A stretch of DNA of 64,000 bases from Punctularia strigosozonata HHB-11173 SS5 (lineage: Eukaryota > Basidiomycota > Agaricomycetes > Corticiales > Punctulariaceae): positions 544,314-608,313 of the forward strand of contig NW_006767449.1 of NCBI RefSeq assembly GCF_000264995.1, given 5' to 3'. The notes below the pieces were generated by a model. It ran no database searches. It was not told the origin of the DNA and saw only the letters and a program-made list of their open reading frames with translations. Shown here piece by piece: positions 1 through 64,000 of the stretch (the first letter of the stretch is position 1; each line of letters starts with the position of its first letter). Position numbers and translations under genes: made by a program.

Positions 1-1788
1 GTCTATTTCCGGGACGAGCGGAGAATCAAGTGGCAAACTTTGAAGAAAGTGCCGACGAATGGGCCATTGATAAAATCCTATCACATAAGGGACGCGGTAT
101 GAATGCTATTTTTGAAGTCCGGTGGAAGGCAGGCAACGTTACCTGGCTACCAATATCCCAAGTCGAGGGATTTGAGCAGTTACAACATTATCTAGACGCT
201 CAAGGAGTATCCGCGTCGTCGGAACTTACCGAAGGAAAAGGAAATCCCCCTTCCAACGATCCTCAAGTCTATGCCGGCGCACGTTCAATTCGTTTCGAGC
301 TTGCAGGCAATGGACTGGGCTCGGGCTTGTATAAAAACAACAATAAGATGGCTGACTCTCACAATAAGTCCCACTGCACAAAAGCCCGCCTACGAGATCA
401 TTATCACCGACAATATTCCCGACCTAAAAGATCTTCGATGGCCGACGATCTTGATTCCTCCGATAGTATGCTTCTGGATGAGATTATCGACTATAGTGAC
501 TCTCCCATCATTTCGAATGGTGAGCTTAACTTTGTCGCTAGCGATAATGCTCTCGGCATTAATCCTGCCGTGTTTGCCATCTCACCGGCGCCAGTCGATC
601 CAGCATATGTTAGCCTTCTTGGTGTCGATTTCTCCGCTTCCGCTGGAACAACCGACTCCTCCGCTTCCGCTGGAGCTGCACCGACCGCCCACGGCACTGA
701 CGAGGTTGACACCTCCTCCATCGCCGCAGCTCTTGCCAATATCGGCATCGATGTTGTCGATCCCTCCCAGCCTACTGCTCCCTCCGGCAATAATGCCCCT
801 ACCGTCATACACGACCCTCTCGCTCTAGATGAATCTTTTATCCCTCGCGACGACTACATCACGCTGGGGTATTTTATTTTCTTCAAGAAATCTACTGTTA
901 GTTTCCATCTCCGGCTCATCGAGGACGACGGATCAATTCACGTCGAGACCATTCCACACGACAATCTTAATCGTGTTCTTAATTTCGACGACAAACTCCG
1001 ACGTCATGCCGTTCCTGATGATGTCCAGGCACCCGACGATTACTCATCCTTTGCGGCCACGACGTTTAACCTTCTCGTCCCACGTGCTAAGGCTGCGTTC
1101 TCGGCCTTCGCTAGGACCGATAACGATACGAAGTACACTATCAATGGGCCATCCCCTCGTCCGATTCTTTTCACATCGGACGTATGCCTGGTCTTCAAGA
1201 GTAAGCGGCGGATTAGCAAACATAGCAGTCGACCGCCTGCTCAGGCCGGGCCTTCTCGCCGGCCTACCGAGGATCGCTCCTCTCGCCGATAGTCCGGCTC
1301 CGTCAATCGTTACCATAGCGGTAATCGCCTGCCTGATCGATACGAGTCCTTCTACTACCGGCCTCCTCGCATCACCGACGCTCAGATCCGCGAGCGCATC
1401 ATGCTTGACGCGGTACGCGACTCAATGACGGATGAGCGCCCTTGCTACTAAAAAGGAAGTACCGAGAAATTTCTTGAACGAGTGCACGATCGATTGTAAC
1501 ATAAGACCTTTGGTCTTTGGAAGGGCGTATGTAGCGCCACCATCGGACCTTCGCCCCGACAGAGACTCTCCTGACGAACGTGCACTCGAGTCGTGATAAA
1601 ACCCCCACCGAAAGACACGTATTACGCCCTATAAAATATGACTGACACGTAGGGCCTCCGTAGTATATAAGTAGAGTACAAAAGATCATGTACTCTAGCT
1701 TTCTCCTGCGCACTCAACGAGACTTACCCCGGTCTATTGTGTGAACTCTGAGGAACTCTAAACCGTGTGACTACACTTCGCTTACAAA
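1..1788 (+). mobile_element. Ty3/gypsy chromovirus, 3' end (enters from before the window)
   Basis: The reading frame at the left edge is open from before the window and encodes a chromodomain in its first ~60 visible residues (EWAIDKILSHKGRG...FEVRWKAG...TWLPISQV), the hallmark of the integrase C-terminus of chromoviral Ty3/gypsy retrotransposons. The same frame continues for about 330 further residues rich in Ser, Ala and Asp, ending near 1292, which is long for a chromovirus tail. An LTR follows at 1495-1788. Protease, reverse transcriptase, RNase H and most of the integrase lie outside the window, so whether the element is whole cannot be judged here. Family assignment rests on the chromodomain and the LTR. 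Age cannot be estimated without the partner LTR. Confidence 0.75.
1495..1788 (+). repeat. Probable 3' long terminal repeat of the chromovirus
   Basis: The segment begins TGTAA and ends TTACA, short inverted termini typical of LTRs. It carries a TATA-like box (AGTATATAAG near 1660-1672), placed as in an LTR promoter. The ends are inferred from the TG...CA termini. No second LTR is in the window to confirm them. Confidence 0.5.
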
Positions 1789-1912
1789 GCTTACCCGTCG
1801 TCACAGCTTCAGTCCTAAGAAAGGAGCTCGTTGTGGTTGCCGCGCTGAACGGCCTGATCGAACCTGTTATTGCTGTCCGTCTCCGATTTTTTGAGCTTGT
1901 TGTTTTGGACTT

Positions 1913-1974
1913 CATGTACACTGCACTCTCATGCATGAATGCCCTCCACCGTGCATGAGAGTGCAGTGTACATG
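1913..1974. repeat. Perfect 23-bp inverted repeat (hairpin) with 16-nt loop
   Basis: The arm 1913-1935 (starts CATGTACACTGCACTC) is the exact reverse complement of 1952-1974. The loop is 1936-1951. The pairing ends abruptly on the outside. It lies in non-coding DNA about 125 bp past the LTR. No coding or RNA role is recognised. Confidence 0.9.
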
Positions 1975-2242
1975 GATCCCAAAATTGTCGGCGGTACCAT
2001 CCGGTACATCTTGAGCAGTATGCCTGTGTCATTATATGTTCGAGTCGACCGATGTCTGCCGTAAACTTCAAGTATAGCACTCGGATATTTGGTTGTGATG
2101 CATCTTTCGAGTTCGCGACCTTGTTTTCGTTGGGACAAAATGCAGGCATGCACATATGTAACGGAATTCACTGTATCACGTGCATTATCTCGCATTGGGC
2201 GACGAATCCGTAACAAGAGTTCGTCAACCATGGTCAATCAAT

Positions 2243-2982
2243 AGGGGGGTTCAGAGTTGGCGATTCTGCGCCGATTCTGCCCCAGATTCTGTGTCGATTC
2301 TGTGTCGATTTTGCCGTCGCTACGACGGTCATAATCCGATTCTCCTCACCTTCAACTCTGAACCCCCCGCTTCTACCACTGATTCTGGCCCGATTCTGTG
2401 CACGATGTAATATCCTGCCGAACCTGCGGCATGCCTATCTGAGTTTCAACGACGGGCTCGGCATATCGGCAGCTCATCCGAGGTGGCCAAAACTCTGGAA
2501 TTGAATGTGAAGGTCGAGTTATAACGTGAGTGACAGTTTCTTTGTTTTAAGCTCGAGTCGACAATGTATGTCCGAGGTTTATTTGCAGCCAGAAGAGTGA
2601 AATAACTATTGGCTTAAATAGGCGTCAGGAGTGTTGCTATGCGGAACTACCAAATGCAATTTACTTCTGCCCATAAACTGCTGATACAATGGTATGTCGA
2701 GGGTCCTGGTGATAGCCTCTGCGCGAGTACATATATATACAGGAGTAAAACACAGGTTGAGGATTGCCTGAACGAGGGGGTGGAAGACCCTGGAAAACCT
2801 CGTGACGCGTCAGTGGGTTCGGACTCCGAGGCAGCGACGCGATGAAGCTGAATCGGACTCTGGTCGAATCGAGTGAAGCGACTCCAGAGCCGCTTCACCA
2901 ATCCACCCAGAATCGGCGTCCAGAATCGACTCTTGAATCCGTCCTTGAATCCTTGCCAGAATCCCAACTCTGAGCCCCCCTA
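2243..2982. mobile_element. MITE-like non-autonomous DNA element with GGGGGGTTCAGAGTTG ends
   Basis: The left end TA-GGGGGGTTCAGAGTTG (2243-2260) is matched by CAACTCTGAGCCCCCC-TA (2966-2982), giving terminal inverted repeats flanked by TA, as for Tc1/mariner-type insertions. A third, exact inverted copy of the 16-bp end lies inside at 2353-2368, so 2245-2368 can itself be read as a ~125-bp foldback. Both ends carry repeated GATTCTG/CAGAATC motifs. No transposase is encoded. It could be one 740-bp element or a short element nested near a second end. Confidence 0.55.
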
Positions 2983-3355
2983 ATAATTTCAACCCGTACG
3001 CGTGCTGATCGACTAGTACCCGCTGTGTGAACCTGTCCTCCCCGATTATATCAACCTGTATCTCTGCTTGATATTCTATCTCTCACTGTTTGCACTCGGC
3101 CCTGGTCCTAGCCGTGAAGCTGGAAGCTAGAGGTAGAGCTAGAGTCTCGACCACGAAGTCGTTGCGCGGCTAGAAAACACACCACCTGATCGTCGAGCAT
3201 AGGCTGGTGCACTGTTGTGATGAGTGCGCTTGGAGTATACGGTGAGTGCACGTCATGTATCACGACGCCCCGAACGAGTACTCAGTACCAAATGGCGTAT
3301 GTATAGGCGATACACGATACACAACACATATACTGCGCTCGATATACGCATTGAG
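2983..3355. other. Non-coding spacer before family X copy 1
   Basis: No gene is recognised. A TATA-like run (CACATATACTGC, about 3325-3336) lies close to the ATG at 3356 and may be promoter sequence. Confidence 0.3.
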
Positions 3356-4680
3356 ATGGCCCCTAAAACACGCGCCTCGTCATCTAAGACATCCCTCCCA
3401 GCCAGCACGTTCAAACCCTCCGCTTCACCACGGATACAGGCGTCGAACCACGCAATTCCAGGGGTCGATCCCCCAACTCGTTCCCTTCGTCCCCGTAAAC
3501 GGCCTCCTCCTATGATTGAGGAAACACGTTCAAAACGGCGTCGAGGGGAAGACCTTCACCCCCGGTCAAGACGGACCAGGGTCGGTGCACGCGCGTTGGG
3601 CAAGCTCGTAAAGATGCGGGACGGAGCGGATGCGGTCCGTAGGATTGTTACAGAGACGGAGGAAGCGATGACTCGCGCTACGACGAGCGTCAAGGACATG
3701 CTGAAGGACATCATGTCCGAAGTGCGCCGTGCGGAGACTCCGGCGAATGGCATTCACGGGAACGATGTCGCTCAATCCAAGCCGTGCGTCTTCGCCTTGT
3801 AAACCTGCCTTATACGCATACTCATGTTACTGGAGGTAGTTCCCATACGGGCAAACATACGTCGCAGGGCGAGGATGCGAACGTGGAACAGGCGCCTGAT
3901 GTGAAGGCCATGATCGTTGCGCTTGGACGGAGATCAAGTGACGGCGGGAAACCCAGTAAACGCTTCTCGAGTGAAGACCTGCGTTCCTTGTTCGACGCGG
4001 TCGTCGACGCTTTGCCTGAGGGGAACGCATCGTGCTGTACGTGCCGACCGACGGCAAAACAACAAATGTGGATCGACCAAACCGAGTTCGTACGACCGAG
4101 ACCGCGCATCGGCGTGGACGCTCACGGAGTGCGATATCAAGATTGGAGTCCTTGCCCAATGGGACTCAAACGTCCGGAACCATGCGTACGGCGAGAGCGC
4201 GTCCTACGAATTATGCTACACATGGACGGCCAAGGTTCAGCTCGTTATCAAGGCATCACTAGGCCGGAGCGCCTCTGTCCTCGGCAACCGAGGGTGTCGA
4301 CGACACAGTTCAGACTCCAGTTCCAGCATATACCTCACGGAGTCCTGGACGAATTAGAGTGTTGGCATCTCGATAGGGGACGGTGCGGAAACTGCATCGT
4401 TAGGGCACTGCGAACCTTTCCGCCATGGATCATCGGATCGGATGCTGCCGAGAGTTTCGAGGACGGTAATCCCGTCTTTCAAAACTATACATGGGGAGAG
4501 CTGGCGGAGTGGGACGAAAGCGAGAAACGATGGCAGCATCTGGTGTTGGATCATTACCGATGGATACCAGTCGAAGATCTTGTGGAGAGGCCCAGCGACA
4601 ATGAGGCTGATCCTAAGATTGTCAATGGGTCGGAGCAGCAACGTATTCCTAGTCAGTCTTATATTACGTGCGATGACTGA
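3356..4680 (+). CDS. Family X copy 1 (diverged lone member), unknown function
   Basis: I do not recognise this family by name. The first coding block starts MAPKTRASSSKTS at 3356 and runs to about 3783. It is basic, has NLS-like clusters (RKRPPP, KRRRGE) and ends in a helical segment (VRRIVTETEEAMTRATTSVK). An intron of about 55 bp (GTGCGT...GGTAG) precedes the large block to the stop at 4680. That block has the family signature: a CTCRPT cysteine pair, a RPRPRIGVD stretch, GRCGNCIVRA, and a W-rich end (RWQHLVLDHYRWIP). Copies in the 11-34 kb array align along the same motifs but are much closer to one another. It lacks the short first exon (SSAARSPERRAS) of array copies. No family Y partner follows. 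Confidence 0.65.
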
Positions 4681-5856
4681 AAAACCCTACTTCGAGCGTG
4701 ATTTCTACTCTTCCCGTCGTTTAATCGACTGCAACGGCGCCAGTCGCCAGTCATCAGTAGGCCTGGACGTGCTACTCAACGCCCGAGTTCCTTCCGATGC
4801 TACCTCTCTGGCTCGGTGCCCAGCTAGCCAACGAGAACTCACCCCTACTGAACCCGGCACTTCTTATCACGAAACATGAGAGGAAGATGATTCTGGCTTT
4901 TCGATGGCTGGTCCTCATAGCCCCATCTACTGGGAACCCGGCAGCGGTTGGACGAAACTTACTTCGCTCCCAAGCCCCGGATTTCTGCCCTCCGGATTCT
5001 GCTCCTCGCCGCCCGCTGAGTCGGACAGCGCGTACGGGCTTATCGTTGGCGGTAACACTTGGTTAGGAGATCGATCACTCTCGGACCTTGAGGCGCCATC
5101 ATCGCACATTACCGAGTCTCAATCCGACTTTGACGCTGAGTCTGCTGGCGACGACGGCAAGCGAAGGAAGTTGAGGCGTTCCGACCGCATCAAGAAACCG
5201 AAGACGACGTTGACGTGAAGGCCGCTATGGATCTCGACAATCAGCCGAACAGGGCTTTATCGACGATTTTTTCCCTTCCTCGACATCGGCCAGATTCAGG
5301 TGCATCCCACCCACTCTACCTCTCTCACGTCGTGTAACTTCATGCGCTGGCTCCCTCTCTCTCTCCTGATTCTATCGGTTCGGACCGCGCATACATATAC
5401 CCCGATCACTTCTAGAGGATAGGCTGGACTGACGGGCGACCTGTCAACTGCATGCCACTCGCATGTCTGCTGAACAGTACCGAATATATCACGCATGATA
5501 CTTATATCTGATGCCGCAATCCACATACCCTCGCATGCAACACTTCGCGTGCGCTCGGAGGTCTGTACGCGGCATGCCCGAGGTGTCCAACGACAATGCA
5601 TACCTCCGTGCTCCTCACGTACACTGGTTCTCTGAGCTGTGGCCCTGTATGAGGATGACGGCTCGCTTGAAGTTGTGGTATACGAGACGATAGCAAGGCA
5701 ATCCGAGCGCATCCACCGAAGTCCACGTGAGATACGCGTTCCCGAGTGGTGCCCATGTGCGGGAAAGACGCTCCATTTCTCGGGTATCTCTTGCTATCTT
5801 ACAGTAAAGTCCTGGTGAAGAGTGTAATCCTGCTTGATCCCATACACCCCAAAAGA
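4681..5856. other. Region without a recognised gene
   Basis: The best reading frame starts with ATG at 4904 and ends at 5218. It encodes 104 residues with a Ser/Pro-rich start and a basic end (KRRKLRRSDRIKKPK) like a nuclear protein tail, but no family is recognised. It may be the last exon of a decayed gene. The rest, to the end of the P450 gene at 5857, shows nothing I can support. Confidence 0.25.
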
Positions 5857-7931
5857 TCACGCCTCAGCGTCGGCAACGTATGGCTTGATGAGAATCGGGA
5901 GCTGGTTCCCTTTCTTAGGCTCGCTCTTGACGTTCGGCCGCGTCACCACGGCCGACTTCTTGGAGATCTCGCTGGCGGGCACGGCGAGCTCGAACTCGAA
6001 CGCGCGCACGAGGACGAACAGCAGCGCTTTCATCCTGTGCAACGGATGAGGATGAGGGAATGTCAGCTTTCGGGCCTTTTCTAAGGATCAGAATAAACAG
6101 TAGTGATCACGTACTCGACGAGAGAAAAGCGATAGCCGATGCAGGAGCGCGGGCCGCCGAGGAAGCTGAGCATGTTGCCCCAAACTCCGGGGTTGTGCGA
6201 GGGCGCTTCAGGCATCGCGCTTGGCTCCAACCAACGCTCGGGCCTGAAAAGAGGTTTAACATTGGGGAATGTCGCAAAAACGGAGGCGCATACTTGAACT
6301 CATGCGCATCGCTGCCCCAGATATGGCTAGCGCGGTTGACGGCGACGATAGGGATCTGAATGTAGTCGCCCTTGTTGACTCTGCGCGCTCAACATGAGCT
6401 TCGTGTACTGCCAGCATCGCTACAGGTTGACGTACCGGATCTCGTGGTGGACGTTGCCGTCCTTGTCCGTGTAGGGCTCGCTGACTGGAATCACCTCGTC
6501 CTTCATCGCGACCCGAGTCGTGGCGCTCACTGGGGCGTGCACGCGCAGCGTCTCCCGGATCACGGCGTCGAGGTAGGGTAGCGCGTTCAATTCGTCCATG
6601 GTCGGGGTGTCGATCGGTACGGAGAGCAATTCCTCGCGGAGCTTGCGTTGGACATCTTGGTTCTGAGTGAGCGCAAAGAGGGCCCAGGTGGTGCCGGTTG
6701 ATGTCGTCTCGTGGCCGGCGACCATGAACGTCGGGATCTCTGCATGCAGGTCAGTCAGATGAAGCAGGTCGAGTGATAAGATGAATGAATTAAGGACGCA
6801 CGAGAAAGGATGTCATGGTCGCTCAGACGTTGCTCTTCAGGAATGTCAACCGCCATGTTCGACTTGATCAGGAGACTGAGAAGATCACGTCCTGGTCAAG
6901 GCAATCTGAGTATGGGGACCAAGGTCGACCATGACGAGGGGAGCTACCTTGTACGTCGCCCTTTTCGACGTGCGCACCGTGCTTCTCGGCACGGATAGCC
7001 GCCTTTCGCTCAGAGATGAGGGCATAGCCAATGCGCTTCATCGTGTTCTGTGCATACTCGATAGTACGATCACGCTCGGTCGGCTGCCAAGGTACGATTA
7101 GCCAACCTTCGTCGTAAAGAGGGGATCGCGGGACGCACGATCTTCCGCAAGATCGGGATGCGAGCCTGGAGGAGCGTCCAAAAGCGCGACCCCTCCGTCG
7201 CGCTGAACATGGTCGCCATCGCCTCGTTGAGCTCGTTCGGCTTTCCACCCTCGAGCGAGTCGAAGCTGTAGTTGAACCCGGCGAGGCCGATGATGTCCAG
7301 CGTCGCCCGACTGAGCCACGCGAGCGCGTCGATCCGAGTCGGCGCCGCCGTGCCGTTCTTGCGCGCCTCCGCGAGCCACGCGTCGCGCAGCAGCGCGGCC
7401 TTGTCGAGGAAGACGCCGGTAAGCTCCCGGACTTGGGCGGGCCCGAAGCCGGGGTTCATGACGCGGCGCTGGCGGCGGTGCGCGTCGCCCTCGGCGATGA
7501 GCAGCCCTTCGCCGACGATGCGGCCGAGGTTGTACCGACCCACCTCGGGCTTCTGGAAGTCGGTAGAGTGCGTCAGGATGTGGTTCAGCGCGCGGGGGTC
7601 GACGGTGAACAGCCGGTCGCGCTATATGGCGAAAGGAGGCGTCAGCTCTGCGGGTCGTTGGACGGGCGCAGAACTGGGACGGGCTCACGTTGAAGAAGCC
7701 GGAGACCTTCATGGTCTTGCCATACTGTTGCAACCAGCTGTCTTGCAGGCGTCCGGTGTCGCCGGTGAGCAACTGGGCAAAGTTACCGAACGCCCAGCTA
7801 GGGCTCGCGGGTCCCTGGAGCTTGCGCAGCGGAGATCGTTTTCTCTCCCAAATCTCGGCGAGGGCGCGCCATACGACGTATGCGACGATGCTGGCGGCTG
7901 AACCGGCGAGGATGTTCACCAGTGTCATCAT
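5857..7931 (-). CDS. Cytochrome P450 monooxygenase
   Basis: A multi-exon P450 is read on the minus strand. I chose the ATG at 7931 ([16 protein letters not shown]) because it gives the usual N-terminal membrane anchor; the frame is open further upstream but has no ATG. Diagnostic motifs follow in order: the oxygen-binding I-helix [12 protein letters not shown] (near 6700), the K-helix ExxR as ETLR (near 6550), the PERW motif, and the heme-ligand loop [13 protein letters not shown] (near 6110-6160) with the Cys thiolate. At least seven short introns separate the blocks, and the last exon ends [14 protein letters not shown]. The product should sit on the ER facing the cytosol and hydroxylate a small lipophilic substrate using P450 reductase. 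The substrate is unknown. The next gene upstream on the same strand is a flavin monooxygenase. Confidence 0.9.
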
Positions 7932-8649
7932 TTGCTGGATATCGAGTACTGGAGCCTTGGAGGAGGATGGGCTGGTCCCGAGGGCAGTTTCGAGATTATA
8001 TACAGCCTGCGTTGTATTGGTCACAACCGCTCCGCTTATGTTGCCGAAAGCGACACTCTAGGCTCCTGGGTGGTGGGTGGCGGATGGCGAAGCGAAAGAG
8101 AGCACAGTCGCACCGACCGCAGTGCCCGCTGATCCGAGGAGGCGTATGCTGACTGGCGGTCCTGACTTACGTCGATCCCGATATCTACGTGCGAAACAAA
8201 AACAAAGACGCGTCCCACCGAGGACGATACGAAGGCCGGTCCAACAATGTGCTTTCTATATGTCGTCGTACAATCAAGAAAGCAGAACTTGAATTTCTGG
8301 GCGTGCTCGGCGGTAAAGCTGTCGCCACGACGTTCCCTGCCCGCGTCTGCCCGGCATGCGCAATTCTGCGCAGCATCTCCTCGAAGGATCAGCTGCGGCA
8401 GCGTGGTGGCGTTCGGGAGGGAGCACAGGCGGATGAAGACACTGAACAAGCTGTGCAGCAATATTTGCGGGCTTCTACGGCTGCCTCCCCGACTAGGCGC
8501 GCACGCTCGTCATATTATTCCCAACATATGTCTCGTACCGCGAGTCCTCCAACCAAGAACGCGTGAATCATATAGATTGAATACAGTATGTTACACTTCA
8601 TGTATACCATGATAAGTCACCGACGCCAAATCTACTTTCATCTAGCCTT
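7932..8649. other. Spacer between P450 and flavin monooxygenase
   Basis: This holds the P450 promoter side and the 3' flank of the monooxygenase. A 125-residue frame exists near 8189-8566 but matches no family I know and has no splice context, so it is left out as a gene. Confidence 0.4.
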
Positions 8650-10491
<1,842 letters not shown>

Positions 10492-11156
10492 CTAATGAGG
10501 AGGTAATTTTGAGGGCGGGAACCTTTGTTCATATATACGCGCATTGGTCCGGGTTGATGATGTTTCCTCAGCCCCAGTCCGCCGCTTCCCTGCATTTCCC
10601 CACAGACAGGTCAGGCTTCTTTTCATATGCACCGTCTATCTACGCACCCTAGCCTCGGTGCCATCCCTTATAACGTGTCACCTGATGAGAGAGAATGCAG
10701 CGCCGAGAGATGCAGAGACTGGCAGAAACCGCACCTGACCGTTCCGCAACAAGGCCATATGCGCTTGGGACCAAGACGTGAGTTCCGATTACAAACTTCC
10801 CTGAGAGATATGTCCAGGACAGCGGCTTAGCACTCACGAGCCGCGGTACGCGAGTCGGCATCCGATATGCACCTATCTTGTCATGTCAGATGGCCCAACC
10901 GAGGGAGGCCCCGCTTATGCAGACGGGACGGCGTTGGGTGTGACAGAAGGCCCCGCCTCACCGAGTCCGTGTTGCTTTTGCGTCGCGAGCGGATCTCCGG
11001 GGATTTTCATGCGCCGATCCTTGGAGGAATGTTGACGGCTTCGAGCATACCAGAGATATAACGAGGTCCAATCAAGCTGCACGATGCAGGTTGCAGAACG
11101 TTGCAATCCAACGGCAGCTAACGCCGACGGCAGCTCGGCGCTGCCCGTCCAATAGT

Positions 11157-11162
11157 CACGTG
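11157..11162. promoter_or_regulatory. CACGTG in unit A leader
   Basis: This palindromic E-box-like site lies in the context AGTCACGTGCGATTCA. The same context recurs upstream of every family X copy in the array. Confidence 0.5.
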
Positions 11163-11190
11163 CGATTCATTGAACTAACTTGAGTAGAGA

Positions 11191-11901
11191 GTGACCTCTT
11201 CGATGTGTCAGGCGAAGGGAAACACGATGGATGCATATGTCGACCGACTCGCATTCAACAACGACGCATCGACAGAACCAAGTTCCTGCGGCCCAGGCCT
11301 CGCATTGGCGTTGATGCGCAGGGATTGGCATTTCGGGATTGGACTGATTGCCCTCTTCCCGACAACGAAGACGAGCGGTCCATGGAGCTGGATGATCCTC
11401 GCATGCTCGCCAAAGAGAGAACTATCCAAAATTTGTTGTATGATGACCGGCGCCATGGAGGCCGCATTCGCGAACCTGCGTTACCGGTGACACCGCGTCC
11501 GCGACGTTCCAGAGTACCCGCAATAGCAGCTTAGAGTCCAGTTTCGGCACATCACCCGTAACGCCCTCGACGGGCTCGAACAGTGGTACATCGAAGTCGG
11601 TCGTTACGAGAACTGCATCGTGAGGGCCATGCATTCGTTCCCTCTGTGGGTCGTGAAGTTCGCCATACTGGAACAATGGGAAGATGAGAACCCTGTGTTC
11701 CTGAACGGCGCCAGGGACGAATTGGTCGAATGGGATGAGACCACGAGACGATGGCGACACTTGGTCCTCGACCATTACCGGTGGATCCCGGCTGAAGAGC
11801 TAGAGATCCGACCCTCAGACAACGAAGCAAATGCTATCATCGTAAACGGGACGCGTAGCGACCCTATACCCCGTCGGGCGTTGATTGTCTACGCTGATTG
11901 A
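11191..11901 (+). pseudogene. Family X copy 2, 5'-truncated and frameshifted
   Basis: Homology starts inside the large third exon, just before the cysteine pair (here CICRPT), and continues through RPRPRIGVDAQG. The frame then changes once near 11525. The second half reads VQFRHIT...GRYENCIVRAM...RWRHLVLDHYRWIP and stops at 11901. The first Cys of the second pair (GRCENC in other copies) is Tyr here. With no first or second exon, no start and a frame change, this is a decayed copy. Confidence 0.8.
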
Positions 11902-12528
11902 ATCTATAATTCTTGTTCTGCTGTACATTCATGCACCGAATCGGCTGCATCATTGCCCAACGTTCGTGTTGAGTACTGCACACTGCTCATAAGGTTGGCA
12001 AACTGGTAAGTGCGCCAATAACTGGATACGTGGAATTGTCGGATACTCCTTCACAAAACTTAGGGCGACCGTTCATGTATCTAGTATATGATAGGTCTTT
12101 GTATCAAATCAAATCCGTGCCGTCCACCCGATGAAAGCGTCTGGCAGGAGTCTCACGGGGGCGTTGAGAACAGGTGAATTTCACCTGTGCGTTCACTCGA
12201 AGGCTGAGAGATATGGCCAGACAAGCGGCTTCACGCTGACAAGTCGCAGTATGCGAGTTGGCTCCGAATACACATATGTATGCACTATCATGTTGTGTCA
12301 GATGCCTCACTGGGGAAGGTCCTGATTCTGCAGACGGAGCGGTGGAGCGGTCTCGCTGAGTTTCTCTTGCTTTTATGTCGTATGTGGATCTACGGGATCT
12401 CTCATGCGCCATTCTTTGTAGGATTTTGACGGCGTCGAGCATACTAGGGACGTAGTGAGGACATGTAGCTGCACGATCCGTCGATCGTCGATTAGAACGT
12501 TGCCGACGGGCCGCCTACATGCCATAGT

Positions 12529-12534
12529 CACGTG
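12529..12534. promoter_or_regulatory. CACGTG in unit B leader
   Basis: The site lies 156 bp before the family X start at 12691, in the conserved context AGTCACGTG. Confidence 0.5.
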
Positions 12535-12690
12535 CTATTCAATGAACTTACAGCAGCTTACGTTGTTGTCTGACTTGATGTCTCTGCACAATCGCGGTAC
12601 CTTCTGCGTCTCAACTGCAGTTGAATTGTGGTCTCTGAACTGTGCTAGAGTGACCGTTGCCGTACCAGCCCAAAACAGCGTCTACGACTT

Positions 12691-14213
12691 ATGTCCGCGA
12701 TAGAGCCACAACTTCACGCTGCTACATCGAGCGCAGCTCGTTCACCCGAACGTCGCGCATCCGCCTATGCGGGTTGGCGCGATGCAGTCGCTAGCCTTTG
12801 GAGAGAGCCCACAACAATTCATACCACTGGTGAGCATGACTATAGTTTTTCTTAGTTCGGATGAACTAGGTGCTCACTGCCACCTAGAATCACGAACCAT
12901 CCGCTGCACCCCCCGACGCCGCGCCAGTCGTCCGAAGAAACCCGCCACGCGCAGCGCGAGCTCAGAAACGAACTCGGTCTCCCGACGTTGCCAAAGAAAG
13001 TCGCAAGCGTCGTCGCGGGGACGATGTGCCGCCAGTGAAGACGACAGTATCGCGCCCATCATCGGGGCCAAGGAGAAAGCGTACCAGACGTATGGCGGCG
13101 GAAGTGCACAAGATGCGGTGCGAGGCCGAAGACGCCCGGAGACTCGTCGCGGAGACGCATGAGACGATAACGCTAGCTGCTGCCAGTGTCAAGAACCTTG
13201 TACAGGACATCGATATGATCAGCGCCCATCGCCCGACTCCAACCTTGCGCCAGGAGGCCTCGAGAAACAATGCCGTTATACCTACACCGTATGTCCACTA
13301 TTACACTATCTGATTTTCATCTGCTAACGCTACTGATATCAGCAACTATATCGATGGTGACGCCTCGCCTCAAGATCTCAGACTGCCACAACCCGCGATT
13401 CCGAAACCACCCAGTATCAAGACGGGCATCGCCGCCTCAAGACCGACACAGACCGTTGGTTCAACGGATACCTGCGGGTTATACTCCGCTACAGACAGCC
13501 GTGCTCTTGTCAAGGCCCTTTCTGACCGGGGGAACATCGGTGGTTGCACATGCCGACCGACTCTCGTACAAAGGAGACGCATCGACAAAACGAAGTTCCT
13601 GCGGCCCAAAGTTCGCATTGGCATTGACGCGCATGGTGTGCCGTTTCGAGACTGGGACGAACGTCCGTTGGAAGAGGAAGACGACGACGACGACGACGAC
13701 GCAGGTGAGATCCGATGGCACAAGCGGGAGAGCATCGTCATCTCTAAACTCTACGATCACGACCGCGGGTACGTTCTCGAGCCCACGCTGCCTGTATCGC
13801 GTCGCCCGCGACGTCGCAGGGTGTTTGCAAAGCAGTTTAGAACCCAATCTCGTCACATAACTCCGGTGGTCTTCGACGCATTGGAGGGGTGGCACGTAGA
13901 GATGGGGCGATGCGAGAACTGCCTCATCAGGGCCATGCGGTCGTTACCATTGTGGGTTGTTGGCGTGAAGTCGACCCACCACGAGGGATTTGAGGATGGG
14001 TCGCCCGTCTTCGTCAATGCCGCAAGGGACGAGATGGTCGAATGGGATGCAGACATTAGGGGATGGCGACATCTGATACTCGACTATTATCGGTGGATAC
14101 CTGTCGAAGAACTGGAGGTCAGACCCTCCGACAGCGAGGCCAATCCCAACATTGTAAACGGGACGCGTAGCGTGCCCCTCCCGCTACCGGCATGCATTTT
14201 TTACGACGATTAA
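12691..14213 (+). pseudogene. Family X copy 3, frameshifted in exon 2
   Basis: The ATG at 12691 gives MSAIEPQ; the internal ATG used by copy 4 is ATA here. Relative to copies 4 and 5, about five bases are missing early in exon 2 (near 12895), throwing the N-terminal part out of frame. Downstream the family frame is good: PRRKRTRRMAAEVHKM helix, an intron near 13289, the third-exon cysteine pair at about 13545, a GAC repeat giving a run of Asp (13680-13701), GRCENCLIRAM and WRHLILDYYRWIP, stop at 14213. It could be a recent pseudogene or be translated from an internal start. Confidence 0.65.
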
Positions 14214-14520
14214 TTATATTCTGTCTGTCGCTAGCGATCTCGTCATGTAATATTCACTGTAGAACGCACACAATCGGTTCGATGTTCCTGTGCCTTCGGC
14301 CTGATTGCGAACCTTATCAAGATGCATTCGCCTATGGGTGACCGTACATTGAGCGATCTCTCGTCATATTGATTGCCAGTTACAGCCACGGTCCTGTCTT
14401 CCAGCCCCAAGGCCCACGACACGATGCATATTAGCTTCTATGTTGATCACAGTGGCCCGGAGCCGGCGGCCTTCGATTAGCGAGATTATCGCATTCGCGG
14501 ATCTCTCTCAAGTTTCGCCA

Positions 14521-14730
14521 ACCTCAATCTCGATAGCTAGGGAAAAAGGGAACGTTAGTGGCCGGCATTGACTGCGAGGAAAAGGAGGGGCGCACATCGG
14601 TGGTATATGAGGGTATAAATCGAGTATCGCGCACGTGCAGTCGGTGATGGCATACGAGTACGGCGTGCGTATATTCAATCGTCTGAACCTTGCAAGAACC
14701 AAGACGCGAGTTGCGATCACAGACTTGCCT
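14521..14730. other. Junction between units B and C
   Basis: Sequence with no gene between the decayed spacer of unit B and the leader of unit C. It has a CTTGCAAGAACCAAGACG stretch like that preceding the unit A leader. Confidence 0.3.
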
Positions 14731-15059
14731 GAGAGATATGTCCAGGCAAGCAGATTAACACTACACGAGTCGCAGTATGCGACTCGGCTCCCGATATGTG
14801 CATGCACTATCGTGTCGTATCATATGCCTGACCGGAGGCGTTGGACGTGAAAGCGCGGTCTCGCGGAGTTCGCCTTGCTTTTACGTCGCGTGCGAATCCC
14901 CAGAAACTTGTTTGCGCCAATCTCTGAAGGGTTTTGGAGGCGTCGAGTATACTAGGGACATAGCCCCGTCAAGAAAAGTTGTACGATGCAGGCAGCAGCA
15001 GGTTGCAGAACGTTGCAACTTAAAACTCGACGGACTCTCGACGGCCCCTATGCCGTAGT

Positions 15060-15065
15060 CACGTG
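15060..15065. promoter_or_regulatory. CACGTG in unit C leader
   Basis: The site lies 164 bp before the family X start at 15230, in the context AGTCACGTGCAATTCA. Confidence 0.5.
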
Positions 15066-15229
15066 CAATTCAATAAACTTACACCGTTGATGTCTGACTT
15101 TGACTCTCTGCACAACAAGTTTACGCTACCTTCTGCGTCTCAATTGCAGCTCAATTGTGTTCTCTGAACTGTGCTAGAGTAACCGTTTCCTTACTCAACC
15201 TAATACGGCGTCCACGACTTTTGTCCGCG

Positions 15230-16748
15230 ATGGAGCCACAACTTCACGCTACCACATCGAGCGCAGCTCGTTCACCCGAACGTCGCGCATCTGCGTATGC
15301 GGGCTGGTGCGATGCAGTCACTAGCCTTCGGAGAGAGCTAAAACCGATTCATACCACTGGTGAGCATGTCGCCAATGTTTTTACTTCAAGTGAACGGGGT
15401 GCTCACCGCCACTTAGAGCCGCAAACCCGTGCATCCGCTGCACCGACCGATGCCGCGCCAGCCGTCAGAAGAAACCCGCCTCGCGCTGCGCGAGCTCAGA
15501 AACGCCATCGATCTCCCGACGTTGCCAAAGAAAATCGCAAGCGTCGTCGCGGGGACGATGCGCCACCCCTTAAAACGACAGTATCGCGCCCATCATCGGG
15601 GCCAAGGAGAAAGCGTACCAGACGTATGGCGGCGGAAGTGCATAAGATGCGATGCGAGGCCGAAGACGCCCGGAGACTCGTCGTGGAAACGCATGAGGCG
15701 ATAACGCTAGCTACTGCCAGTGTAAAGAATCTTGTACAGGACATCGATACGATCAGCGTCTATCGCCCGACTACATCCTCGCACAAGGAGGCCTCTAGGA
15801 ACGATACTGCAAACCCTACACCGTAGGTTCACAATCCACCCTTTGTTTTCTACCAGCTAATGTGATGGTATCAGCAACCATACCGGTGGTGACGCCCCGT
15901 CTCAAGACCTCAGACCCGGGCAATCCGTGAACAAGGAACCACTTGATATTGAAGCCGCCATCGCTGCCTTTAAACAGACGCAGCTGGTTGGTTCAACGAA
16001 TATATGCCGGTCGTATTCCGCTACAGACCGCCGTGCTCTGGTCAAGGCCCTTTCTGCTCTAGGGATCATCGATGGTTGCACATGCCGGCCGACTCCCGAT
16101 CAACAGAGACGCATCAACAGAACGACGACGCTGTTCCTGCGGCCTAGACCTCGCATTGGCGTCGACGCGCAGGGTGTGCCGTTCCAAGACTGGAGCGATT
16201 ACCCGATTGAAAAAGATGACAACCCGAACAAAATCCGATGGATCAAGCGAGAGAGCATCATTGAGCGTCACCTTTACGATGATAACAATAATCACAATAT
16301 AAACCACAGTCTCGAACCTACGCGGCCGGTAGCGCTGTATCCGCGACGTCGCAGGACGTTCGCGAAGCAGCCCGAAATCCAATTTCGACACATCCCTCCG
16401 CATATCCTCGATACGCTGGAAGCGTGGCACTTAGAGTTGGGGCGATGCGGGGATTGCATCGTTAGGGCCATGCGGTCGTTCCCGTTGTGGATTGTGGGCG
16501 TGAAGTCGACCTTGCCGGAGGGATATGAGTATGGAGCGCCTATTTTCGTCAACGCCGGGAAGAACGAGATAATCGAATGGGACGACGATATTAGGAGCTG
16601 GCGACATTCAGTACTCGATAATTATCGGTGGATACCTGCTGAGGAACTGGAGGTCAGACCCTCAGACAGAGCGGCCGATCCCAACATTGTAAATGGGACG
16701 GTTAAGGTGCCCATCCCGCTACCGGGTTGGATTCCCTCCGAGGGTTGA
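15230..16748 (+). CDS. Family X copy 4, apparently intact; unknown function
   Basis: Three exons give about 469 residues. Exon 1 starts MEPQLHATTSSAARS at 15230 and ends at 15359. Intron 1 is 15360-15416 (57 bp). Exon 2 (to 15822) is Ala/Arg/Pro-rich with RKRRRGDD and PRRKRTRR, likely nuclear signals, then a charged helix (AAEVHKMRCEAEDARRLV). Intron 2 is 15823-15874. Exon 3 has the CTCRPT pair, RPRPRIGVDAQGVPFQDW, a basic RRRRTFAKQ patch, GRCGDCIVRAMRS (second Cys pair), FPLWIVGVKS and SWRHSVLDNYRWIPAEEL. The two Cys pairs could bind a metal, which is inference. The reading frame is open across the predicted joins. Family Y copy 1 begins 850 bp downstream on the same strand. Confidence 0.75.
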
Positions 16749-17369
16749 ATATGTTCTTTCTGCTGCGAGCGTTACTGTCATGCAATATCGTAGACCCAGC
16801 TGTACACAATTGAAACAACCTGGACTGTCGATGTAGGTTCGTAAACCGCCTTTATCCCTTCAAGCAGACGGTCGTTCTGGCGCGGCCTGCTGCCTATTGG
16901 GGAGTTTGGGACGAGCCCAGCGTTACATAATCCCATCGCCAATTCATTCCCTCCTCGGATGACTGCCAGCTGCAGCGAGTCACCTATCCTTCGGCGCCAA
17001 AGCCCCCGTTGCAGATCAGTTTCTACGTCGATATCATGGTCCAAAGCCGGCGCCCACGGCGCATCGTTCACTGTATCACCATTTGCGAAGATCTCCCCGG
17101 TTCCCTACGTTCAGCACAGGTGGCCGAGATCCAAGCACAGCGATGGAAAGACAGATTGTTCAGAGATATGCTATACAGCACTAGCGCCGCGAATGCTGCA
17201 CCTACTGCCTATCGAGAGTATGCCAGGGGAGGTCAAGAAAGCTCGTGAGTGTCTCAATAGAATGCTGTCGCATTGTCGGTACGCACTCAGCTCGACAACC
17301 CACAGCGCTGCATCGTTCGGTACATCAGTCGAATCAGCTCAATACTACCCACCGCGCGCCACCCAGCCT

Positions 17370-17429
17370 CTTGGACAAGGCCACCACGTCTTGGACAAGG
17401 CCACCGCGTCTTGGACAAGGCCACCACGA
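17370..17429 (+). repeat. Tandem repeat, 3 x 20 bp
   Basis: Three near-identical copies of CTTGGACAAGGCCACCACGT lie about 170 bp before the Y start. Units D (near 23130) and E (near 31890, minus) carry single related copies (CTTGGACAATGCCACCAC-like). Confidence 0.85.
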
Positions 17430-17532
17430 TCGCGACCACGCTCGCTAAACGCCACCCGTGATTGTCCTGTGGAAGAGGGCACAACAGGCCATGAAGGACG
17501 TGCGGCCCTAGGCATTGCAACGTCCCTGGACG

Positions 17533-17538
17533 TATAAA
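17533..17538 (+). promoter_or_regulatory. TATA box of family Y copy 1
   Basis: TATAAA is followed by GGAGCGCG, 60 bp before the ATG at 17598. The same TATAAAGGAGCGCG stands before the other two Y genes. Confidence 0.65.
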
Positions 17539-17597
17539 GGAGCGCGATCCGGCGTGTTTCGGTTGCCGCTGTAACCCGTAACCTTCCAGCCACGAAC

Positions 17598-20500
17598 ATG
17601 GCATCCGAACCGTATATCACCCCGGAACGTCCGGAGCTCCTCCAAACTCCTGACTATATACACACCAAAGAGTCACTTCTTCAGAACTGGAATGGTGCCT
17701 ACCTGCACTCTTACGGGGGAGGCTTCCCCGATGTGACGTTCGCATCGGGTCCAAGCAAGTGGTCCATCTACCGCAGTGGTGAATTTCGAAGGCCCCGCGC
17801 CGAGCCGAGTCCAGGTGAGTGAAGTCTACATGTGAATGCAACTGGGTTTTCACGGATGGTGGTAATTCAGTGAAAACCCGACTTCCCGTTCTGGCTGAAG
17901 TTGAGAGAGTATCTGATAGAGGTCGGGAAATAATGACGATCACCAGGATTGCGAGGTCTGCCAAGATATATGTGCGTGCAACCCACCTCCGTTTCTTATC
18001 GGAGTCTGACCAACCGCACAGGTCAATGGCCAATCGTTAGAGCTCGATGTTCCCTTCCCATTGTCAGAGAACGCAATCGTCCTCATTGACGGCCTAAGTG
18101 CGCAAGCGTTTTTTAGGAATAACTCGTGGCTCATGTATGCTGTCCCTCCGTCAGAATATGCATACCGCAGTCTTGAGAAGGTTCACGCCCCATCTCAATA
18201 TGGCCTCGTCAAGTCGCAGGTTGCTATTGGAGGTCAAGGGGGTGAGTAGTAGCAGTACCCAGTTGTGATCTTCGCTTACCGGCCTTCCAGACATCGCGGC
18301 CGCAGCGTTTCAGGTTGGCCAGGGGGCGAGAATGAGTTGCGCTGTGGCACTTCAGCGTCTCACCGTGCGACCCACTCACGTGAACCAGATCGCCATGCAA
18401 CTGAGCGTTTGGAAGAACTTTCGCCATCCAAACATAACGCCCTTTCTGTCCTGGTATGCCGAAGATATCGCCGACGACGACGAGATCGGACCAACCACGA
18501 CAGCCAAAGCATCCATGCTCATTCGTCAGTGCATGAACCTCACTGTGTTAGAACGTGCCTTGGGACTAATATTGCCCAAGGCGTGGTTACACCTGTAGTG
18601 CTCTTCCATATCGACGTCCGTCACGACAAGCTGAGGCGAACCACGCGACAACGGGTCTAGCAGGCTGGCATGTGGCAAACCGGACGAACCAGCGACGATG
18701 GTGCCCTCGCTCCGAACGTCCACCTCCGCTTCAGAAACCTGGCTACGGGCAGCCAGCGCGTCATGCACATATCCCCAATCCGGGACAGGAGCGGCGACGC
18801 CGTCGCCAGGCCAAACTGTCGCATCGCGGGAAAGGTCGGATTGGGGGGTAACGGAGCGAGTCCAGGGGCGATCTTGACCAGCCTCATCGATGGCCGCGCC
18901 GCCGTCGCTTTCAGCGTCGTAATCAGTTTCGCCCTCGGCGTCGGCGCTGCTTCCCCTCTCGCTCGCCGTTCTTGCTACAATGCCGTTCGGAACATCGACG
19001 CCGCGCACCCTCATGCGACCGCGAACGTCCACGCTGCTCTTCATGATCGCTTCGCCGTCGACGATCACGTCTTGGCCCACGTCCAACTTGCCCTGCACGT
19101 CCACATCGCCCACCACGTCCATGTCGCCGTTCAACTTAACGTTGCCAGTGACAAGGACGTCGCCCCGAACGACGAGGTTCCCGCTGACCACCAGATTGCC
19201 AGGGATGTGCCAATCTCCGTTGTAATGACGCCCGCGATAAGGTTCGACGTCATCACCGTCATGAACGGGAATCTGGTCGTTGGCGCCGTGTTCCTTGACC
19301 TCGCTGTGGTCCTCGTCGCTATGATCGGAAACATCGCGGTCCGTCGATTGGTAGGAGTCTGCCTCGTTGTCGTCCTCGTCGCCGCCTTGATTACTGCTAT
19401 TTTCGGAAACATGATCGCGTTCCGTCGATTGATAGGACTCGGTATCTGACACAGAGGAGGTCTCCATCGATTCCTGCTCTGTTTCGATGTGCTTTCTTGA
19501 GAGGAGGTCGGCGACCAGGGGGTCATTATAGGAGAGCATGTCCAGGAGTTGATTGTTGATCATCCATGGGTCATTGCGTGCAGACACAAGGGTCGCGCGC
19601 TCTGCGCAGGACTCCTTGAGTAAGCTTCTCAACAGCTCCTCAGCTAAATATATACGTTAGCGCCCACAACCTCGTACCATAGACGAGAAAGGATTACCCG
19701 AATGAGGATTGCCAGGTTCCTTGATATCTCCCATATTGACTTTGTCAATCCGCGACTTCCTGGCCCGAATTTGTTGCTCGAAAGTGGCACGGGCATGGGA
19801 TTGCGGGATCTTGAACGGTTCCTTAGCAAACATCCTGAAAAATCGGCATTATTTCCCGATGATTTCAACGATGAGGGTGTATACTCACACATAGAACAAG
19901 ATCGCTCCGACCCCGAACGCCTCGCTGGACGCGTTGTAGTGATGGCTCAGGACCTCTGGTGGAGCCCAAGCAGCGGTTCCTTCCTGGGGCTGTAGGCAGA
20001 ATTAGGTCGCGATGCTAAATCACGGTGAGCATTCGTACATATGGACGCTGGTCATCTTTCGGCTTAAGGACGGACTTGCTGAAGTCGCATAATTTGACTG
20101 TGATCGCATCGAGAGATTTGTCGAATACAAGAACGTTCTGTGTGATATCACCATGAGACGTTGCGAACAGCAGCAACGAAGACCAGGAACGTACCGCGGG
20201 CTTGACATCGCGATGGAATATGCCTCTGAAATGGATGTACTATGGAAAACGATTTAGCCCTTGCACCGGATTGGTGTGCGATAAATCTACCTCAAGGCCG
20301 TCGATGATCTGCTTCAGGACGATGCGAGCGAACTCTGGGGCTATAGACGGGTTCGTTGTCAGCGACAATGACTTCTACGGATGTGGCACGACTCACATAG
20401 CGATCCCTTACTTTTGACATATTGGTCTAGATCACCGTACCGCGGTCGGCGCGTCCGGGACAGGATATGGATACATCAAGGGCCGACGTCTCTGGGGTAG

Positions 20501-20694
20501 CGGGCCTCGTCACGTCGCCCGCAGACAAGGCTCCCCGACGTTCTACACGTCAGGCAGCTCGTGCCCAACGAGGCGAGGCGGTTGGGAACGATACGGCCGA
20601 AGACTCGGAGGGCGAGACGGCCGGTACCGATAACAAGCGAAGCAAGGCGACGCGCCCTGGTGCATACAAGAAATTTAAGACCGGGAAGGAGTGA
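17598..20694 (+). pseudogene. Family Y copy 1: kinase-like gene interrupted by an inverted segment
   Basis: From ATG 17598 (MASEPYITPERPELL) the N-terminal domain and the kinase N-lobe read normally to about 18597 through several introns: VPFPLSENAIVLIDGLSA, then VGQGARMSCAVALQRLTV and HPNITPF. The expected VAIK lysine is Gln (VALQ). From about 18600 to 20443 the rest of the kinase domain, the acidic linker and the beta-solenoid are present but on the opposite strand. The last part (20467-20694, ending RPGAYKKFKTGKE) is again on the plus strand. As arranged, it cannot encode the full protein. On its own strand the inverted segment retains HRDVKPA|N and DFS. Confidence 0.8.
18600..20443 (-). 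other. Inverted 1.84-kb segment inside family Y copy 1
   Basis: Read on the minus strand it holds, in order, the kinase C-lobe exons (HRDVKP near 20210, CDFSKS near 20080, TAAWAPPEV near 19970), the final-exon start (ELLRSLLKESCAERA near 19640), the acidic linker with two SYQSTERD motifs, and the solenoid (near 19210-18985). Both junctions fall where a few bases (GC/GG) could be shared between the joined sequences. Confidence 0.85.
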
Positions 20695-21265
20695 CATACA
20701 TCTCAATGATAGCCGAACGGAACGCTCGTTTCCTTTTCTCCTTCTCTTTGGCTTTCCCACTCGCCCCTCTTCCTATAAACTGGACACACGGACTTGTCCG
20801 ACACTCCTTCTCAAAACTTAAGACGGCCGTTCATGTATCTGGTATACGATAGGTCTTTGATCCAAATCAAATCCGCGTTGTCCACCCAATGAATGAGTCT
20901 GGCAGAGGCCTCACGGGGGCGTTGAGAACAAATGAAATTCACCTGTGCGCTCGCTCGAAGGCTGAGAGATATGGCCAGGTAAGCGGCTTCACACTGACGA
21001 GTCGCAGTATGCGAGTCGGCTCCCAATATATGCCTGCACTACTGTGTTGTGTCAGATGCCTCACCGGTTCTGCGGACGGAACGGCGGCGCGGTCTCGCTG
21101 AATTCGTCTTGCTTTGATGTCGCGTGCGTATTTCCGGGAACTTTCATGCGCCAATCTTTGGAGAATTTTGACGGCGTCGAGCATACTAGGGACATAGTGA
21201 GATATCTAGCTGCACGATCAGGACGTTGCAACCCGACGGCCTCGGCGCCGCCTATATGCGGTAGT

Positions 21266-21271
21266 CACGTG
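21266..21271. promoter_or_regulatory. CACGTG in unit D leader
   Basis: The site lies 155 bp before the family X start at 21427, in the context AGTCACGTGCAACTCA. Confidence 0.5.
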
Positions 21272-21426
21272 CAACTCAATGAACTTACACCGTTGATGTC
21301 TGACTTTGACTCTCTGCACAACAACTTAACGGTACCTTCTGCGTCTCATTTGCAGCTTGACTGTGTTCTCTGAACTGTGCTAGAGTAACCGTTTCCTTAC
21401 TCAACTTAAAACGGCGTCCACGACTT

Positions 21427-22945
21427 ATGTCCGCGATGGAGCCACAACCTCACACTACCACATCGAGCGCAGCTCGTTCACCCGAACGTCGTGCATCTGC
21501 GTATGCGGGCTGGTGCGATGCAGTCACCAGCCTTCGGAGAGAGCTAAAACCTATTCATACCACTGGTGAGCATGATACCATCGTTTCTTAGTCTAAGTGA
21601 ACGAGGTGCTCACCGCCACCTAGAACCACGAACCGGTGCATCCGCTGCACCGACCGACGCCGCGCCAGCCGTCCGAAGAAACCCGCCTCGCGCCGCGCGA
21701 GCTCAGAAACGACCTCGATCTCCCGACATTGCCAAAGAAAGTCGCAAGCGTCGTCGCGCGGACGATGTGCCGCCAGTGAAGACGACAGTATCGCGCCCAT
21801 CATCGGGGCCAAGGAGAAAGCGTACCAGACGTATGGCGGCGGAAGTGCATAAGATGCGGTGCGAGGCCGAAGACGCCCGGAGACTCGTCGCGGAGACGCA
21901 TGAGACGATAACGCTAGCTGCTGCCAGTGTTAAGAACCTTGTACAGGACATCAATATGATCAGCATCTCTCGCCCGACTGCATCCTCACGCGAGGAGGTC
22001 TCGAGGAGCGATACGGTTAAACCTACACCGTATGTCCACCATCGCACTATCTGATTTTCACTTGCTAACGCTACTGATATCAGCAACCATATCGGTGGTG
22101 ACGCCTCGCTTCAAGATCTCAGACCTATACAATCCGCGATCCAGAATCCACCCAATGTCAAGACCGGCATTGCTGCCTCAAGAGCGACACATTTGGTTGG
22201 TTCAAAGAATACCGGCGGGTCACACTCCGTTACAGACCGCCGTGCTTCTGTCAAGGCCCTTCCGGACCTGGGGAACATCGGTGGTTGCACATGCCGACCA
22301 ACTCGCGTTCAACGGAGACGCATCGCCAAAACGAAATTTCTGCGGCCCAGACCTCGCGTTGGCGTCGATTCGCAGGGTCTACCGTTTCGAGACTGGACCG
22401 AATACCCGTTGGAAGAAGATGACAACCCAAATGAGATCCGATGGCTCAAGCGAGAGAGCATCGTCGAGTGTGAGCTCTACTATGACAACCGGAACGGAGG
22501 CCACGCCATCGAGGCCACGCTGCCTGTATCGCGCTGTCCGCGACGCCGCAGGGTGTTTGCAAAGCAGCCCAGAACCCAATTTCGAAACATCCCTCCGCAG
22601 GTTTTCGACGCGTTGGAAGGGTGGCACGTAGAGATGGGGCGATGTGAGAAGTGCCTCACCAGGGCTATGCGCTCGTTACCATTGTGGGTTGTTGGCGTGA
22701 CGTCGACCCGTCACGAGGGATTTGAGGATGGGTCGCCTGTCTTCGTCAATGCCGCAAGGGACGAGATGGTCGAATGGGATGAAGACATTAGGGGATGGCG
22801 ACATCTGGTACTCGACTATTATCGGTGGGTGCCTGTCGAAGAACTGGAGGTCAGACCCTCAGACAGCGAAGCCGATCCCAACATCGTAAACGGGACGTGT
22901 AGCGAACCCATCCCGCTACAGGCATGGATTACTTACGACGATTAA
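21427..22945 (+). CDS. Family X copy 5, apparently intact; unknown function
   Basis: The start is MSAMEPQ at 21427 (or the second Met at 21436). Introns at 21566-21623 (58 bp, GTGAGC...CTAG) and 22030-22083 (54 bp, with GCTAACGC as branch site) leave 469 codons in one frame. Exon 2 has RKRRRADD and PRRKRTRR basic clusters and the helix AAEVHKMRCEAEDARRLV. Exon 3 has GGCTCRPTRVQRRR, RPRPRVGVDSQGLPFRDW, CPRRRRVFAKQ, GRCEKCLTRAMRSLPLWVV and WRHLVLDYYRWVPVEEL, ending at 22945. Family Y copy 2 starts 375 bp downstream. Confidence 0.78.
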
Positions 22946-23319
22946 CCATATTCTGTCTGTCGCGAGCGGTATCGTCATGTAATACTCATTGTAGATTTCA
23001 TACACAATCGTTCAACGTCGAAGACTGGATTGTGCCTGCGCAGCCGCACAGAATGTTTACGATCGCGTCGTCGGTATGTACTCAATCCATAGGATTCAGC
23101 GCTGCAGTAGAAATCATCTTTGCCACGCAGCTTCTTGGACAATGCCACCACCACCATCACGACTTCGAACTCCACCCCCGATTGCATTGTGGACACAATC
23201 AGAGACAAGGCCACCGTAAATATGTGGCCCTCGGCAATGCAACGTCGCCAGGCCTATAAAGGAGCGCGAGTTTGTCTCTCTCGTTTGCTACTGCATCCTC
23301 CAACATCCCAGCTACGAAC
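22946..23319. other. X-Y spacer of unit D with Y promoter
   Basis: No gene. It includes CTTGGACAATGCCACCACC near 23128-23146 and the TATA box at 23255. Confidence 0.5.
23255..23260 (+). promoter_or_regulatory. TATA box of family Y copy 2
   Basis: TATAAAGGAGCGCG lies 60 bp before the MASEPYL start at 23320. Confidence 0.65.
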
Positions 23320-26300
23320 ATGGCATCCGAACCATACCTCGCTCCGGAACGGCCGGAACTTCTCGAGAGTCCTGACTACTTCCGCAACAAAGAGTTACTT
23401 CTTCGGAAATGGAACCGTGCCTACCTGCGCTCTTGTGTGGCAGGCTTCCCGGATGTGACGTTCACATCGGATTCGCCCAAATGGTCCATCTACCGCAGTG
23501 GTGAATTTCGAAGGCTTCGTGCTGATCCGACTCCAGGTGAGTAAAGCCCGGGCCCAGAAGCAGCCAGATTTCTGACAACCTGTTACGTTTCAGTGGAAAC
23601 CCGAGTTCCTGTTCTAGCCAAGGTTGAGCAGATCACGGTTGAAGGTCGGGACATAATGACAATCACCCAGATCGCGAAGCCTGCCCGAATAAGCGTGCGT
23701 GCAACCCTCCTCTATTTCCTACCAGAGTCTCAACAACCCCATAGGTCAATGACAGGTCGTTGAAGCTCAATCTCCCGTTTCCGCTATCAGAAAACGCCAT
23801 TGTACTCATTGACGGTCTAAGTGCGCGACTGTCGCTGAAACCGTGATTGGTGGCTCATAAGTATCGGTCCATCTATCAGGATATATGTATCGCAGTCTTG
23901 ACAAGATTGAGGCCCCATCGCACGCCCCTCTATACGGCATCATTGAGTCGCAAATGAAGAATGGAAATCAAGGGGGTCAGCAGTAGCACTTCCGAATTGT
24001 GGTCCTTGCTTACCGTCCTTCCAGTGGTTGCGCGCGCAGCGATCCGGGTTGGCCAGGGAGCGAGCATGTCTTGCGCCGTGGCAGTCAAACACGTTACCGT
24101 GGGACGCGCTGACGTAGACCGGGCCGCCATGCAGCTGAGCGTGTGGAAGAGCTTTAGCCACCCGAACATAACCCCTTTTGTGCACTGGTATGCCGAAGGG
24201 AACCAAGGGGTCGAAGAAAAGCAGGGCATCAAAGCGTTCATACAAATTTGTCAGTACATTGATTTTAACGTGTTGATCCGGGCTCTGCGGCTAACAGTAT
24301 AGAAGGTGTGGTCACGCCCGTAGCGCCGCAAGGTGATCTGCACCAGTATATCCAAAGACACGGATCGCTTTGTAAGTTGTGATATAGGTGCAGAAGTCAT
24401 TATCCCTAACAATGAATCGTCCATAGACCCAGAGTTCGCTCGCCTCGTCGTGAAGCAGATCATCGATGGCCTCGAGGTAAATTTCTCGCGCAATCCGATG
24501 CAGGGGCTAAATCGATTTCTATAGTACATACATTGCAGAGGCGTATTCCATCGCGATGTCAATCCCGCGGTGCGTTGGTAGTCCTTGTCGCTTCTGTTCA
24601 TACCGTCTCATGCTAATACCATACAGAACGTTCTTGTATTCGGCAACACTCCCGAGGCGATAACGGTTAAGTTATGCGACTTCAGCAACTCGGTCCTTAA
24701 GCCGAAAGACGACGAGCGTCGATATGTACGAGCGTTCATCATATAATGGCACCGCGAGCTAACTCTTCCTACAGCCCCAGACAGGAACCGCTGCTTGGGC
24801 TCCACCAGAAGTATTGAATAATCACTATAACGCGTCCAGCGAGGCGTTCGGGGTCGGAGCGATCCTGTTCTATGTGTCAGTATACACCCGCATCATCGAA
24901 ATCTTCGGAACATGACGATCTCTAGGCTGTTCGCTAAGGAACCGTTCAAGATCCCGCAATCCCATGCTCGTGCCACTTTCGAGCAACAAATTTGGGCCAG
25001 GAAGTCGCGGATTGACAAAGTCAATATGGAAGATATCAAGGAACCTGGCAATCCTCATTCGGGTAATCCTTTCTCGTCTATGGTCCGAGGTTGCGGGCGC
25101 TGACGTATATATCTAGCTGAGGAGTTGTTGAGAGGCTTACTGAAGGAGTCCTACGCAGAGCGCACGACCCTGGTGTCTGCACGGAATGACCCATGGATGA
25201 TCAACAATCGACTTCTGGACATGCTCTCCTACAATGACCCCCTGGTTGCAAACCTCCTCTCGCAACAGAACGTCGAAACAGAGCAGGTCTCGATGGAGAA
25301 CTCCTCTGTGTCAGATGTCGAGTCCTACCAATCGACGGAACGGGATCACGTTTCTGACAATATCAGCAATCGGAGCGGCGACGCGGACGATAACGAGCCC
25401 GACTCGTATCAATCGACGGAACGCGATGCTTCCGGCAACAGCGACGAGGACCACAGTGAGGCCAAGGAGAACGACGCCAACGACCAAACTCTCGTCCCCG
25501 AGGAAGCTAACGCTGACCGTTATCGCGGACGTCATTACCACGGGGAGTGCAACATCCCTGGCAATCTGGTGGTCAGCGGAAACCTCGTCGTTCGAGGCGA
25601 CGTCCTTGTCACTGGCAACGTTAAGTTGAACGGCGACATGGACGTGGTGGGCGATGTGGACGTGCAGGGCAAGTTGGACGTGGGCCAAGACGTGATCGTC
25701 GACGGCGAAGCGATCATGAAGAGCAGCGTGGACGTTCGCGGTCGCATGAGGGTGCGCGGCGTCGATGTTCCGAACGACAGTGTACCAGGAAATGCGAGCG
25801 AGAGGGGAAGCAGCGCCGACGCCGAGGGCGAAACCGATTACGACGCTGAAAGCGACGGCGGCGCGGCCATCGATGAGGCTGGTCAAGATCGCCCCTGGAC
25901 TCGCTCCGTTACCCCCCAGTCCGACCTTTCCCGCGATGCGACACCTTGGTCCGGCGACGGCGTCGCCGCTCCGGTCCCGGATTGGGGATATGTGCACGAC
26001 GCACTGGCTGCCCGTAGCCAGGTTCCCAAGGCGGAGGTGGACGTTCGGAGCGAGGGCACCATCGTCGCTGGTCCGTCCGGTTTGCCACAAGACCCGTTGT
26101 CGCATGTTCCGCCTGTGCCTGTCGCGACGGACGTCGATATGGACGAGCGGCCGGCGCGTCCGGGACAGGATATGGATGCATCCAGGGCCGACGTCTCTCC
26201 GATCACAGGGGTAGCGGGCCTCGCCACGTCTCCCGCAGACAAGCCTCCCCGACGTTCTGCACGTCAGGCAGCTCATGCTCAGGCGGTTGGGAACGATGCG

Positions 26301-26399
26301 GCCGAAGACTCGGAGGGCGAGACGGCCGGTACCGATAACAAGCGAAGCAAGTCGACGCGCCCTGGTGCATACAAGAAATTTAAGACCGGGAAGGAGTGA
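23320..26399 (+). CDS. Family Y copy 2: degenerate protein kinase with beta-solenoid tail
   Basis: About ten exons. The N-terminal region (MASEPYLAPERPELLESP) is of unknown type. The kinase domain spans roughly 24025-24890: glycine loop VGQGASMSCAVAVKHV with the VAVK lysine, SVWKSFSHPNITPF, GVFHRDVNPA|N (catalytic-loop Lys replaced by Asn), CDFSNS (DFG to DFS), TAAWAPPEV and SSEAFGVGAILFYV. The last exon (about 25116-26399) closes the kinase fold (ELLRGLLKESYAERTT), then has an acidic linker with two SYQSTERD repeats, 11 hexads of a beta-solenoid (25551-25775), a disordered acidic part and a basic tail (NKRSKSTRPGAYKKFKTGKE). A stop follows GLSARLSLKP near 23845 and no clear splice avoids it, so activity is doubtful. 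The kinase assignment is from motifs; the subfamily is unknown. Confidence 0.65.
25551..25775 (+). other. Bactofilin-like hexapeptide beta-solenoid domain
   Basis: After GECNIPG the protein reads in six-residue steps: NLVVSG NLVVRG DVLVTG, NVKLNG DMDVVG DVDVQG, KLDVGQ DVIVDG EAIMKS, SVDVRG RMRVRG. Hydrophobic residues occupy positions 2 and 4 and Gly position 6 of most hexads. This pattern is known from bactofilins and other short beta-helix proteins and predicts a compact solenoid that may self-assemble. The other Y copies have the same amino-acid sequence wherever it is visible. Confidence 0.7.
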
Positions 26400-26982
26400 C
26401 ATACATCTCAATGATAGCCGGACGGAAGACTCGTCTCCTTTTCTCTCTATCTCTCTCTTTTTCCTCTTCCTATAAACTGGACACACGGACTTGTCCAACA
26501 CTCCTTCACACGAATGAAGACGACCGTTCATGTATCTGGTATACGATATGGCTCTGATCCAAATCAAATCCGTGTTGTCCACCCAATGAATGAGTCTGGC
26601 AGAGGCCTCACGGGGGCGTTGAGAACAGGTGAAATTCAACTGCCCAGTTTTCATGCATTGAGGATCCGGTTCAGGTTGACAACCAAACATGCATGATATT
26701 CTCGGTATACCTGCAGCCTTGCTCGAGTTTGTCGTGCTGAACACTGATTTGTCTGTCTTGTCCTTTCCCGCTGCGCTGAGTGTCGTTCGTGAGCGTCAGA
26801 GGGGAGAACGTGGCGGTGCACTGCCGGAAACAGCAAGCATGTGATTGGCTGGCGGGTCTCTCCGGTCTCCTCCCCCCCTTGGACCTCCGCACTCGCTCAG
26901 TTGATATTCCTGTATCCTCGTTCCCCTCTTCTCTTGGCCTAACTCTCCAGTACTTGTCGGGTAGCCTGAGGAAATACGCATC

Positions 26983-27892
26983 ATGTCCGCGGGCTTGATC
27001 CAGAAGACGTTCGCGCGCAACGCGCACATCAACAACGCCTTGGCGCGCGCGGCTGTTAGGAGGGTCGCTGCTGCTCATGGATTGCAATGTGCGTCTAACC
27101 CGGCGCTTGGCTCACTGCGAACGCTCTGACACAAAAATCTCGCTTGCTCGGGCGGTGCACGATACGATCTGGTTGGACGTCGAACATTCAGCACGACGAA
27201 ACGCGGCCTCCAGCAGCACTGAATATGTCCCTGGTGGACGTGAGTTCAATCCACCCTCAATACGAAACAAACTTGAACCTTGATGCGTTGTAGCCATCAT
27301 CCGGGGCACCGTGAACGATGGCCTCCCCTTCCCTCCGCCTTCCAAGACCCACGGCTCATACCACTGGTATGTTTGTTGGTCGATCGGACCTCATGCGCAT
27401 GCGGTTTCTGATAACCGTCGATTATAATAGGGCTTTTGAGCGCTTGCTCTCTGCCGGCCTCGTCCCACTGACGGTCGCCGCTTTCGTCGTTTCGCCGACT
27501 CAGTACCCCCTCCTCGACGGCATCCTCGGCGTCTCACTCGTCATGCACTCTCACATTGGCGTAAGTCACGATTCGCTCCTTCCAACCTCCCAATGTCTCT
27601 TTCTACCGTGTCCATCACGGGGTACCGGGTGATTTGGGAGTGCAGAGCACTGACGCTGGTCGCTCATGTTAGTTCGACTCCATCGTGGTGGACTACCTCC
27701 ACCCGCGCAAGTTCCCCAAGCTTGGGCCGCTCGTGTCATGGACCCTCCGCGCAACGACCGTTGGTGTCCTGGTCGGCGTTTACCAGTTCAACACCAACGA
27801 CATTGGTGAGCCGCCTCCTTCCCATGTGAGAACCCAACTGACGTTTGTGCACAGGCCTTACCGAGCTGATCGCCAAGGTCTGGCACGCGTGA
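26983..27892 (+). CDS. SDH4: Succinate dehydrogenase membrane anchor subunit (cytochrome b small subunit)
   Basis: This subunit anchors complex II in the inner mitochondrial membrane and helps bind heme b and ubiquinone. Six exons are read: the start MSAGLIQKTFARNAH at 26983 is an amphipathic, Arg-rich targeting peptide; further exons encode IIRGTVNDGLPFPPPSKTHG, SYHWAFERLLSAGLVPLTV and ILGVSLVMHSHIG|FDSIVVDYLHP. The last motif holds the heme-ligand His and the Asp-Tyr of the quinone site. The final exon is LTELIAKVWHA, stop at 27892. The coding potential looks intact. It lies in a unique block (about 26645-28185) between the oppositely oriented array units D and E. Confidence 0.9.
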
Positions 27893-28331
27893 ACCTGAGC
27901 CCATGGGCTGAGCCGGGGATCTCGGCAACGCAGAGGGCAGGGTAAAGGATCTTGAGTGCAAGCTCGCACGTAGAGCGAGCAACTCTTTCGGCGCCGCTTG
28001 TGGCCTCATAGACATCGCATGTACGTTGTGGTGAAATATCAGCTGTGTTTCGGACGACTCCCATTTTGGCTGGGACGGGCGTTGCTAAGGGCTTCGCAAG
28101 CATCAGTTGAAACTAGGCTAGCTCCTCCTACGGGTGGCGCGGTTCGCTCTCGCGACGGGCAACTGCGAGCCATACAATGGCCATTCCGCACCTCTGCCAG
28201 ACGCTTCATCGGATCGGATGGACAACACGGATTTGATTTGGATGACCCATCGTATACCAGATACATGAACGGTCGTCATAAGTTTTGTGAAGGAGTGTTG
28301 GACAATTCCGCGTATCCAGTTTATAAAAAGA

Positions 28332-28334
<3 letters not shown>

Positions 28335-28378
<44 letters not shown>
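28335..28378 (+). repeat. (GA)n microsatellite
   Basis: About 44 bp of GA repeats lie 40 bp downstream of the family Y copy 3 stop. The equivalent place in unit D has a short, interrupted CT run. Confidence 0.95.
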
Positions 28379-28379
<1 letters not shown>

Positions 28380-28416
28380 AAACGAGCGTTCCGTCCGGCT
28401 ATCATTGAGATGTATG

Positions 28417-31400
28417 TCACTCCTTCCCGGTCTTAAATTTCTTGTATGCACCAGGGCGCGTCGACTTGCTTCGCTTGTTATCGGTACCGGCCGTCTCGCC
28501 CTCCGAGTCTTCGGCCGCATCGTTCCCAACCGCCTCGCCTCGTTGGGCACGAGCTGCCTGACGTGTAGAACGTCGGGGAGCCTTGTCTGCGGGCGACGTG
28601 ACGAGGCCCGCTACCCCAGAGACGTCGGCCCTGGATGCATCCATATCCTGTCCCGGACGCGCCGGCCGCTCGTCCATATCGACGTCCGTCGCGACAGGCA
28701 CAGGCGGAACATGCGACAACGGGTCTTGTGGCAAACCGGACGGACCAGCGACGATGGTGCCCTCGCTCCGAACGTCCACCTCCGCTTCAGAAACCTGGCT
28801 ACGGGCAGCCAGCGCGTCATGCACATATCCCCAATCCGGGACAGGAACGGCGACGCCGTCGCCAGGCCAAACTGTCGCATCGCGGGAAAGGTCGGATTGG
28901 GGGGTAACGGAGCGAGTCCAGGGGCGATCTTGACCAGCCTCATCGATGGCCGCGCCGCCGTCGCTTTCAGCGTCGTAATCAGTTTCGCCCTCGGCGTCGG
29001 CGCTGCTTCCCCTCTCGCTCGCCGTTCTTGCTACAATGCCGTTCGGAACATCGACGCCGCGCACCCTCATGCGACCGCGAACGTCCACGCTGCTCTTCAT
29101 GATCGCTTCGCCGTCGACGATCACGTCTTGGCCCACGTCCAACTTGCCCTGCACGTCCACATCGCCCACCACGTCCATGNNNNNNNNNNNNNNNNNNNNN
29201 NNNNNNNNNNNNNNNNNNNNNNNNNNNNNNNNNNNNNNNNNNNNNNNNNNNNNNNNNNNNNNNNNNNNNNNNNNNNNNNNNNNNNNNNNNNNNNNNNNNN
29301 NNNNNNNNNNNNNNNNNNNNNNNNNNNNNNNNNNNNNNNNNNNNNNNNNNNNNNNNNNNNNNNNNNNNNNNNNNNNNNNNNNNNNNNNNNNNNNNNNNNN
29401 NNNNNNNNNNNNNNNNNNNNNNNNNNNNNNNNNNNNNNNNNNNNNNNNNNNNNNNNNNNNNNNNNNNNNNNNNNNNNNNNNNNNNNNNNNNNNNNNNNNN
29501 NNNNNNNNNNNNNNNNNNNNNNNNNNNNNNNNNNNNNNNNNNNNNNNNNNNNNNNNNNNNNNNNNNNNNNNNNNNNNNNNNNNNNNNNNNNNNNNNNNNN
29601 NNNNNNNNNNNNNNNNNNNNNNNNNNNNNNNNNNNNNNNNNNNNNNNNNNNNNNNNNNNNNNNNNNNNNNNNNNNNNNNNNNNNNNNNNNNNNNNNNNNN
29701 NNNNNNNNNNNNNNNNNNNNNNNNNNNNNNNNNNNNNNNNNNNNNNNNNNNNNNNNNNNNNNNNNNNNNNNNNNNNNNNNNNNNNNNNNNNNNNNNNNNN
29801 NNNNNNNNNNNNNNNNNNNNNNNNNNNNNNNNNNNNNNNNNNNNNNNNNNNNNNNNNNNNNNNNNNNNNNNNNNNNNNNNNNNNNNNNNNNNNNNNGCTA
29901 AATATATACGTTAGCGCCCACAACCTCGTACCATAGACGAGAAAGGATTACCCGAATGAGGATTGCCAGGTTCCTTGATATCTCCCATATTGACTTTGTC
30001 AATCCGCGACTTCCTGGCCCGAATTGTTGCTCGAAAGTGGCACGGGCATGGGATTGCGGGATCTTGAACGGTTCCTTAGCAAACATCCTGGAAAATCGGC
30101 ATTATTTCCCGATGATTTCAACGATGAGGGTGTATACTCACACATAGAACAGGATCGCTCCGACCCCGAACGCCTCGCTGGACGCGTTGTAGTGATGGCT
30201 CAGGACCTCTGGTGGAGCCCAAGCAGCGGTTCCTTCCTGGGGCTGTAGGCAGAATTAGGTCGCGATGCCGAATCACGGTGAGCATTCGTACGTATGGACG
30301 CTGGTCATCTTTCGGCTTAAGGACGGACTTGCTGAAGTCGCATAATTTGACTGTGATCGCATCGAGAGATTTGTCGAATACAAGAACATTCTGTGTAATA
30401 TCACCATGAGACGTTGCGAACAGCAGCAACGAAGACCAGGAACGTACCGCGGGCTTGACATCGCGATGGAATATGCCTCTGAAATGGATGTACTATGGAA
30501 AACGATTTAGCCCTTGCACCGGATTGGTGTGCGATAAATCTACCTCAAGGCCGTCGATGATCTGCTTCAGGACGAGGCGAGCGAACTTTGGGGCTATGGC
30601 CGATTTGTTGTCAGACACAATTACTTCTGCGCCTCTAGCACCACTTACAGAGCGATCCCTTGGTTATGACGTACTGTTTCAGATCACCGTGCGGCGCTGC
30701 GGGCGTGACCACACCTTGGGAATGGTTAGTCCCGTTCCCACACGTTGGGATTGATGTACTAACCAATCGGCATGGACACTTCGACTTTCCCGTTCTCTTC
30801 GGCTTCTTCGTCTTCTTCGTCTTCTTTGATATCCTCGGCATACCAGTGCAGAAAAGGTGTTATGTTCGGATGGCTGAGGCTCTTCCACACGCTCAGCTGC
30901 ATGGCGGTCTGGTCAACGCAGGCGGGTCGCACGATAAGGTGTTTGACTGCCACGGCGCAAGACATGCTCGCTACCTGGCCAAACCGGATCGGCACAGACC
31001 CAACGACTGGAAGGACGGTAAGCAAGGAGCTCCATTCGAAACTGATACTACTGACTCCCTTGACCTCCATTCACAACCTTTGACTCGGTGATACCGTACT
31101 GAGAGGCGCGTGGTGGGGCCTCAACGTTGTCAAGGCTGCGATACATATATCCTGATATAGGGACGACCCATATGAGCCACCAGTCACAGTTTCAACAACA
31201 GCCGCGCACTTAGACCGTCAATGAATACGATGTCGTTTTCTGAGAGCGGGCACGGGAGATTGGGCTTTAACGGCATGCCGTTGACCTATACCATTGTTGA
31301 GACTCCGGCAGAAAACAAAGTAGGATTGCACGCACGCTTAGTCGGGCAGGCCTCGCGATCTGGGTGATCGTCATTATCGGCCGGCCTCCAATCGTGGTTT

Positions 31401-31710
31401 TCTCAACATCGGCAATAACAGGAGCTCGGGTTTCCACTGAACGGTAGCAAATTGTCAACATCTCGTTGCTCCCAGGACCGGATCTCACTCACCTGGACTC
31501 GGATCAGCACGAGGCCTTCGAAATTCACCACTGCGGTAGATGGACCATTTGGGCGAATCCGATGTGAACGTCACATCCGGGAAGCCTGCCACACAAGAGC
31601 GCAGGTAGGAATGGTTCCATTCCCGAAGAAGTGACTCTTTGTTGCGGAAGTAGTAAGGACTCTCGAGAAGCTCCGGCCGTTCCGGGGCGAGGTATGGTTC
31701 GGATGCCATG
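28417..31710 (-). pseudogene. Family Y copy 3: kinase-like gene with beta-solenoid tail, contains an assembly gap
   Basis: The start is MASEPYLAPERPELLESP at 31710, preceded by TATAAAGGAGCGCG. The kinase part has FGQVASMSCAVAVKHL (the second glycine of the loop is Val; the Lys is kept), HPNITPF, GVVTPAAPHGDL, HRDVKPA|N, CDFSKS and TAAWAPPEV. One base fewer than in copies 1 and 2 near 30023 (GAATTGTT versus GAATTTGTT) shifts the frame of the RATFEQQ exon, unless it is a sequencing error. As in copy 2, the block after LSAR ends early (near 31190). The C-terminal part reads normally from the solenoid (29178) to KKFKTGKE at 28417. About 0.5 kb between them is hidden in the gap. Confidence 0.6.
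29180..29896. other. Assembly gap (717 N)
   Basis: A run of N lies inside the last exon of family Y copy 3. By comparison with copies 1 and 2, about 520 bp should be missing, so the gap length is not an exact measure. Confidence 0.98.
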
Positions 31711-32434
31711 TTCGTAGCTGGGATGTTGGAGGCAATAGCAAACGAAAGACACAAACTCGCGCTCCTTTATAGGCCTGGCGACGTTGCATTGCCAATGGCC
31801 ACACCTCTGTCGTGGCCTTGCTTCTAATTGTGCCCTCTTCCACAAGGCAATTACGGGTGATGTTATAAGTGGAGGTGGTGGTCGCATTGTCTAAGAAGCC
31901 GTGGGGCACGTGATGAATCCACTGCCAGAGGTTTCATACTGTGCGATAATCGCTGAACACTGTGGACTAAGTACTAGTGCATAACGACGAGCGATACCGT
32001 GTCAAGGCATTCTGTGCGGCCGCGTGATACCAGTACCGTGCACATACCATATTTCTATGCAGGCAGTCTGTCACCCTCTGGCCACTCGCTTTTCCCTCGG
32101 CCACTTAAAGTCAGGGCAGTGGCTGAGTCTTTTACGAGAGGGCGTTGGTGCAGGGCAGGGCAAATCCTGGCTACTACAGCACGGCTTACTCCGCGTCTCA
32201 CGTAAGTTTTCGTCAGTGAATATACACACGTCGTTATTTGACAATAGTTTTGTTGCATGTTTTCCGCTGTGTAAGTATGAAAAGCCCTCGGGTCGCAGGT
32301 GCAACTCGACGGAGTTCAGGACGGAGGTGCAGGAGCCAGAATACATGATGATGTATGTTCTTCGACATTGACACGATTGTGTGCGAAGTCTATAATATTA
32401 CATGACAATACCGCTCGCGACAGACAGAATACGA
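31711..32434. other. X-Y spacer of unit E with Y promoter
   Basis: No gene. It carries the Y TATA box (31766-31771), one copy of the CTTGGACAATG-like motif region (near 31885-31905, minus) and a CACGTG at 31907-31912. Confidence 0.45.
31766..31771 (-). promoter_or_regulatory. TATA box of family Y copy 3
   Basis: TATAAA on the minus strand, followed by GGAGCGCG, 56 bp before the start at 31710. Confidence 0.6.
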
Positions 32435-33949
32435 TCAATCGTCGTAATCAATCCACGCCTGCAGCGGGAGGGGCACGCTGCGCGTCCCGTTTACGATGTT
32501 GGGATTGGCCTTGCTGTCCGAGGGCCTGACCTCCAGTTCTTCGACAGGTATCCACCGATAATAGTCGAGTACCAGATGTCGCCATCCTCTAATGTCTTCG
32601 TCCCATTCCACCATCTCGTTCCTTGCGGCGTTGACGAAGACGGGAGACCCATACTCAAATCCCTCGTTGCGGGTCGACTTCACGGCAACAACCCACAATG
32701 GTAACGACCGCATGGCCCTGATGAGGCAATTCTCGCATCGCCCCAGCTCTACGTGCCACCCCTCCAATGCGTCAAGGACCACTGGAGTGATGTTTCGAAA
32801 TTGAGTTCTAGGCTGCTTTGCAAAGACTCTGCGACGTCGCGGACGGCGTGATACCGGCAGCGTTGGCTCGAGGGCATGGCCTATACTGCGGGTGTCATCG
32901 AAAAGCTTATTTTCGACGATGCTCTCGCGCTTCAGCCATTTGATCTCATTCGGGTCATCGTCTTCTTCCAACGGGTATTCGGTCCAGTCTCGAAACGGTA
33001 GACCCTGCGAATCGACGCCTACGCGAGGTCTGGGCCGCAGGAACGTCGTTTTGGCAATGCGTCTCCGTTGAAGGGGGGTCGGTTGGCATGTGCAACCATC
33101 GTTGACGCCTAGGTTCAAAAGAGCCTTGGCCAAAGCACGGCGATCTGAAGCGGAGTAAGACCCGCAGGTATTCGCCGAGCCAACTGACTGCGTCGGTTTC
33201 AAGGCAGCGACGACGGTCTGAATATCGGGTGGCTGCTTGATCGCGGATTGTTCGGGTCTGAGATCTTGCGGCGAGTCACCACCGGTATGGTTGCTGATAT
33301 CATAAGCATCAGTCGGTGGAAAACAGAGGGTGGAATGGTGGACCCACATTGTTGCACTGACAGTATCGCTCCTCGAGACCTCCTCGCGTGAGGATGCAGT
33401 CGGGTGAGAGATGCTGATCATATTGATGTCCTGTACAAGGTTCTTAACACTGGCAGCAGCTAGCGATATCGCCTCATGCGTCTCCGCGACGAGTCTCCGG
33501 GCGTCTTCGGCCTCGCACCGCAGCTTGTGCACTTCCGCCGCCATACGTCTAGTACGCTTTCTCCTTGGCCCCGATGATGGGCGCGATACTGTCGTCTTCA
33601 CTGGCGGCACATCGTCCCCGCGACGACGCTTGCGATTTTCTTTGGCGACTTCGGGAGATCGAGGGCGTTTCTGAGCTCGCGCAGCACGTAGCGGGTTTCT
33701 TCGAATAGCTGGCGCGGCGTCGGTCGGTGCAGCAGATGCACGGGTTTGCGGCTCTAAGTGGCGGTGAACACCCCGTTCACTTGAAGTAAAAACATTGGCG
33801 ACATGCTCACCAGTAGTATTAATCGGTTTTAGCTCCCTCCTAAGGCTAGTGACTGCATCGCACCAGCCCGCATGGGCGGATGCGCGACGTTCGGGTGAAC
33901 GAGCTGCGCTCGATGTGGTAGTGTGATGTTGTGGCCCCATCGCGGACAT
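32435..33949 (-). CDS. Family X copy 6, open throughout; unknown function
   Basis: From ATG 33949 (MSAMGPQHHTTTSSAARS) the frame is open for 504 codons to 32435, straight across both intron positions of the family. Intron 1 (GTGAGC...CTTAG, 57 bp) has good splice sites and its removal keeps the frame. The donor of intron 2 (GTATGT in other copies) is changed to ATGTGG, so it may be retained or use a nearby GT. Signature parts are complete: PRRKRTRRMAAEVHKL helix, GCTCQPTPLQRRR, RPRPRVGVDSQGLPFRDW, RPRRRRVFAKQ, GRCENCLIRAMRSLPLWVV and WRHLVLDYYRWIPVEEL. Confidence 0.75.
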   Translation of the reverse strand: MSAMGPQHHTTTSSAARSPERRASAHAGWCDAVTSLRRELKPINTTGEHVANVFTSSERGVHRHLEPQTRASAAPTDAAPAIRRNPLRAARAQKRPRSPEVAKENRKRRRGDDVPPVKTTVSRPSSGPRRKRTRRMAAEVHKLRCEAEDARRLVAETHEAISLAAASVKNLVQDINMISISHPTASSREEVSRSDTVSATMWVHHSTLCFPPTDAYDISNHTGGDSPQDLRPEQSAIKQPPDIQTVVAALKPTQSVGSANTCGSYSASDRRALAKALLNLGVNDGCTCQPTPLQRRRIAKTTFLRPRPRVGVDSQGLPFRDWTEYPLEEDDDPNEIKWLKRESIVENKLFDDTRSIGHALEPTLPVSRRPRRRRVFAKQPRTQFRNITPVVLDALEGWHVELGRCENCLIRAMRSLPLWVVAVKSTRNEGFEYGSPVFVNAARNEMVEWDEDIRGWRHLVLDYYRWIPVEELEVRPSDSKANPNIVNGTRSVPLPLQAWIDYDD

Positions 33950-34092
33950 AAGTCGTAGACACTGTCTTGGGCTGGGTATGGCAAACGGTCACTCTAGCAC
34001 AGTTCAGAGAGCACAATTTAACTGCAATTGAGGTAGATACCGTTGTTGTGCAGAGAGTCAAAGTCAGACACCCAGGTATGTTCATTGAATCG

Positions 34093-34098
34093 CACGTG
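34093..34098. promoter_or_regulatory. CACGTG in unit E leader
   Basis: The site lies 144 bp before the family X start at 33949, in the same AGTCACGTG context on the minus strand. Confidence 0.5.
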
Positions 34099-34249
34099 AC
34101 TACGGTACATATACAGTAGGCGGCGCCGAAGCCGTCGGGTTGCAATATCTCTCAGCCTTCAAGCGCATGCATCATCTCTGTGAAGGAACGGAAACTGCAC
34201 TGCGTCGCATCGCGATATCTCGGCTTGCGACTACTTTGTGGCACTATCA

Positions 34250-35391
34250 CTAGCTAAGTCCGAAAAACTCCAAGACGTTCTCCGCATGCTCTGGTACGGT
34301 GTGCCCTACACCCTGCGCCAAAATCGCCTCGAAGTTCGGACCGAACGTCGCAAAAGAGTACCCCGCCTGCGGATCGTTGGTGATATTCGAGATCGGCGTC
34401 GCCGAATAGCCGAAGACGTTCGTCCACTGCTTGATCTCCTCGAAGAAGTTCTGCGGGAACAACGTAGTATCCGCTGTGCCGTGCCAGACCTGCACCTTCG
34501 GGCGCTGGCCGGCGAAGCCCGGGAAGCCGCTACGGACGAGATCACCCTGTTCCCAACGACGGAAATCAGTCTGGTAGGCTGACTGGAAGAAGAGGGAAGG
34601 ATGGGTTACCCATTGCTGCGGCGTCATGATCCGCTCTCCTAGAGCGCACTGCTCGTTCCACGCGTCTGGACCCTCGAAGCACCCGAATGCGACTCCTGAG
34701 AATCCAGCGCCGCCTTTGAACAGGTCCGGGTACGCGCCCATCAGCACCTAGCAGGACCGTGCTCAATCACCCTTGCCTATTCTTGCAGCGTATAGAAGGA
34801 TGAGTTCGTACGCTGGTCATCATGGCTCCCGAGCTTGTTCCCGTCGCAAACACTCGGTTGGCGTCCACGCCCCAGTTGTCGATCGCGAACCGGGTCATAG
34901 ACGCGATCCCGAGCGAGTCGCCTCCGGCATTGTGCGTCAGCGTTGCGTTCGTATGGACGTCCCAGCACCCGCCGGAACCGTCGGGTGACTGCGGATACTA
35001 CACCATAAAAAAAGATGCTCTCAGTGGTCGTAAAGGGCGTTCAATCGGAAAATTTATGCGCACGATGACAATGAACCCCAGCTGGTCTGCCAGATCCGCA
35101 TACTGCGTTCCCGTAAAGTAAGCCTCTGCCGTGCCTGTGCAGAAATGCATCGCGACCAGAAGCGAGGGCGGATTGGCCAACTGCGCCGGCTTGTAGAAAA
35201 ACCTTCATGGCCATACATGCGTCGGGCAAACGCAAGCTCGAGTGAGTCTACAATGCGTCGTTCTTGGAAAATACATACATGAACGTGTTTGTCGGGTTAG
35301 GCCCGAAGTCTCCAGTCATCTGTTGCAAGGTGCCCTGGGCGGCATGAGCCACGGCAGCGAGTGCACCAACGAGGATTGTGTTGATCAGCAT
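34250..35391 (-). CDS. Secreted CE1-type esterase (acetyl xylan / feruloyl esterase, PHB-depolymerase fold)
   Basis: Four exons. The start MLINTILVGALAAVAHA at 35391 is a signal peptide. The next block, after an intron, is PAQLANPPSLLVAMHFCTGT...YADLADQLGFIVI. Then SPDGSGGCWDVHTNATLTHN leads to the nucleophile elbow TGTSSGAM (GxSxG). The last exon has MLMGAYPDLFKGGAGFSG, WHGTADTTLFPQN (likely catalytic Asp) and GVGHTVPEH (catalytic His), ending FFGLS. No C-terminal cellulose-binding module is seen. Family members remove acetyl or feruloyl groups from xylan outside the cell; substrate choice cannot be read here. It is the first single-copy gene right of the X-Y array. Confidence 0.85.
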
Positions 35392-35838
35392 CGTTAGTAG
35401 CGCCTCGTTCCTGTAACACATAGCGAGTCGTTTTATAGCGTCACAAAAAGAGTGCTCCAACGTTTTACTCAGGGTCTATCGATGCCACATAACCATCCGC
35501 AGTCAAGAAACGGCCTGGTGCATGTCATACTATATGGCGCCGAATAAAAATATACCAGGTATGTGAATAAACCGCCTGTTGTCGCGTGGTGATTATGAAG
35601 CTAGGAATAGTATGTATTGCGCCTCGGGAATCCTCAAACAGCTCTTTGGCCAGCTGATCAGCCCGAAGGTCAATCGATTGGCGGACATAGCCAAGCGTTC
35701 CTAACATGACATAGCAGCGTATAAAAATTGATACAAGTACAAACGATCAAGTCGAAATCACTGTGCAGTCCAACATGGTCTGTGAGATGCTCCGGCAACC
35801 GTCCAAAATGATCACCATGGAACACCCATTTGGTCGCT
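35392..35838. other. Non-coding spacer
   Basis: Promoter of the esterase and 3' flank of the next gene. Nothing else is supported. Confidence 0.4.
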
Positions 35839-37071
35839 TCACTCCCGCAGCTGTGAAACGACGTGTCTTTTGAAGGCTTCATACGCTTCCAGTACAAGAC
35901 GTCTCTGATCCAACGACATCATCGTATCGTCGATGCATGTCGCAAAAACATTCGTGTTATTGCGCTTGGTGACCTGAGGCATATATACCTGAACCACCGT
36001 CTGATGCGGTGCCGGCATGCCCTGTGCCACCGCCCGCGCCAGCTCCGCGGTCACGGTAAACTTGTAGAAGGTCGGCAACGTGCCTGCGCACAAGATGCCG
36101 GCGTACGTCCGTGACGGCACGTCGTCTTGCAGCGGACCGGACGAAGTCGGCACCGCAGCGGCGACGAACTCGAGTGCGGTGCTCGTCTGGTAGGCGCCGA
36201 TCGCGGTCGCGACGAGCATCGCCTGCGAGTGGCTCGTCTGCACGCGCAGGCCGGGGTTCGCGGCCGACATCGCCAGCGGGTGCACGAGAAGCGGGTAATC
36301 GCAGTTGCCGGCGTCGACGGCGCACGCGACCGAGGAGGTGAAGTTGGACCCGGCGACCGTGACCGGGATCGGCCGCCACGGGAGCACGATCGCGCCGGGA
36401 TCGACGGCCTCGGGGAAGCCCATGGTGTCGAGCAGACGGATGAGGAAGTCGTCGACGGCGACGTAATCCGTGAGGGGCATGCGCGCCTTCTCCATGTGGC
36501 GCAGTAGCCGCTTGCTGGCCGGGTCGAAGGCCGAGCGCGAGGACGCTGCGGTGAGGACCTCGGAGGGCACGGATGGCGTGAGGTCGGGATCGACGAGGGC
36601 GCTAAAAAAGGCGTCCGCCTTCTCCTCGCGCACGACGATGTTGTAGAGCGCGAGGTCGCCGGGGCCCCAGTCCGCGGGCGCCTTGGGAGTTCTGTACACG
36701 TTCGGGCTCGGGGGACGCCAGGAGATCCGCGACGCAGGCCGGGTAGACTGCGCCCGAGTGGATGGAACGTAGACAATTTGCGGTCGTTTCGGAGAAGTCG
36801 CCTCGGTGATGAGCGGCAGCGGAGGCCCGACATCGGGTGAGCGCCATCGTTCGAAGTTGAACGGCTCGTAGGCATGCTGCGTGGCGGATGATGCAGGGCT
36901 CGCGCTCCCGGAGCTCGACAGCGACCTATCAGTCGGGGTACGAATAACCGAAGGAGACGGTGGTCCTATGTAAGTTGGGCGGTACGATCCAATGGTGACG
37001 GAGGGTTTCGAGGTCATATCACCAACCCTGGGATATATCTCTGGGGTAGACGATGGCGAGGACAGTCTCAT
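35839..37071 (-). CDS. Hypothetical protein, paralogue 1 of a tandem pair
   Basis: A single open frame of 410 codons starts at ATG 37071. The first ~115 residues are Ser/Pro-rich and disordered. The rest is globular: APADWGPGDLALYNIVV, PASKRLLRHMEKAR, a central ACAVDAGNCDYPLLVHP, RTYAGILCAGTLPTFYKF and a C-terminal VLEAYEAFKRHVV. The neighbour at 37426-38676 aligns along its length. No family is recognised. No signal peptide or membrane segment is seen. Confidence 0.75.
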   Translation of the reverse strand: MRLSSPSSTPEIYPRVGDMTSKPSVTIGSYRPTYIGPPSPSVIRTPTDRSLSSSGSASPASSATQHAYEPFNFERWRSPDVGPPLPLITEATSPKRPQIVYVPSTRAQSTRPASRISWRPPSPNVYRTPKAPADWGPGDLALYNIVVREEKADAFFSALVDPDLTPSVPSEVLTAASSRSAFDPASKRLLRHMEKARMPLTDYVAVDDFLIRLLDTMGFPEAVDPGAIVLPWRPIPVTVAGSNFTSSVACAVDAGNCDYPLLVHPLAMSAANPGLRVQTSHSQAMLVATAIGAYQTSTALEFVAAAVPTSSGPLQDDVPSRTYAGILCAGTLPTFYKFTVTAELARAVAQGMPAPHQTVVQVYMPQVTKRNNTNVFATCIDDTMMSLDQRRLVLEAYEAFKRHVVSQLRE

Positions 37072-37425
37072 GGGTGGAAGCGATTCCAGGGAGTAATGTG
37101 TGCTACCATGGCCTTATGTAGACCCAACACAGCGCTTTGAAGCTATACAATCGCAGTGATCGAACCGATTGTTCCGTCGTTGTCGGTGCCAAAGCCATTA
37201 AACGTGGGACAACGCGGGACAAATACGAACAAAGAAGGTGCCACGTGGATACTACCACGCCGTCCTCGCGTTTTATTGCTTTAGTATACCGTTAATCAAT
37301 CATCGCGACTTATTCACGTTGCATGCGCCGTCCGAACCACTGATACCTTCTACAAGCCCATGTCCATCGTCTGCCGCCTAATCGTGCCAGGCTTCTGAGC
37401 AAATACGAATCATGCAATTCAGGAA
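37072..37425. other. Spacer between the tandem paralogues
   Basis: Promoter of paralogue 1 and 3' flank of paralogue 2. Nothing else is seen. Confidence 0.4.
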
Positions 37426-38676
37426 CTATCTGCCAGAAAGTAGCCTCTTTCTCTGTTCATTCTGATGGCGGAGAGGAGAAACGACGTGTCGTCTGAAGAG
37501 CTCGTACGCTTCCACTATGAGCCTCCTTCTTCCCAACAGCCCAATATTGTCTTCACACCGGGAGGCTACGGTTTCGAGGATGTTCGTTTTCGTCACCGGA
37601 GGTGCGTAAACTTGAACTACCGTTGGATGATCTATCATTGATCCCTCGGCAACCGCCCGAGCCAGCTGTGTTGTGATGGTGAATTTGAAGAAGACGGGCA
37701 AAGTGCCGGTGACCATGATGGCCGCATACGTGCGCGGAGCATGATCGTGCCGCAGGTATTCAGAATTAAGGAGGAGTACGCTGGATCTATGGGCAAGATC
37801 TGCCTGGTATTGATAGTCGGCGATGGCCATGGCTACAATCTTCGCGTGCGGAACGGGCGGGTGCCGAGGGTCGACGTCGCCAACGGGCATCGTCCTTGAG
37901 TGCACTATGACGGGATAGCGTCCCTCGCCAGCGTCTATAGACATGGCGCAGCTTCCAGTGAAGCGCTGCCCATACATCGTCAACGGATATTCATGTTCGC
38001 ATACAAAGACAGCGTCGTCGCCCACGGCCTGTGGATAGCCCATGGCTTCGAGGAGGCGCATGAGGAACATCACGCAAGCGCCGTCATCGATGTTCACCGA
38101 TCGAACGAACTCCATGTATCGGAGCAGGCGCTTGCTCTCGGGATCCGCGGCTTCGCGGGAGGTTTCGGCGGTGAGAAACTCCCGCGGTACGCTGGAAGAC
38201 GGTGCGAGGTCCACATCAGGGCCGTAGAAGGCAGTGGCGTCCTGCTCTACGAACTGGATATTGAACGCTGCGAGATCGTCCACCCCCCATTCTCGCGGCG
38301 CTTTGGGTCCTACCTGAGGGAAGAGCGAGTAGGAGCGGGGTTCCGGGTCGGGCATGATCGCGATGGTTGACAACATGGGGGAGATGCTGCGCTCGGATGG
38401 GGCTGGGTCATTGGACATCGGTGACAGCACGAGTATGGCTGGCTCCGGACGAGGGGAAGCGCCTCGCTCGCATTGCTCCGGGCTGCTCCTTCCAGTATCT
38501 TGCACTCGTAATGGGGTCGGAACGGATGGTGGTCGAATGATCGTTATCTGACCCGGCTCAGGACATGGCTGCCTATCAGGAACTCGGATGACGGTGGGAG
38601 GAGCTGACGGCGCATATGCGTGGGAGGAGTCCATGTCCGAATCTGTTCTCTCCGAGGCAGACGAGAGAAAGGTCAT
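37426..38676 (-). CDS. Hypothetical protein, paralogue 2 of a tandem pair
   Basis: An intronless 416-codon frame from ATG 38676. The disordered N-terminal ~130 residues contain VIRVPDRQPCPEPGQITIIR. Globular motifs match paralogue 1: PREWGVDDLAAFNIQF, PESKRLLRYMEFVR, FLMRLLEAMGYPQAV, MSIDAGEGRYPVIVHS, RTYAAIMVTGTLPVFFKF and LIVEAYELFRRHVV. The pair probably arose by tandem duplication and is well diverged. Function unknown. Confidence 0.75.
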   Translation of the reverse strand: MTFLSSASERTDSDMDSSHAYAPSAPPTVIRVPDRQPCPEPGQITIIRPPSVPTPLRVQDTGRSSPEQCERGASPRPEPAILVLSPMSNDPAPSERSISPMLSTIAIMPDPEPRSYSLFPQVGPKAPREWGVDDLAAFNIQFVEQDATAFYGPDVDLAPSSSVPREFLTAETSREAADPESKRLLRYMEFVRSVNIDDGACVMFLMRLLEAMGYPQAVGDDAVFVCEHEYPLTMYGQRFTGSCAMSIDAGEGRYPVIVHSRTMPVGDVDPRHPPVPHAKIVAMAIADYQYQADLAHRSSVLLLNSEYLRHDHAPRTYAAIMVTGTLPVFFKFTITTQLARAVAEGSMIDHPTVVQVYAPPVTKTNILETVASRCEDNIGLLGRRRLIVEAYELFRRHVVSPLRHQNEQRKRLLSGR

Positions 38677-39135
38677 GGATACGAAGATACGGGCAATGAG
38701 CTCATGAATGCACTGTTTATATCTCCAGGATATCAGGCGTCACCGGGCTATATATATATCTCGCGATGATAGATCCGTTCCCATCAGCTGCTTCAGCTTC
38801 TTCGGCGTCAAAGATATCAACCTGAGTAAATTTCAGGTAAAATCTGACCCACATGTTATCGCAAAGCTATGTTTGTCTGCGTGCAATTAAGCGGTCTGAG
38901 TGGCTTGAGGCGCGAAGACCAGACATCATACCCACTGAGGGCCTGAAGGGATGCGCAAACTTGGGCAAATATCCTGGCTTGATGGTGGTTACACGATATC
39001 GGGCAGGCGAGGGTAAAGCTGCAGGGCCGCAGCAAACACCTTGACTTCACCTGAGACGAACGTCAGCCGTAGTTCACAGGTTGACAGATGGATTCAGGAT
39101 AAAAAGCCGTCTCGACGGTACCCCCTGCAGCAGTC
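38677..39135. other. Spacer before the small secreted protein
   Basis: No gene. ATAAAAAG near 39098 may be the core promoter of the gene at 39136. Confidence 0.35.
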
Positions 39136-39342
39136 ATGCGTCTCATTCCAGCGCTCATCTTTACTCTCGGGGTTTTCGCTCTCGCTATTGTGGCAGAACC
39201 GCTCGACGACCACGCCAGGCACGACTCCGGCGACTGGCTGCCTAGCAACTGCTGCGGGCAAGGGAGCGAATGCGACCCTACGGGACAGTGCATTTGCTGT
39301 TTCGGAGTCACTTTCGATGATGGTCAATGTTTCTGCTCGTAA
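39136..39342 (+). CDS. Small secreted cysteine-rich protein
   Basis: 68 residues from ATG 39136. MRLIPALIFTLGVFALAIVA is a clear signal peptide. The mature part (about 48 residues) has eight Cys in the order CC-C-C-CC-C-C (NCCGQGSECDPTGQCICC, then QCFC), which suggests four disulfides. The size and pattern fit fungal secreted effector-like or hydrophobic surface peptides, but the spacing is not that of classical hydrophobins, which are longer. Function unknown. Confidence 0.7.
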   Translation: MRLIPALIFTLGVFALAIVAEPLDDHARHDSGDWLPSNCCGQGSECDPTGQCICCFGVTFDDGQCFCS

Positions 39343-39689
39343 AACGTGAGTCATCCATGATATTGCATACGAGATAACAGTTTACGTACAGTATCAGGTG
39401 GTGGAACGGGAATCCGAAGGCATATGATGCCAGGAGGAACGTCACGTCGATCGTCAGCACGTCGGTTTCCGAGTCACGGAGAGAGACGTAACGTTCTACA
39501 CCTCGTCTGCAGCTTATGTTGAACATCGCACACAGGGAAAGCATGTCGAGTAGCATTGATTGGAAAAGCAGAACACGTATACTATACATCTATGGAGATA
39601 CTTGACAAATTAAGCTCGAGGCTCTCAGAGATACTTCCAGGAACGACTCACATTCGTTCCTCTCGTGATTTGATGACAAAGCCACAACC
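39343..39689. other. Spacer between convergent genes
   Basis: 3' flanks only. Nothing else is seen. Confidence 0.4.
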
Positions 39690-40431
39690 TCAAATGGCGT
39701 CGTTCTCCACAAGCTTGCCGCATATGATGTACTTGTTGGCGAAGTGATCGTACCAGCCTGCGGTATATGTCTGAGTATACAAGTGTGAGGTACCAAGCGT
39801 GTCAATCGCACCTTTCATGTTCTCTCTGTCCGAGGTCGCACGACGGAGTCAGTGATGATGACGAAGAATAGTACTATATGAGCAAGGGCGCACATTTCGT
39901 CAGGCTTAAGATCGTCGAGCTTATCCAAGGGTTGGTCGATGGGCGTCAACATTTCTAGGAGTTGAAGACGGGTTAGTTGCTTCGTCAGCTGTGCAGAGGA
40001 GACGCCGACTCACCGACATCGAACGACTGCTTTGCCATTCCGCGAGAGGCATCCCTACCAGCAAAGTTTCCGTACATGCCATCTGTTACAAGGGTGGCGT
40101 GAGTCATCGACATGCGGACATCATGCATCCAGTGCTTACTTGGCCCATAGAAGTTTCGTCCAGCAGTCACGTCGAAAACTGTTCCTTGAATCGCGAGCAG
40201 GATGCGGCCTCCATTCTCGCCGTTGAACGGAGCGAGTGTCTTCGGTGTGTAGATTTGATAGACGACGGTGGGCGGATGAGTCTTCGGTAGCCAGGAGTAG
40301 CCTTGCCTGAACTCGTTCGGGACCTTGGAAGGCTTGGACGTCGACGGCAGCAGAATCTTCTGTACAGAGTAAAGGATGTAAAGTAGAAGAGCAGTGTTGA
40401 CAGGTGCGCCCAGGTTGAATGAGGGTGCCAT
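39690..40431 (-). CDS. Dap1/PGRMC-like membrane protein with cytochrome b5-like heme/steroid-binding domain
   Basis: The start MAPSFNLGAPVNTALLLYIL at 40431 gives an N-terminal membrane anchor; the frame is open upstream but this ATG fits the family. The b5-like domain reads YTPKTLAPFNGENGGRILL, AIQGTVFDVTAGRNFYGP, then after an intron DGMYGNFAGRDASRGMAKQ and, after a second intron, MLTPIDQPLDKLDDLKPDE. A last exon encodes WYDHFANKYIICGKLVEND and stops at 39690; the exact splice into it is unresolved. Known family members bind heme through Tyr on the ER membrane and support P450s such as sterol 14-demethylase. Confidence 0.85.
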
Positions 40432-40657
40432 GGTTGGAACGCTTGGTGTAACGGTTAGGATAGAGTAGCTGTTGGGCTCGTAACCCGTCATCCCATTCCC
40501 GCGCCCAGTGGGCTGCGGCAAAACACACGTGGCTAGGCGGTACGCGGCATTTGCCGACCGGCAAAGCTCTCCAGCAACGTAGAGATCCATAGGTAAGTGA
40601 GACGATATGCTGAATGATATGTGGGGACGCGACGTAGAGGAGTACAAACGAGCCCTC

Positions 40658-42650
40658 CTACAGTTCACTCAGGTCCAAATCTACGACTTGTACCTGCGTA
40701 CCGTTGACGAGGTATAAGCTCAGCACTCCGTCTCCTCCATGACTGGTATCTACCCTATACCGATCGAATAGCGGCTCTCCAACGCAACCCGAGGTCTCTT
40801 CCCATACAATCTCCCAGTCGCGGAAGTGACCGGGAGCGGTGGAGCGCAAGATAGAGAGACCCGTGGCATTCACGGCGTTGGAGGGCAGGATCAGGAGGAT
40901 GGACGACGACGCCGGATGGGCGACGATCTTTCCCCGTTTACCGATGACAGTTGGCGTGCCGGTGATGTTGTTGATGCTGGGCAGGTCTTCGGGGAGCGGA
41001 AGAGGCGTGCGGGTCCAATGCCAAGCCGTACCTAAGATATGCTAGTTTAGCAGAGATAGCCTATGGTTCGTGGTTCCGTGTACGTACTTTTCCAATAGTG
41101 ATACCTGTGTTGCGCAGTGCCATCAGAAGGGATTACGTGTAAGGTGAAATGAGACTTGCCATCTTTCAGTACCAGTAGTGTTCTCTCGATTCAGAACATG
41201 AACACGCCCCTCGCCGTCAATGGTCTGAGCTTCCTGATTCAATATACCCCTGCCGCAATTCTTGGTCAGTTTGACATCGCAAGGGCGGCGCGATTCAAAC
41301 CCACCCATATTTAGGAACACCGAAGATAGTTATGCCGGCCGACGCGGGAACAATGGGTTCCTGTGCAGCCATGTTCGCAATGGTCTGGTTCCAATTGTTG
41401 AGCCAGGTCGACCCAAGGTCAGGACTGAAGGAGTAGTCCATGTCGTGGTTCTGGTGGACAGAGTCAACTGAATTCTCGTTGAGGCAAAAGCGGGCACTGA
41501 CATTTTCAGGGCCGTTTGGTCCGGCTTGAACGGCGACATCCTGACCAGTGTCGTTCACATAGTCGCGGTAGGTCCTACATAAACGCCTTGAGTACTGCGA
41601 GCGTCGTGATGGGCAGGTAAGCACTTGCCAGGTAGCATGGAGTTGCCCTTTGCCGTCAAAGTCCAACCCGTTGATATAGGCGTTGTCTGGTCAATTCATT
41701 GTCAACCCTTGAAGTACTCACGTAGGATTGTAGACATCTCACTATTGACGCCCTCAAGGTAGCGCCCGATCTGAGTCCAGTTGCTTCCGGGCGTGTAACG
41801 GTAGAGCCAGTCGTCGCCTAATCCTGACCTCCCGACGCGGAACTCCATGACCAGGTCGGAACCTTCGTTAGTCAGCCCGTGTACAGATCATGAACAAGTG
41901 TCATCCGTACCGCTGGCTGAGTTCACGGTCGAAGGTATCATCAGGAAGCGGGGATAGGTAACGTTGATGAAGTAGATCGAGTTATCGAGATCTTCAAGAC
42001 CGGGAAGGTGATCCTGTCGAACAAGGATGATCACTCTTCCTCATAGGGAACCTCTGATAATACTTACAAGAGTAGGCCCGAAAAGCGAAGAATCCCAGTC
42101 AAAATTCGTGGGATCCGTGGCTACCCCAGCAACGGAAACACGATAGTTCATGTTATTGTCGTGTTGATCGTATCCGAGGTGGATGGTACCGTCCCCTTTG
42201 GATATCCCTATGGAGATGCTATAACGTGGGGACCGAGCTGTGGTTAGCGACGTGAAATACATAAGCGAGCGAAGGAGCGCACATATCATGACCATCATCT
42301 TCAGTCTGACTATAGTCGTCCAAAGTAAGCGTGTCCCAGTCTCCTGCAGGGAGCAGTCTCCTCGAAACCGCTGGATGGCGTACGGACGAGTTGGCGGCAT
42401 CCGTAAGGTAATGGACAGCATACTGCCACCCTGATCGCGAGCGCGCGTCAGTGCGACAACAATTGAGAATAAAGCAACGCCCGGTCATACCTTGGAACGT
42501 GACTAGCGCGTCTTGCTGGAACGACTCCCCGTTCAGCCTATTGACCGTCGGAGGATCTGGACCCAAAGTGGTGATATTCAAGACCTTCACTCCGGCCCCG
42601 GAGCACGCGAGCGGCACGGCGAGCAGCCACAGCAGCATTGCACGTAACAT
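40658..42650 (-). CDS. Secreted BNR-repeat family protein
   Basis: The start MLRAMLLWLLAVPLACSGAG at 42650 is a signal peptide. About ten exons follow. Recognisable blocks are LNGESFQQDALVTFQG, YQYAVHYLTDAANSSVRHPA, GDGTIHLGYDQHDNNMNYRV, RSGLGDDWLYRYTPGSNWTQ, INGLDFDGKGQLHATW, HQNHDMDYSFSPDLGSTW (an Asp-box-like S-x-D-x-G-x-x-W) and GEGRVHVLNRE, ending QVQVVDLDLSEL at 40658. This order is that of BNR-repeat (beta-propeller) proteins found in fungi, some related to polysaccharide-degrading enzymes. Many N-glycosylation sequons fit secretion. The substrate is unknown. Confidence 0.75.
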
Positions 42651-43398
42651 AGTATCGACAACCTTGCGTCCTCTCCAAAATATTCCACGAGGCAATACAA
42701 ACGGCTGTATGTCGGGCGAATCATCCCGCGGGTGCAGTCCTGCATGCGCTTTATACACTGAGTCGCTGGGAGGGTATACAGGGCATTTACACGTCACGAG
42801 AGCAAGGCACGCAATACTGAAGCATATCAGGAGGTCAGACCGAAGTCATGCCATCAGATTCTGTACGAAGCACAGTCGAGTTGAAGGTACTCCGGGTTGG
42901 CGAGACGCAAGGAGGAACGGGCCGCTGGGACCGGCTTGGTCAGTCACCTGATCGTGCGAATTTTCGACCCTGCAGTGCTCCCGCCCGGCTCAACGTTTTC
43001 TTCCGACTTCATCGATGGCAACATGTCAGTCTTCTTCCTCGGAACTCTTCGCTCCCGGCTCAATTCTGATTCTATGATAGGTGTCTCGCTATGTATACGG
43101 CAACACATACTGCAGGCGAAGCGCATCACTGAGTCACTATTCTGATCGCGCGATTCATTGCCTACCGACCCGCGAGCTCTTCCCGACCGTCCGCGCTCCA
43201 TATTCATGACCCTGATCGCACCAATGGCGATTAGACAGCAGCGATGAAGGCTGCTGGACAGCTTGACTCGGGGAAACGCCGCCCGCAGCATTGATGAAGC
43301 TTATGAGGAATCTCCGAGAGCGATTTTCGCGGCAGGAATATATAAAGTCGTCAACGAACACAGCTCGCACTCTGTCATCTTCATCGCTCACCTCTCAG
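42651..43398. other. Intergenic region between divergent genes
   Basis: Promoter space of the BNR gene (left) and the F-box gene (right). TATATAAAG near 43340 lies about 60 bp before the F-box start. Confidence 0.4.
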
Positions 43399-44301
43399 AT
43401 GGAAACTCTGCCAACAGAACTTCACTCCTCCATCCTGTCGTTAGCGTGTGACATGGATGAACGCTCCGCGTTTAACCTGTTACTGGCTTCGAAGTACATA
43501 CACTCGGTCGCTCTGCCATTCCGGTTCTATCATGTTCGCGTCTCCGAGCCATCTAGGTTCGCTCTTGCTTTCTGCGCACTGGAACAGCAGCCCGCGCCTA
43601 CCCGAGTAATTCGTCACCTCACTATTGGCGACGGCTCGACCAACTCCCATACGCAGCGACGATCCGGCCGAGGCGTCTATAGCTCCATCGGGCGACTGCT
43701 TGAACTGGCATCGCCCACCCTTGACAGCCTGGATGTCTCCCTATATCACATCAGTACCGTCGATCAGCTCCACGTTATTTCAATGTCTTTCCCTCGTCTC
43801 CGCCAACTCACCTTGTTCTGTCGACGACTCAACGGTCGCGCCATCAAGCTTCCAACCATGCCCCAACTCGAGTCCCTTCACGTCATCGGCGATAGTCTCC
43901 TCATCGAAGAGATACCACCCATCGCGCCACACCTCCGAACCCTGCACCTGCAACGCTATCCCATCCCCAAGTGGTTCCTGGAACACCTGGAGACCATCCG
44001 CGATTCAACCGCGGGTCTTCCTCGCAAGAATCCCATCCCGATCCCAGGAGGATTCATACCGCATTCAGCTCCTTCGAACGATGATCTCCGCCGCGTCGAT
44101 CTCATGATCGCCTGCCTTGACAGGTTCACTGTGGAGCTCGGTAGACCCTGGTGTATGGAAGCGCGTTATGCCCGCTTGGACGTCGAGCGCCGAAGCTTCC
44201 TCGATGCAACGCGCGATGCCTTAACATCACTTGCAACCCGTTTACCGGTCCTCGTGTTTCGAGAGGAGGCGTTGGAGGAAAGGTCCACATGCGGAAGCTA
44301 G
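43399..44301 (+). CDS. F-box / leucine-rich-repeat-like protein
   Basis: I chose ATG 43399 because METLPTELHSSILSLACDMD is a standard F-box start; the frame extends upstream. The protein has about 300 residues and no introns. After the F-box (ASKYIHSVALPFRFYHV) come irregular Leu-rich repeats (SIGRLLELASPTLDSLDVSL, FPRLRQLTLFCRRL, MPQLESLHVIGDSL, APHLRTLHLQRYPI). Such proteins are numerous in Agaricomycetes and usually act as substrate receptors of SCF ubiquitin ligases. The partner is unknown. Confidence 0.8.
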   Translation: METLPTELHSSILSLACDMDERSAFNLLLASKYIHSVALPFRFYHVRVSEPSRFALAFCALEQQPAPTRVIRHLTIGDGSTNSHTQRRSGRGVYSSIGRLLELASPTLDSLDVSLYHISTVDQLHVISMSFPRLRQLTLFCRRLNGRAIKLPTMPQLESLHVIGDSLLIEEIPPIAPHLRTLHLQRYPIPKWFLEHLETIRDSTAGLPRKNPIPIPGGFIPHSAPSNDDLRRVDLMIACLDRFTVELGRPWCMEARYARLDVERRSFLDATRDALTSLATRLPVLVFREEALEERSTCGS

Positions 44302-46549
44302 ACTTTCTCTCACGTACCTTGAATTCACGACACGACAGCTCGACGAGAATCGCGCGGGCATTGGACATGGGATCTTTGGGGCTTTCTTAAGTGCTTCGAG
44401 ACGGATGCCACCAATGACAATGTACTTTCGCAGAGGGATTTCACATAAATTTCCCCATACGCGCGTTCCTTCTGGACGACCTATGCGTCCACTGCCATAC
44501 TAAATCCAGTAGCTGGCTACTGCCATCGGATAGGCTACAACTCGGTCTTCGATAGGATAAATATGATGATATCGTCACAAGGACTCGTGGCAGCGATGTC
44601 CTGAGTCTAGTCCAAACGTGCCGGCTCTAGCATATAAATTATTGAAAGATCTCCCGTGTGCTCTCAATGAGGTCGCGGTAGAGGCTTAGGCTTGGGCTTA
44701 ACGACGGAAGGTTGGTTTGTCGGGCCGACTCTCCTCGGCTATGATGCATGTCCATCGTGAGCAGTGGACTGGCGACAATGTGCACGATGCACGACCTCTC
44801 ACCGTGAGTGTATACCCGCCACCAATCACTGAATAATAGCTGGTTCTGAACTGTGATTCATCTTTAGTGGGGCTTTGACATGTCAGAACGGCAGGACAGA
44901 TCAAGGCGTATGACTTCACTCACGTTGCAACCACTCCATACGTTTGCTCACGTGCAAAGCAGGCAATCTCGAGCATCGTGAAGTGTGAACACGTCACGAG
45001 GAAGCAATATGCCCAGGTAATGGATGCAGCGTCGACGACGTGCGGTGCCAATGGACAATACTACGTGAGGCGCGAATGCGACACGGGGAAACAACAGCCT
45101 AAGTGCTGCGTTCAATGTCGACGACGTTGGTACCAATGAACACCACTGGGATGGAGTGAACGATTGTCCAGACCGCTTGTGCATTTATCTACAGCGTCAA
45201 TATTGGGTATCGGGGGCCCCGACCCATGCGACGTGCCCATAAATGATGCAGCACGCACAGATATATTCACATTGCCGCCGAACATGTACTTCGCAGCAGC
45301 TCGTATGAGTACATCTTTCTCAACTACAAGTGATCACGCCGAGGCGCGTTTCAACGATAGAGAGAGCTCTCGATATTCCACTCCGTGCAATGACGAACGC
45401 AGCTGAGCGTTGAAACGTGGGTCGAACGCTGCGGCAGTGTCGAACTGATTAGGTCACAGCTTTCGTGACTCTGTAATTTTTGGTATTGCCACTAATATTA
45501 CATCGTCAGGGCTGCTCAGTAGAGCTCTTATTCGCTGCGTACCTGGTCGGAACACGATGTCCCGGTGGTTGTCATTCAGTGTATCAATTGCTTCGCGTTA
45601 GCATCGCCACAAAGCCGGTTCGGTGCCTGAGATGGAAGTGCGTTATAGCCGTCAGCAATCAAAAGCAATTTGAAGAGCGTTATTGCCAGATCAATCTCAG
45701 GCTCATCCTTGGCCGGTGTCTGTGATGTGTCAGATCCCGACCGCTCAATAGTTCCGATACGCGCGTGTGAGCTCGGTCTTCTTGCACTGGACAATGATAT
45801 ATCACTCGGCGATGGTGACAGGCTTCCACCGCGAGCTATCCGATAAGTCTTCCGGCTTCATGTGGAGGCCTATTCTCTGAGCGCCCAGCAGCCAGCTCCC
45901 GATAGCCGAAGATGAACTATACTCGCCCGCCACCTTCCATCCAGAATGCTCAACACGCAGACCGATGATCGATGAGCGGTTGAAGCGATGGTGAAGAACC
46001 AGCGCCCTTGCAGCTGCGTTCTCAACCGGATCATGTACCATGTGCACTGAAAAAGATAAACATCATCGTTGGCCGCAATCTCGTGATATGCGCAGTGAAC
46101 CCACCGTTTCTCGACAGGAAAAGCAAGCACAGATGGATTGTTATCACGCCTGAGTTTGTAATAAATCGCTGAACAACGATCATCTCATGCTGCTGTCAGG
46201 AGAGCACGGCAAGTGAGGTACGTGAAGCCAACTGTGGCAGTTCTCCTAAATGTGCTGGACGCTGCTTTGAAGACGATTCGTTGATGGTTTGAACATTCGA
46301 AATGCGCATTATCTTGTCGCTGCCATATAGATTTCTAGGCGTGAGCATCATCAATGGTGTGCAATTCAATACATCGGGATATAAATATTCTTTAGTCCTT
46401 CGATGGCGTTTAGATGGTCTTTGATGGGCGGGCAACGTGTTGGCGTGCACAAAACTTTACCCTGAGTTCGCGCGGCTCACTCAGGGCCAGATACTAGACT
46501 CTCCTGTCGACGCATATAGCAATAAGCATTCGCCAAATTGATGTGGAAC
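44302..46549. other. Long region without a convincing gene
   Basis: Two diverged copies of a GTCGACGACGT...CCAATGRA motif lie near 45030-45055 and 45117-45140. On the minus strand near 45802-46130 two adjacent frames look protein-like (EKRWVHCAYHEIAANDD and HDPVENAAARALVLHHRFNR), possibly exons of an unrecognised gene, but no consistent splice joins them. The rest is AT-richer and shows nothing. Confidence 0.25.
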
Positions 46550-46842
46550 CGAGAAGAGCACGCACCCGCAACATAAGCATCCAGTTATGCAATCCGCGAT
46601 TCCCGCGAAACATCCCGTAATCGCTGATGCTCGCGTCAGCGGTGCGCCAATAGACGACAAGCCATTTGGACATGCGTACCAGATATGATACATTCAATAG
46701 CATCCGCGATGCACGACACAATCGCCATGATGGCGTCGCCGATGCAGGTAACGATTCCTGCTAAGCACGAGAAGATCACGCTGTCATGCCACTGAGCGAA
46801 TCCGACAAGAGGCTCGAGGATTGAGTGGGCTACGCACCCCAT
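46550..46842 (-). CDS. Small hydrophobic helical protein of a common Agaricomycete type
   Basis: The start MGCVAHSILEPLVGFAQ is at 46842. The body is a repeating Ile/Ala pattern (GIVTCIGDAIMAIVSCIADA, then IECIIS) near 46770-46680. A splice GTACGC...CAG would join it to CFAGIADCITGCLCCG near 46615-46555. Short proteins with this I-x-x-I repeat and a Cys-rich end are widespread in Agaricomycetes and are probably membrane-associated. Exon borders and the stop are approximate. Confidence 0.45.
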
Positions 46843-49391
46843 GGCGATACGACCAGTGTGGATATCGAGCGTGCATCCTTGTGAGTCTTGCTTCAAATAC
46901 GGATTCGCAGCTGAGCATGACGTATGCGAGGGAGGATAGGGCCCGAAGCATGGATATGCAGCTAGAGGTAATGACCACGAGTTTATCAGTGATGTCATGA
47001 ACTCACACGACGGCGGGGTTCCGGCCGTCGTAGGCTTTGGCACATACGCACGTTGAACCTTTGCGCACAGCGACGAGTTGATGCGGGGTGTATATGTTGT
47101 AGGCCTTCCTTTCAGGGTGCTGCTGAGCATCTGTAAGCTTCCGGAATCCAGATGTGAGTGGAAATGAGATTCCCTCACCAATGTTCGCCGCATATCCCTA
47201 AATCAGCCCTCTCAACGTACCCTTGCGCATAGATCTCAGGTTCGCTCGTGAATGGGCGGCAACTGCTTTGCGCACTGTGCCACGTCTTCACGTTGCCCTT
47301 CTAACGCCAGAGTTCTGATAGGCATACGACGACCGTCGCTCAGAGTCATACAGGCAGATCAAACGTGTTGCGAAAATGTGCACCAAGTGCTGTGGTAGGT
47401 AGGCAAATGCCGCCCTTGCGCTTGCTCATCGAACCGAGAGAGCCGACGGAGCAAAGCAGAAGACTCCAGCGGCGCAGAACCTCCCAAAAAGGACAGGTGG
47501 CGAACAGCCACCCCGCCCGTTACCCTTCGAGAACGGGTGCCAGGCCTTGCAGAATAGGCCGAGTGCTGATTGTATCCGATGCTTCGACAGTTGCATGCCA
47601 ACACGCTCGACGGAGACACGACACCCTCAGCTTGCTATCGTATCCTCATTGGGTATATATGAGATTTCCGAACATCTATACAAGAAAGAAAAAACGTGAC
47701 CTCATCGAGATCTTCCAATCTTCTCATTACCTAGAACAAACACAGAGTAACCGGATTATTGATGGCCAAAAACGGGAAACTTGCTATACGACGACGTTCA
47801 CGATGGATAGGCGCAGGTTTCAACAGCGATCCTGCCACGACCTGTCACGCCTGCGGGTAATAAGCCCAAATACGAGCTTCGTACGACATGCCCCCACGCC
47901 GAGAGCGAGCACGTATTCGTTGAGACGCGGCGCGCAATGCTCACATTACTCCGGCGTGGCAAGAACCGGGCATTGGATCAAACTCGCCGAATGGATCGGG
48001 CACTTACACCTGGTGCTTGCATTGACGAGCACTTACAACACTATGGACTTCGCACGTGGTTTCAGGTAAACGGTGGAGATAGGAAAAAAATGCACCATTC
48101 GTTTTCGCGACTGGTGGATGACTTGCGGGGTACGGCTAACAACGTTTCGTACCGCGCGAAAGCTCAGAGCCTCCTCATGGCAATGATTCATTCCAAATCA
48201 ATGTTGACGGGAGAGCTCTCGACCCTTTATCTGTGACTCCGTGAAACTGAAAAAGGGGCCCGACCAGAAACTCCTGATGATATGACAATGCCTCGTCTGT
48301 TTTTTTTTCTCGCACAGGACCCTTCACGCGGTCTCAAACATCAAGGGACATTGTTTTGCCAATTTCGTGAAGCATGGAAGTGGGCCTCGAGCTCGAGGTC
48401 TGCTCCAATGAGGGGATCTTGCGTAGACTCTAGCTCGATGCGGACGACCAGACAGGCTTCCCGCGCCCAGCCCAGCCTTGCCCGATTTCTGCTTCCGGCA
48501 TCGTCATTTTGGACGCGTAGGAACTTTCGGCTTTCCCGCTGAAGGACTCGTCGCCGGCCCTACATTGTTTGACTTGAAGGCGGTCCGGGTGAATGCCGTG
48601 CTGTCGCACGATTAGTCGTGCTCACCGCGGACTTCCCGTCGGGTTTGTGTAGCTTGGTATTAGCGCATGCGGCTTTTGTTGATGCGATTCTGTGGAGTCG
48701 GGCCGGTGAGCATGGATAACAACTCTCTGCTAGTTTCAGACGCCGTACGTTGAGGACATTTCGGACGGCTCGACGCGGAAAGCGACGCGTGCTTCTGGCG
48801 ACAATTCCATGTGTTCGGATTGTCAAGCAGCAGCGAGCTAACAGGGAGATATGGGGGAGCAGTATGAAGCGAAACGAGCGTATACGTACGGTCGCTACTT
48901 ATCTGCCGCAACTGCCCGGAACACTGGCAGTCGTGTTCCAACTGCCGCGGAGGCGTGTTGTCGCCAAAAGAAGAATGTAACGTCGAGATTCCCTGCCAGG
49001 GGCACCAGCCCATCTCTGCATTGAGTTCCTCCTTGCTACCGACCTTCGTAGACCCTGGCAAGTTTTCCACAGAGGGAATCCGGAGAAGATAATAGCAACT
49101 CACAACACGCGAGCATTGTAGAAAGTCCATGCCGCTGTCGCGGCGATGAACAATAAGTTATTTTGAGCGTCGAAACGCCGAAGAAGTGTTACCTTAAACC
49201 ACTGGCAATGGCCTGCATGATGCCGGTAGTTTCTGTATCACACACATGAGATTCATCGTACAACAATGAGGACCTAAATATTGCGTCAGCATGGGCGTTC
49301 AATCTCCAATCCTATCTCACCAACAACGTCCCCGTAGCAGGCGACGACATCACCTTCGAGAATTTCCGTGGACACCGTCGCCCATCTCCCG
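46843..49391. other. Long region without a convincing gene; possible old LINE-derived remnant near 47825-48236
   Basis: A frame near 47825-48236 (plus) contains TTCPHAESEHVFVETRRAM and TPGACIDEHLQHYGLRTWFQ. CPHAE-x-x-H-x-F resembles the Cys/His tail of non-LTR retrotransposon proteins or a captured fragment of one. It has no start and no partner domains. The rest (48.3-49.4 kb) shows no supported feature. Confidence 0.2.
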
Positions 49392-50252
49392 CTACAGCCG
49401 CTCCTCCCTGACCACCCTCCGCCCCTCCAGATCCGCCCTCCTCACCGGCTCCGGTATGCGATACGTGCTACACCTCCTCACCACCCCCACACTCCCCTCC
49501 AAATCGACGCCGTGCCCCTCCGACACGAACACGTGCTTCCTCGACCCGCCCGTCCTCACCGCCGCACCGTACACCCTCCCGTCCGTCCCCCTCACCTCCA
49601 CCACCTCCCCCGCTCCTCCACCATCGATCCTCCTAAACACCGCATCGTCGATCCCGACCTCCCGCAGCGCGAAGAACGTCTTCGCGACGCCGACGGTGCG
49701 GATATCGAGCGAGGCGCCGAGGTGCGCGGCGACGCCCAGGCCGCGCGGGTGCCACACGCCGTGGCCGTCGACGAGCGTCACGTCGGGCGGGTACAGGTCC
49801 GGCCGGTCCGCCTTCAGCATGGCGAAGAGCGCGGTGTAGAGCGGGACATCGCGGAAGGCGAGGTAGCCCGCGCAGTACGGTTCGCGCATCTCGGCGCGGT
49901 GTACGGCGGTATACAGCGGCGGGGTCGAGGGGGAGGGGGGAGAGGGAAGCAGGACGAGCGCGGCGACGGCGCGGTTGGAGGTGAGCGAGAAGGAGATGTC
50001 GATACCGGCGACGGTGCGGAGCGAGTCGGGGTCGAGCGGGGCGGAGGTGCGTTTGAGGAGGAGAGCGCGCTGCGTCGCGTCCCAGGAGGCGAGCTTTGTG
50101 GGGTTGATATCTTCCGTATGAACGCGGATGTGGTTTAACCCCGTGGAGGTGGGGGCACGGCTAGGCGGGTCGATGGGCGTCGGTGAGATCTCGTCTTCGC
50201 TGCCCGGACGGCCATCGACGGGCTCCGTAGAGGGCGCGAGGTGTTCAGACAT
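49392..50252 (-). CDS. Endonuclease V (deoxyinosine 3' endonuclease)
   Basis: An intronless frame of 286 codons from ATG 50252. The first ~70 residues are a variable extension. The core holds the family motifs in order: VAGIDISF with the first catalytic Asp, PYCAGYLAFRDVP (the PYxxGxLxFRE-like wedge), VDGHGVWHPRGLGVAAHLG with the second catalytic Asp and His, and RIPEPVRRADLEGRRVVRE at the end. The enzyme cuts near inosine; eukaryotic members act largely on RNA and the bacterial enzyme on DNA. The Glu of the usual FRE is Asp in FRD here. Confidence 0.9.
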   Translation of the reverse strand: MSEHLAPSTEPVDGRPGSEDEISPTPIDPPSRAPTSTGLNHIRVHTEDINPTKLASWDATQRALLLKRTSAPLDPDSLRTVAGIDISFSLTSNRAVAALVLLPSPPSPSTPPLYTAVHRAEMREPYCAGYLAFRDVPLYTALFAMLKADRPDLYPPDVTLVDGHGVWHPRGLGVAAHLGASLDIRTVGVAKTFFALREVGIDDAVFRRIDGGGAGEVVEVRGTDGRVYGAAVRTGGSRKHVFVSEGHGVDLEGSVGVVRRCSTYRIPEPVRRADLEGRRVVREERL

Positions 50253-50573
50253 CGTGTATTGGAGGCAAGAGAAATGCGAGTCTCGTCAGCTTCGTCTCAG
50301 ACTCTCGACGCGGTGCTCATTTCCGCTCATCATGGCAGTTCCGGACACAGCGGAGGAACCCACCGACTGTGGCTGTACGCGCGAAGCAACATCGGAGAAG
50401 CGCCCGATGTACAGCCACCATCCGCAACCTTATTTGCGTCTGCCCGGGGTCGAGCGCTCGTCGCACGTGCCCGAGGAGGTCGTGCAATGAGACCCGCAGA
50501 TAAAGATACAGAGCAAAGGACAACACGCGCGACGAGCACATATATAAGGTATTGCTTCTTCGGCAGTTCGTCT

Positions 50574-51503
50574 TCAATCCTCCTCGTCGTCCTCGTCGTC
50601 CGTACGCGCCCTCGCCGGTCCGGACGCATACCCACCCTCATCCTCCCGCTCGTCGTAATCCTGCTCCATCGCCTCCTCCCGCATCCCTCTCTCCCTCGCC
50701 GGCTCGGCCGCGTCCACCGTCATACTCTCCTCCCCCAGACCAACGCCCATCCCTGGCAACGCCGGCGCACCCACCTTCTTCCTCGGCGCCGCCCTCCTCT
50801 TCTTCGGCGCCGCCTCCGCGCCTCCTGCCCCTGCTCCGTCGTCTCCTATCGGCGCGACCTTCTTCTTCCTCACGCGCTTCTTCTTCTTCGGCTCCCCGCC
50901 GTCCGAGTCTTCGTCGACGTCGGGCGCGGAGGAGAACGAGTGGGAGGCCTGGGCGCGCCGCGATGCCGCGCCGGAGGCGGAGGACTTGGGCTCGATGGGG
51001 ATCGTGCCGCCCGCGGAGGGGTCGGGGACGGCTTCGACGATCTCTTTGAGGAAGTCGAGCATCTCGACGGTCTCGACCGCGTGTTTTCTGGGGAGTCGCG
51101 GTCGTGGGGGCGTACATGAGAAAAACCGCATCGGTTGAAAATGGGGGGAGAGGGGGGGAGAGGGGGGGGGGTTTGCGCGAGAACGTACAGGTGGTAGGCT
51201 TCGACGCGCTTCGAGCCGCGGTCGGAGGTGACTTTGGCGGCTTCGTCCACGAGCTGGCCGAGGAAGAGCTCGAGGGCTTTGGCTGCGGAGCGACAGATTT
51301 TTGTTGTTTGGGGGGGGGGGGGGAGCATAGTGCGAGTGTTACGGGCGCGGGTATGACCGACGAGTGCGACGACGAGGGGACGCACATATCACGATCGGTG
51401 TCGCTTGCGACATCTTGCCGACGTCTTCGTCTTTCTGCATTATCCGCTTGATCCTCGCCTGCACGCGAGCACGGTGAGCGATGAACACGGTTTGGTCGAC
51501 ATT
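50574..51503 (-). CDS. NC2 alpha / DRAP1-like transcription repressor subunit (histone fold)
   Basis: Exons on the minus strand give the histone fold ARIKRIMQKDEDVGKMSQAT, then PIVI|SKALELFLGQLVDEAAK, VTSDRGSKRVEAYHL and KHAVETVEMLDFLKEIVEA. This matches NC2 alpha (yeast Bur6), which pairs with NC2 beta (Dr1) and blocks TFIIA/TFIIB recruitment to TBP. The C-terminal part is acidic/basic and disordered (KKKKRVRKKK, EDEEDEED end) and longer than the fold needs. The intron inside the fold has a run of 14 C before its acceptor. The first exon is not resolved; the only nearby ATG is at 51503 but it is not in frame without an extra splice. Sld5 is transcribed away from it. Confidence 0.82.
51310..51323 (+). 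repeat. G14 homopolymer (C14 in the NC2 alpha intron)
   Basis: Fourteen G on the plus strand lie in an intron of the minus-strand gene. A second G-rich stretch (51147-51172) lies in the next intron. Confidence 0.9.
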
Positions 51504-52070
51504 AGCACAGGAGCGGGGGAAGGAAATGGGGGCGCGGAAGAGCGATGTAATAAATATGAAGAGGGCTGTAAGAAAGGCAGGGAAGGCGGCGGCACACCCG
51601 CAGGGCCCGGAAAGGAGAAACTGAGGCGCGCGATTTGCACACCCACCACCGGGAACTTTGTGATCTTGCTCCTGTTCTTCATCCTCGCGTTCTTGGCCCC
51701 CCGTTTCTCTCCCTCTGTCTTCGGCTTTTACGTGGTGGATCCTAGCGCGGTATGTTATGCAAGTCGAGCTTAGGGACCGTGCCTAGGGGGATCCTCGCTG
51801 CAGCGTCTCCCCGGTCTCACTGCAGTCCGTTGTGTATATATGCCATAAAGACGAGGACCCCGGATGACGGTGGCGGTGCTACCCTGTATATATAGTCTGC
51901 GTGCACGTGGGAGCTCTGGGGATAAGGCACGCGAGGACCGCTGGCACCCCGTAGATCGTTTGACGCGTCTCAAGTCCTCCGCGTTGATCTGATTCAAATC
52001 TCCAGTTTCCCCTCTTCCGTCTCGGTGGTACTCAATCGAGGGGCCGTACATATCGCGCTCGGACGATAAA
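51504..52070. other. Divergent promoter region of NC2 alpha and Sld5
   Basis: No other gene is seen. Two TATATA stretches occur near 51834-51841 and 51889-51894. Confidence 0.4.
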
Positions 52071-53365
52071 ATGTCGTATAACTGGGACGATGACGACTCG
52101 CTCATGGCCGCAGATGCGGACGCGCCCGTCGCGGGTCCATCACGCGCCGTCGCATCCAAGACACGCGCGGGCGGAGCGACCTTCATGAACCGCGTGCGCA
52201 GCGCGCCCGACGACGACGACGACGATCCGACGAACGCGTCGCGGAAGAAGCGACGCGCGTTCGTCGAGGCGAACGCGGAAGCGGACATGGACATGGAGAA
52301 GGAGTCCGGGGTGTACGGAGGTGAAGACGGGGAGGAGACGGAGATGCAGCAGCTGATCCGGCACTGGATGAACGAGCGGCAGGCGCCGGACGTGTTGCCC
52401 GCGCAGGACGTGCTGCTCGGGACCATGTTGGATCGAATACGGCGGCAGGTGAGGACTCGAGTCGGCGGCGCATGTGTGTGGCAAGAGCGTGGAAGCTGAC
52501 GGGGACGGAGCGCGCTTTTTAGTCCGACACGATCGCACTGCTGCGCTCGGACCCGGACTCGAGCGAGGAGGAGCACTTTCGGATCATGCTGGCCCAGACG
52601 GAGATCGAGCGCGTCAAGTTCGTCGTACGATCGTACGTGCGCACGAGGCTATACAAGGTGAGCTAAACTCTCGAGAATTTCTGGGTTTGTAAATGCCGCC
52701 TTTTACTTAGAGGCCTCCGTCGCCCTATATGCGCATATATGCGCGCCTATCTTATCTTTTTCCGACCTCATGAGCTTGCCATGGCTGACGCACGTCTGCC
52801 TTCTAATTAGATAGAGAAGTACGCCCGCTACCTGGTCGCGAATCCGGATCTCCAAGAGAAGCTCACTCAGATCGAGCTCGAACACGCCAAAACGTAACCC
52901 AATCTCCCCCTCTCTTTGCCGTGCTCTGTTCTTGTGGCCGTCTGACGCGATACACGATGGCTAGGTTCGCCAAGCTGACGGAAGCGCACTTCCACCAAAG
53001 CGTGCTCCAGGCGCTACCCGAAGAGCAGCGCAGGCTGACCGACCACGTCGCGTTTATGCCGCCCATGAGTCCGCGTTTTTTTTCCCCCTCTTCAGCTTGG
53101 TTGTCCGATCCTCAGTCATCTGACGTTTCGTGACAGTACCTGAACCAGACAAGACGCGTGCCGTCTTCGTGCACGCCCGGACCAAGTGCCCTCCTGTGCG
53201 CCTTCCCGAGTAAGCATCTCCTGATGGTGGACGGGGACGTATGGCTCGTCGTTGACTTCCCCTACCAGTGGTTCCGCGCTCGAGATGCAGAAGGGCCAGA
53301 TCTCGCTCACGCCGTACTACGTCATCGAGCAGCTACTCGTCCGGGGTGAGGTCGAGCTCGTATAG
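52071..53365 (+). CDS. SLD5: GINS complex subunit Sld5
   Basis: Sld5 is one of four GINS subunits of the CMG replicative helicase. Six exons: 52071-52448 (MSYNWDDDDSLMAADADAP to LIRHWMNERQAPDVLPAQD and LLGTMLDRIRRQ), 52523-52657 (SDTIALLRSDPDSSEEEHFR, EIERVKFVVRSYVRTRLYK), 52811-52893 (IEKYARYLVANPD), 52965 to about 53067 (FAKLTEAHFHQSVLQALPEE), about 53138-53211 (IPEPDKTRAVFVHARTKCPP) and about 53264-53365 (LTPYYVIEQLLVRGEVELV). Domain order and the final beta-domain match the family. The ~100-residue acidic/basic insertion in exon 1 is longer than in yeast. Confidence 0.9.
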
Positions 53366-53785
53366 CCGCTCGATGGCGAAGCGCTTGGGCAAGCGTCCGT
53401 GTCCCGGCACTCCCGCACAAACCACGATTTCGGTTACGCCGGCGTCAGGATCGTCGTTGTTCGGACGCTTCAAGCTAACGATCCGATCGTCATGACTTCC
53501 GGCAAACTGCTCTCATCGGAGCATCGCTTATTCTAGACGTAAACACGACTGGCCGCGGCCGTTTGCTGGCAAAACGTTTCGTGGACGGGGACAGCATTGA
53601 TGGGATATATTCTCCAGCGGGCGGACGATCGAACAACATGCACCTCGGGTGTCCTCCCAGACCGCGCCGTCCGTGGTCTGTTTCTCAACCCCTCCAGATA
53701 CTCCATTCGAGGCGCTGGAACAAATGCTCCCGTGTCAGCGTGTCACCGATCGCACGATCCTCATGCGATCCACAACGCGCTCACC
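53366..53785. other. Spacer between convergent genes
   Basis: Nothing supported. Confidence 0.35.
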
Positions 53786-53941
53786 TTATTCCAGTCCGGA
53801 AGTTCCGTCGAACGGGCACGGCGGGCAGCAGCACACCGGCGTCGAGCGCTCGTCGAGCTTGAACACGGGCGGCATCGCGAGCGCGCTCGAGGCGAGGGCG
53901 GCGAGGGTGGTCAGCGCGACGGCGAGAGTGGAGAAGCGCAT
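53786..53941 (-). CDS. Small secreted protein with CCCPPC motif
   Basis: 51 residues from ATG 53941. MRFSTLAVALTTLAALASSALA is a signal peptide. The short mature part (MPPVFKLDERSTPVCCCPPC) ends FDGTSGLE. KLDER may be a processing or turn site. Four Cys in six residues is unusual. The function is unknown and the gene could be longer if spliced. Confidence 0.5.
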   Translation of the reverse strand: MRFSTLAVALTTLAALASSALAMPPVFKLDERSTPVCCCPPCPFDGTSGLE

Positions 53942-54656
53942 CGTTAGACTCGCGCGTTGTTCTTGTGTTTGAGGTAGCTGTGCTTGTGTTCCGAGCTGCT
54001 CTCGTGTTTCCTCTCTTATAAACCCCCCGTGGACGACACGATAAGGAGCCGGAGGCATATACCTTCTCACGATAGACAGTTGATGGGATTTTGTTGGATG
54101 TGCGGCTGGGACGCGCCGGGCGTCGAATCCGGTGCTTGTCGCGGCTCGGGAGACTGTGCTGAGGTACCATCAGCGGTGCGCGTGCTTCTGTCAGAGTGAA
54201 CGGTTGCATGAACCTGCCACCTCGAGTTAAGATCTTGGTCATTGATCCCTGACCAGCGGTGTACGATACATTGCTGGAGTTGGGGTTCTGTCAAGTATCG
54301 ACCGTGCACTAAAGGATCGGGAAAACGCCCATTCTTAGAGCCAACGAAAGGTTACTCGAGCCAGTTTCAAGTACCCAGTTGGAAGGACCAATACATCAAT
54401 TGCAAGCGGGAACGGTAGAAAACAGACAACAAGCCACGAATTCGGTATCCTAGATCTACCTCCACTGGTACAGATCAACGTGTATAGATATATCCTCACA
54501 ACGTTCATGGACAATCGCCCTCCGCCAAGTGCAGAAGAAAATAACCGACACGCGACAAACAGAGCGACAGCACAATAGCAAACGAGAGCAACCAAAAAGC
54601 GACCATCAATGAAAACAAGAGGCGTGTTTTGAGGAGAAAATGGATCCAAGTTCGAT
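53942..54656. other. Intergenic region
   Basis: Upstream region of the small secreted protein and 3' flank of the next gene. No feature is supported. Confidence 0.35.
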
Positions 54657-56897
54657 CTAATCATCGGCTCCGCCGAAGAGGGACTCCATGTCCGACTCGT
54701 CAGCGTCTTCAACCTCTTCGTTACGGCTGGGCTGAACTACAGCCGCGGAGTTGAAAGACGGTTGCCATTCCGCGCTCCGTGAAGGTCCCGCTGCGGTAGT
54801 TACAGCGAGCGATGCGGCGTGACTCGAAGCTGAGACGACCGGTCCGGGTTCAGAAGAGCGGCCCCGAGGGACAGGGGTAGCTTGAGAGGCGAAGGTGCCG
54901 AAATAGCCAGGGTCGCCCAACGCGCCGTCCAAAGAAGAACTGCTCGGCCTGAAAACGACGGAGCCCATGAGTTGCCTCGACGGCGAGCTCCACACAGCGT
55001 TTTGTGAGTTCGAGGAGCGCAGGTTACTGTAGAAGTTGCCCGCAGAGATGCCAGTGGAGCCATCGTACGGCTGTGCCAGGGAAGACGACGAGCTGGGGCC
55101 TGCGAGAGGCAGCGCCAGTCCGAGAGTCGACTCGAAGGAGACGGCCCTCACGGGCGGAAGCGCAGGTGCGCTATTCGACACGAAGGGGGCGGATCTCGTG
55201 GGCGGCAACTCAGGCTCAGGTGTCGGAAGCGCGGAGGCGGCGGTGGCGGCGGCAGCGGTCTTTTGCTTCTTCGCGCGCCCCTTAGTTACGCCTTCTCCCT
55301 TGCGCTTCGTATCAGATGCCGGCTGGTACGGATGTTCAGGAGTTAACATCGGACCGAATCGCACGATCAACGGGAGGAGGGGAACATTGGGGGCATTATC
55401 CTGGGACTCCGTCTTCTGTTTCTTCTCTGCGCCTTCGTCGGTCGCATCTTCGCCGTCCGTCGGTCTCTCGCGCTTGCGATTGGCTCCGCCAGAGGAGGGT
55501 CCTGGAGCTGCTGCGGATGAAGCCACAGCTCGACTGGCTTTGGTGCTGGCTTTGGTGCTGGCTTTGGTGGCCTTGGCTGGTTTCTTAGCCTTCGCTCCCT
55601 TACTCTGTGATTTACGGGCTGAAACGGGCGGCAACGGCTGAGTGCTAGCAGTAGAAGGCGCCAATGCACTTGTGTGCGGGTTGTACTCTACAAGCCCGTG
55701 TGCGTCCAAGCTCGAAGGAAACAACTGATTTGATGGGCCAGCGAGGGAGTAAGAGGTTGCAGGACGCGAGGACGCAGCCGGGACAACGTCGATGGGCATA
55801 ACAGGACGGGTCGTGACCAGCGACGGCAGAGGACTCGTCAGGTAAGCGGTCGGCTGGGACGACCTGGACACTTGCCACGGATCGCAGGCTCCGTTTGAGA
55901 GCGAAGGAGACGTAGTCGGCTGCGATGACAAGAGCGCTTGCCGAGGATCGCGCATTCCGCTCGGGGTCGAAGGAGACGATGCCGCCGGTGTCATCTCGGG
56001 GAAGTCGAAAGGCTGCTGCAAGTCGAACGGGGAGACCTGCAAAGAAGCGGGCGATTCCGAGCGCGAAGGCCGAATAGAGGGAGGAAGAGGGACTGGCGTA
56101 GTCCTTTCATAGGCACGAGATGCGACGGTCGCAGCTTGATGAGAACTATGCGCGGGGACTCTGGATCCGTAGTAAGCCACGGGCGCGGTTGGCTGTCCCA
56201 GTGTACCCTGCGCGCCTGGGTGGGCAGCGGCTGTAGGGGGTGTTGGTAAGCCTGTGCGAGACTGGTGGTGGCGGGGGGCAGAAACTTGTGCAGAGGCTGG
56301 GTGAAGGGTAGCAGATGGGTATATTTCCATGAACGGGTTGTTCGTACGCAAGCCTGCGTTCTCCACCGGTATTGTAGCTGGTGACGGAGCGGGGGTAACC
56401 GTCTGCTTCGGCAGGACGGTGTGGTCAATCGGCGTCCCGATCATGGTGACCCTGCTGACTTCTTGGGGCGGGACAGTAGCCAGCACCTGATCAAAGGTTA
56501 TGCGCGGATCATCGAACTGTGCACGACGATGGGGAGGCAGTGACTGGGTTGGGATCATTGCGAAGTTCGGTAGCAACCATCCCATATCGACCAATGGATG
56601 GCAGAACATCGGGCTGAACGCCAATGCAATCATCTCGGACCGTGTTCTTGGCACGGTGAATGCCTTCCACGAGCCGTTCAATAGGTCCCGTTCTGGTTTC
56701 TTAGGAGGCGGGGTTACGAACTTGGGGGCCGTCTTCCCGTCAGCTGTAGTCCAGCAGAACTCTGGAAACGTAGTCCAATGTGCAGGACAGTTTCGGCTGG
56801 GAGCGGGATCTCCTTGGGGATAATACGGATTCGGGAGGAGATCATGCGTCTCCTCGCCGCAGATTAGCTTGATAATTGTGCGTGAGCAGGTGGTCTA
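54657..56897 (-). CDS. Large disordered Ser/Pro-rich protein, probably nuclear
   Basis: One long exon is open from a stop near 56898 down to 54657 and encodes more than 740 residues. There is no ATG at its front, so at least one 5' exon lies upstream. The N-terminal part is conserved-looking (ETHDLLPNPYYPQGDPAPSR, FPEFCWTTADGKTAPKFVTP, WKAFTVPRTRSEMIALAFSP). The rest is low complexity with several basic clusters (KGAKAKKPAKATKASTKAS, NRKRERPTDG, KRKGEGVTKGRAKKQKT) and an acidic end (EDADESDMESLFGGADD). It suggests a nuclear regulator. No DNA-binding domain is recognised. Confidence 0.65.
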
Positions 56898-57018
56898 CAG
56901 CACCGGGTACATGTGCATACCGGTTTTAACAGTTTCTTGAAGTTTCCCTCTAGAGGTGACGGTTCTCCGTATCTCCTAATGTGCGTTACCCAGAGGAGTA
57001 CACCCATCTAGTTGAAAT

Positions 57019-57523
57019 TCAGCCGCTAAACAAAGGAATGCGAAGAGACGACGACGCTACCGATGCTAGGTCGTTCACTAATGCCTTCAGGTGCTTCATA
57101 CACTCGCGTATATAGGCGCCTCCATTGCGAGCGACGAACCACGATCTCTCCGAGCTCGTCCAAATGTATATATACGTGGGGCCACGCTGCTCCTGAGAGT
57201 ATGGGTCAAGCGCCTTGATATACTCACATATGAGCTCCCAATCATCCACGCTACGGTGGGAAACTCACCCAGCGTATCCTGGATAGGAAGACCTCCAACG
57301 AACGGTATGGAGTCTGTGGGCGAAATACATGTCGTGTGTGAGGGTGCTGAAGGGGTGAATGTCAGACAGAGGTGAAGCCCAATGATCATCCAGATCTCAC
57401 CTCCGAGTAGAATTTTACTACCGATTCCTCGTGGTGATCTACGGCGCCGAGGACATCCCAGTCGACCAGCGTGAAGAGCCTTCCCAGTGAAATCCCTTGA
57501 GGTGGCGGTGGAGCCGGGTCCAT
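57019..57523 (-). CDS. Small hypothetical protein, two or three exons
   Basis: The start MDPAPPPPQGISLGRLFTLV (57523) continues DWDVLGAVDHHEESVVKFYS. A later exon reads DDWELICEYIKALDPYSQEQ, then YIWTSSERSWFVARNGGAYI and KHLKALVNDLAS to a stop at 57019. The segment between is taken as intron. The codon use looks real. Family unknown. Confidence 0.4.
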
Positions 57524-59416
57524 GATGAGCCGATTCTAGGTCCAAATGTGTGGACGAATATGAGACAAAGGACGTCTCGAGGTAACGGTATAGGGGAGGT
57601 GGCAGATGGAGATTGGTGTAGTGCGAGTGGTTGGAGGCGAAGGGGTGGGCAAACGGGACAAGGGTCAACAAGGAAGCCACCTCCGCACGTGTCTTCTTTC
57701 AAAAAACAACGCGTATATAGCAGACAATGAACTGCCGCGTCAATAGCACCGAGATAGCCCAGGACACCGCCTCTGAACAGACCAAAGCCTGCCCTCGTTG
57801 TCCCGACGTGCACGATTGCCAGTAGCACGACGGGCAAGAGCACTCCTGCAGATTCTCCAGAGACGCAATGCGCCGCTCGACGGTTACCACCCGCTCGAGC
57901 CACAATGCGAATCCTTTCCCATCTGACGCGTCGAAACAATAGAATCACCGCACGGATTGGGGCCAGAGCGCCACATTGGAACAATGTTGGGATGCCCAGT
58001 GGAAGGGGGGCACGATAATCGCCTGCGGAAAATCCATTGCATGCATTTCCCAGCACGCGCATGTCTGACATATCTCCATCCTGAGACAAAGAAAATGTAT
58101 GTGCATGTCGTTGTCATGGTGGAGGGGTATCGTCCCGGCGCCTTGTTCTGCAACAATGCGCCCTTTATAATCCGATATACGGAACGAGCGGGCGTCTACG
58201 CCTTTCATCGCGGTTCAAGCGTTACCGTGCAGAGTGTAGAAAGTCTCAACGGCCTCGACACCTGCGCGGGGCGTCGTACGTCCTGCCTACGTGCATCTTC
58301 GCTGTCCACCGCGTAGGCGCCAGTTTAGCGCCCGTGACGCGGTCACGTGGTCGGAAAGCCTCGCGAAGGTTCCTGGGTCCTGGACGACTTCGAGCTGGCA
58401 TCGCTTCGAAAATGGAGAAACGAGAAGAGTCGAACGACGCAAAAGTAGAATCGTGCCAGAACCGTACTCATGAACATCCGGTGCTCTCGATTTGCAGCCA
58501 TGTCGCGGACGAAAATGCGAAACCACATCAAGAAGACGTAGGATGCAACTGATGTATCTATGCCATCCACGTCAGAGATAGCAAAACACAAGATACATGC
58601 GGATACATAGACCGACGAACTCATGAGCGACACGACGTTCGGCTCATCGCAAACGGACGACGCGCAGGACGACACTTCGTTGCTTGATTACGCAGCCGTT
58701 ATAGGTACTGATTGGGCGGAAGTGAGGATCATTCATCAAGTCCAGTACTTGTTGTGCATTTCAAACCAAGAAAGCACGTATGAACGTGGCGCCGCCCCAC
58801 GTGGCCAGTCGTGCCAGCCCGAGTCTGACTACTCGCGATTCAATGGAGAACTTCGGTGTTCTGCGCAAGGGGTGATAGTTGATTCACTTTGCGAGCTTGA
58901 CTGCAGAGAGGAACGCAGCAGACGGTAGTGTATGCGAGAGAGGTCAGAACTTGGTATCCTACATCATCCCACTTGACGATCAGAACGGCAATTTGTCACG
59001 TACATGTTGCGGCGTTGTTACGTCTTCCGCAGGCACTTTCGAATACAACACTCGCCCGCGTGAAGACGCCGCGATGGGCCACGACACCGATGCGCGATAA
59101 CAAAATGCACAAGAGCGTAAAATATCGCGATGAAGGTGGTCGCCAGGATTCGGAGGTGAAGGGCTTTTGATCCACGTGTCAAGTTCATTCTCCGCCGGAA
59201 CCCAACAAACGAGCCAACCCTCGACCACGACTTACGACTTTGTTCCCGTCCACGACCACCTTTCTCCTTCCCTTCCCTACATACTCCAGGTGAGCGCTCA
59301 ATGTTGTTTACATGCCTTCCCCCGCGATGAGGTGTGGAGTGACACCGGGACATTTGACTCGGCGTTGTGCCATCACCCCCGTGGAAACGTGTTTCTGACC
59401 CGTCGCCTCTTGCAGA
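57524..59416. other. Long region without a recognised gene
   Basis: No family or splice pattern could be supported between the small gene and beta-tubulin. The beta-tubulin promoter lies at the right end. Confidence 0.35.
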
Positions 59417-61079
59417 ATGCGTGAAATCGTCCACCTTCAGACTGGCCAGGTACGCTGCGACCTATGATACGCGTTGATGCGAACGCTGACCTGGTCCTCG
59501 ATGTAGTGCGGCAACCAAATCGGTACGCTCTTTTCTGGCAGGACTCGCCAAGAGGAGATATTGACCAAAGGTCCCAGGTACTCGTTTCTGGGAAACCGTC
59601 TCGGACGAACATGGCATCGGAGGTGACGGTGTCTACACCGGCAACAATGACCTGCAACTCGAGCGCATCAACGTCTACTACAACGAGGTTGGCGGGAACA
59701 AGTACGTGCCCCGCGCGGTCCTCGTCGACCTTGAGCCCGGAACCATGGATTCGATTCGATCGGGTCCTCTTGGCGGTCTGTTCCGTCCTGACAACATGGT
59801 GTTCGGCCAAAGCGGCGCGGGTAACAACTGGGCGAAGGGCCGTGAGTGTCGTCGTCCAGCGATTATTTTCGCGGCTTGCTTATGCAGGGCACAGATTACA
59901 CTGAGGGTGCCGAACTCGTCGACTCTGTGCTGGACGTTGTGCGGAAGGAGGCTGAGGGCACTGATGCACTCCAGGGTATGTGGCGGCTGCGCTTCCGCTC
60001 CTGTTCTTGCTAATCTGCTTTATAGGATTCCAAATCACCCACTCCCTGGGCGGTGGTACTGGTGCTGGTATGGGTACCCTTCTGATCTCAAAGATCCGTG
60101 AGGAATACCCGGACCGCATGATGTGCACCTACTCCGTCGTGCCGTCTCCGAAGGTTTCGGACACTGTCGTCGAGCCGTACAACGCGACTCTCTCCGTGCA
60201 CCAGCTCGTCGAGAACTCGGACGAGACCTTCTGCATTGACAACGAGGCGCTTTACGACATCTGCTTCCGGACACTCAAGTTGTCCATGCCTACTTATGGG
60301 GACCTCAATCACCTCGTGTCAATTGTCATGTCCGGCATCACTACTTGCTTGCGGTTCCCCGGTCAGCTCAACTCCGATCTCCGGAAGCTCGCCGTCAACA
60401 TGGGTAAGGATTTCACCGACTGCCACTCAGCGAACTACATTTCTAACATTGTGTCTCAGTCCCCTTCCCTCGTCTCCACTTTTTCATGACTGGCTTTGCG
60501 CCGCTCACCGCCCGTGGAAGTGCACAATACCGCGCCGTGACCGTGGCGGAGCTCACCTCGCAGATGTTCGACGCGAAGAACATGATGGCTGCGTCCGACC
60601 CCCGGCACGGGCGCTACCTCACCGTCGCGGCCGTCTTCCGCGGCAAGGTCTCGATGAAGGAGGTCGAGGAACAGATGCAGAACGTGCAGAACAAGAACTC
60701 GGCGTACTTTGTGGAGTGGATCCCGAACAACGTGCTCACCGCTCAGTGCGACATCGCGCCGCGCGGGATGAAGATGGCCGTCACCTTCATCGGCAACTCG
60801 ACCGCGATCCAGGAGCTGTTCAAGCGCGTCTCCGACCAGTTCACGGCCATGTTCAAGCGCAAGGCGTTCCTCCATTGGTACACCCAGGAGGGCATGGACG
60901 AAATGGAATTCACCGAGGCCGAGTCCAACATGCAGGATCTGGTTGCGGAGTACCAGCAGTACCAGGATGCTACGTGCGTGCTTCTCCTCGCTTGTGTACC
61001 GCAGAAACTGACGTATCGTTGTAGCGTCGAGGAGGAGGGCGAGTACGAGGAGGAGGTCTACGAGGAGGAGCAGCAATGA
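59417..61079 (+). CDS. Beta-tubulin
   Basis: Seven exons: 59417 to about 59453 ([11 protein letters not shown]), a 16-nt exon 59507-59522 (CGNQIG), 59578-59841, 59895-59975, 60026-60403, 60460-60973 and 61025-61079 (acidic tail [15 protein letters not shown]). Tubulin signatures are exact: [40 protein letters not shown] (the GTP-binding T4 loop), [20 protein letters not shown] and [20 protein letters not shown]. The MREI start is the autoregulation tetrapeptide. [10 protein letters not shown] places Cys and Tyr at about 165 and 167, while DETF keeps Glu198 and Phe200. It reads [14 protein letters not shown] where GAKFWE is common. It looks intact. Confidence 0.93.
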
Positions 61080-61458
61080 AGCAACAATTTATCTTTGTTC
61101 CTCCGAATTTTGGTTCTCCTTCTGATTCTCCTGCTTCCGCCATCGGCGCCAAAAATTACTTCATCCACTCACGTATTGGCTGCCCACATACCTCACATCA
61201 TCTTGCAGTGGAACGGGAACTGGCCCACGTCGCAATGTTTTACGTTACGCTCTCTGGCTTCATAGTTGTCCTTACGATTTTACGCACAATCACGATCGGG
61301 AGGACTTGTTTCGGTCGTCCTGTGAAATATTCTGTGAAATCAGAGTGACCCCGTTTAGGCCGAGCGTGAACACGCATGACGCTGTGCCGGCGAAGGTTAC
61401 TCATCCCATCCTCATGATCACGACCAAAGCATGATAAAGGCCTTGCGCTCTCGCGCTC
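61080..61458. other. Spacer between beta-tubulin and quinone oxidoreductase 1
   Basis: 3' flank of tubulin and promoter of the next gene. Nothing else is seen. Confidence 0.4.
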
Positions 61459-62884
61459 ATGCTACTGGCTCGTCGTTGTAGCCCTCAGCCCCAGCGGCCC
61501 CTGCAAAGACTATCGCAGACTCTCGCTCACCTCAGGCCGACTACGGCAACCCGATCGTTTACTTCGTCTCCCACCCGCGGCACCATGGCGTACCCTGCCA
61601 AAATCCAGGCGATCAATATACCCAAGCAGGGTGATCTCGATGTCATCGAAAAGAACGAGATCCCGTTCGCGCGCGCCGATCCGACGCATCTCATCGTCAA
61701 GATGCACTACGGCGGTGTGAACTTCATCGATACGTATTTCCGGTACGTCGTAGGCATGATGCGTACTCGATTATTCAAGCTCACGAGTCTATCAGCAAGG
61801 GACTTTACCCCGTGAAGAGCTTCCCGGCGACGCTTGGTACGGAGGGCGCCGGGATTATCGTCGAGCTGCCGACGGACGAGAGCGTGCTCAACCATGAGCA
61901 CTTCAAGAAGCGGGGGTATGCGATTGGTGCGAAGGTCGCTACGGTACGCATACATCGCAGGATCCCAGATCGAAAGGATACTGAAGTTTGCTCGCAGTAC
62001 CAGCTTGGCGCCTACCAGGAGTACATCTCTATTCCGTGGAACAACGCCTATCCGCTCCCGGAGTCCGTTCCTCTCAGGACGGGTGCCGCTTCTCTGACGC
62101 AGGGCCTCACCGCGTTGACGTTTATGACGGAGGCCCATAATGTAAAGAAGGTGTGTACCTCTCCTCCATCTGCGTCGTCGGTGTGAAGCTGAGGCTACTC
62201 CACAGGGCGAGACCATCTTCGTGCACACCGTCGCCGGTGGACTAGGCTTGATCTTCGCCCAGATCGCCAAATTGCGTGGCGCTACTGTCATTGGAACGAC
62301 GTCCACGCCAGAGAAAGCCGAGCTGGCGAAGGTGCACGGTGCGGACCACGTCATCCTGTATAAGGACGAGGACATCGTGAAGCGCGTCAAGGAGATCACC
62401 AACGGCGAGGGCGTCGACGCCATCTTCGACGGTGTTGGGAAGGACACGTAAGAATATGGCAGCTCACGCGAATCGGCCGTATATTGAACAAGCAATCAGG
62501 TTTGAGCTCGACTTCGAGATCATCAAGCGGAAGGGCACTCTCGTCTCCGTCGGGAACGCGTCTGGTGCTGTGCCGCCTTTCCCGCCTCTTAAGCTCACGC
62601 CTAAGAACCTCAAGCTGCTCCGTCCCACGTATGTCCCCTCGATTGATTTTTTTGCGTGTCGTGAACGTCTCATTCAACTTCGGTTCAGAATGGGCAACTA
62701 CGTCGTGACCCCGGAGGAGCTCACGTTCTACTGCTCCTCCCTCTTCGCCTCCGTCGCGGACGGTTCCATCAAGATCAACATCTTCAAAGAGTATCCCTTC
62801 ACAGCCGACGGCGTGCGCCAGACCCAGATTGACCTCACGGGCGGTAAAACGACGGGAAAGTTGCTTATCAAGATCTCCGAATAA
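61459..62884 (+). CDS. NADPH:quinone oxidoreductase (zeta-crystallin-like MDR), copy 1
   Basis: Six exons. From ATG 61459 the first ~42 residues (MLLARRCSPQPQRPLQRLSQ...ATRSFTSS) are Arg/Ser-rich without acidic residues, like a mitochondrial presequence. An internal ATG at 61585 (CACCATGG; MAYPAKIQAINIPK) aligns with the start of copy 2. Domains: GVNFIDTYFR|KGLYPVKSFPA, LGTEGAGIIVEL, GAYQEYISIPWNNAYPLPES, the NADPH Rossmann VHTVAGGLGLIFAQIAKLRG, TSTPEKAELAKVHGADHVIL and GTLVSVGNASGAVPPFPPLK. No zinc ligands are present, as in this subfamily. It reduces quinones with NADPH, protecting against redox cycling. Confidence 0.87.
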
Positions 62885-63749
62885 ATCATGCCTACCCCAC
62901 TACATCTTAGCATGCTCTCGGACACGAATTGGAATGTATGATATCCCTTCAGCGCGGCTTAAAACTGTCCAGGTCACCGTCTACCACCGAAAATCATTAT
63001 TCATGGGCGTGCCCCTGGATGCCGATGGATTGCTGTGTATACGAAGGCTCCTGAAATGGGAGGCGGGATGCGCTTATCAGGACGGGCCAGTGACGAGCGA
63101 CCATTTTAGGAACGTTTCGTACACACAACAATTTCTCGACATCCTGGGGCGCCCCAGGGTGGGTTTTTCGGAGATAGCTGGCGACCTGCGGATACTAGCT
63201 TAGCGTACGGGCTATATGGCGAATGATCATACTATGTATTGCAATGCATCTGCGATTGATTGTAGCGCCACTTCTCCGCAGTAAGTCGATGCAGCACGTA
63301 TACGAAAGGATCAAAGTGACGAAGACGTCGAAGGGTCATGCACCTCCAGTCGGTGGGCCTTCGGATTGAATAAGAGTAGGAGTTGGATAGCCACGTAGCC
63401 GCGTTGATCCTCATCGCCGTGCTCCGGCCCGTCTTCGCTTGGCCTCTGGAGCATTTCAGTAGAGTCAAGGAATTCACTAGCCTTTGCAATGAACTATGGC
63501 GAAAAGCGAACATACGTTGCGACGTGTGTGGATGTACATGATGAATCCCCAACGCCTGGCGTGCCAGATTTTCTATCTATAATCTGTGGCCCATGACCGT
63601 GTATCCCGATGACGAGGCTACCGATGTCTATCATCAAGAGGGCACAACACATTCAGTCGTGCTTTTTGCCTCAACTGTCGCCACCAGTCTGAACGATACG
63701 TACAAAAGACGGCGTTATCTGGATCCCTGATACCCGCTCACAGCTGAAG
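62885..63749. other. Spacer between the tandem quinone oxidoreductases
   Basis: No gene is supported. Confidence 0.35.
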
Positions 63750-64000
63750 ATGTCCGTACCCACCAAGATCCAGGCTATCACCTTCGCCAAGCAGGGCGGC
63801 GTGGAAGTCATCGAGAAGACGGAGATCCCGTTCTCTCGCGGCGGCCCGGGTCATGTTATCGTCAAGGTGCACTACGGCGGGGTCAATTTCATCGACACGT
63901 ACTTCCGGTACGTTTCAACACGAGCGCATCCTTGTCGTGTCTGATTGATAACCGTGGGTTTGGGATATCATAGAGGCGGAATATACCCTGTTGAGAAGTT
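63750..64000 (+). CDS. NADPH:quinone oxidoreductase, copy 2 (5' part, cut by window end)
   Basis: From ATG 63750, MSVPTKIQAITFAKQGGVEV is followed by EIPFSRGGPGHVIVKVHYGG and VNFIDTYFR, then an intron with GTACGTTT donor at the same place as in copy 1. The second exon begins GGIYPVEK at the window edge. It has no presequence, so it is probably cytosolic. Tandem duplicate of copy 1. Confidence 0.85.

Follow-up and report, generated by a model that had tools for sequence, protein, structure and literature searches.

The 64,000-nucleotide stretch of Punctularia strigosozonata DNA analysed here, referred to as the window, carries a repeated block of two genes, X and the kinase-like Y, and raises the question of why these two genes have remained side by side. 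The answer that we favour, as a fairly probable one, is that X and Y form a dedicated nuclear kinase-partner cassette, whose linkage has been kept as matched partners work together. The unit is without a name in the libraries searched (Pfam, PDB sequences, and structures), and no description of such a pair was recognised in the literature searched, which lay mostly outside subscription papers.

An earlier reading of this sequence, the original prediction, had described a repeated block of X and Y in which X remains open while Y degrades. Self-comparison of the window confirmed the copies, their order, and their strand, placing X copies at 12020-14285 (B, +), 14698-16790 (C, +), 20778-23024 (D, +), and 34145-32359 (E, -) and a relic X copy at 10770-11907 (A, +), with Y lying behind X on one strand in units C, D, and E. 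The blocks of units B to E share 70-96% DNA identity with one another and 64-77% with A, and their ends fall at differing places. The copy number required correction, since a sixth and older X copy (X0) lies outside the region originally described; its frame is open, it shares 58-66% DNA identity with the other window X copies, and no Y was detected downstream of it (spliced Y alignment 106.5 vs. 114.4 for the reverse-strand control). In relic A, a tyrosine occupies the place of the first cysteine of the C-x2-C motif. The X frames are open when spliced not only in C, D, and E, as had been proposed, but also in B, each with two introns, which measure 52-58 nt in C, D, and E; the first intron of X-B was modelled at 83 nt. 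The state of Y also needed revision, and degradation does not hold as a general claim: Y-D is intact, with 11 GT-AG introns of 48-59 nt, no in-frame stop in the spliced model, and a last exon that contains a beta-repeat stretch (within 25515-25772) followed by a basic C-terminus. Y-C is disrupted by an inversion of approximately 1.85 kb (18600-20454), and Y-E is broken up by a run of 717 N bases (29180-29896); near 30024, a short T run is one base shorter in Y-E than in Y-C and Y-D, which is either a frameshift or an assembly error. No Y was found by alignment downstream of X-B. The remnant ahead of unit B matches sequence just behind the Y-D stop, so unit B was formerly preceded by another Y as part of a tandem array. 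The CybS gene, which is unrelated and outside the X-Y unit, separates unit D from unit E, the latter being inverted beyond it.

Features of the window, with positions counted from its first nucleotide.
Feature	Position	Strand	Evidence or description
X0, sixth and older X copy	2973-4677 (C-terminal domain 4012-4677)	+	45% identity by tblastn (E 3.5e-65); no in-frame stop in spliced model
Unit A, X relic	10770-11907	+	broken frame: two tblastn pieces, one TAG
3' end remnant of lost Y, ahead of unit B	12020-12187	+	81.5% identity to 26475-26642
CACGTG element upstream of X-B	12529-12534	.	read from sequence
X-B	12691-14213	+	open frame, 2 introns in model
CACGTG element upstream of X-C	15060-15065	.	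read from sequence
X-C	15230-16748	+	open frame, 2 introns
Y-C 5' part (N-domain and kinase N-lobe), cut by inversion	17598-18601, modelled to 18463	+	
Y-C inverted 3' part (kinase C-lobe and tail)	18601-20454	-	~95% identity to Y-E where both read
Y-C last tail part, original orientation	20442-20694	+	
CACGTG element upstream of X-D	21266-21271	.	read from sequence
X-D	21427-22945 (aligned C-terminal stretch 22262-22942)	+	basic nuclear-type blocks, helical module, probable Zn site
Y-D	23320-26399	+	gene intact, 12 exons; encodes N-domain and protein kinase; last exon long
CybS (succinate dehydrogenase small subunit)	26983-27891	+	Pfam PF05328 2e-44, protein spliced by eye
Y-E	28417-31709	-	exon pattern same as Y-D
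X-E	32435-33949	-	open frame

The block recurs beyond the window. Across the 33.6-Mb genome, the X C-terminal domain is open in 28 copies on five contigs, accompanied by one relic and five divergent relatives, and two diverged queries recovered the identical set of 28. The neighbourhood comparison that the original prediction had proposed, run inside this one genome, bore out the linkage: a Y lies downstream on the same strand in 21 of the 28 X copies (20 modelled Y and the broken Y-C), and an X lies upstream in 21 of the 22 Y copies modelled or mapped, a count that excludes the relic behind X copy L027 and a kinase piece at 89.4 kb on contig C17. With Y-D as single query, spliced alignment scored 291-560 at all 18 post-X places outside the window, compared with 72-123 on the reverse strands of the same places and 69-115 in 32 unrelated flank pieces under the same settings. 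The gene models came from our own aligner, with later rounds trained on the same copies; their first exons are unreliable, and the Y models K07 and K17 contain one stop each.

The two genes share a history as well as a location. Over 20 pairs, the distances among X proteins and those among Y proteins are strongly correlated (Mantel r 0.906; 0 of 9999 permutations as high, the largest permuted r being 0.52), and the main groups are common to both trees. This comparison used 20 of the 28 X copies; XB, XC, X0, L011, L013, L023, L026, and L027, which have no intact modelled Y, were left out, as was the orphan kinase K43. Both genes are under constraint, with dN/dS ranging from 0.17 to 0.51 in 12 X pairs and from 0.24 to 0.59 in 6 Y pairs. 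That X and Y were duplicated and moved together suggests one working unit; nevertheless, joint duplication of genes within approximately 1 kb can give congruent trees without shared function, and trees alone are insufficient. Approximately 20 diverged copies of a gene pair that is rarely separated constitute strong evidence for a two-protein unit.

Basic nuclear-type blocks (recognised by eye) and a helical module are found in the X protein, whose C-terminal domain has a probable zinc site. In the alignment of this domain, C11, C128, and C131 are present in 28 of 28 rows, and position 9 is cysteine in 15 and histidine in 13, giving four conserved Cys/His ligands with exchange between the two residues. 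On this pattern, the domain probably binds metal, most likely zinc. X, which had not been recognised originally, returned no significant match in Pfam, PDB sequences, or structures.

In the Y protein, the kinase domain is preceded by an N-domain for which no family was detected, and the C-terminus is often basic. The Pfam scan for Pkinase (PF00069) covered the window Y, which scored 118.7 bits against a cut-off of 31.7, and the models K19, K24, and K08, which, scanned alone, reached 115-162 bits (E 6e-33 to 2e-47). The catalytic lysine is present in all 20 paired Y proteins, and the lysine, the HxD loop, and the DFG aspartate are all present in 14, among which the DFG motif varies to DFS in Y-D and Y-E and to DLG in K19. 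The DFG aspartate has been lost in K06, K07, K08, K12, K15, and K17, and the HxD aspartate also in K06, K07, K08, and K12. Six of the 20 Y proteins, all of one clade, are thus probably pseudokinases as judged from these residues, and hence phosphorylation cannot be the common function of Y. The N-domain has no Pfam or PDB-sequence match. Basic blocks were seen by eye at 9 of the 15 Y tails that reach a stop, while six Y tails extend past the end of the sequence covered, and a run of beta repeats is common to the tails of the window Y, K09, and K10.

The X helical module recurs in two of these tails, clearly in K08 (20.7 bits) and weakly in K07 (9.7 bits). The best of 3800 shuffled tails reached 8.5, and 200 column-permuted models gave at most 6.7 for K08 and 4.0 for K07; one other frame in the same scoring reached 12.7. 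By blastp, the K08 tail is 43% identical to the X of L009 over 47 amino acids. The module was not found in the other 18 of the 20 Y tails scored (of 21, K28 being left out at 26 amino acids), with a model built from 25 of the 28 X proteins, the N-termini of L006, L011, and L013 not being modelled.

These observations can be accommodated by a scheme in which X would be a partner or scaffold protein that enters the nucleus via its basic blocks, uses the conserved helical module to pair with itself or others, and presents the C-terminal domain with its metal, most likely zinc. Y would be a kinase dedicated to X (a pseudokinase in one clade), also nuclear, often via its basic C-terminus, and may act on or with the X encoded ahead of it, whether by contact or by phosphorylating it. 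X and Y would stay side by side because each X fits its own Y, with selection maintaining the adjacency. Tandem duplication, together with a few transfers from contig to contig, would have spread the unit, and in the birth and death of copies that ensued Y was seemingly lost more often than X. Active kinases and pseudokinases, with their partners, form a natural series in the resulting set, and, if the matched-pair reading holds, these are candidate genes for recognition or drive.

It is possible instead that X and Y are functionally unrelated neighbours, co-duplicated by closeness alone within a duplication-prone block. The tandem arrays on contig C10, with a spacing of approximately 6 kb, the coexistence of inverted and direct copies in the window, and the lack of an intact Y in 7 of the 28 X copies would all be expected of such hitch-hiking. 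We nonetheless regard it as rather unlikely: all 18 pairs have dN/dS below 1, the X helical module occurs in two Y tails, and the Y N-domain was met only in X-Y clusters by single-query searches, which also miss known members. Mere copying of a block, one of the two explanations that the original prediction had offered, is less likely also because the pair stays together at deep divergence (median protein identity approximately 34% among Y and 44% among X paralogues) on five contigs. Carriage by a large mobile element, with X and Y as its cargo or its own genes, is very improbable. Some clusters do lie within approximately 150 kb of contig ends (8-16 kb on C17; 1.50-1.61 of 1.65 Mb on C10), and the unit 07 lineage on C4 nests among C17 copies; however, none of the 51 reverse-transcriptase matches scored genome-wide falls in a cluster, the nearest being approximately 22 kb away on C4 and 32 kb on C6, and none of 28 neighbouring frames, sampled from parts of the flanks, held a transposon domain by Pfam. 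That scan comprised 29 frames besides CybS, of which one (window 3224-3802) is an X0 exon and some others overlap. Furthermore, the seven C10 units in the tree group together in a single clade, a pattern expected of local tandem duplication, and block ends in the window do not coincide. Cargo of a known large transposon, which the original prediction had named as its refutation, accordingly finds no support here.

X and Y could also be a matched poison and neutraliser in a selfish or recognition system of the toxin-antidote, spore-killer, or nuclear-allorecognition kind, with pairs diversifying as mismatch or loss is costly. This reading agrees with the many diverged matched pairs in clusters, the losses of single members, and the pseudokinase clade. 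X alone is commoner than Y alone (7 of 28 vs. 1 of 22), as expected if Y harms without X, an imbalance that is not significant (Fisher p 0.064). In the Spok spore killers, resistance comes from a kinase domain whose protein also holds a Cys/His cluster and a coiled coil (PMC6660238; PMC12693581). Against this, Pfam detects no nuclease or other effector domain in X or Y, the dN/dS values reflect average constraint and not diversifying selection, and the clusters lie away from the presumed mating-type loci; such a system is thus improbable. Its most specific form is improbable as well, namely that a diversified set of matched pairs of kinase and zinc protein makes up a nuclear conflict or recognition system of two genes, hitherto undescribed, in what are presumably mushroom-forming fungi. 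The kinase would there be neutralised or licensed by its partner, and mismatched nuclei or pair-less spores would be harmed. Were this true, the cassette would count among the candidates for nuclear allorecognition or meiotic drive in basidiomycetes, whose somatic incompatibility is called poorly understood, with models drawn from ascomycetes, in an excerpt of PMC8229728.

Among known systems, the Spok spore killers of Podospora and Fusarium resemble the dedicated kinase-partner cassette favoured here in being a fungal multicopy family in which a kinase domain is combined with a Cys/His cluster and a coiled coil; they differ in being single genes with a PD-(D/E)XK nuclease and a kinase thought to be closer to eukaryotic-like kinases (PMC6660238; PMC12693581). 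X-Y, in contrast, comprises two genes with a Pkinase-type kinase; no PD-(D/E)XK nuclease was detected in X by Pfam, and nothing significant came from searching the X domain against structures. The checkpoint kinases Rad53, Dun1, and Chk2 likewise carry a separate domain, FHA, before the kinase, the Y N-domain looks FHA-like by eye, and the K19 kinase is closest among solved structures to CaMK-group kinases. FHA sequences diverge widely, and with that reservation Pfam found no FHA match in five N-domain-bearing proteins and profile A2 matched no FHA among solved structures; a genome search for FHA scored 11 stretches, none in an X-Y cluster. FunK1, which we take to be Pfam Pkinase_fungal (PF17667), is also an expanded fungal kinase family, whereas Y matches ordinary Pkinase; among three further kinases scanned, a single one showed PF17667, below its cut-off (E 0.011, 15.0 of 24.1 bits), and the window Y gave no such match at E up to 1. 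Bactofilins have beta repeats similar to the tail repeats of the window Y, K09, and K10 (PF04519 for the window Y below cut-off, 19.2 of 27.9 bits, E 0.0015), but in Y these form a stretch of approximately 60-90 residues within a low-complexity tail, unseen by eye in the tails of other Y clades. In mushrooms, the HD1/HD2 mating-type pairs are linked, co-evolving genes for nuclear proteins. Gene structure and the pheromone receptor and homeobox genes are consistent with a mushroom genome here. The X-Y clusters lie neither at its homeobox pair (C1) nor where its pheromone receptors cluster (C12), no homeodomain was found, and both genes share one strand, yet X-Y resembles HD1/HD2 in being a linked, co-evolving pair of what are presumably nuclear proteins.

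Self-comparison of the window (C17:544314-608313) bears out the original prediction of a repeated block made up of the genes X and Y. The product of X ends in a domain with a probable zinc site, and Y is a protein kinase gene lying downstream on the same strand. X is present as copies A (a relic), B, C, D and E, with Y behind C, D and E, and there is an older copy, X0 (Table). In the gene models, X-D has approximately 468 codons in three exons and Y-D approximately 830 codons in twelve exons, with GT-AG introns and a stop-free frame. An inversion of 1.85 kb cuts Y-C, as seen in both self-comparison and model, while Y-E is interrupted by a run of N and lacks one base relative to its sister copies. 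Models were automatic, with later rounds trained on the family itself and first exons uncertain; among the Y copies, the models of K07 and K17 each have a single stop. All counts are from one genome, inferred to be fungal (33.57 Mb, 32 contigs). Elsewhere in the window, two adjoining long frames without a Pfam match are 55% identical in DNA over 842 aligned bases and form a tandem duplicate, and a direct repeat of 160 bases has 79% identity.

Whole-genome searches with the X-D exon and with a domain from contig C10 returned the same 28 X copies with an open domain, spread over contigs C17, C10, C19, C6 and C4, as well as relic A. They also returned five relatives on C17 that are divergent or broken, four of them on the minus strand. 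These relatives show 31-36% identity in the longer matches; of the two that were read, the one near 495.9 kb retains both cysteine pairs, and in the other the second pair alone was seen. The 28-row domain alignment contains 31 invariant columns, among them C11, C128 and C131, and every row has C or H at position 9, a pattern typical of zinc sites and from which a metal site is predicted. Basic nuclear-type blocks and a conserved helical module precede the domain in most X models (25 of the 28 are modelled there). X-D has no Pfam match at E up to 1, no Pfam family at E up to 10 is common to more than two of the 28 rows, the X profile finds nothing significant by sequence among solved structures, and the structure predicted with middling confidence has no match at E up to 0.001. 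X forms a separate family. Upstream of X, 18 of the 28 copies have the motif CACGTG, in many cases at comparable distances.

Table. Coordinates of X- and Y-related features and of other loci observed
Feature	Location	Remark
X0	window ~2973-4677	older X copy
CACGTG upstream of X	window 12529, 15060, 21266	examples
Tandem-duplicate frames	window 35839-37113(-), 37426-38739(-)	
Direct repeat	window 61589-61748, 63755-63913	
Divergent X-like relative	C17:15375-15938	
Divergent X-like relative	C17:487553-488260	
Divergent X-like relative	C17:495901-496488	
Divergent X-like relative	C17:91769-92437	
Divergent X-like relative	C17:66657-67264	
K43	C17:472272-469833	Y copy
Y-tail beta-repeat matches	G000:C17:502275-502775	weak
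L047 unit	C4:233001-243000	stretch with the C4 unit
STE3-type receptor cluster	G000:C12:141735-199840	large
Homeobox pair	G000:C1:2496349-2497720	opposite strands

A genome search with the Y kinase domain found same-strand pieces behind many X copies, and Y was located with a purpose-written spliced protein-to-DNA aligner. With Y-D as the single query, the 18 places read downstream of X outside the window score 291-560, against 72-123 for their reverse strands and 69-115 for 32 unrelated flank pieces at the same settings. Overall, Y follows 21 of the 28 X copies (20 modelled pairs and the broken Y-C). Behind the other seven, XB, X0, L011, L013, L023, L026 and L027, no Y was detected in the sequence read, apart from a kinase relic behind L027 (139 vs 64 for the control); in the 1.5-2 kb examined behind L011, L013, L023 and L026, scores of 53-76 are at control level. 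Conversely, X precedes 21 of 22 Y copies, the exception being K43, near which neither whole-genome X search found an X (the stretch before it was read in part). A possible further pair, a divergent X at C17:92.4 kb with a kinase piece at 89.4 kb, was left out of these counts. Around the C4 unit lie three separate frames that carry MYND zinc fingers. Elsewhere in the genome, the cluster of STE3-type pheromone receptor genes on C12 is presumably mating-type locus B, and the homeobox pair on C1 presumably locus A.

The Y copies are diverse. All 20 paired Y proteins possess the catalytic Lys. The DFG Asp is missing from six (K06, K07, K08, K12, K15 and K17) that make up a single clade, and the HxD Asp is lacking from four of them as well; judged by these residues, the six are probably pseudokinases. 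Among the seven modelled C10 kinases, six carry HRD and DFG, and K19 carries HRD and DLG. By eye, a basic block ends nine of the 15 tails that reach a stop (Y-D, K09, K10, K19, K21, K22, K24, K25 and K28); six tails were incomplete in the sequence read. Tails of the window Y, K09 and K10 share a run of beta repeats resembling those of bactofilins, under the Pfam cut-off, and weak further matches to it lie on C17 near an X cluster, outside the modelled units.

Protein distances of X and Y correlate over the 20 pairs (r 0.906; none of 9999 permutations reached this value, the highest giving 0.52), and the main groups are common to both maximum-likelihood trees. Units D and E are united in each, as are 09 and 10; these four also group together, with strong support for Y and weak support (77/82) in the X tree. 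Further shared groups are the seven C10 units, the pair 20 and 21, and the group 06, 07, 08, 12, 15 and 17. The trees disagree in places, such as where 28 is placed and how the last group is ordered internally. The X and Y genes have one common history. Median protein identity among X copies is 44%, against 34% among Y copies, and dN/dS is 0.17-0.51 in 12 X pairs and 0.24-0.59 in six Y pairs; both are therefore constrained on average. The main rival explanation is joint duplication of two genes without a common function, which accounts for the congruent trees; it less readily explains why both genes are retained on five contigs, or the helix shared by X and two Y tails. The X helical module occurs in the tails of K08 (20.7 bits) and K07 (9.7 bits), both of the pseudokinase clade, and was not detected in the other 18 of 20 tails scored. 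Shuffled tails (3800) reach at most 8.5 bits, and 200 column-permuted models at most 6.7 bits on the K08 tail and 4.0 on that of K07. K08 is the top-scoring non-X frame among 3172, and its tail is 43% identical to the L009 X over 47 residues; the K07 match is weak by itself, another frame reaching 12.7 bits. A helix common to linked genes is as expected of assembling partners.

Linkage, joint history, constraint and layout of the X-Y unit are direct observations, and its age and spread are viewed from this genome alone. For its function, we suggest that X and Y would meet in the nucleus, probably making contact via the helical module, where Y may phosphorylate X or, as a pseudokinase, hold it; matched specificity inside each unit would most simply explain how rarely the pair is split. 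A role in conflict or recognition is a further, less likely candidate. Many diverged pairs agree with it, and lone X is commoner than lone Y, although not significantly so (Fisher p 0.064). In the Spok spore killers, a kinase domain can serve as the protective component (PMC6660238, PMC12693581).
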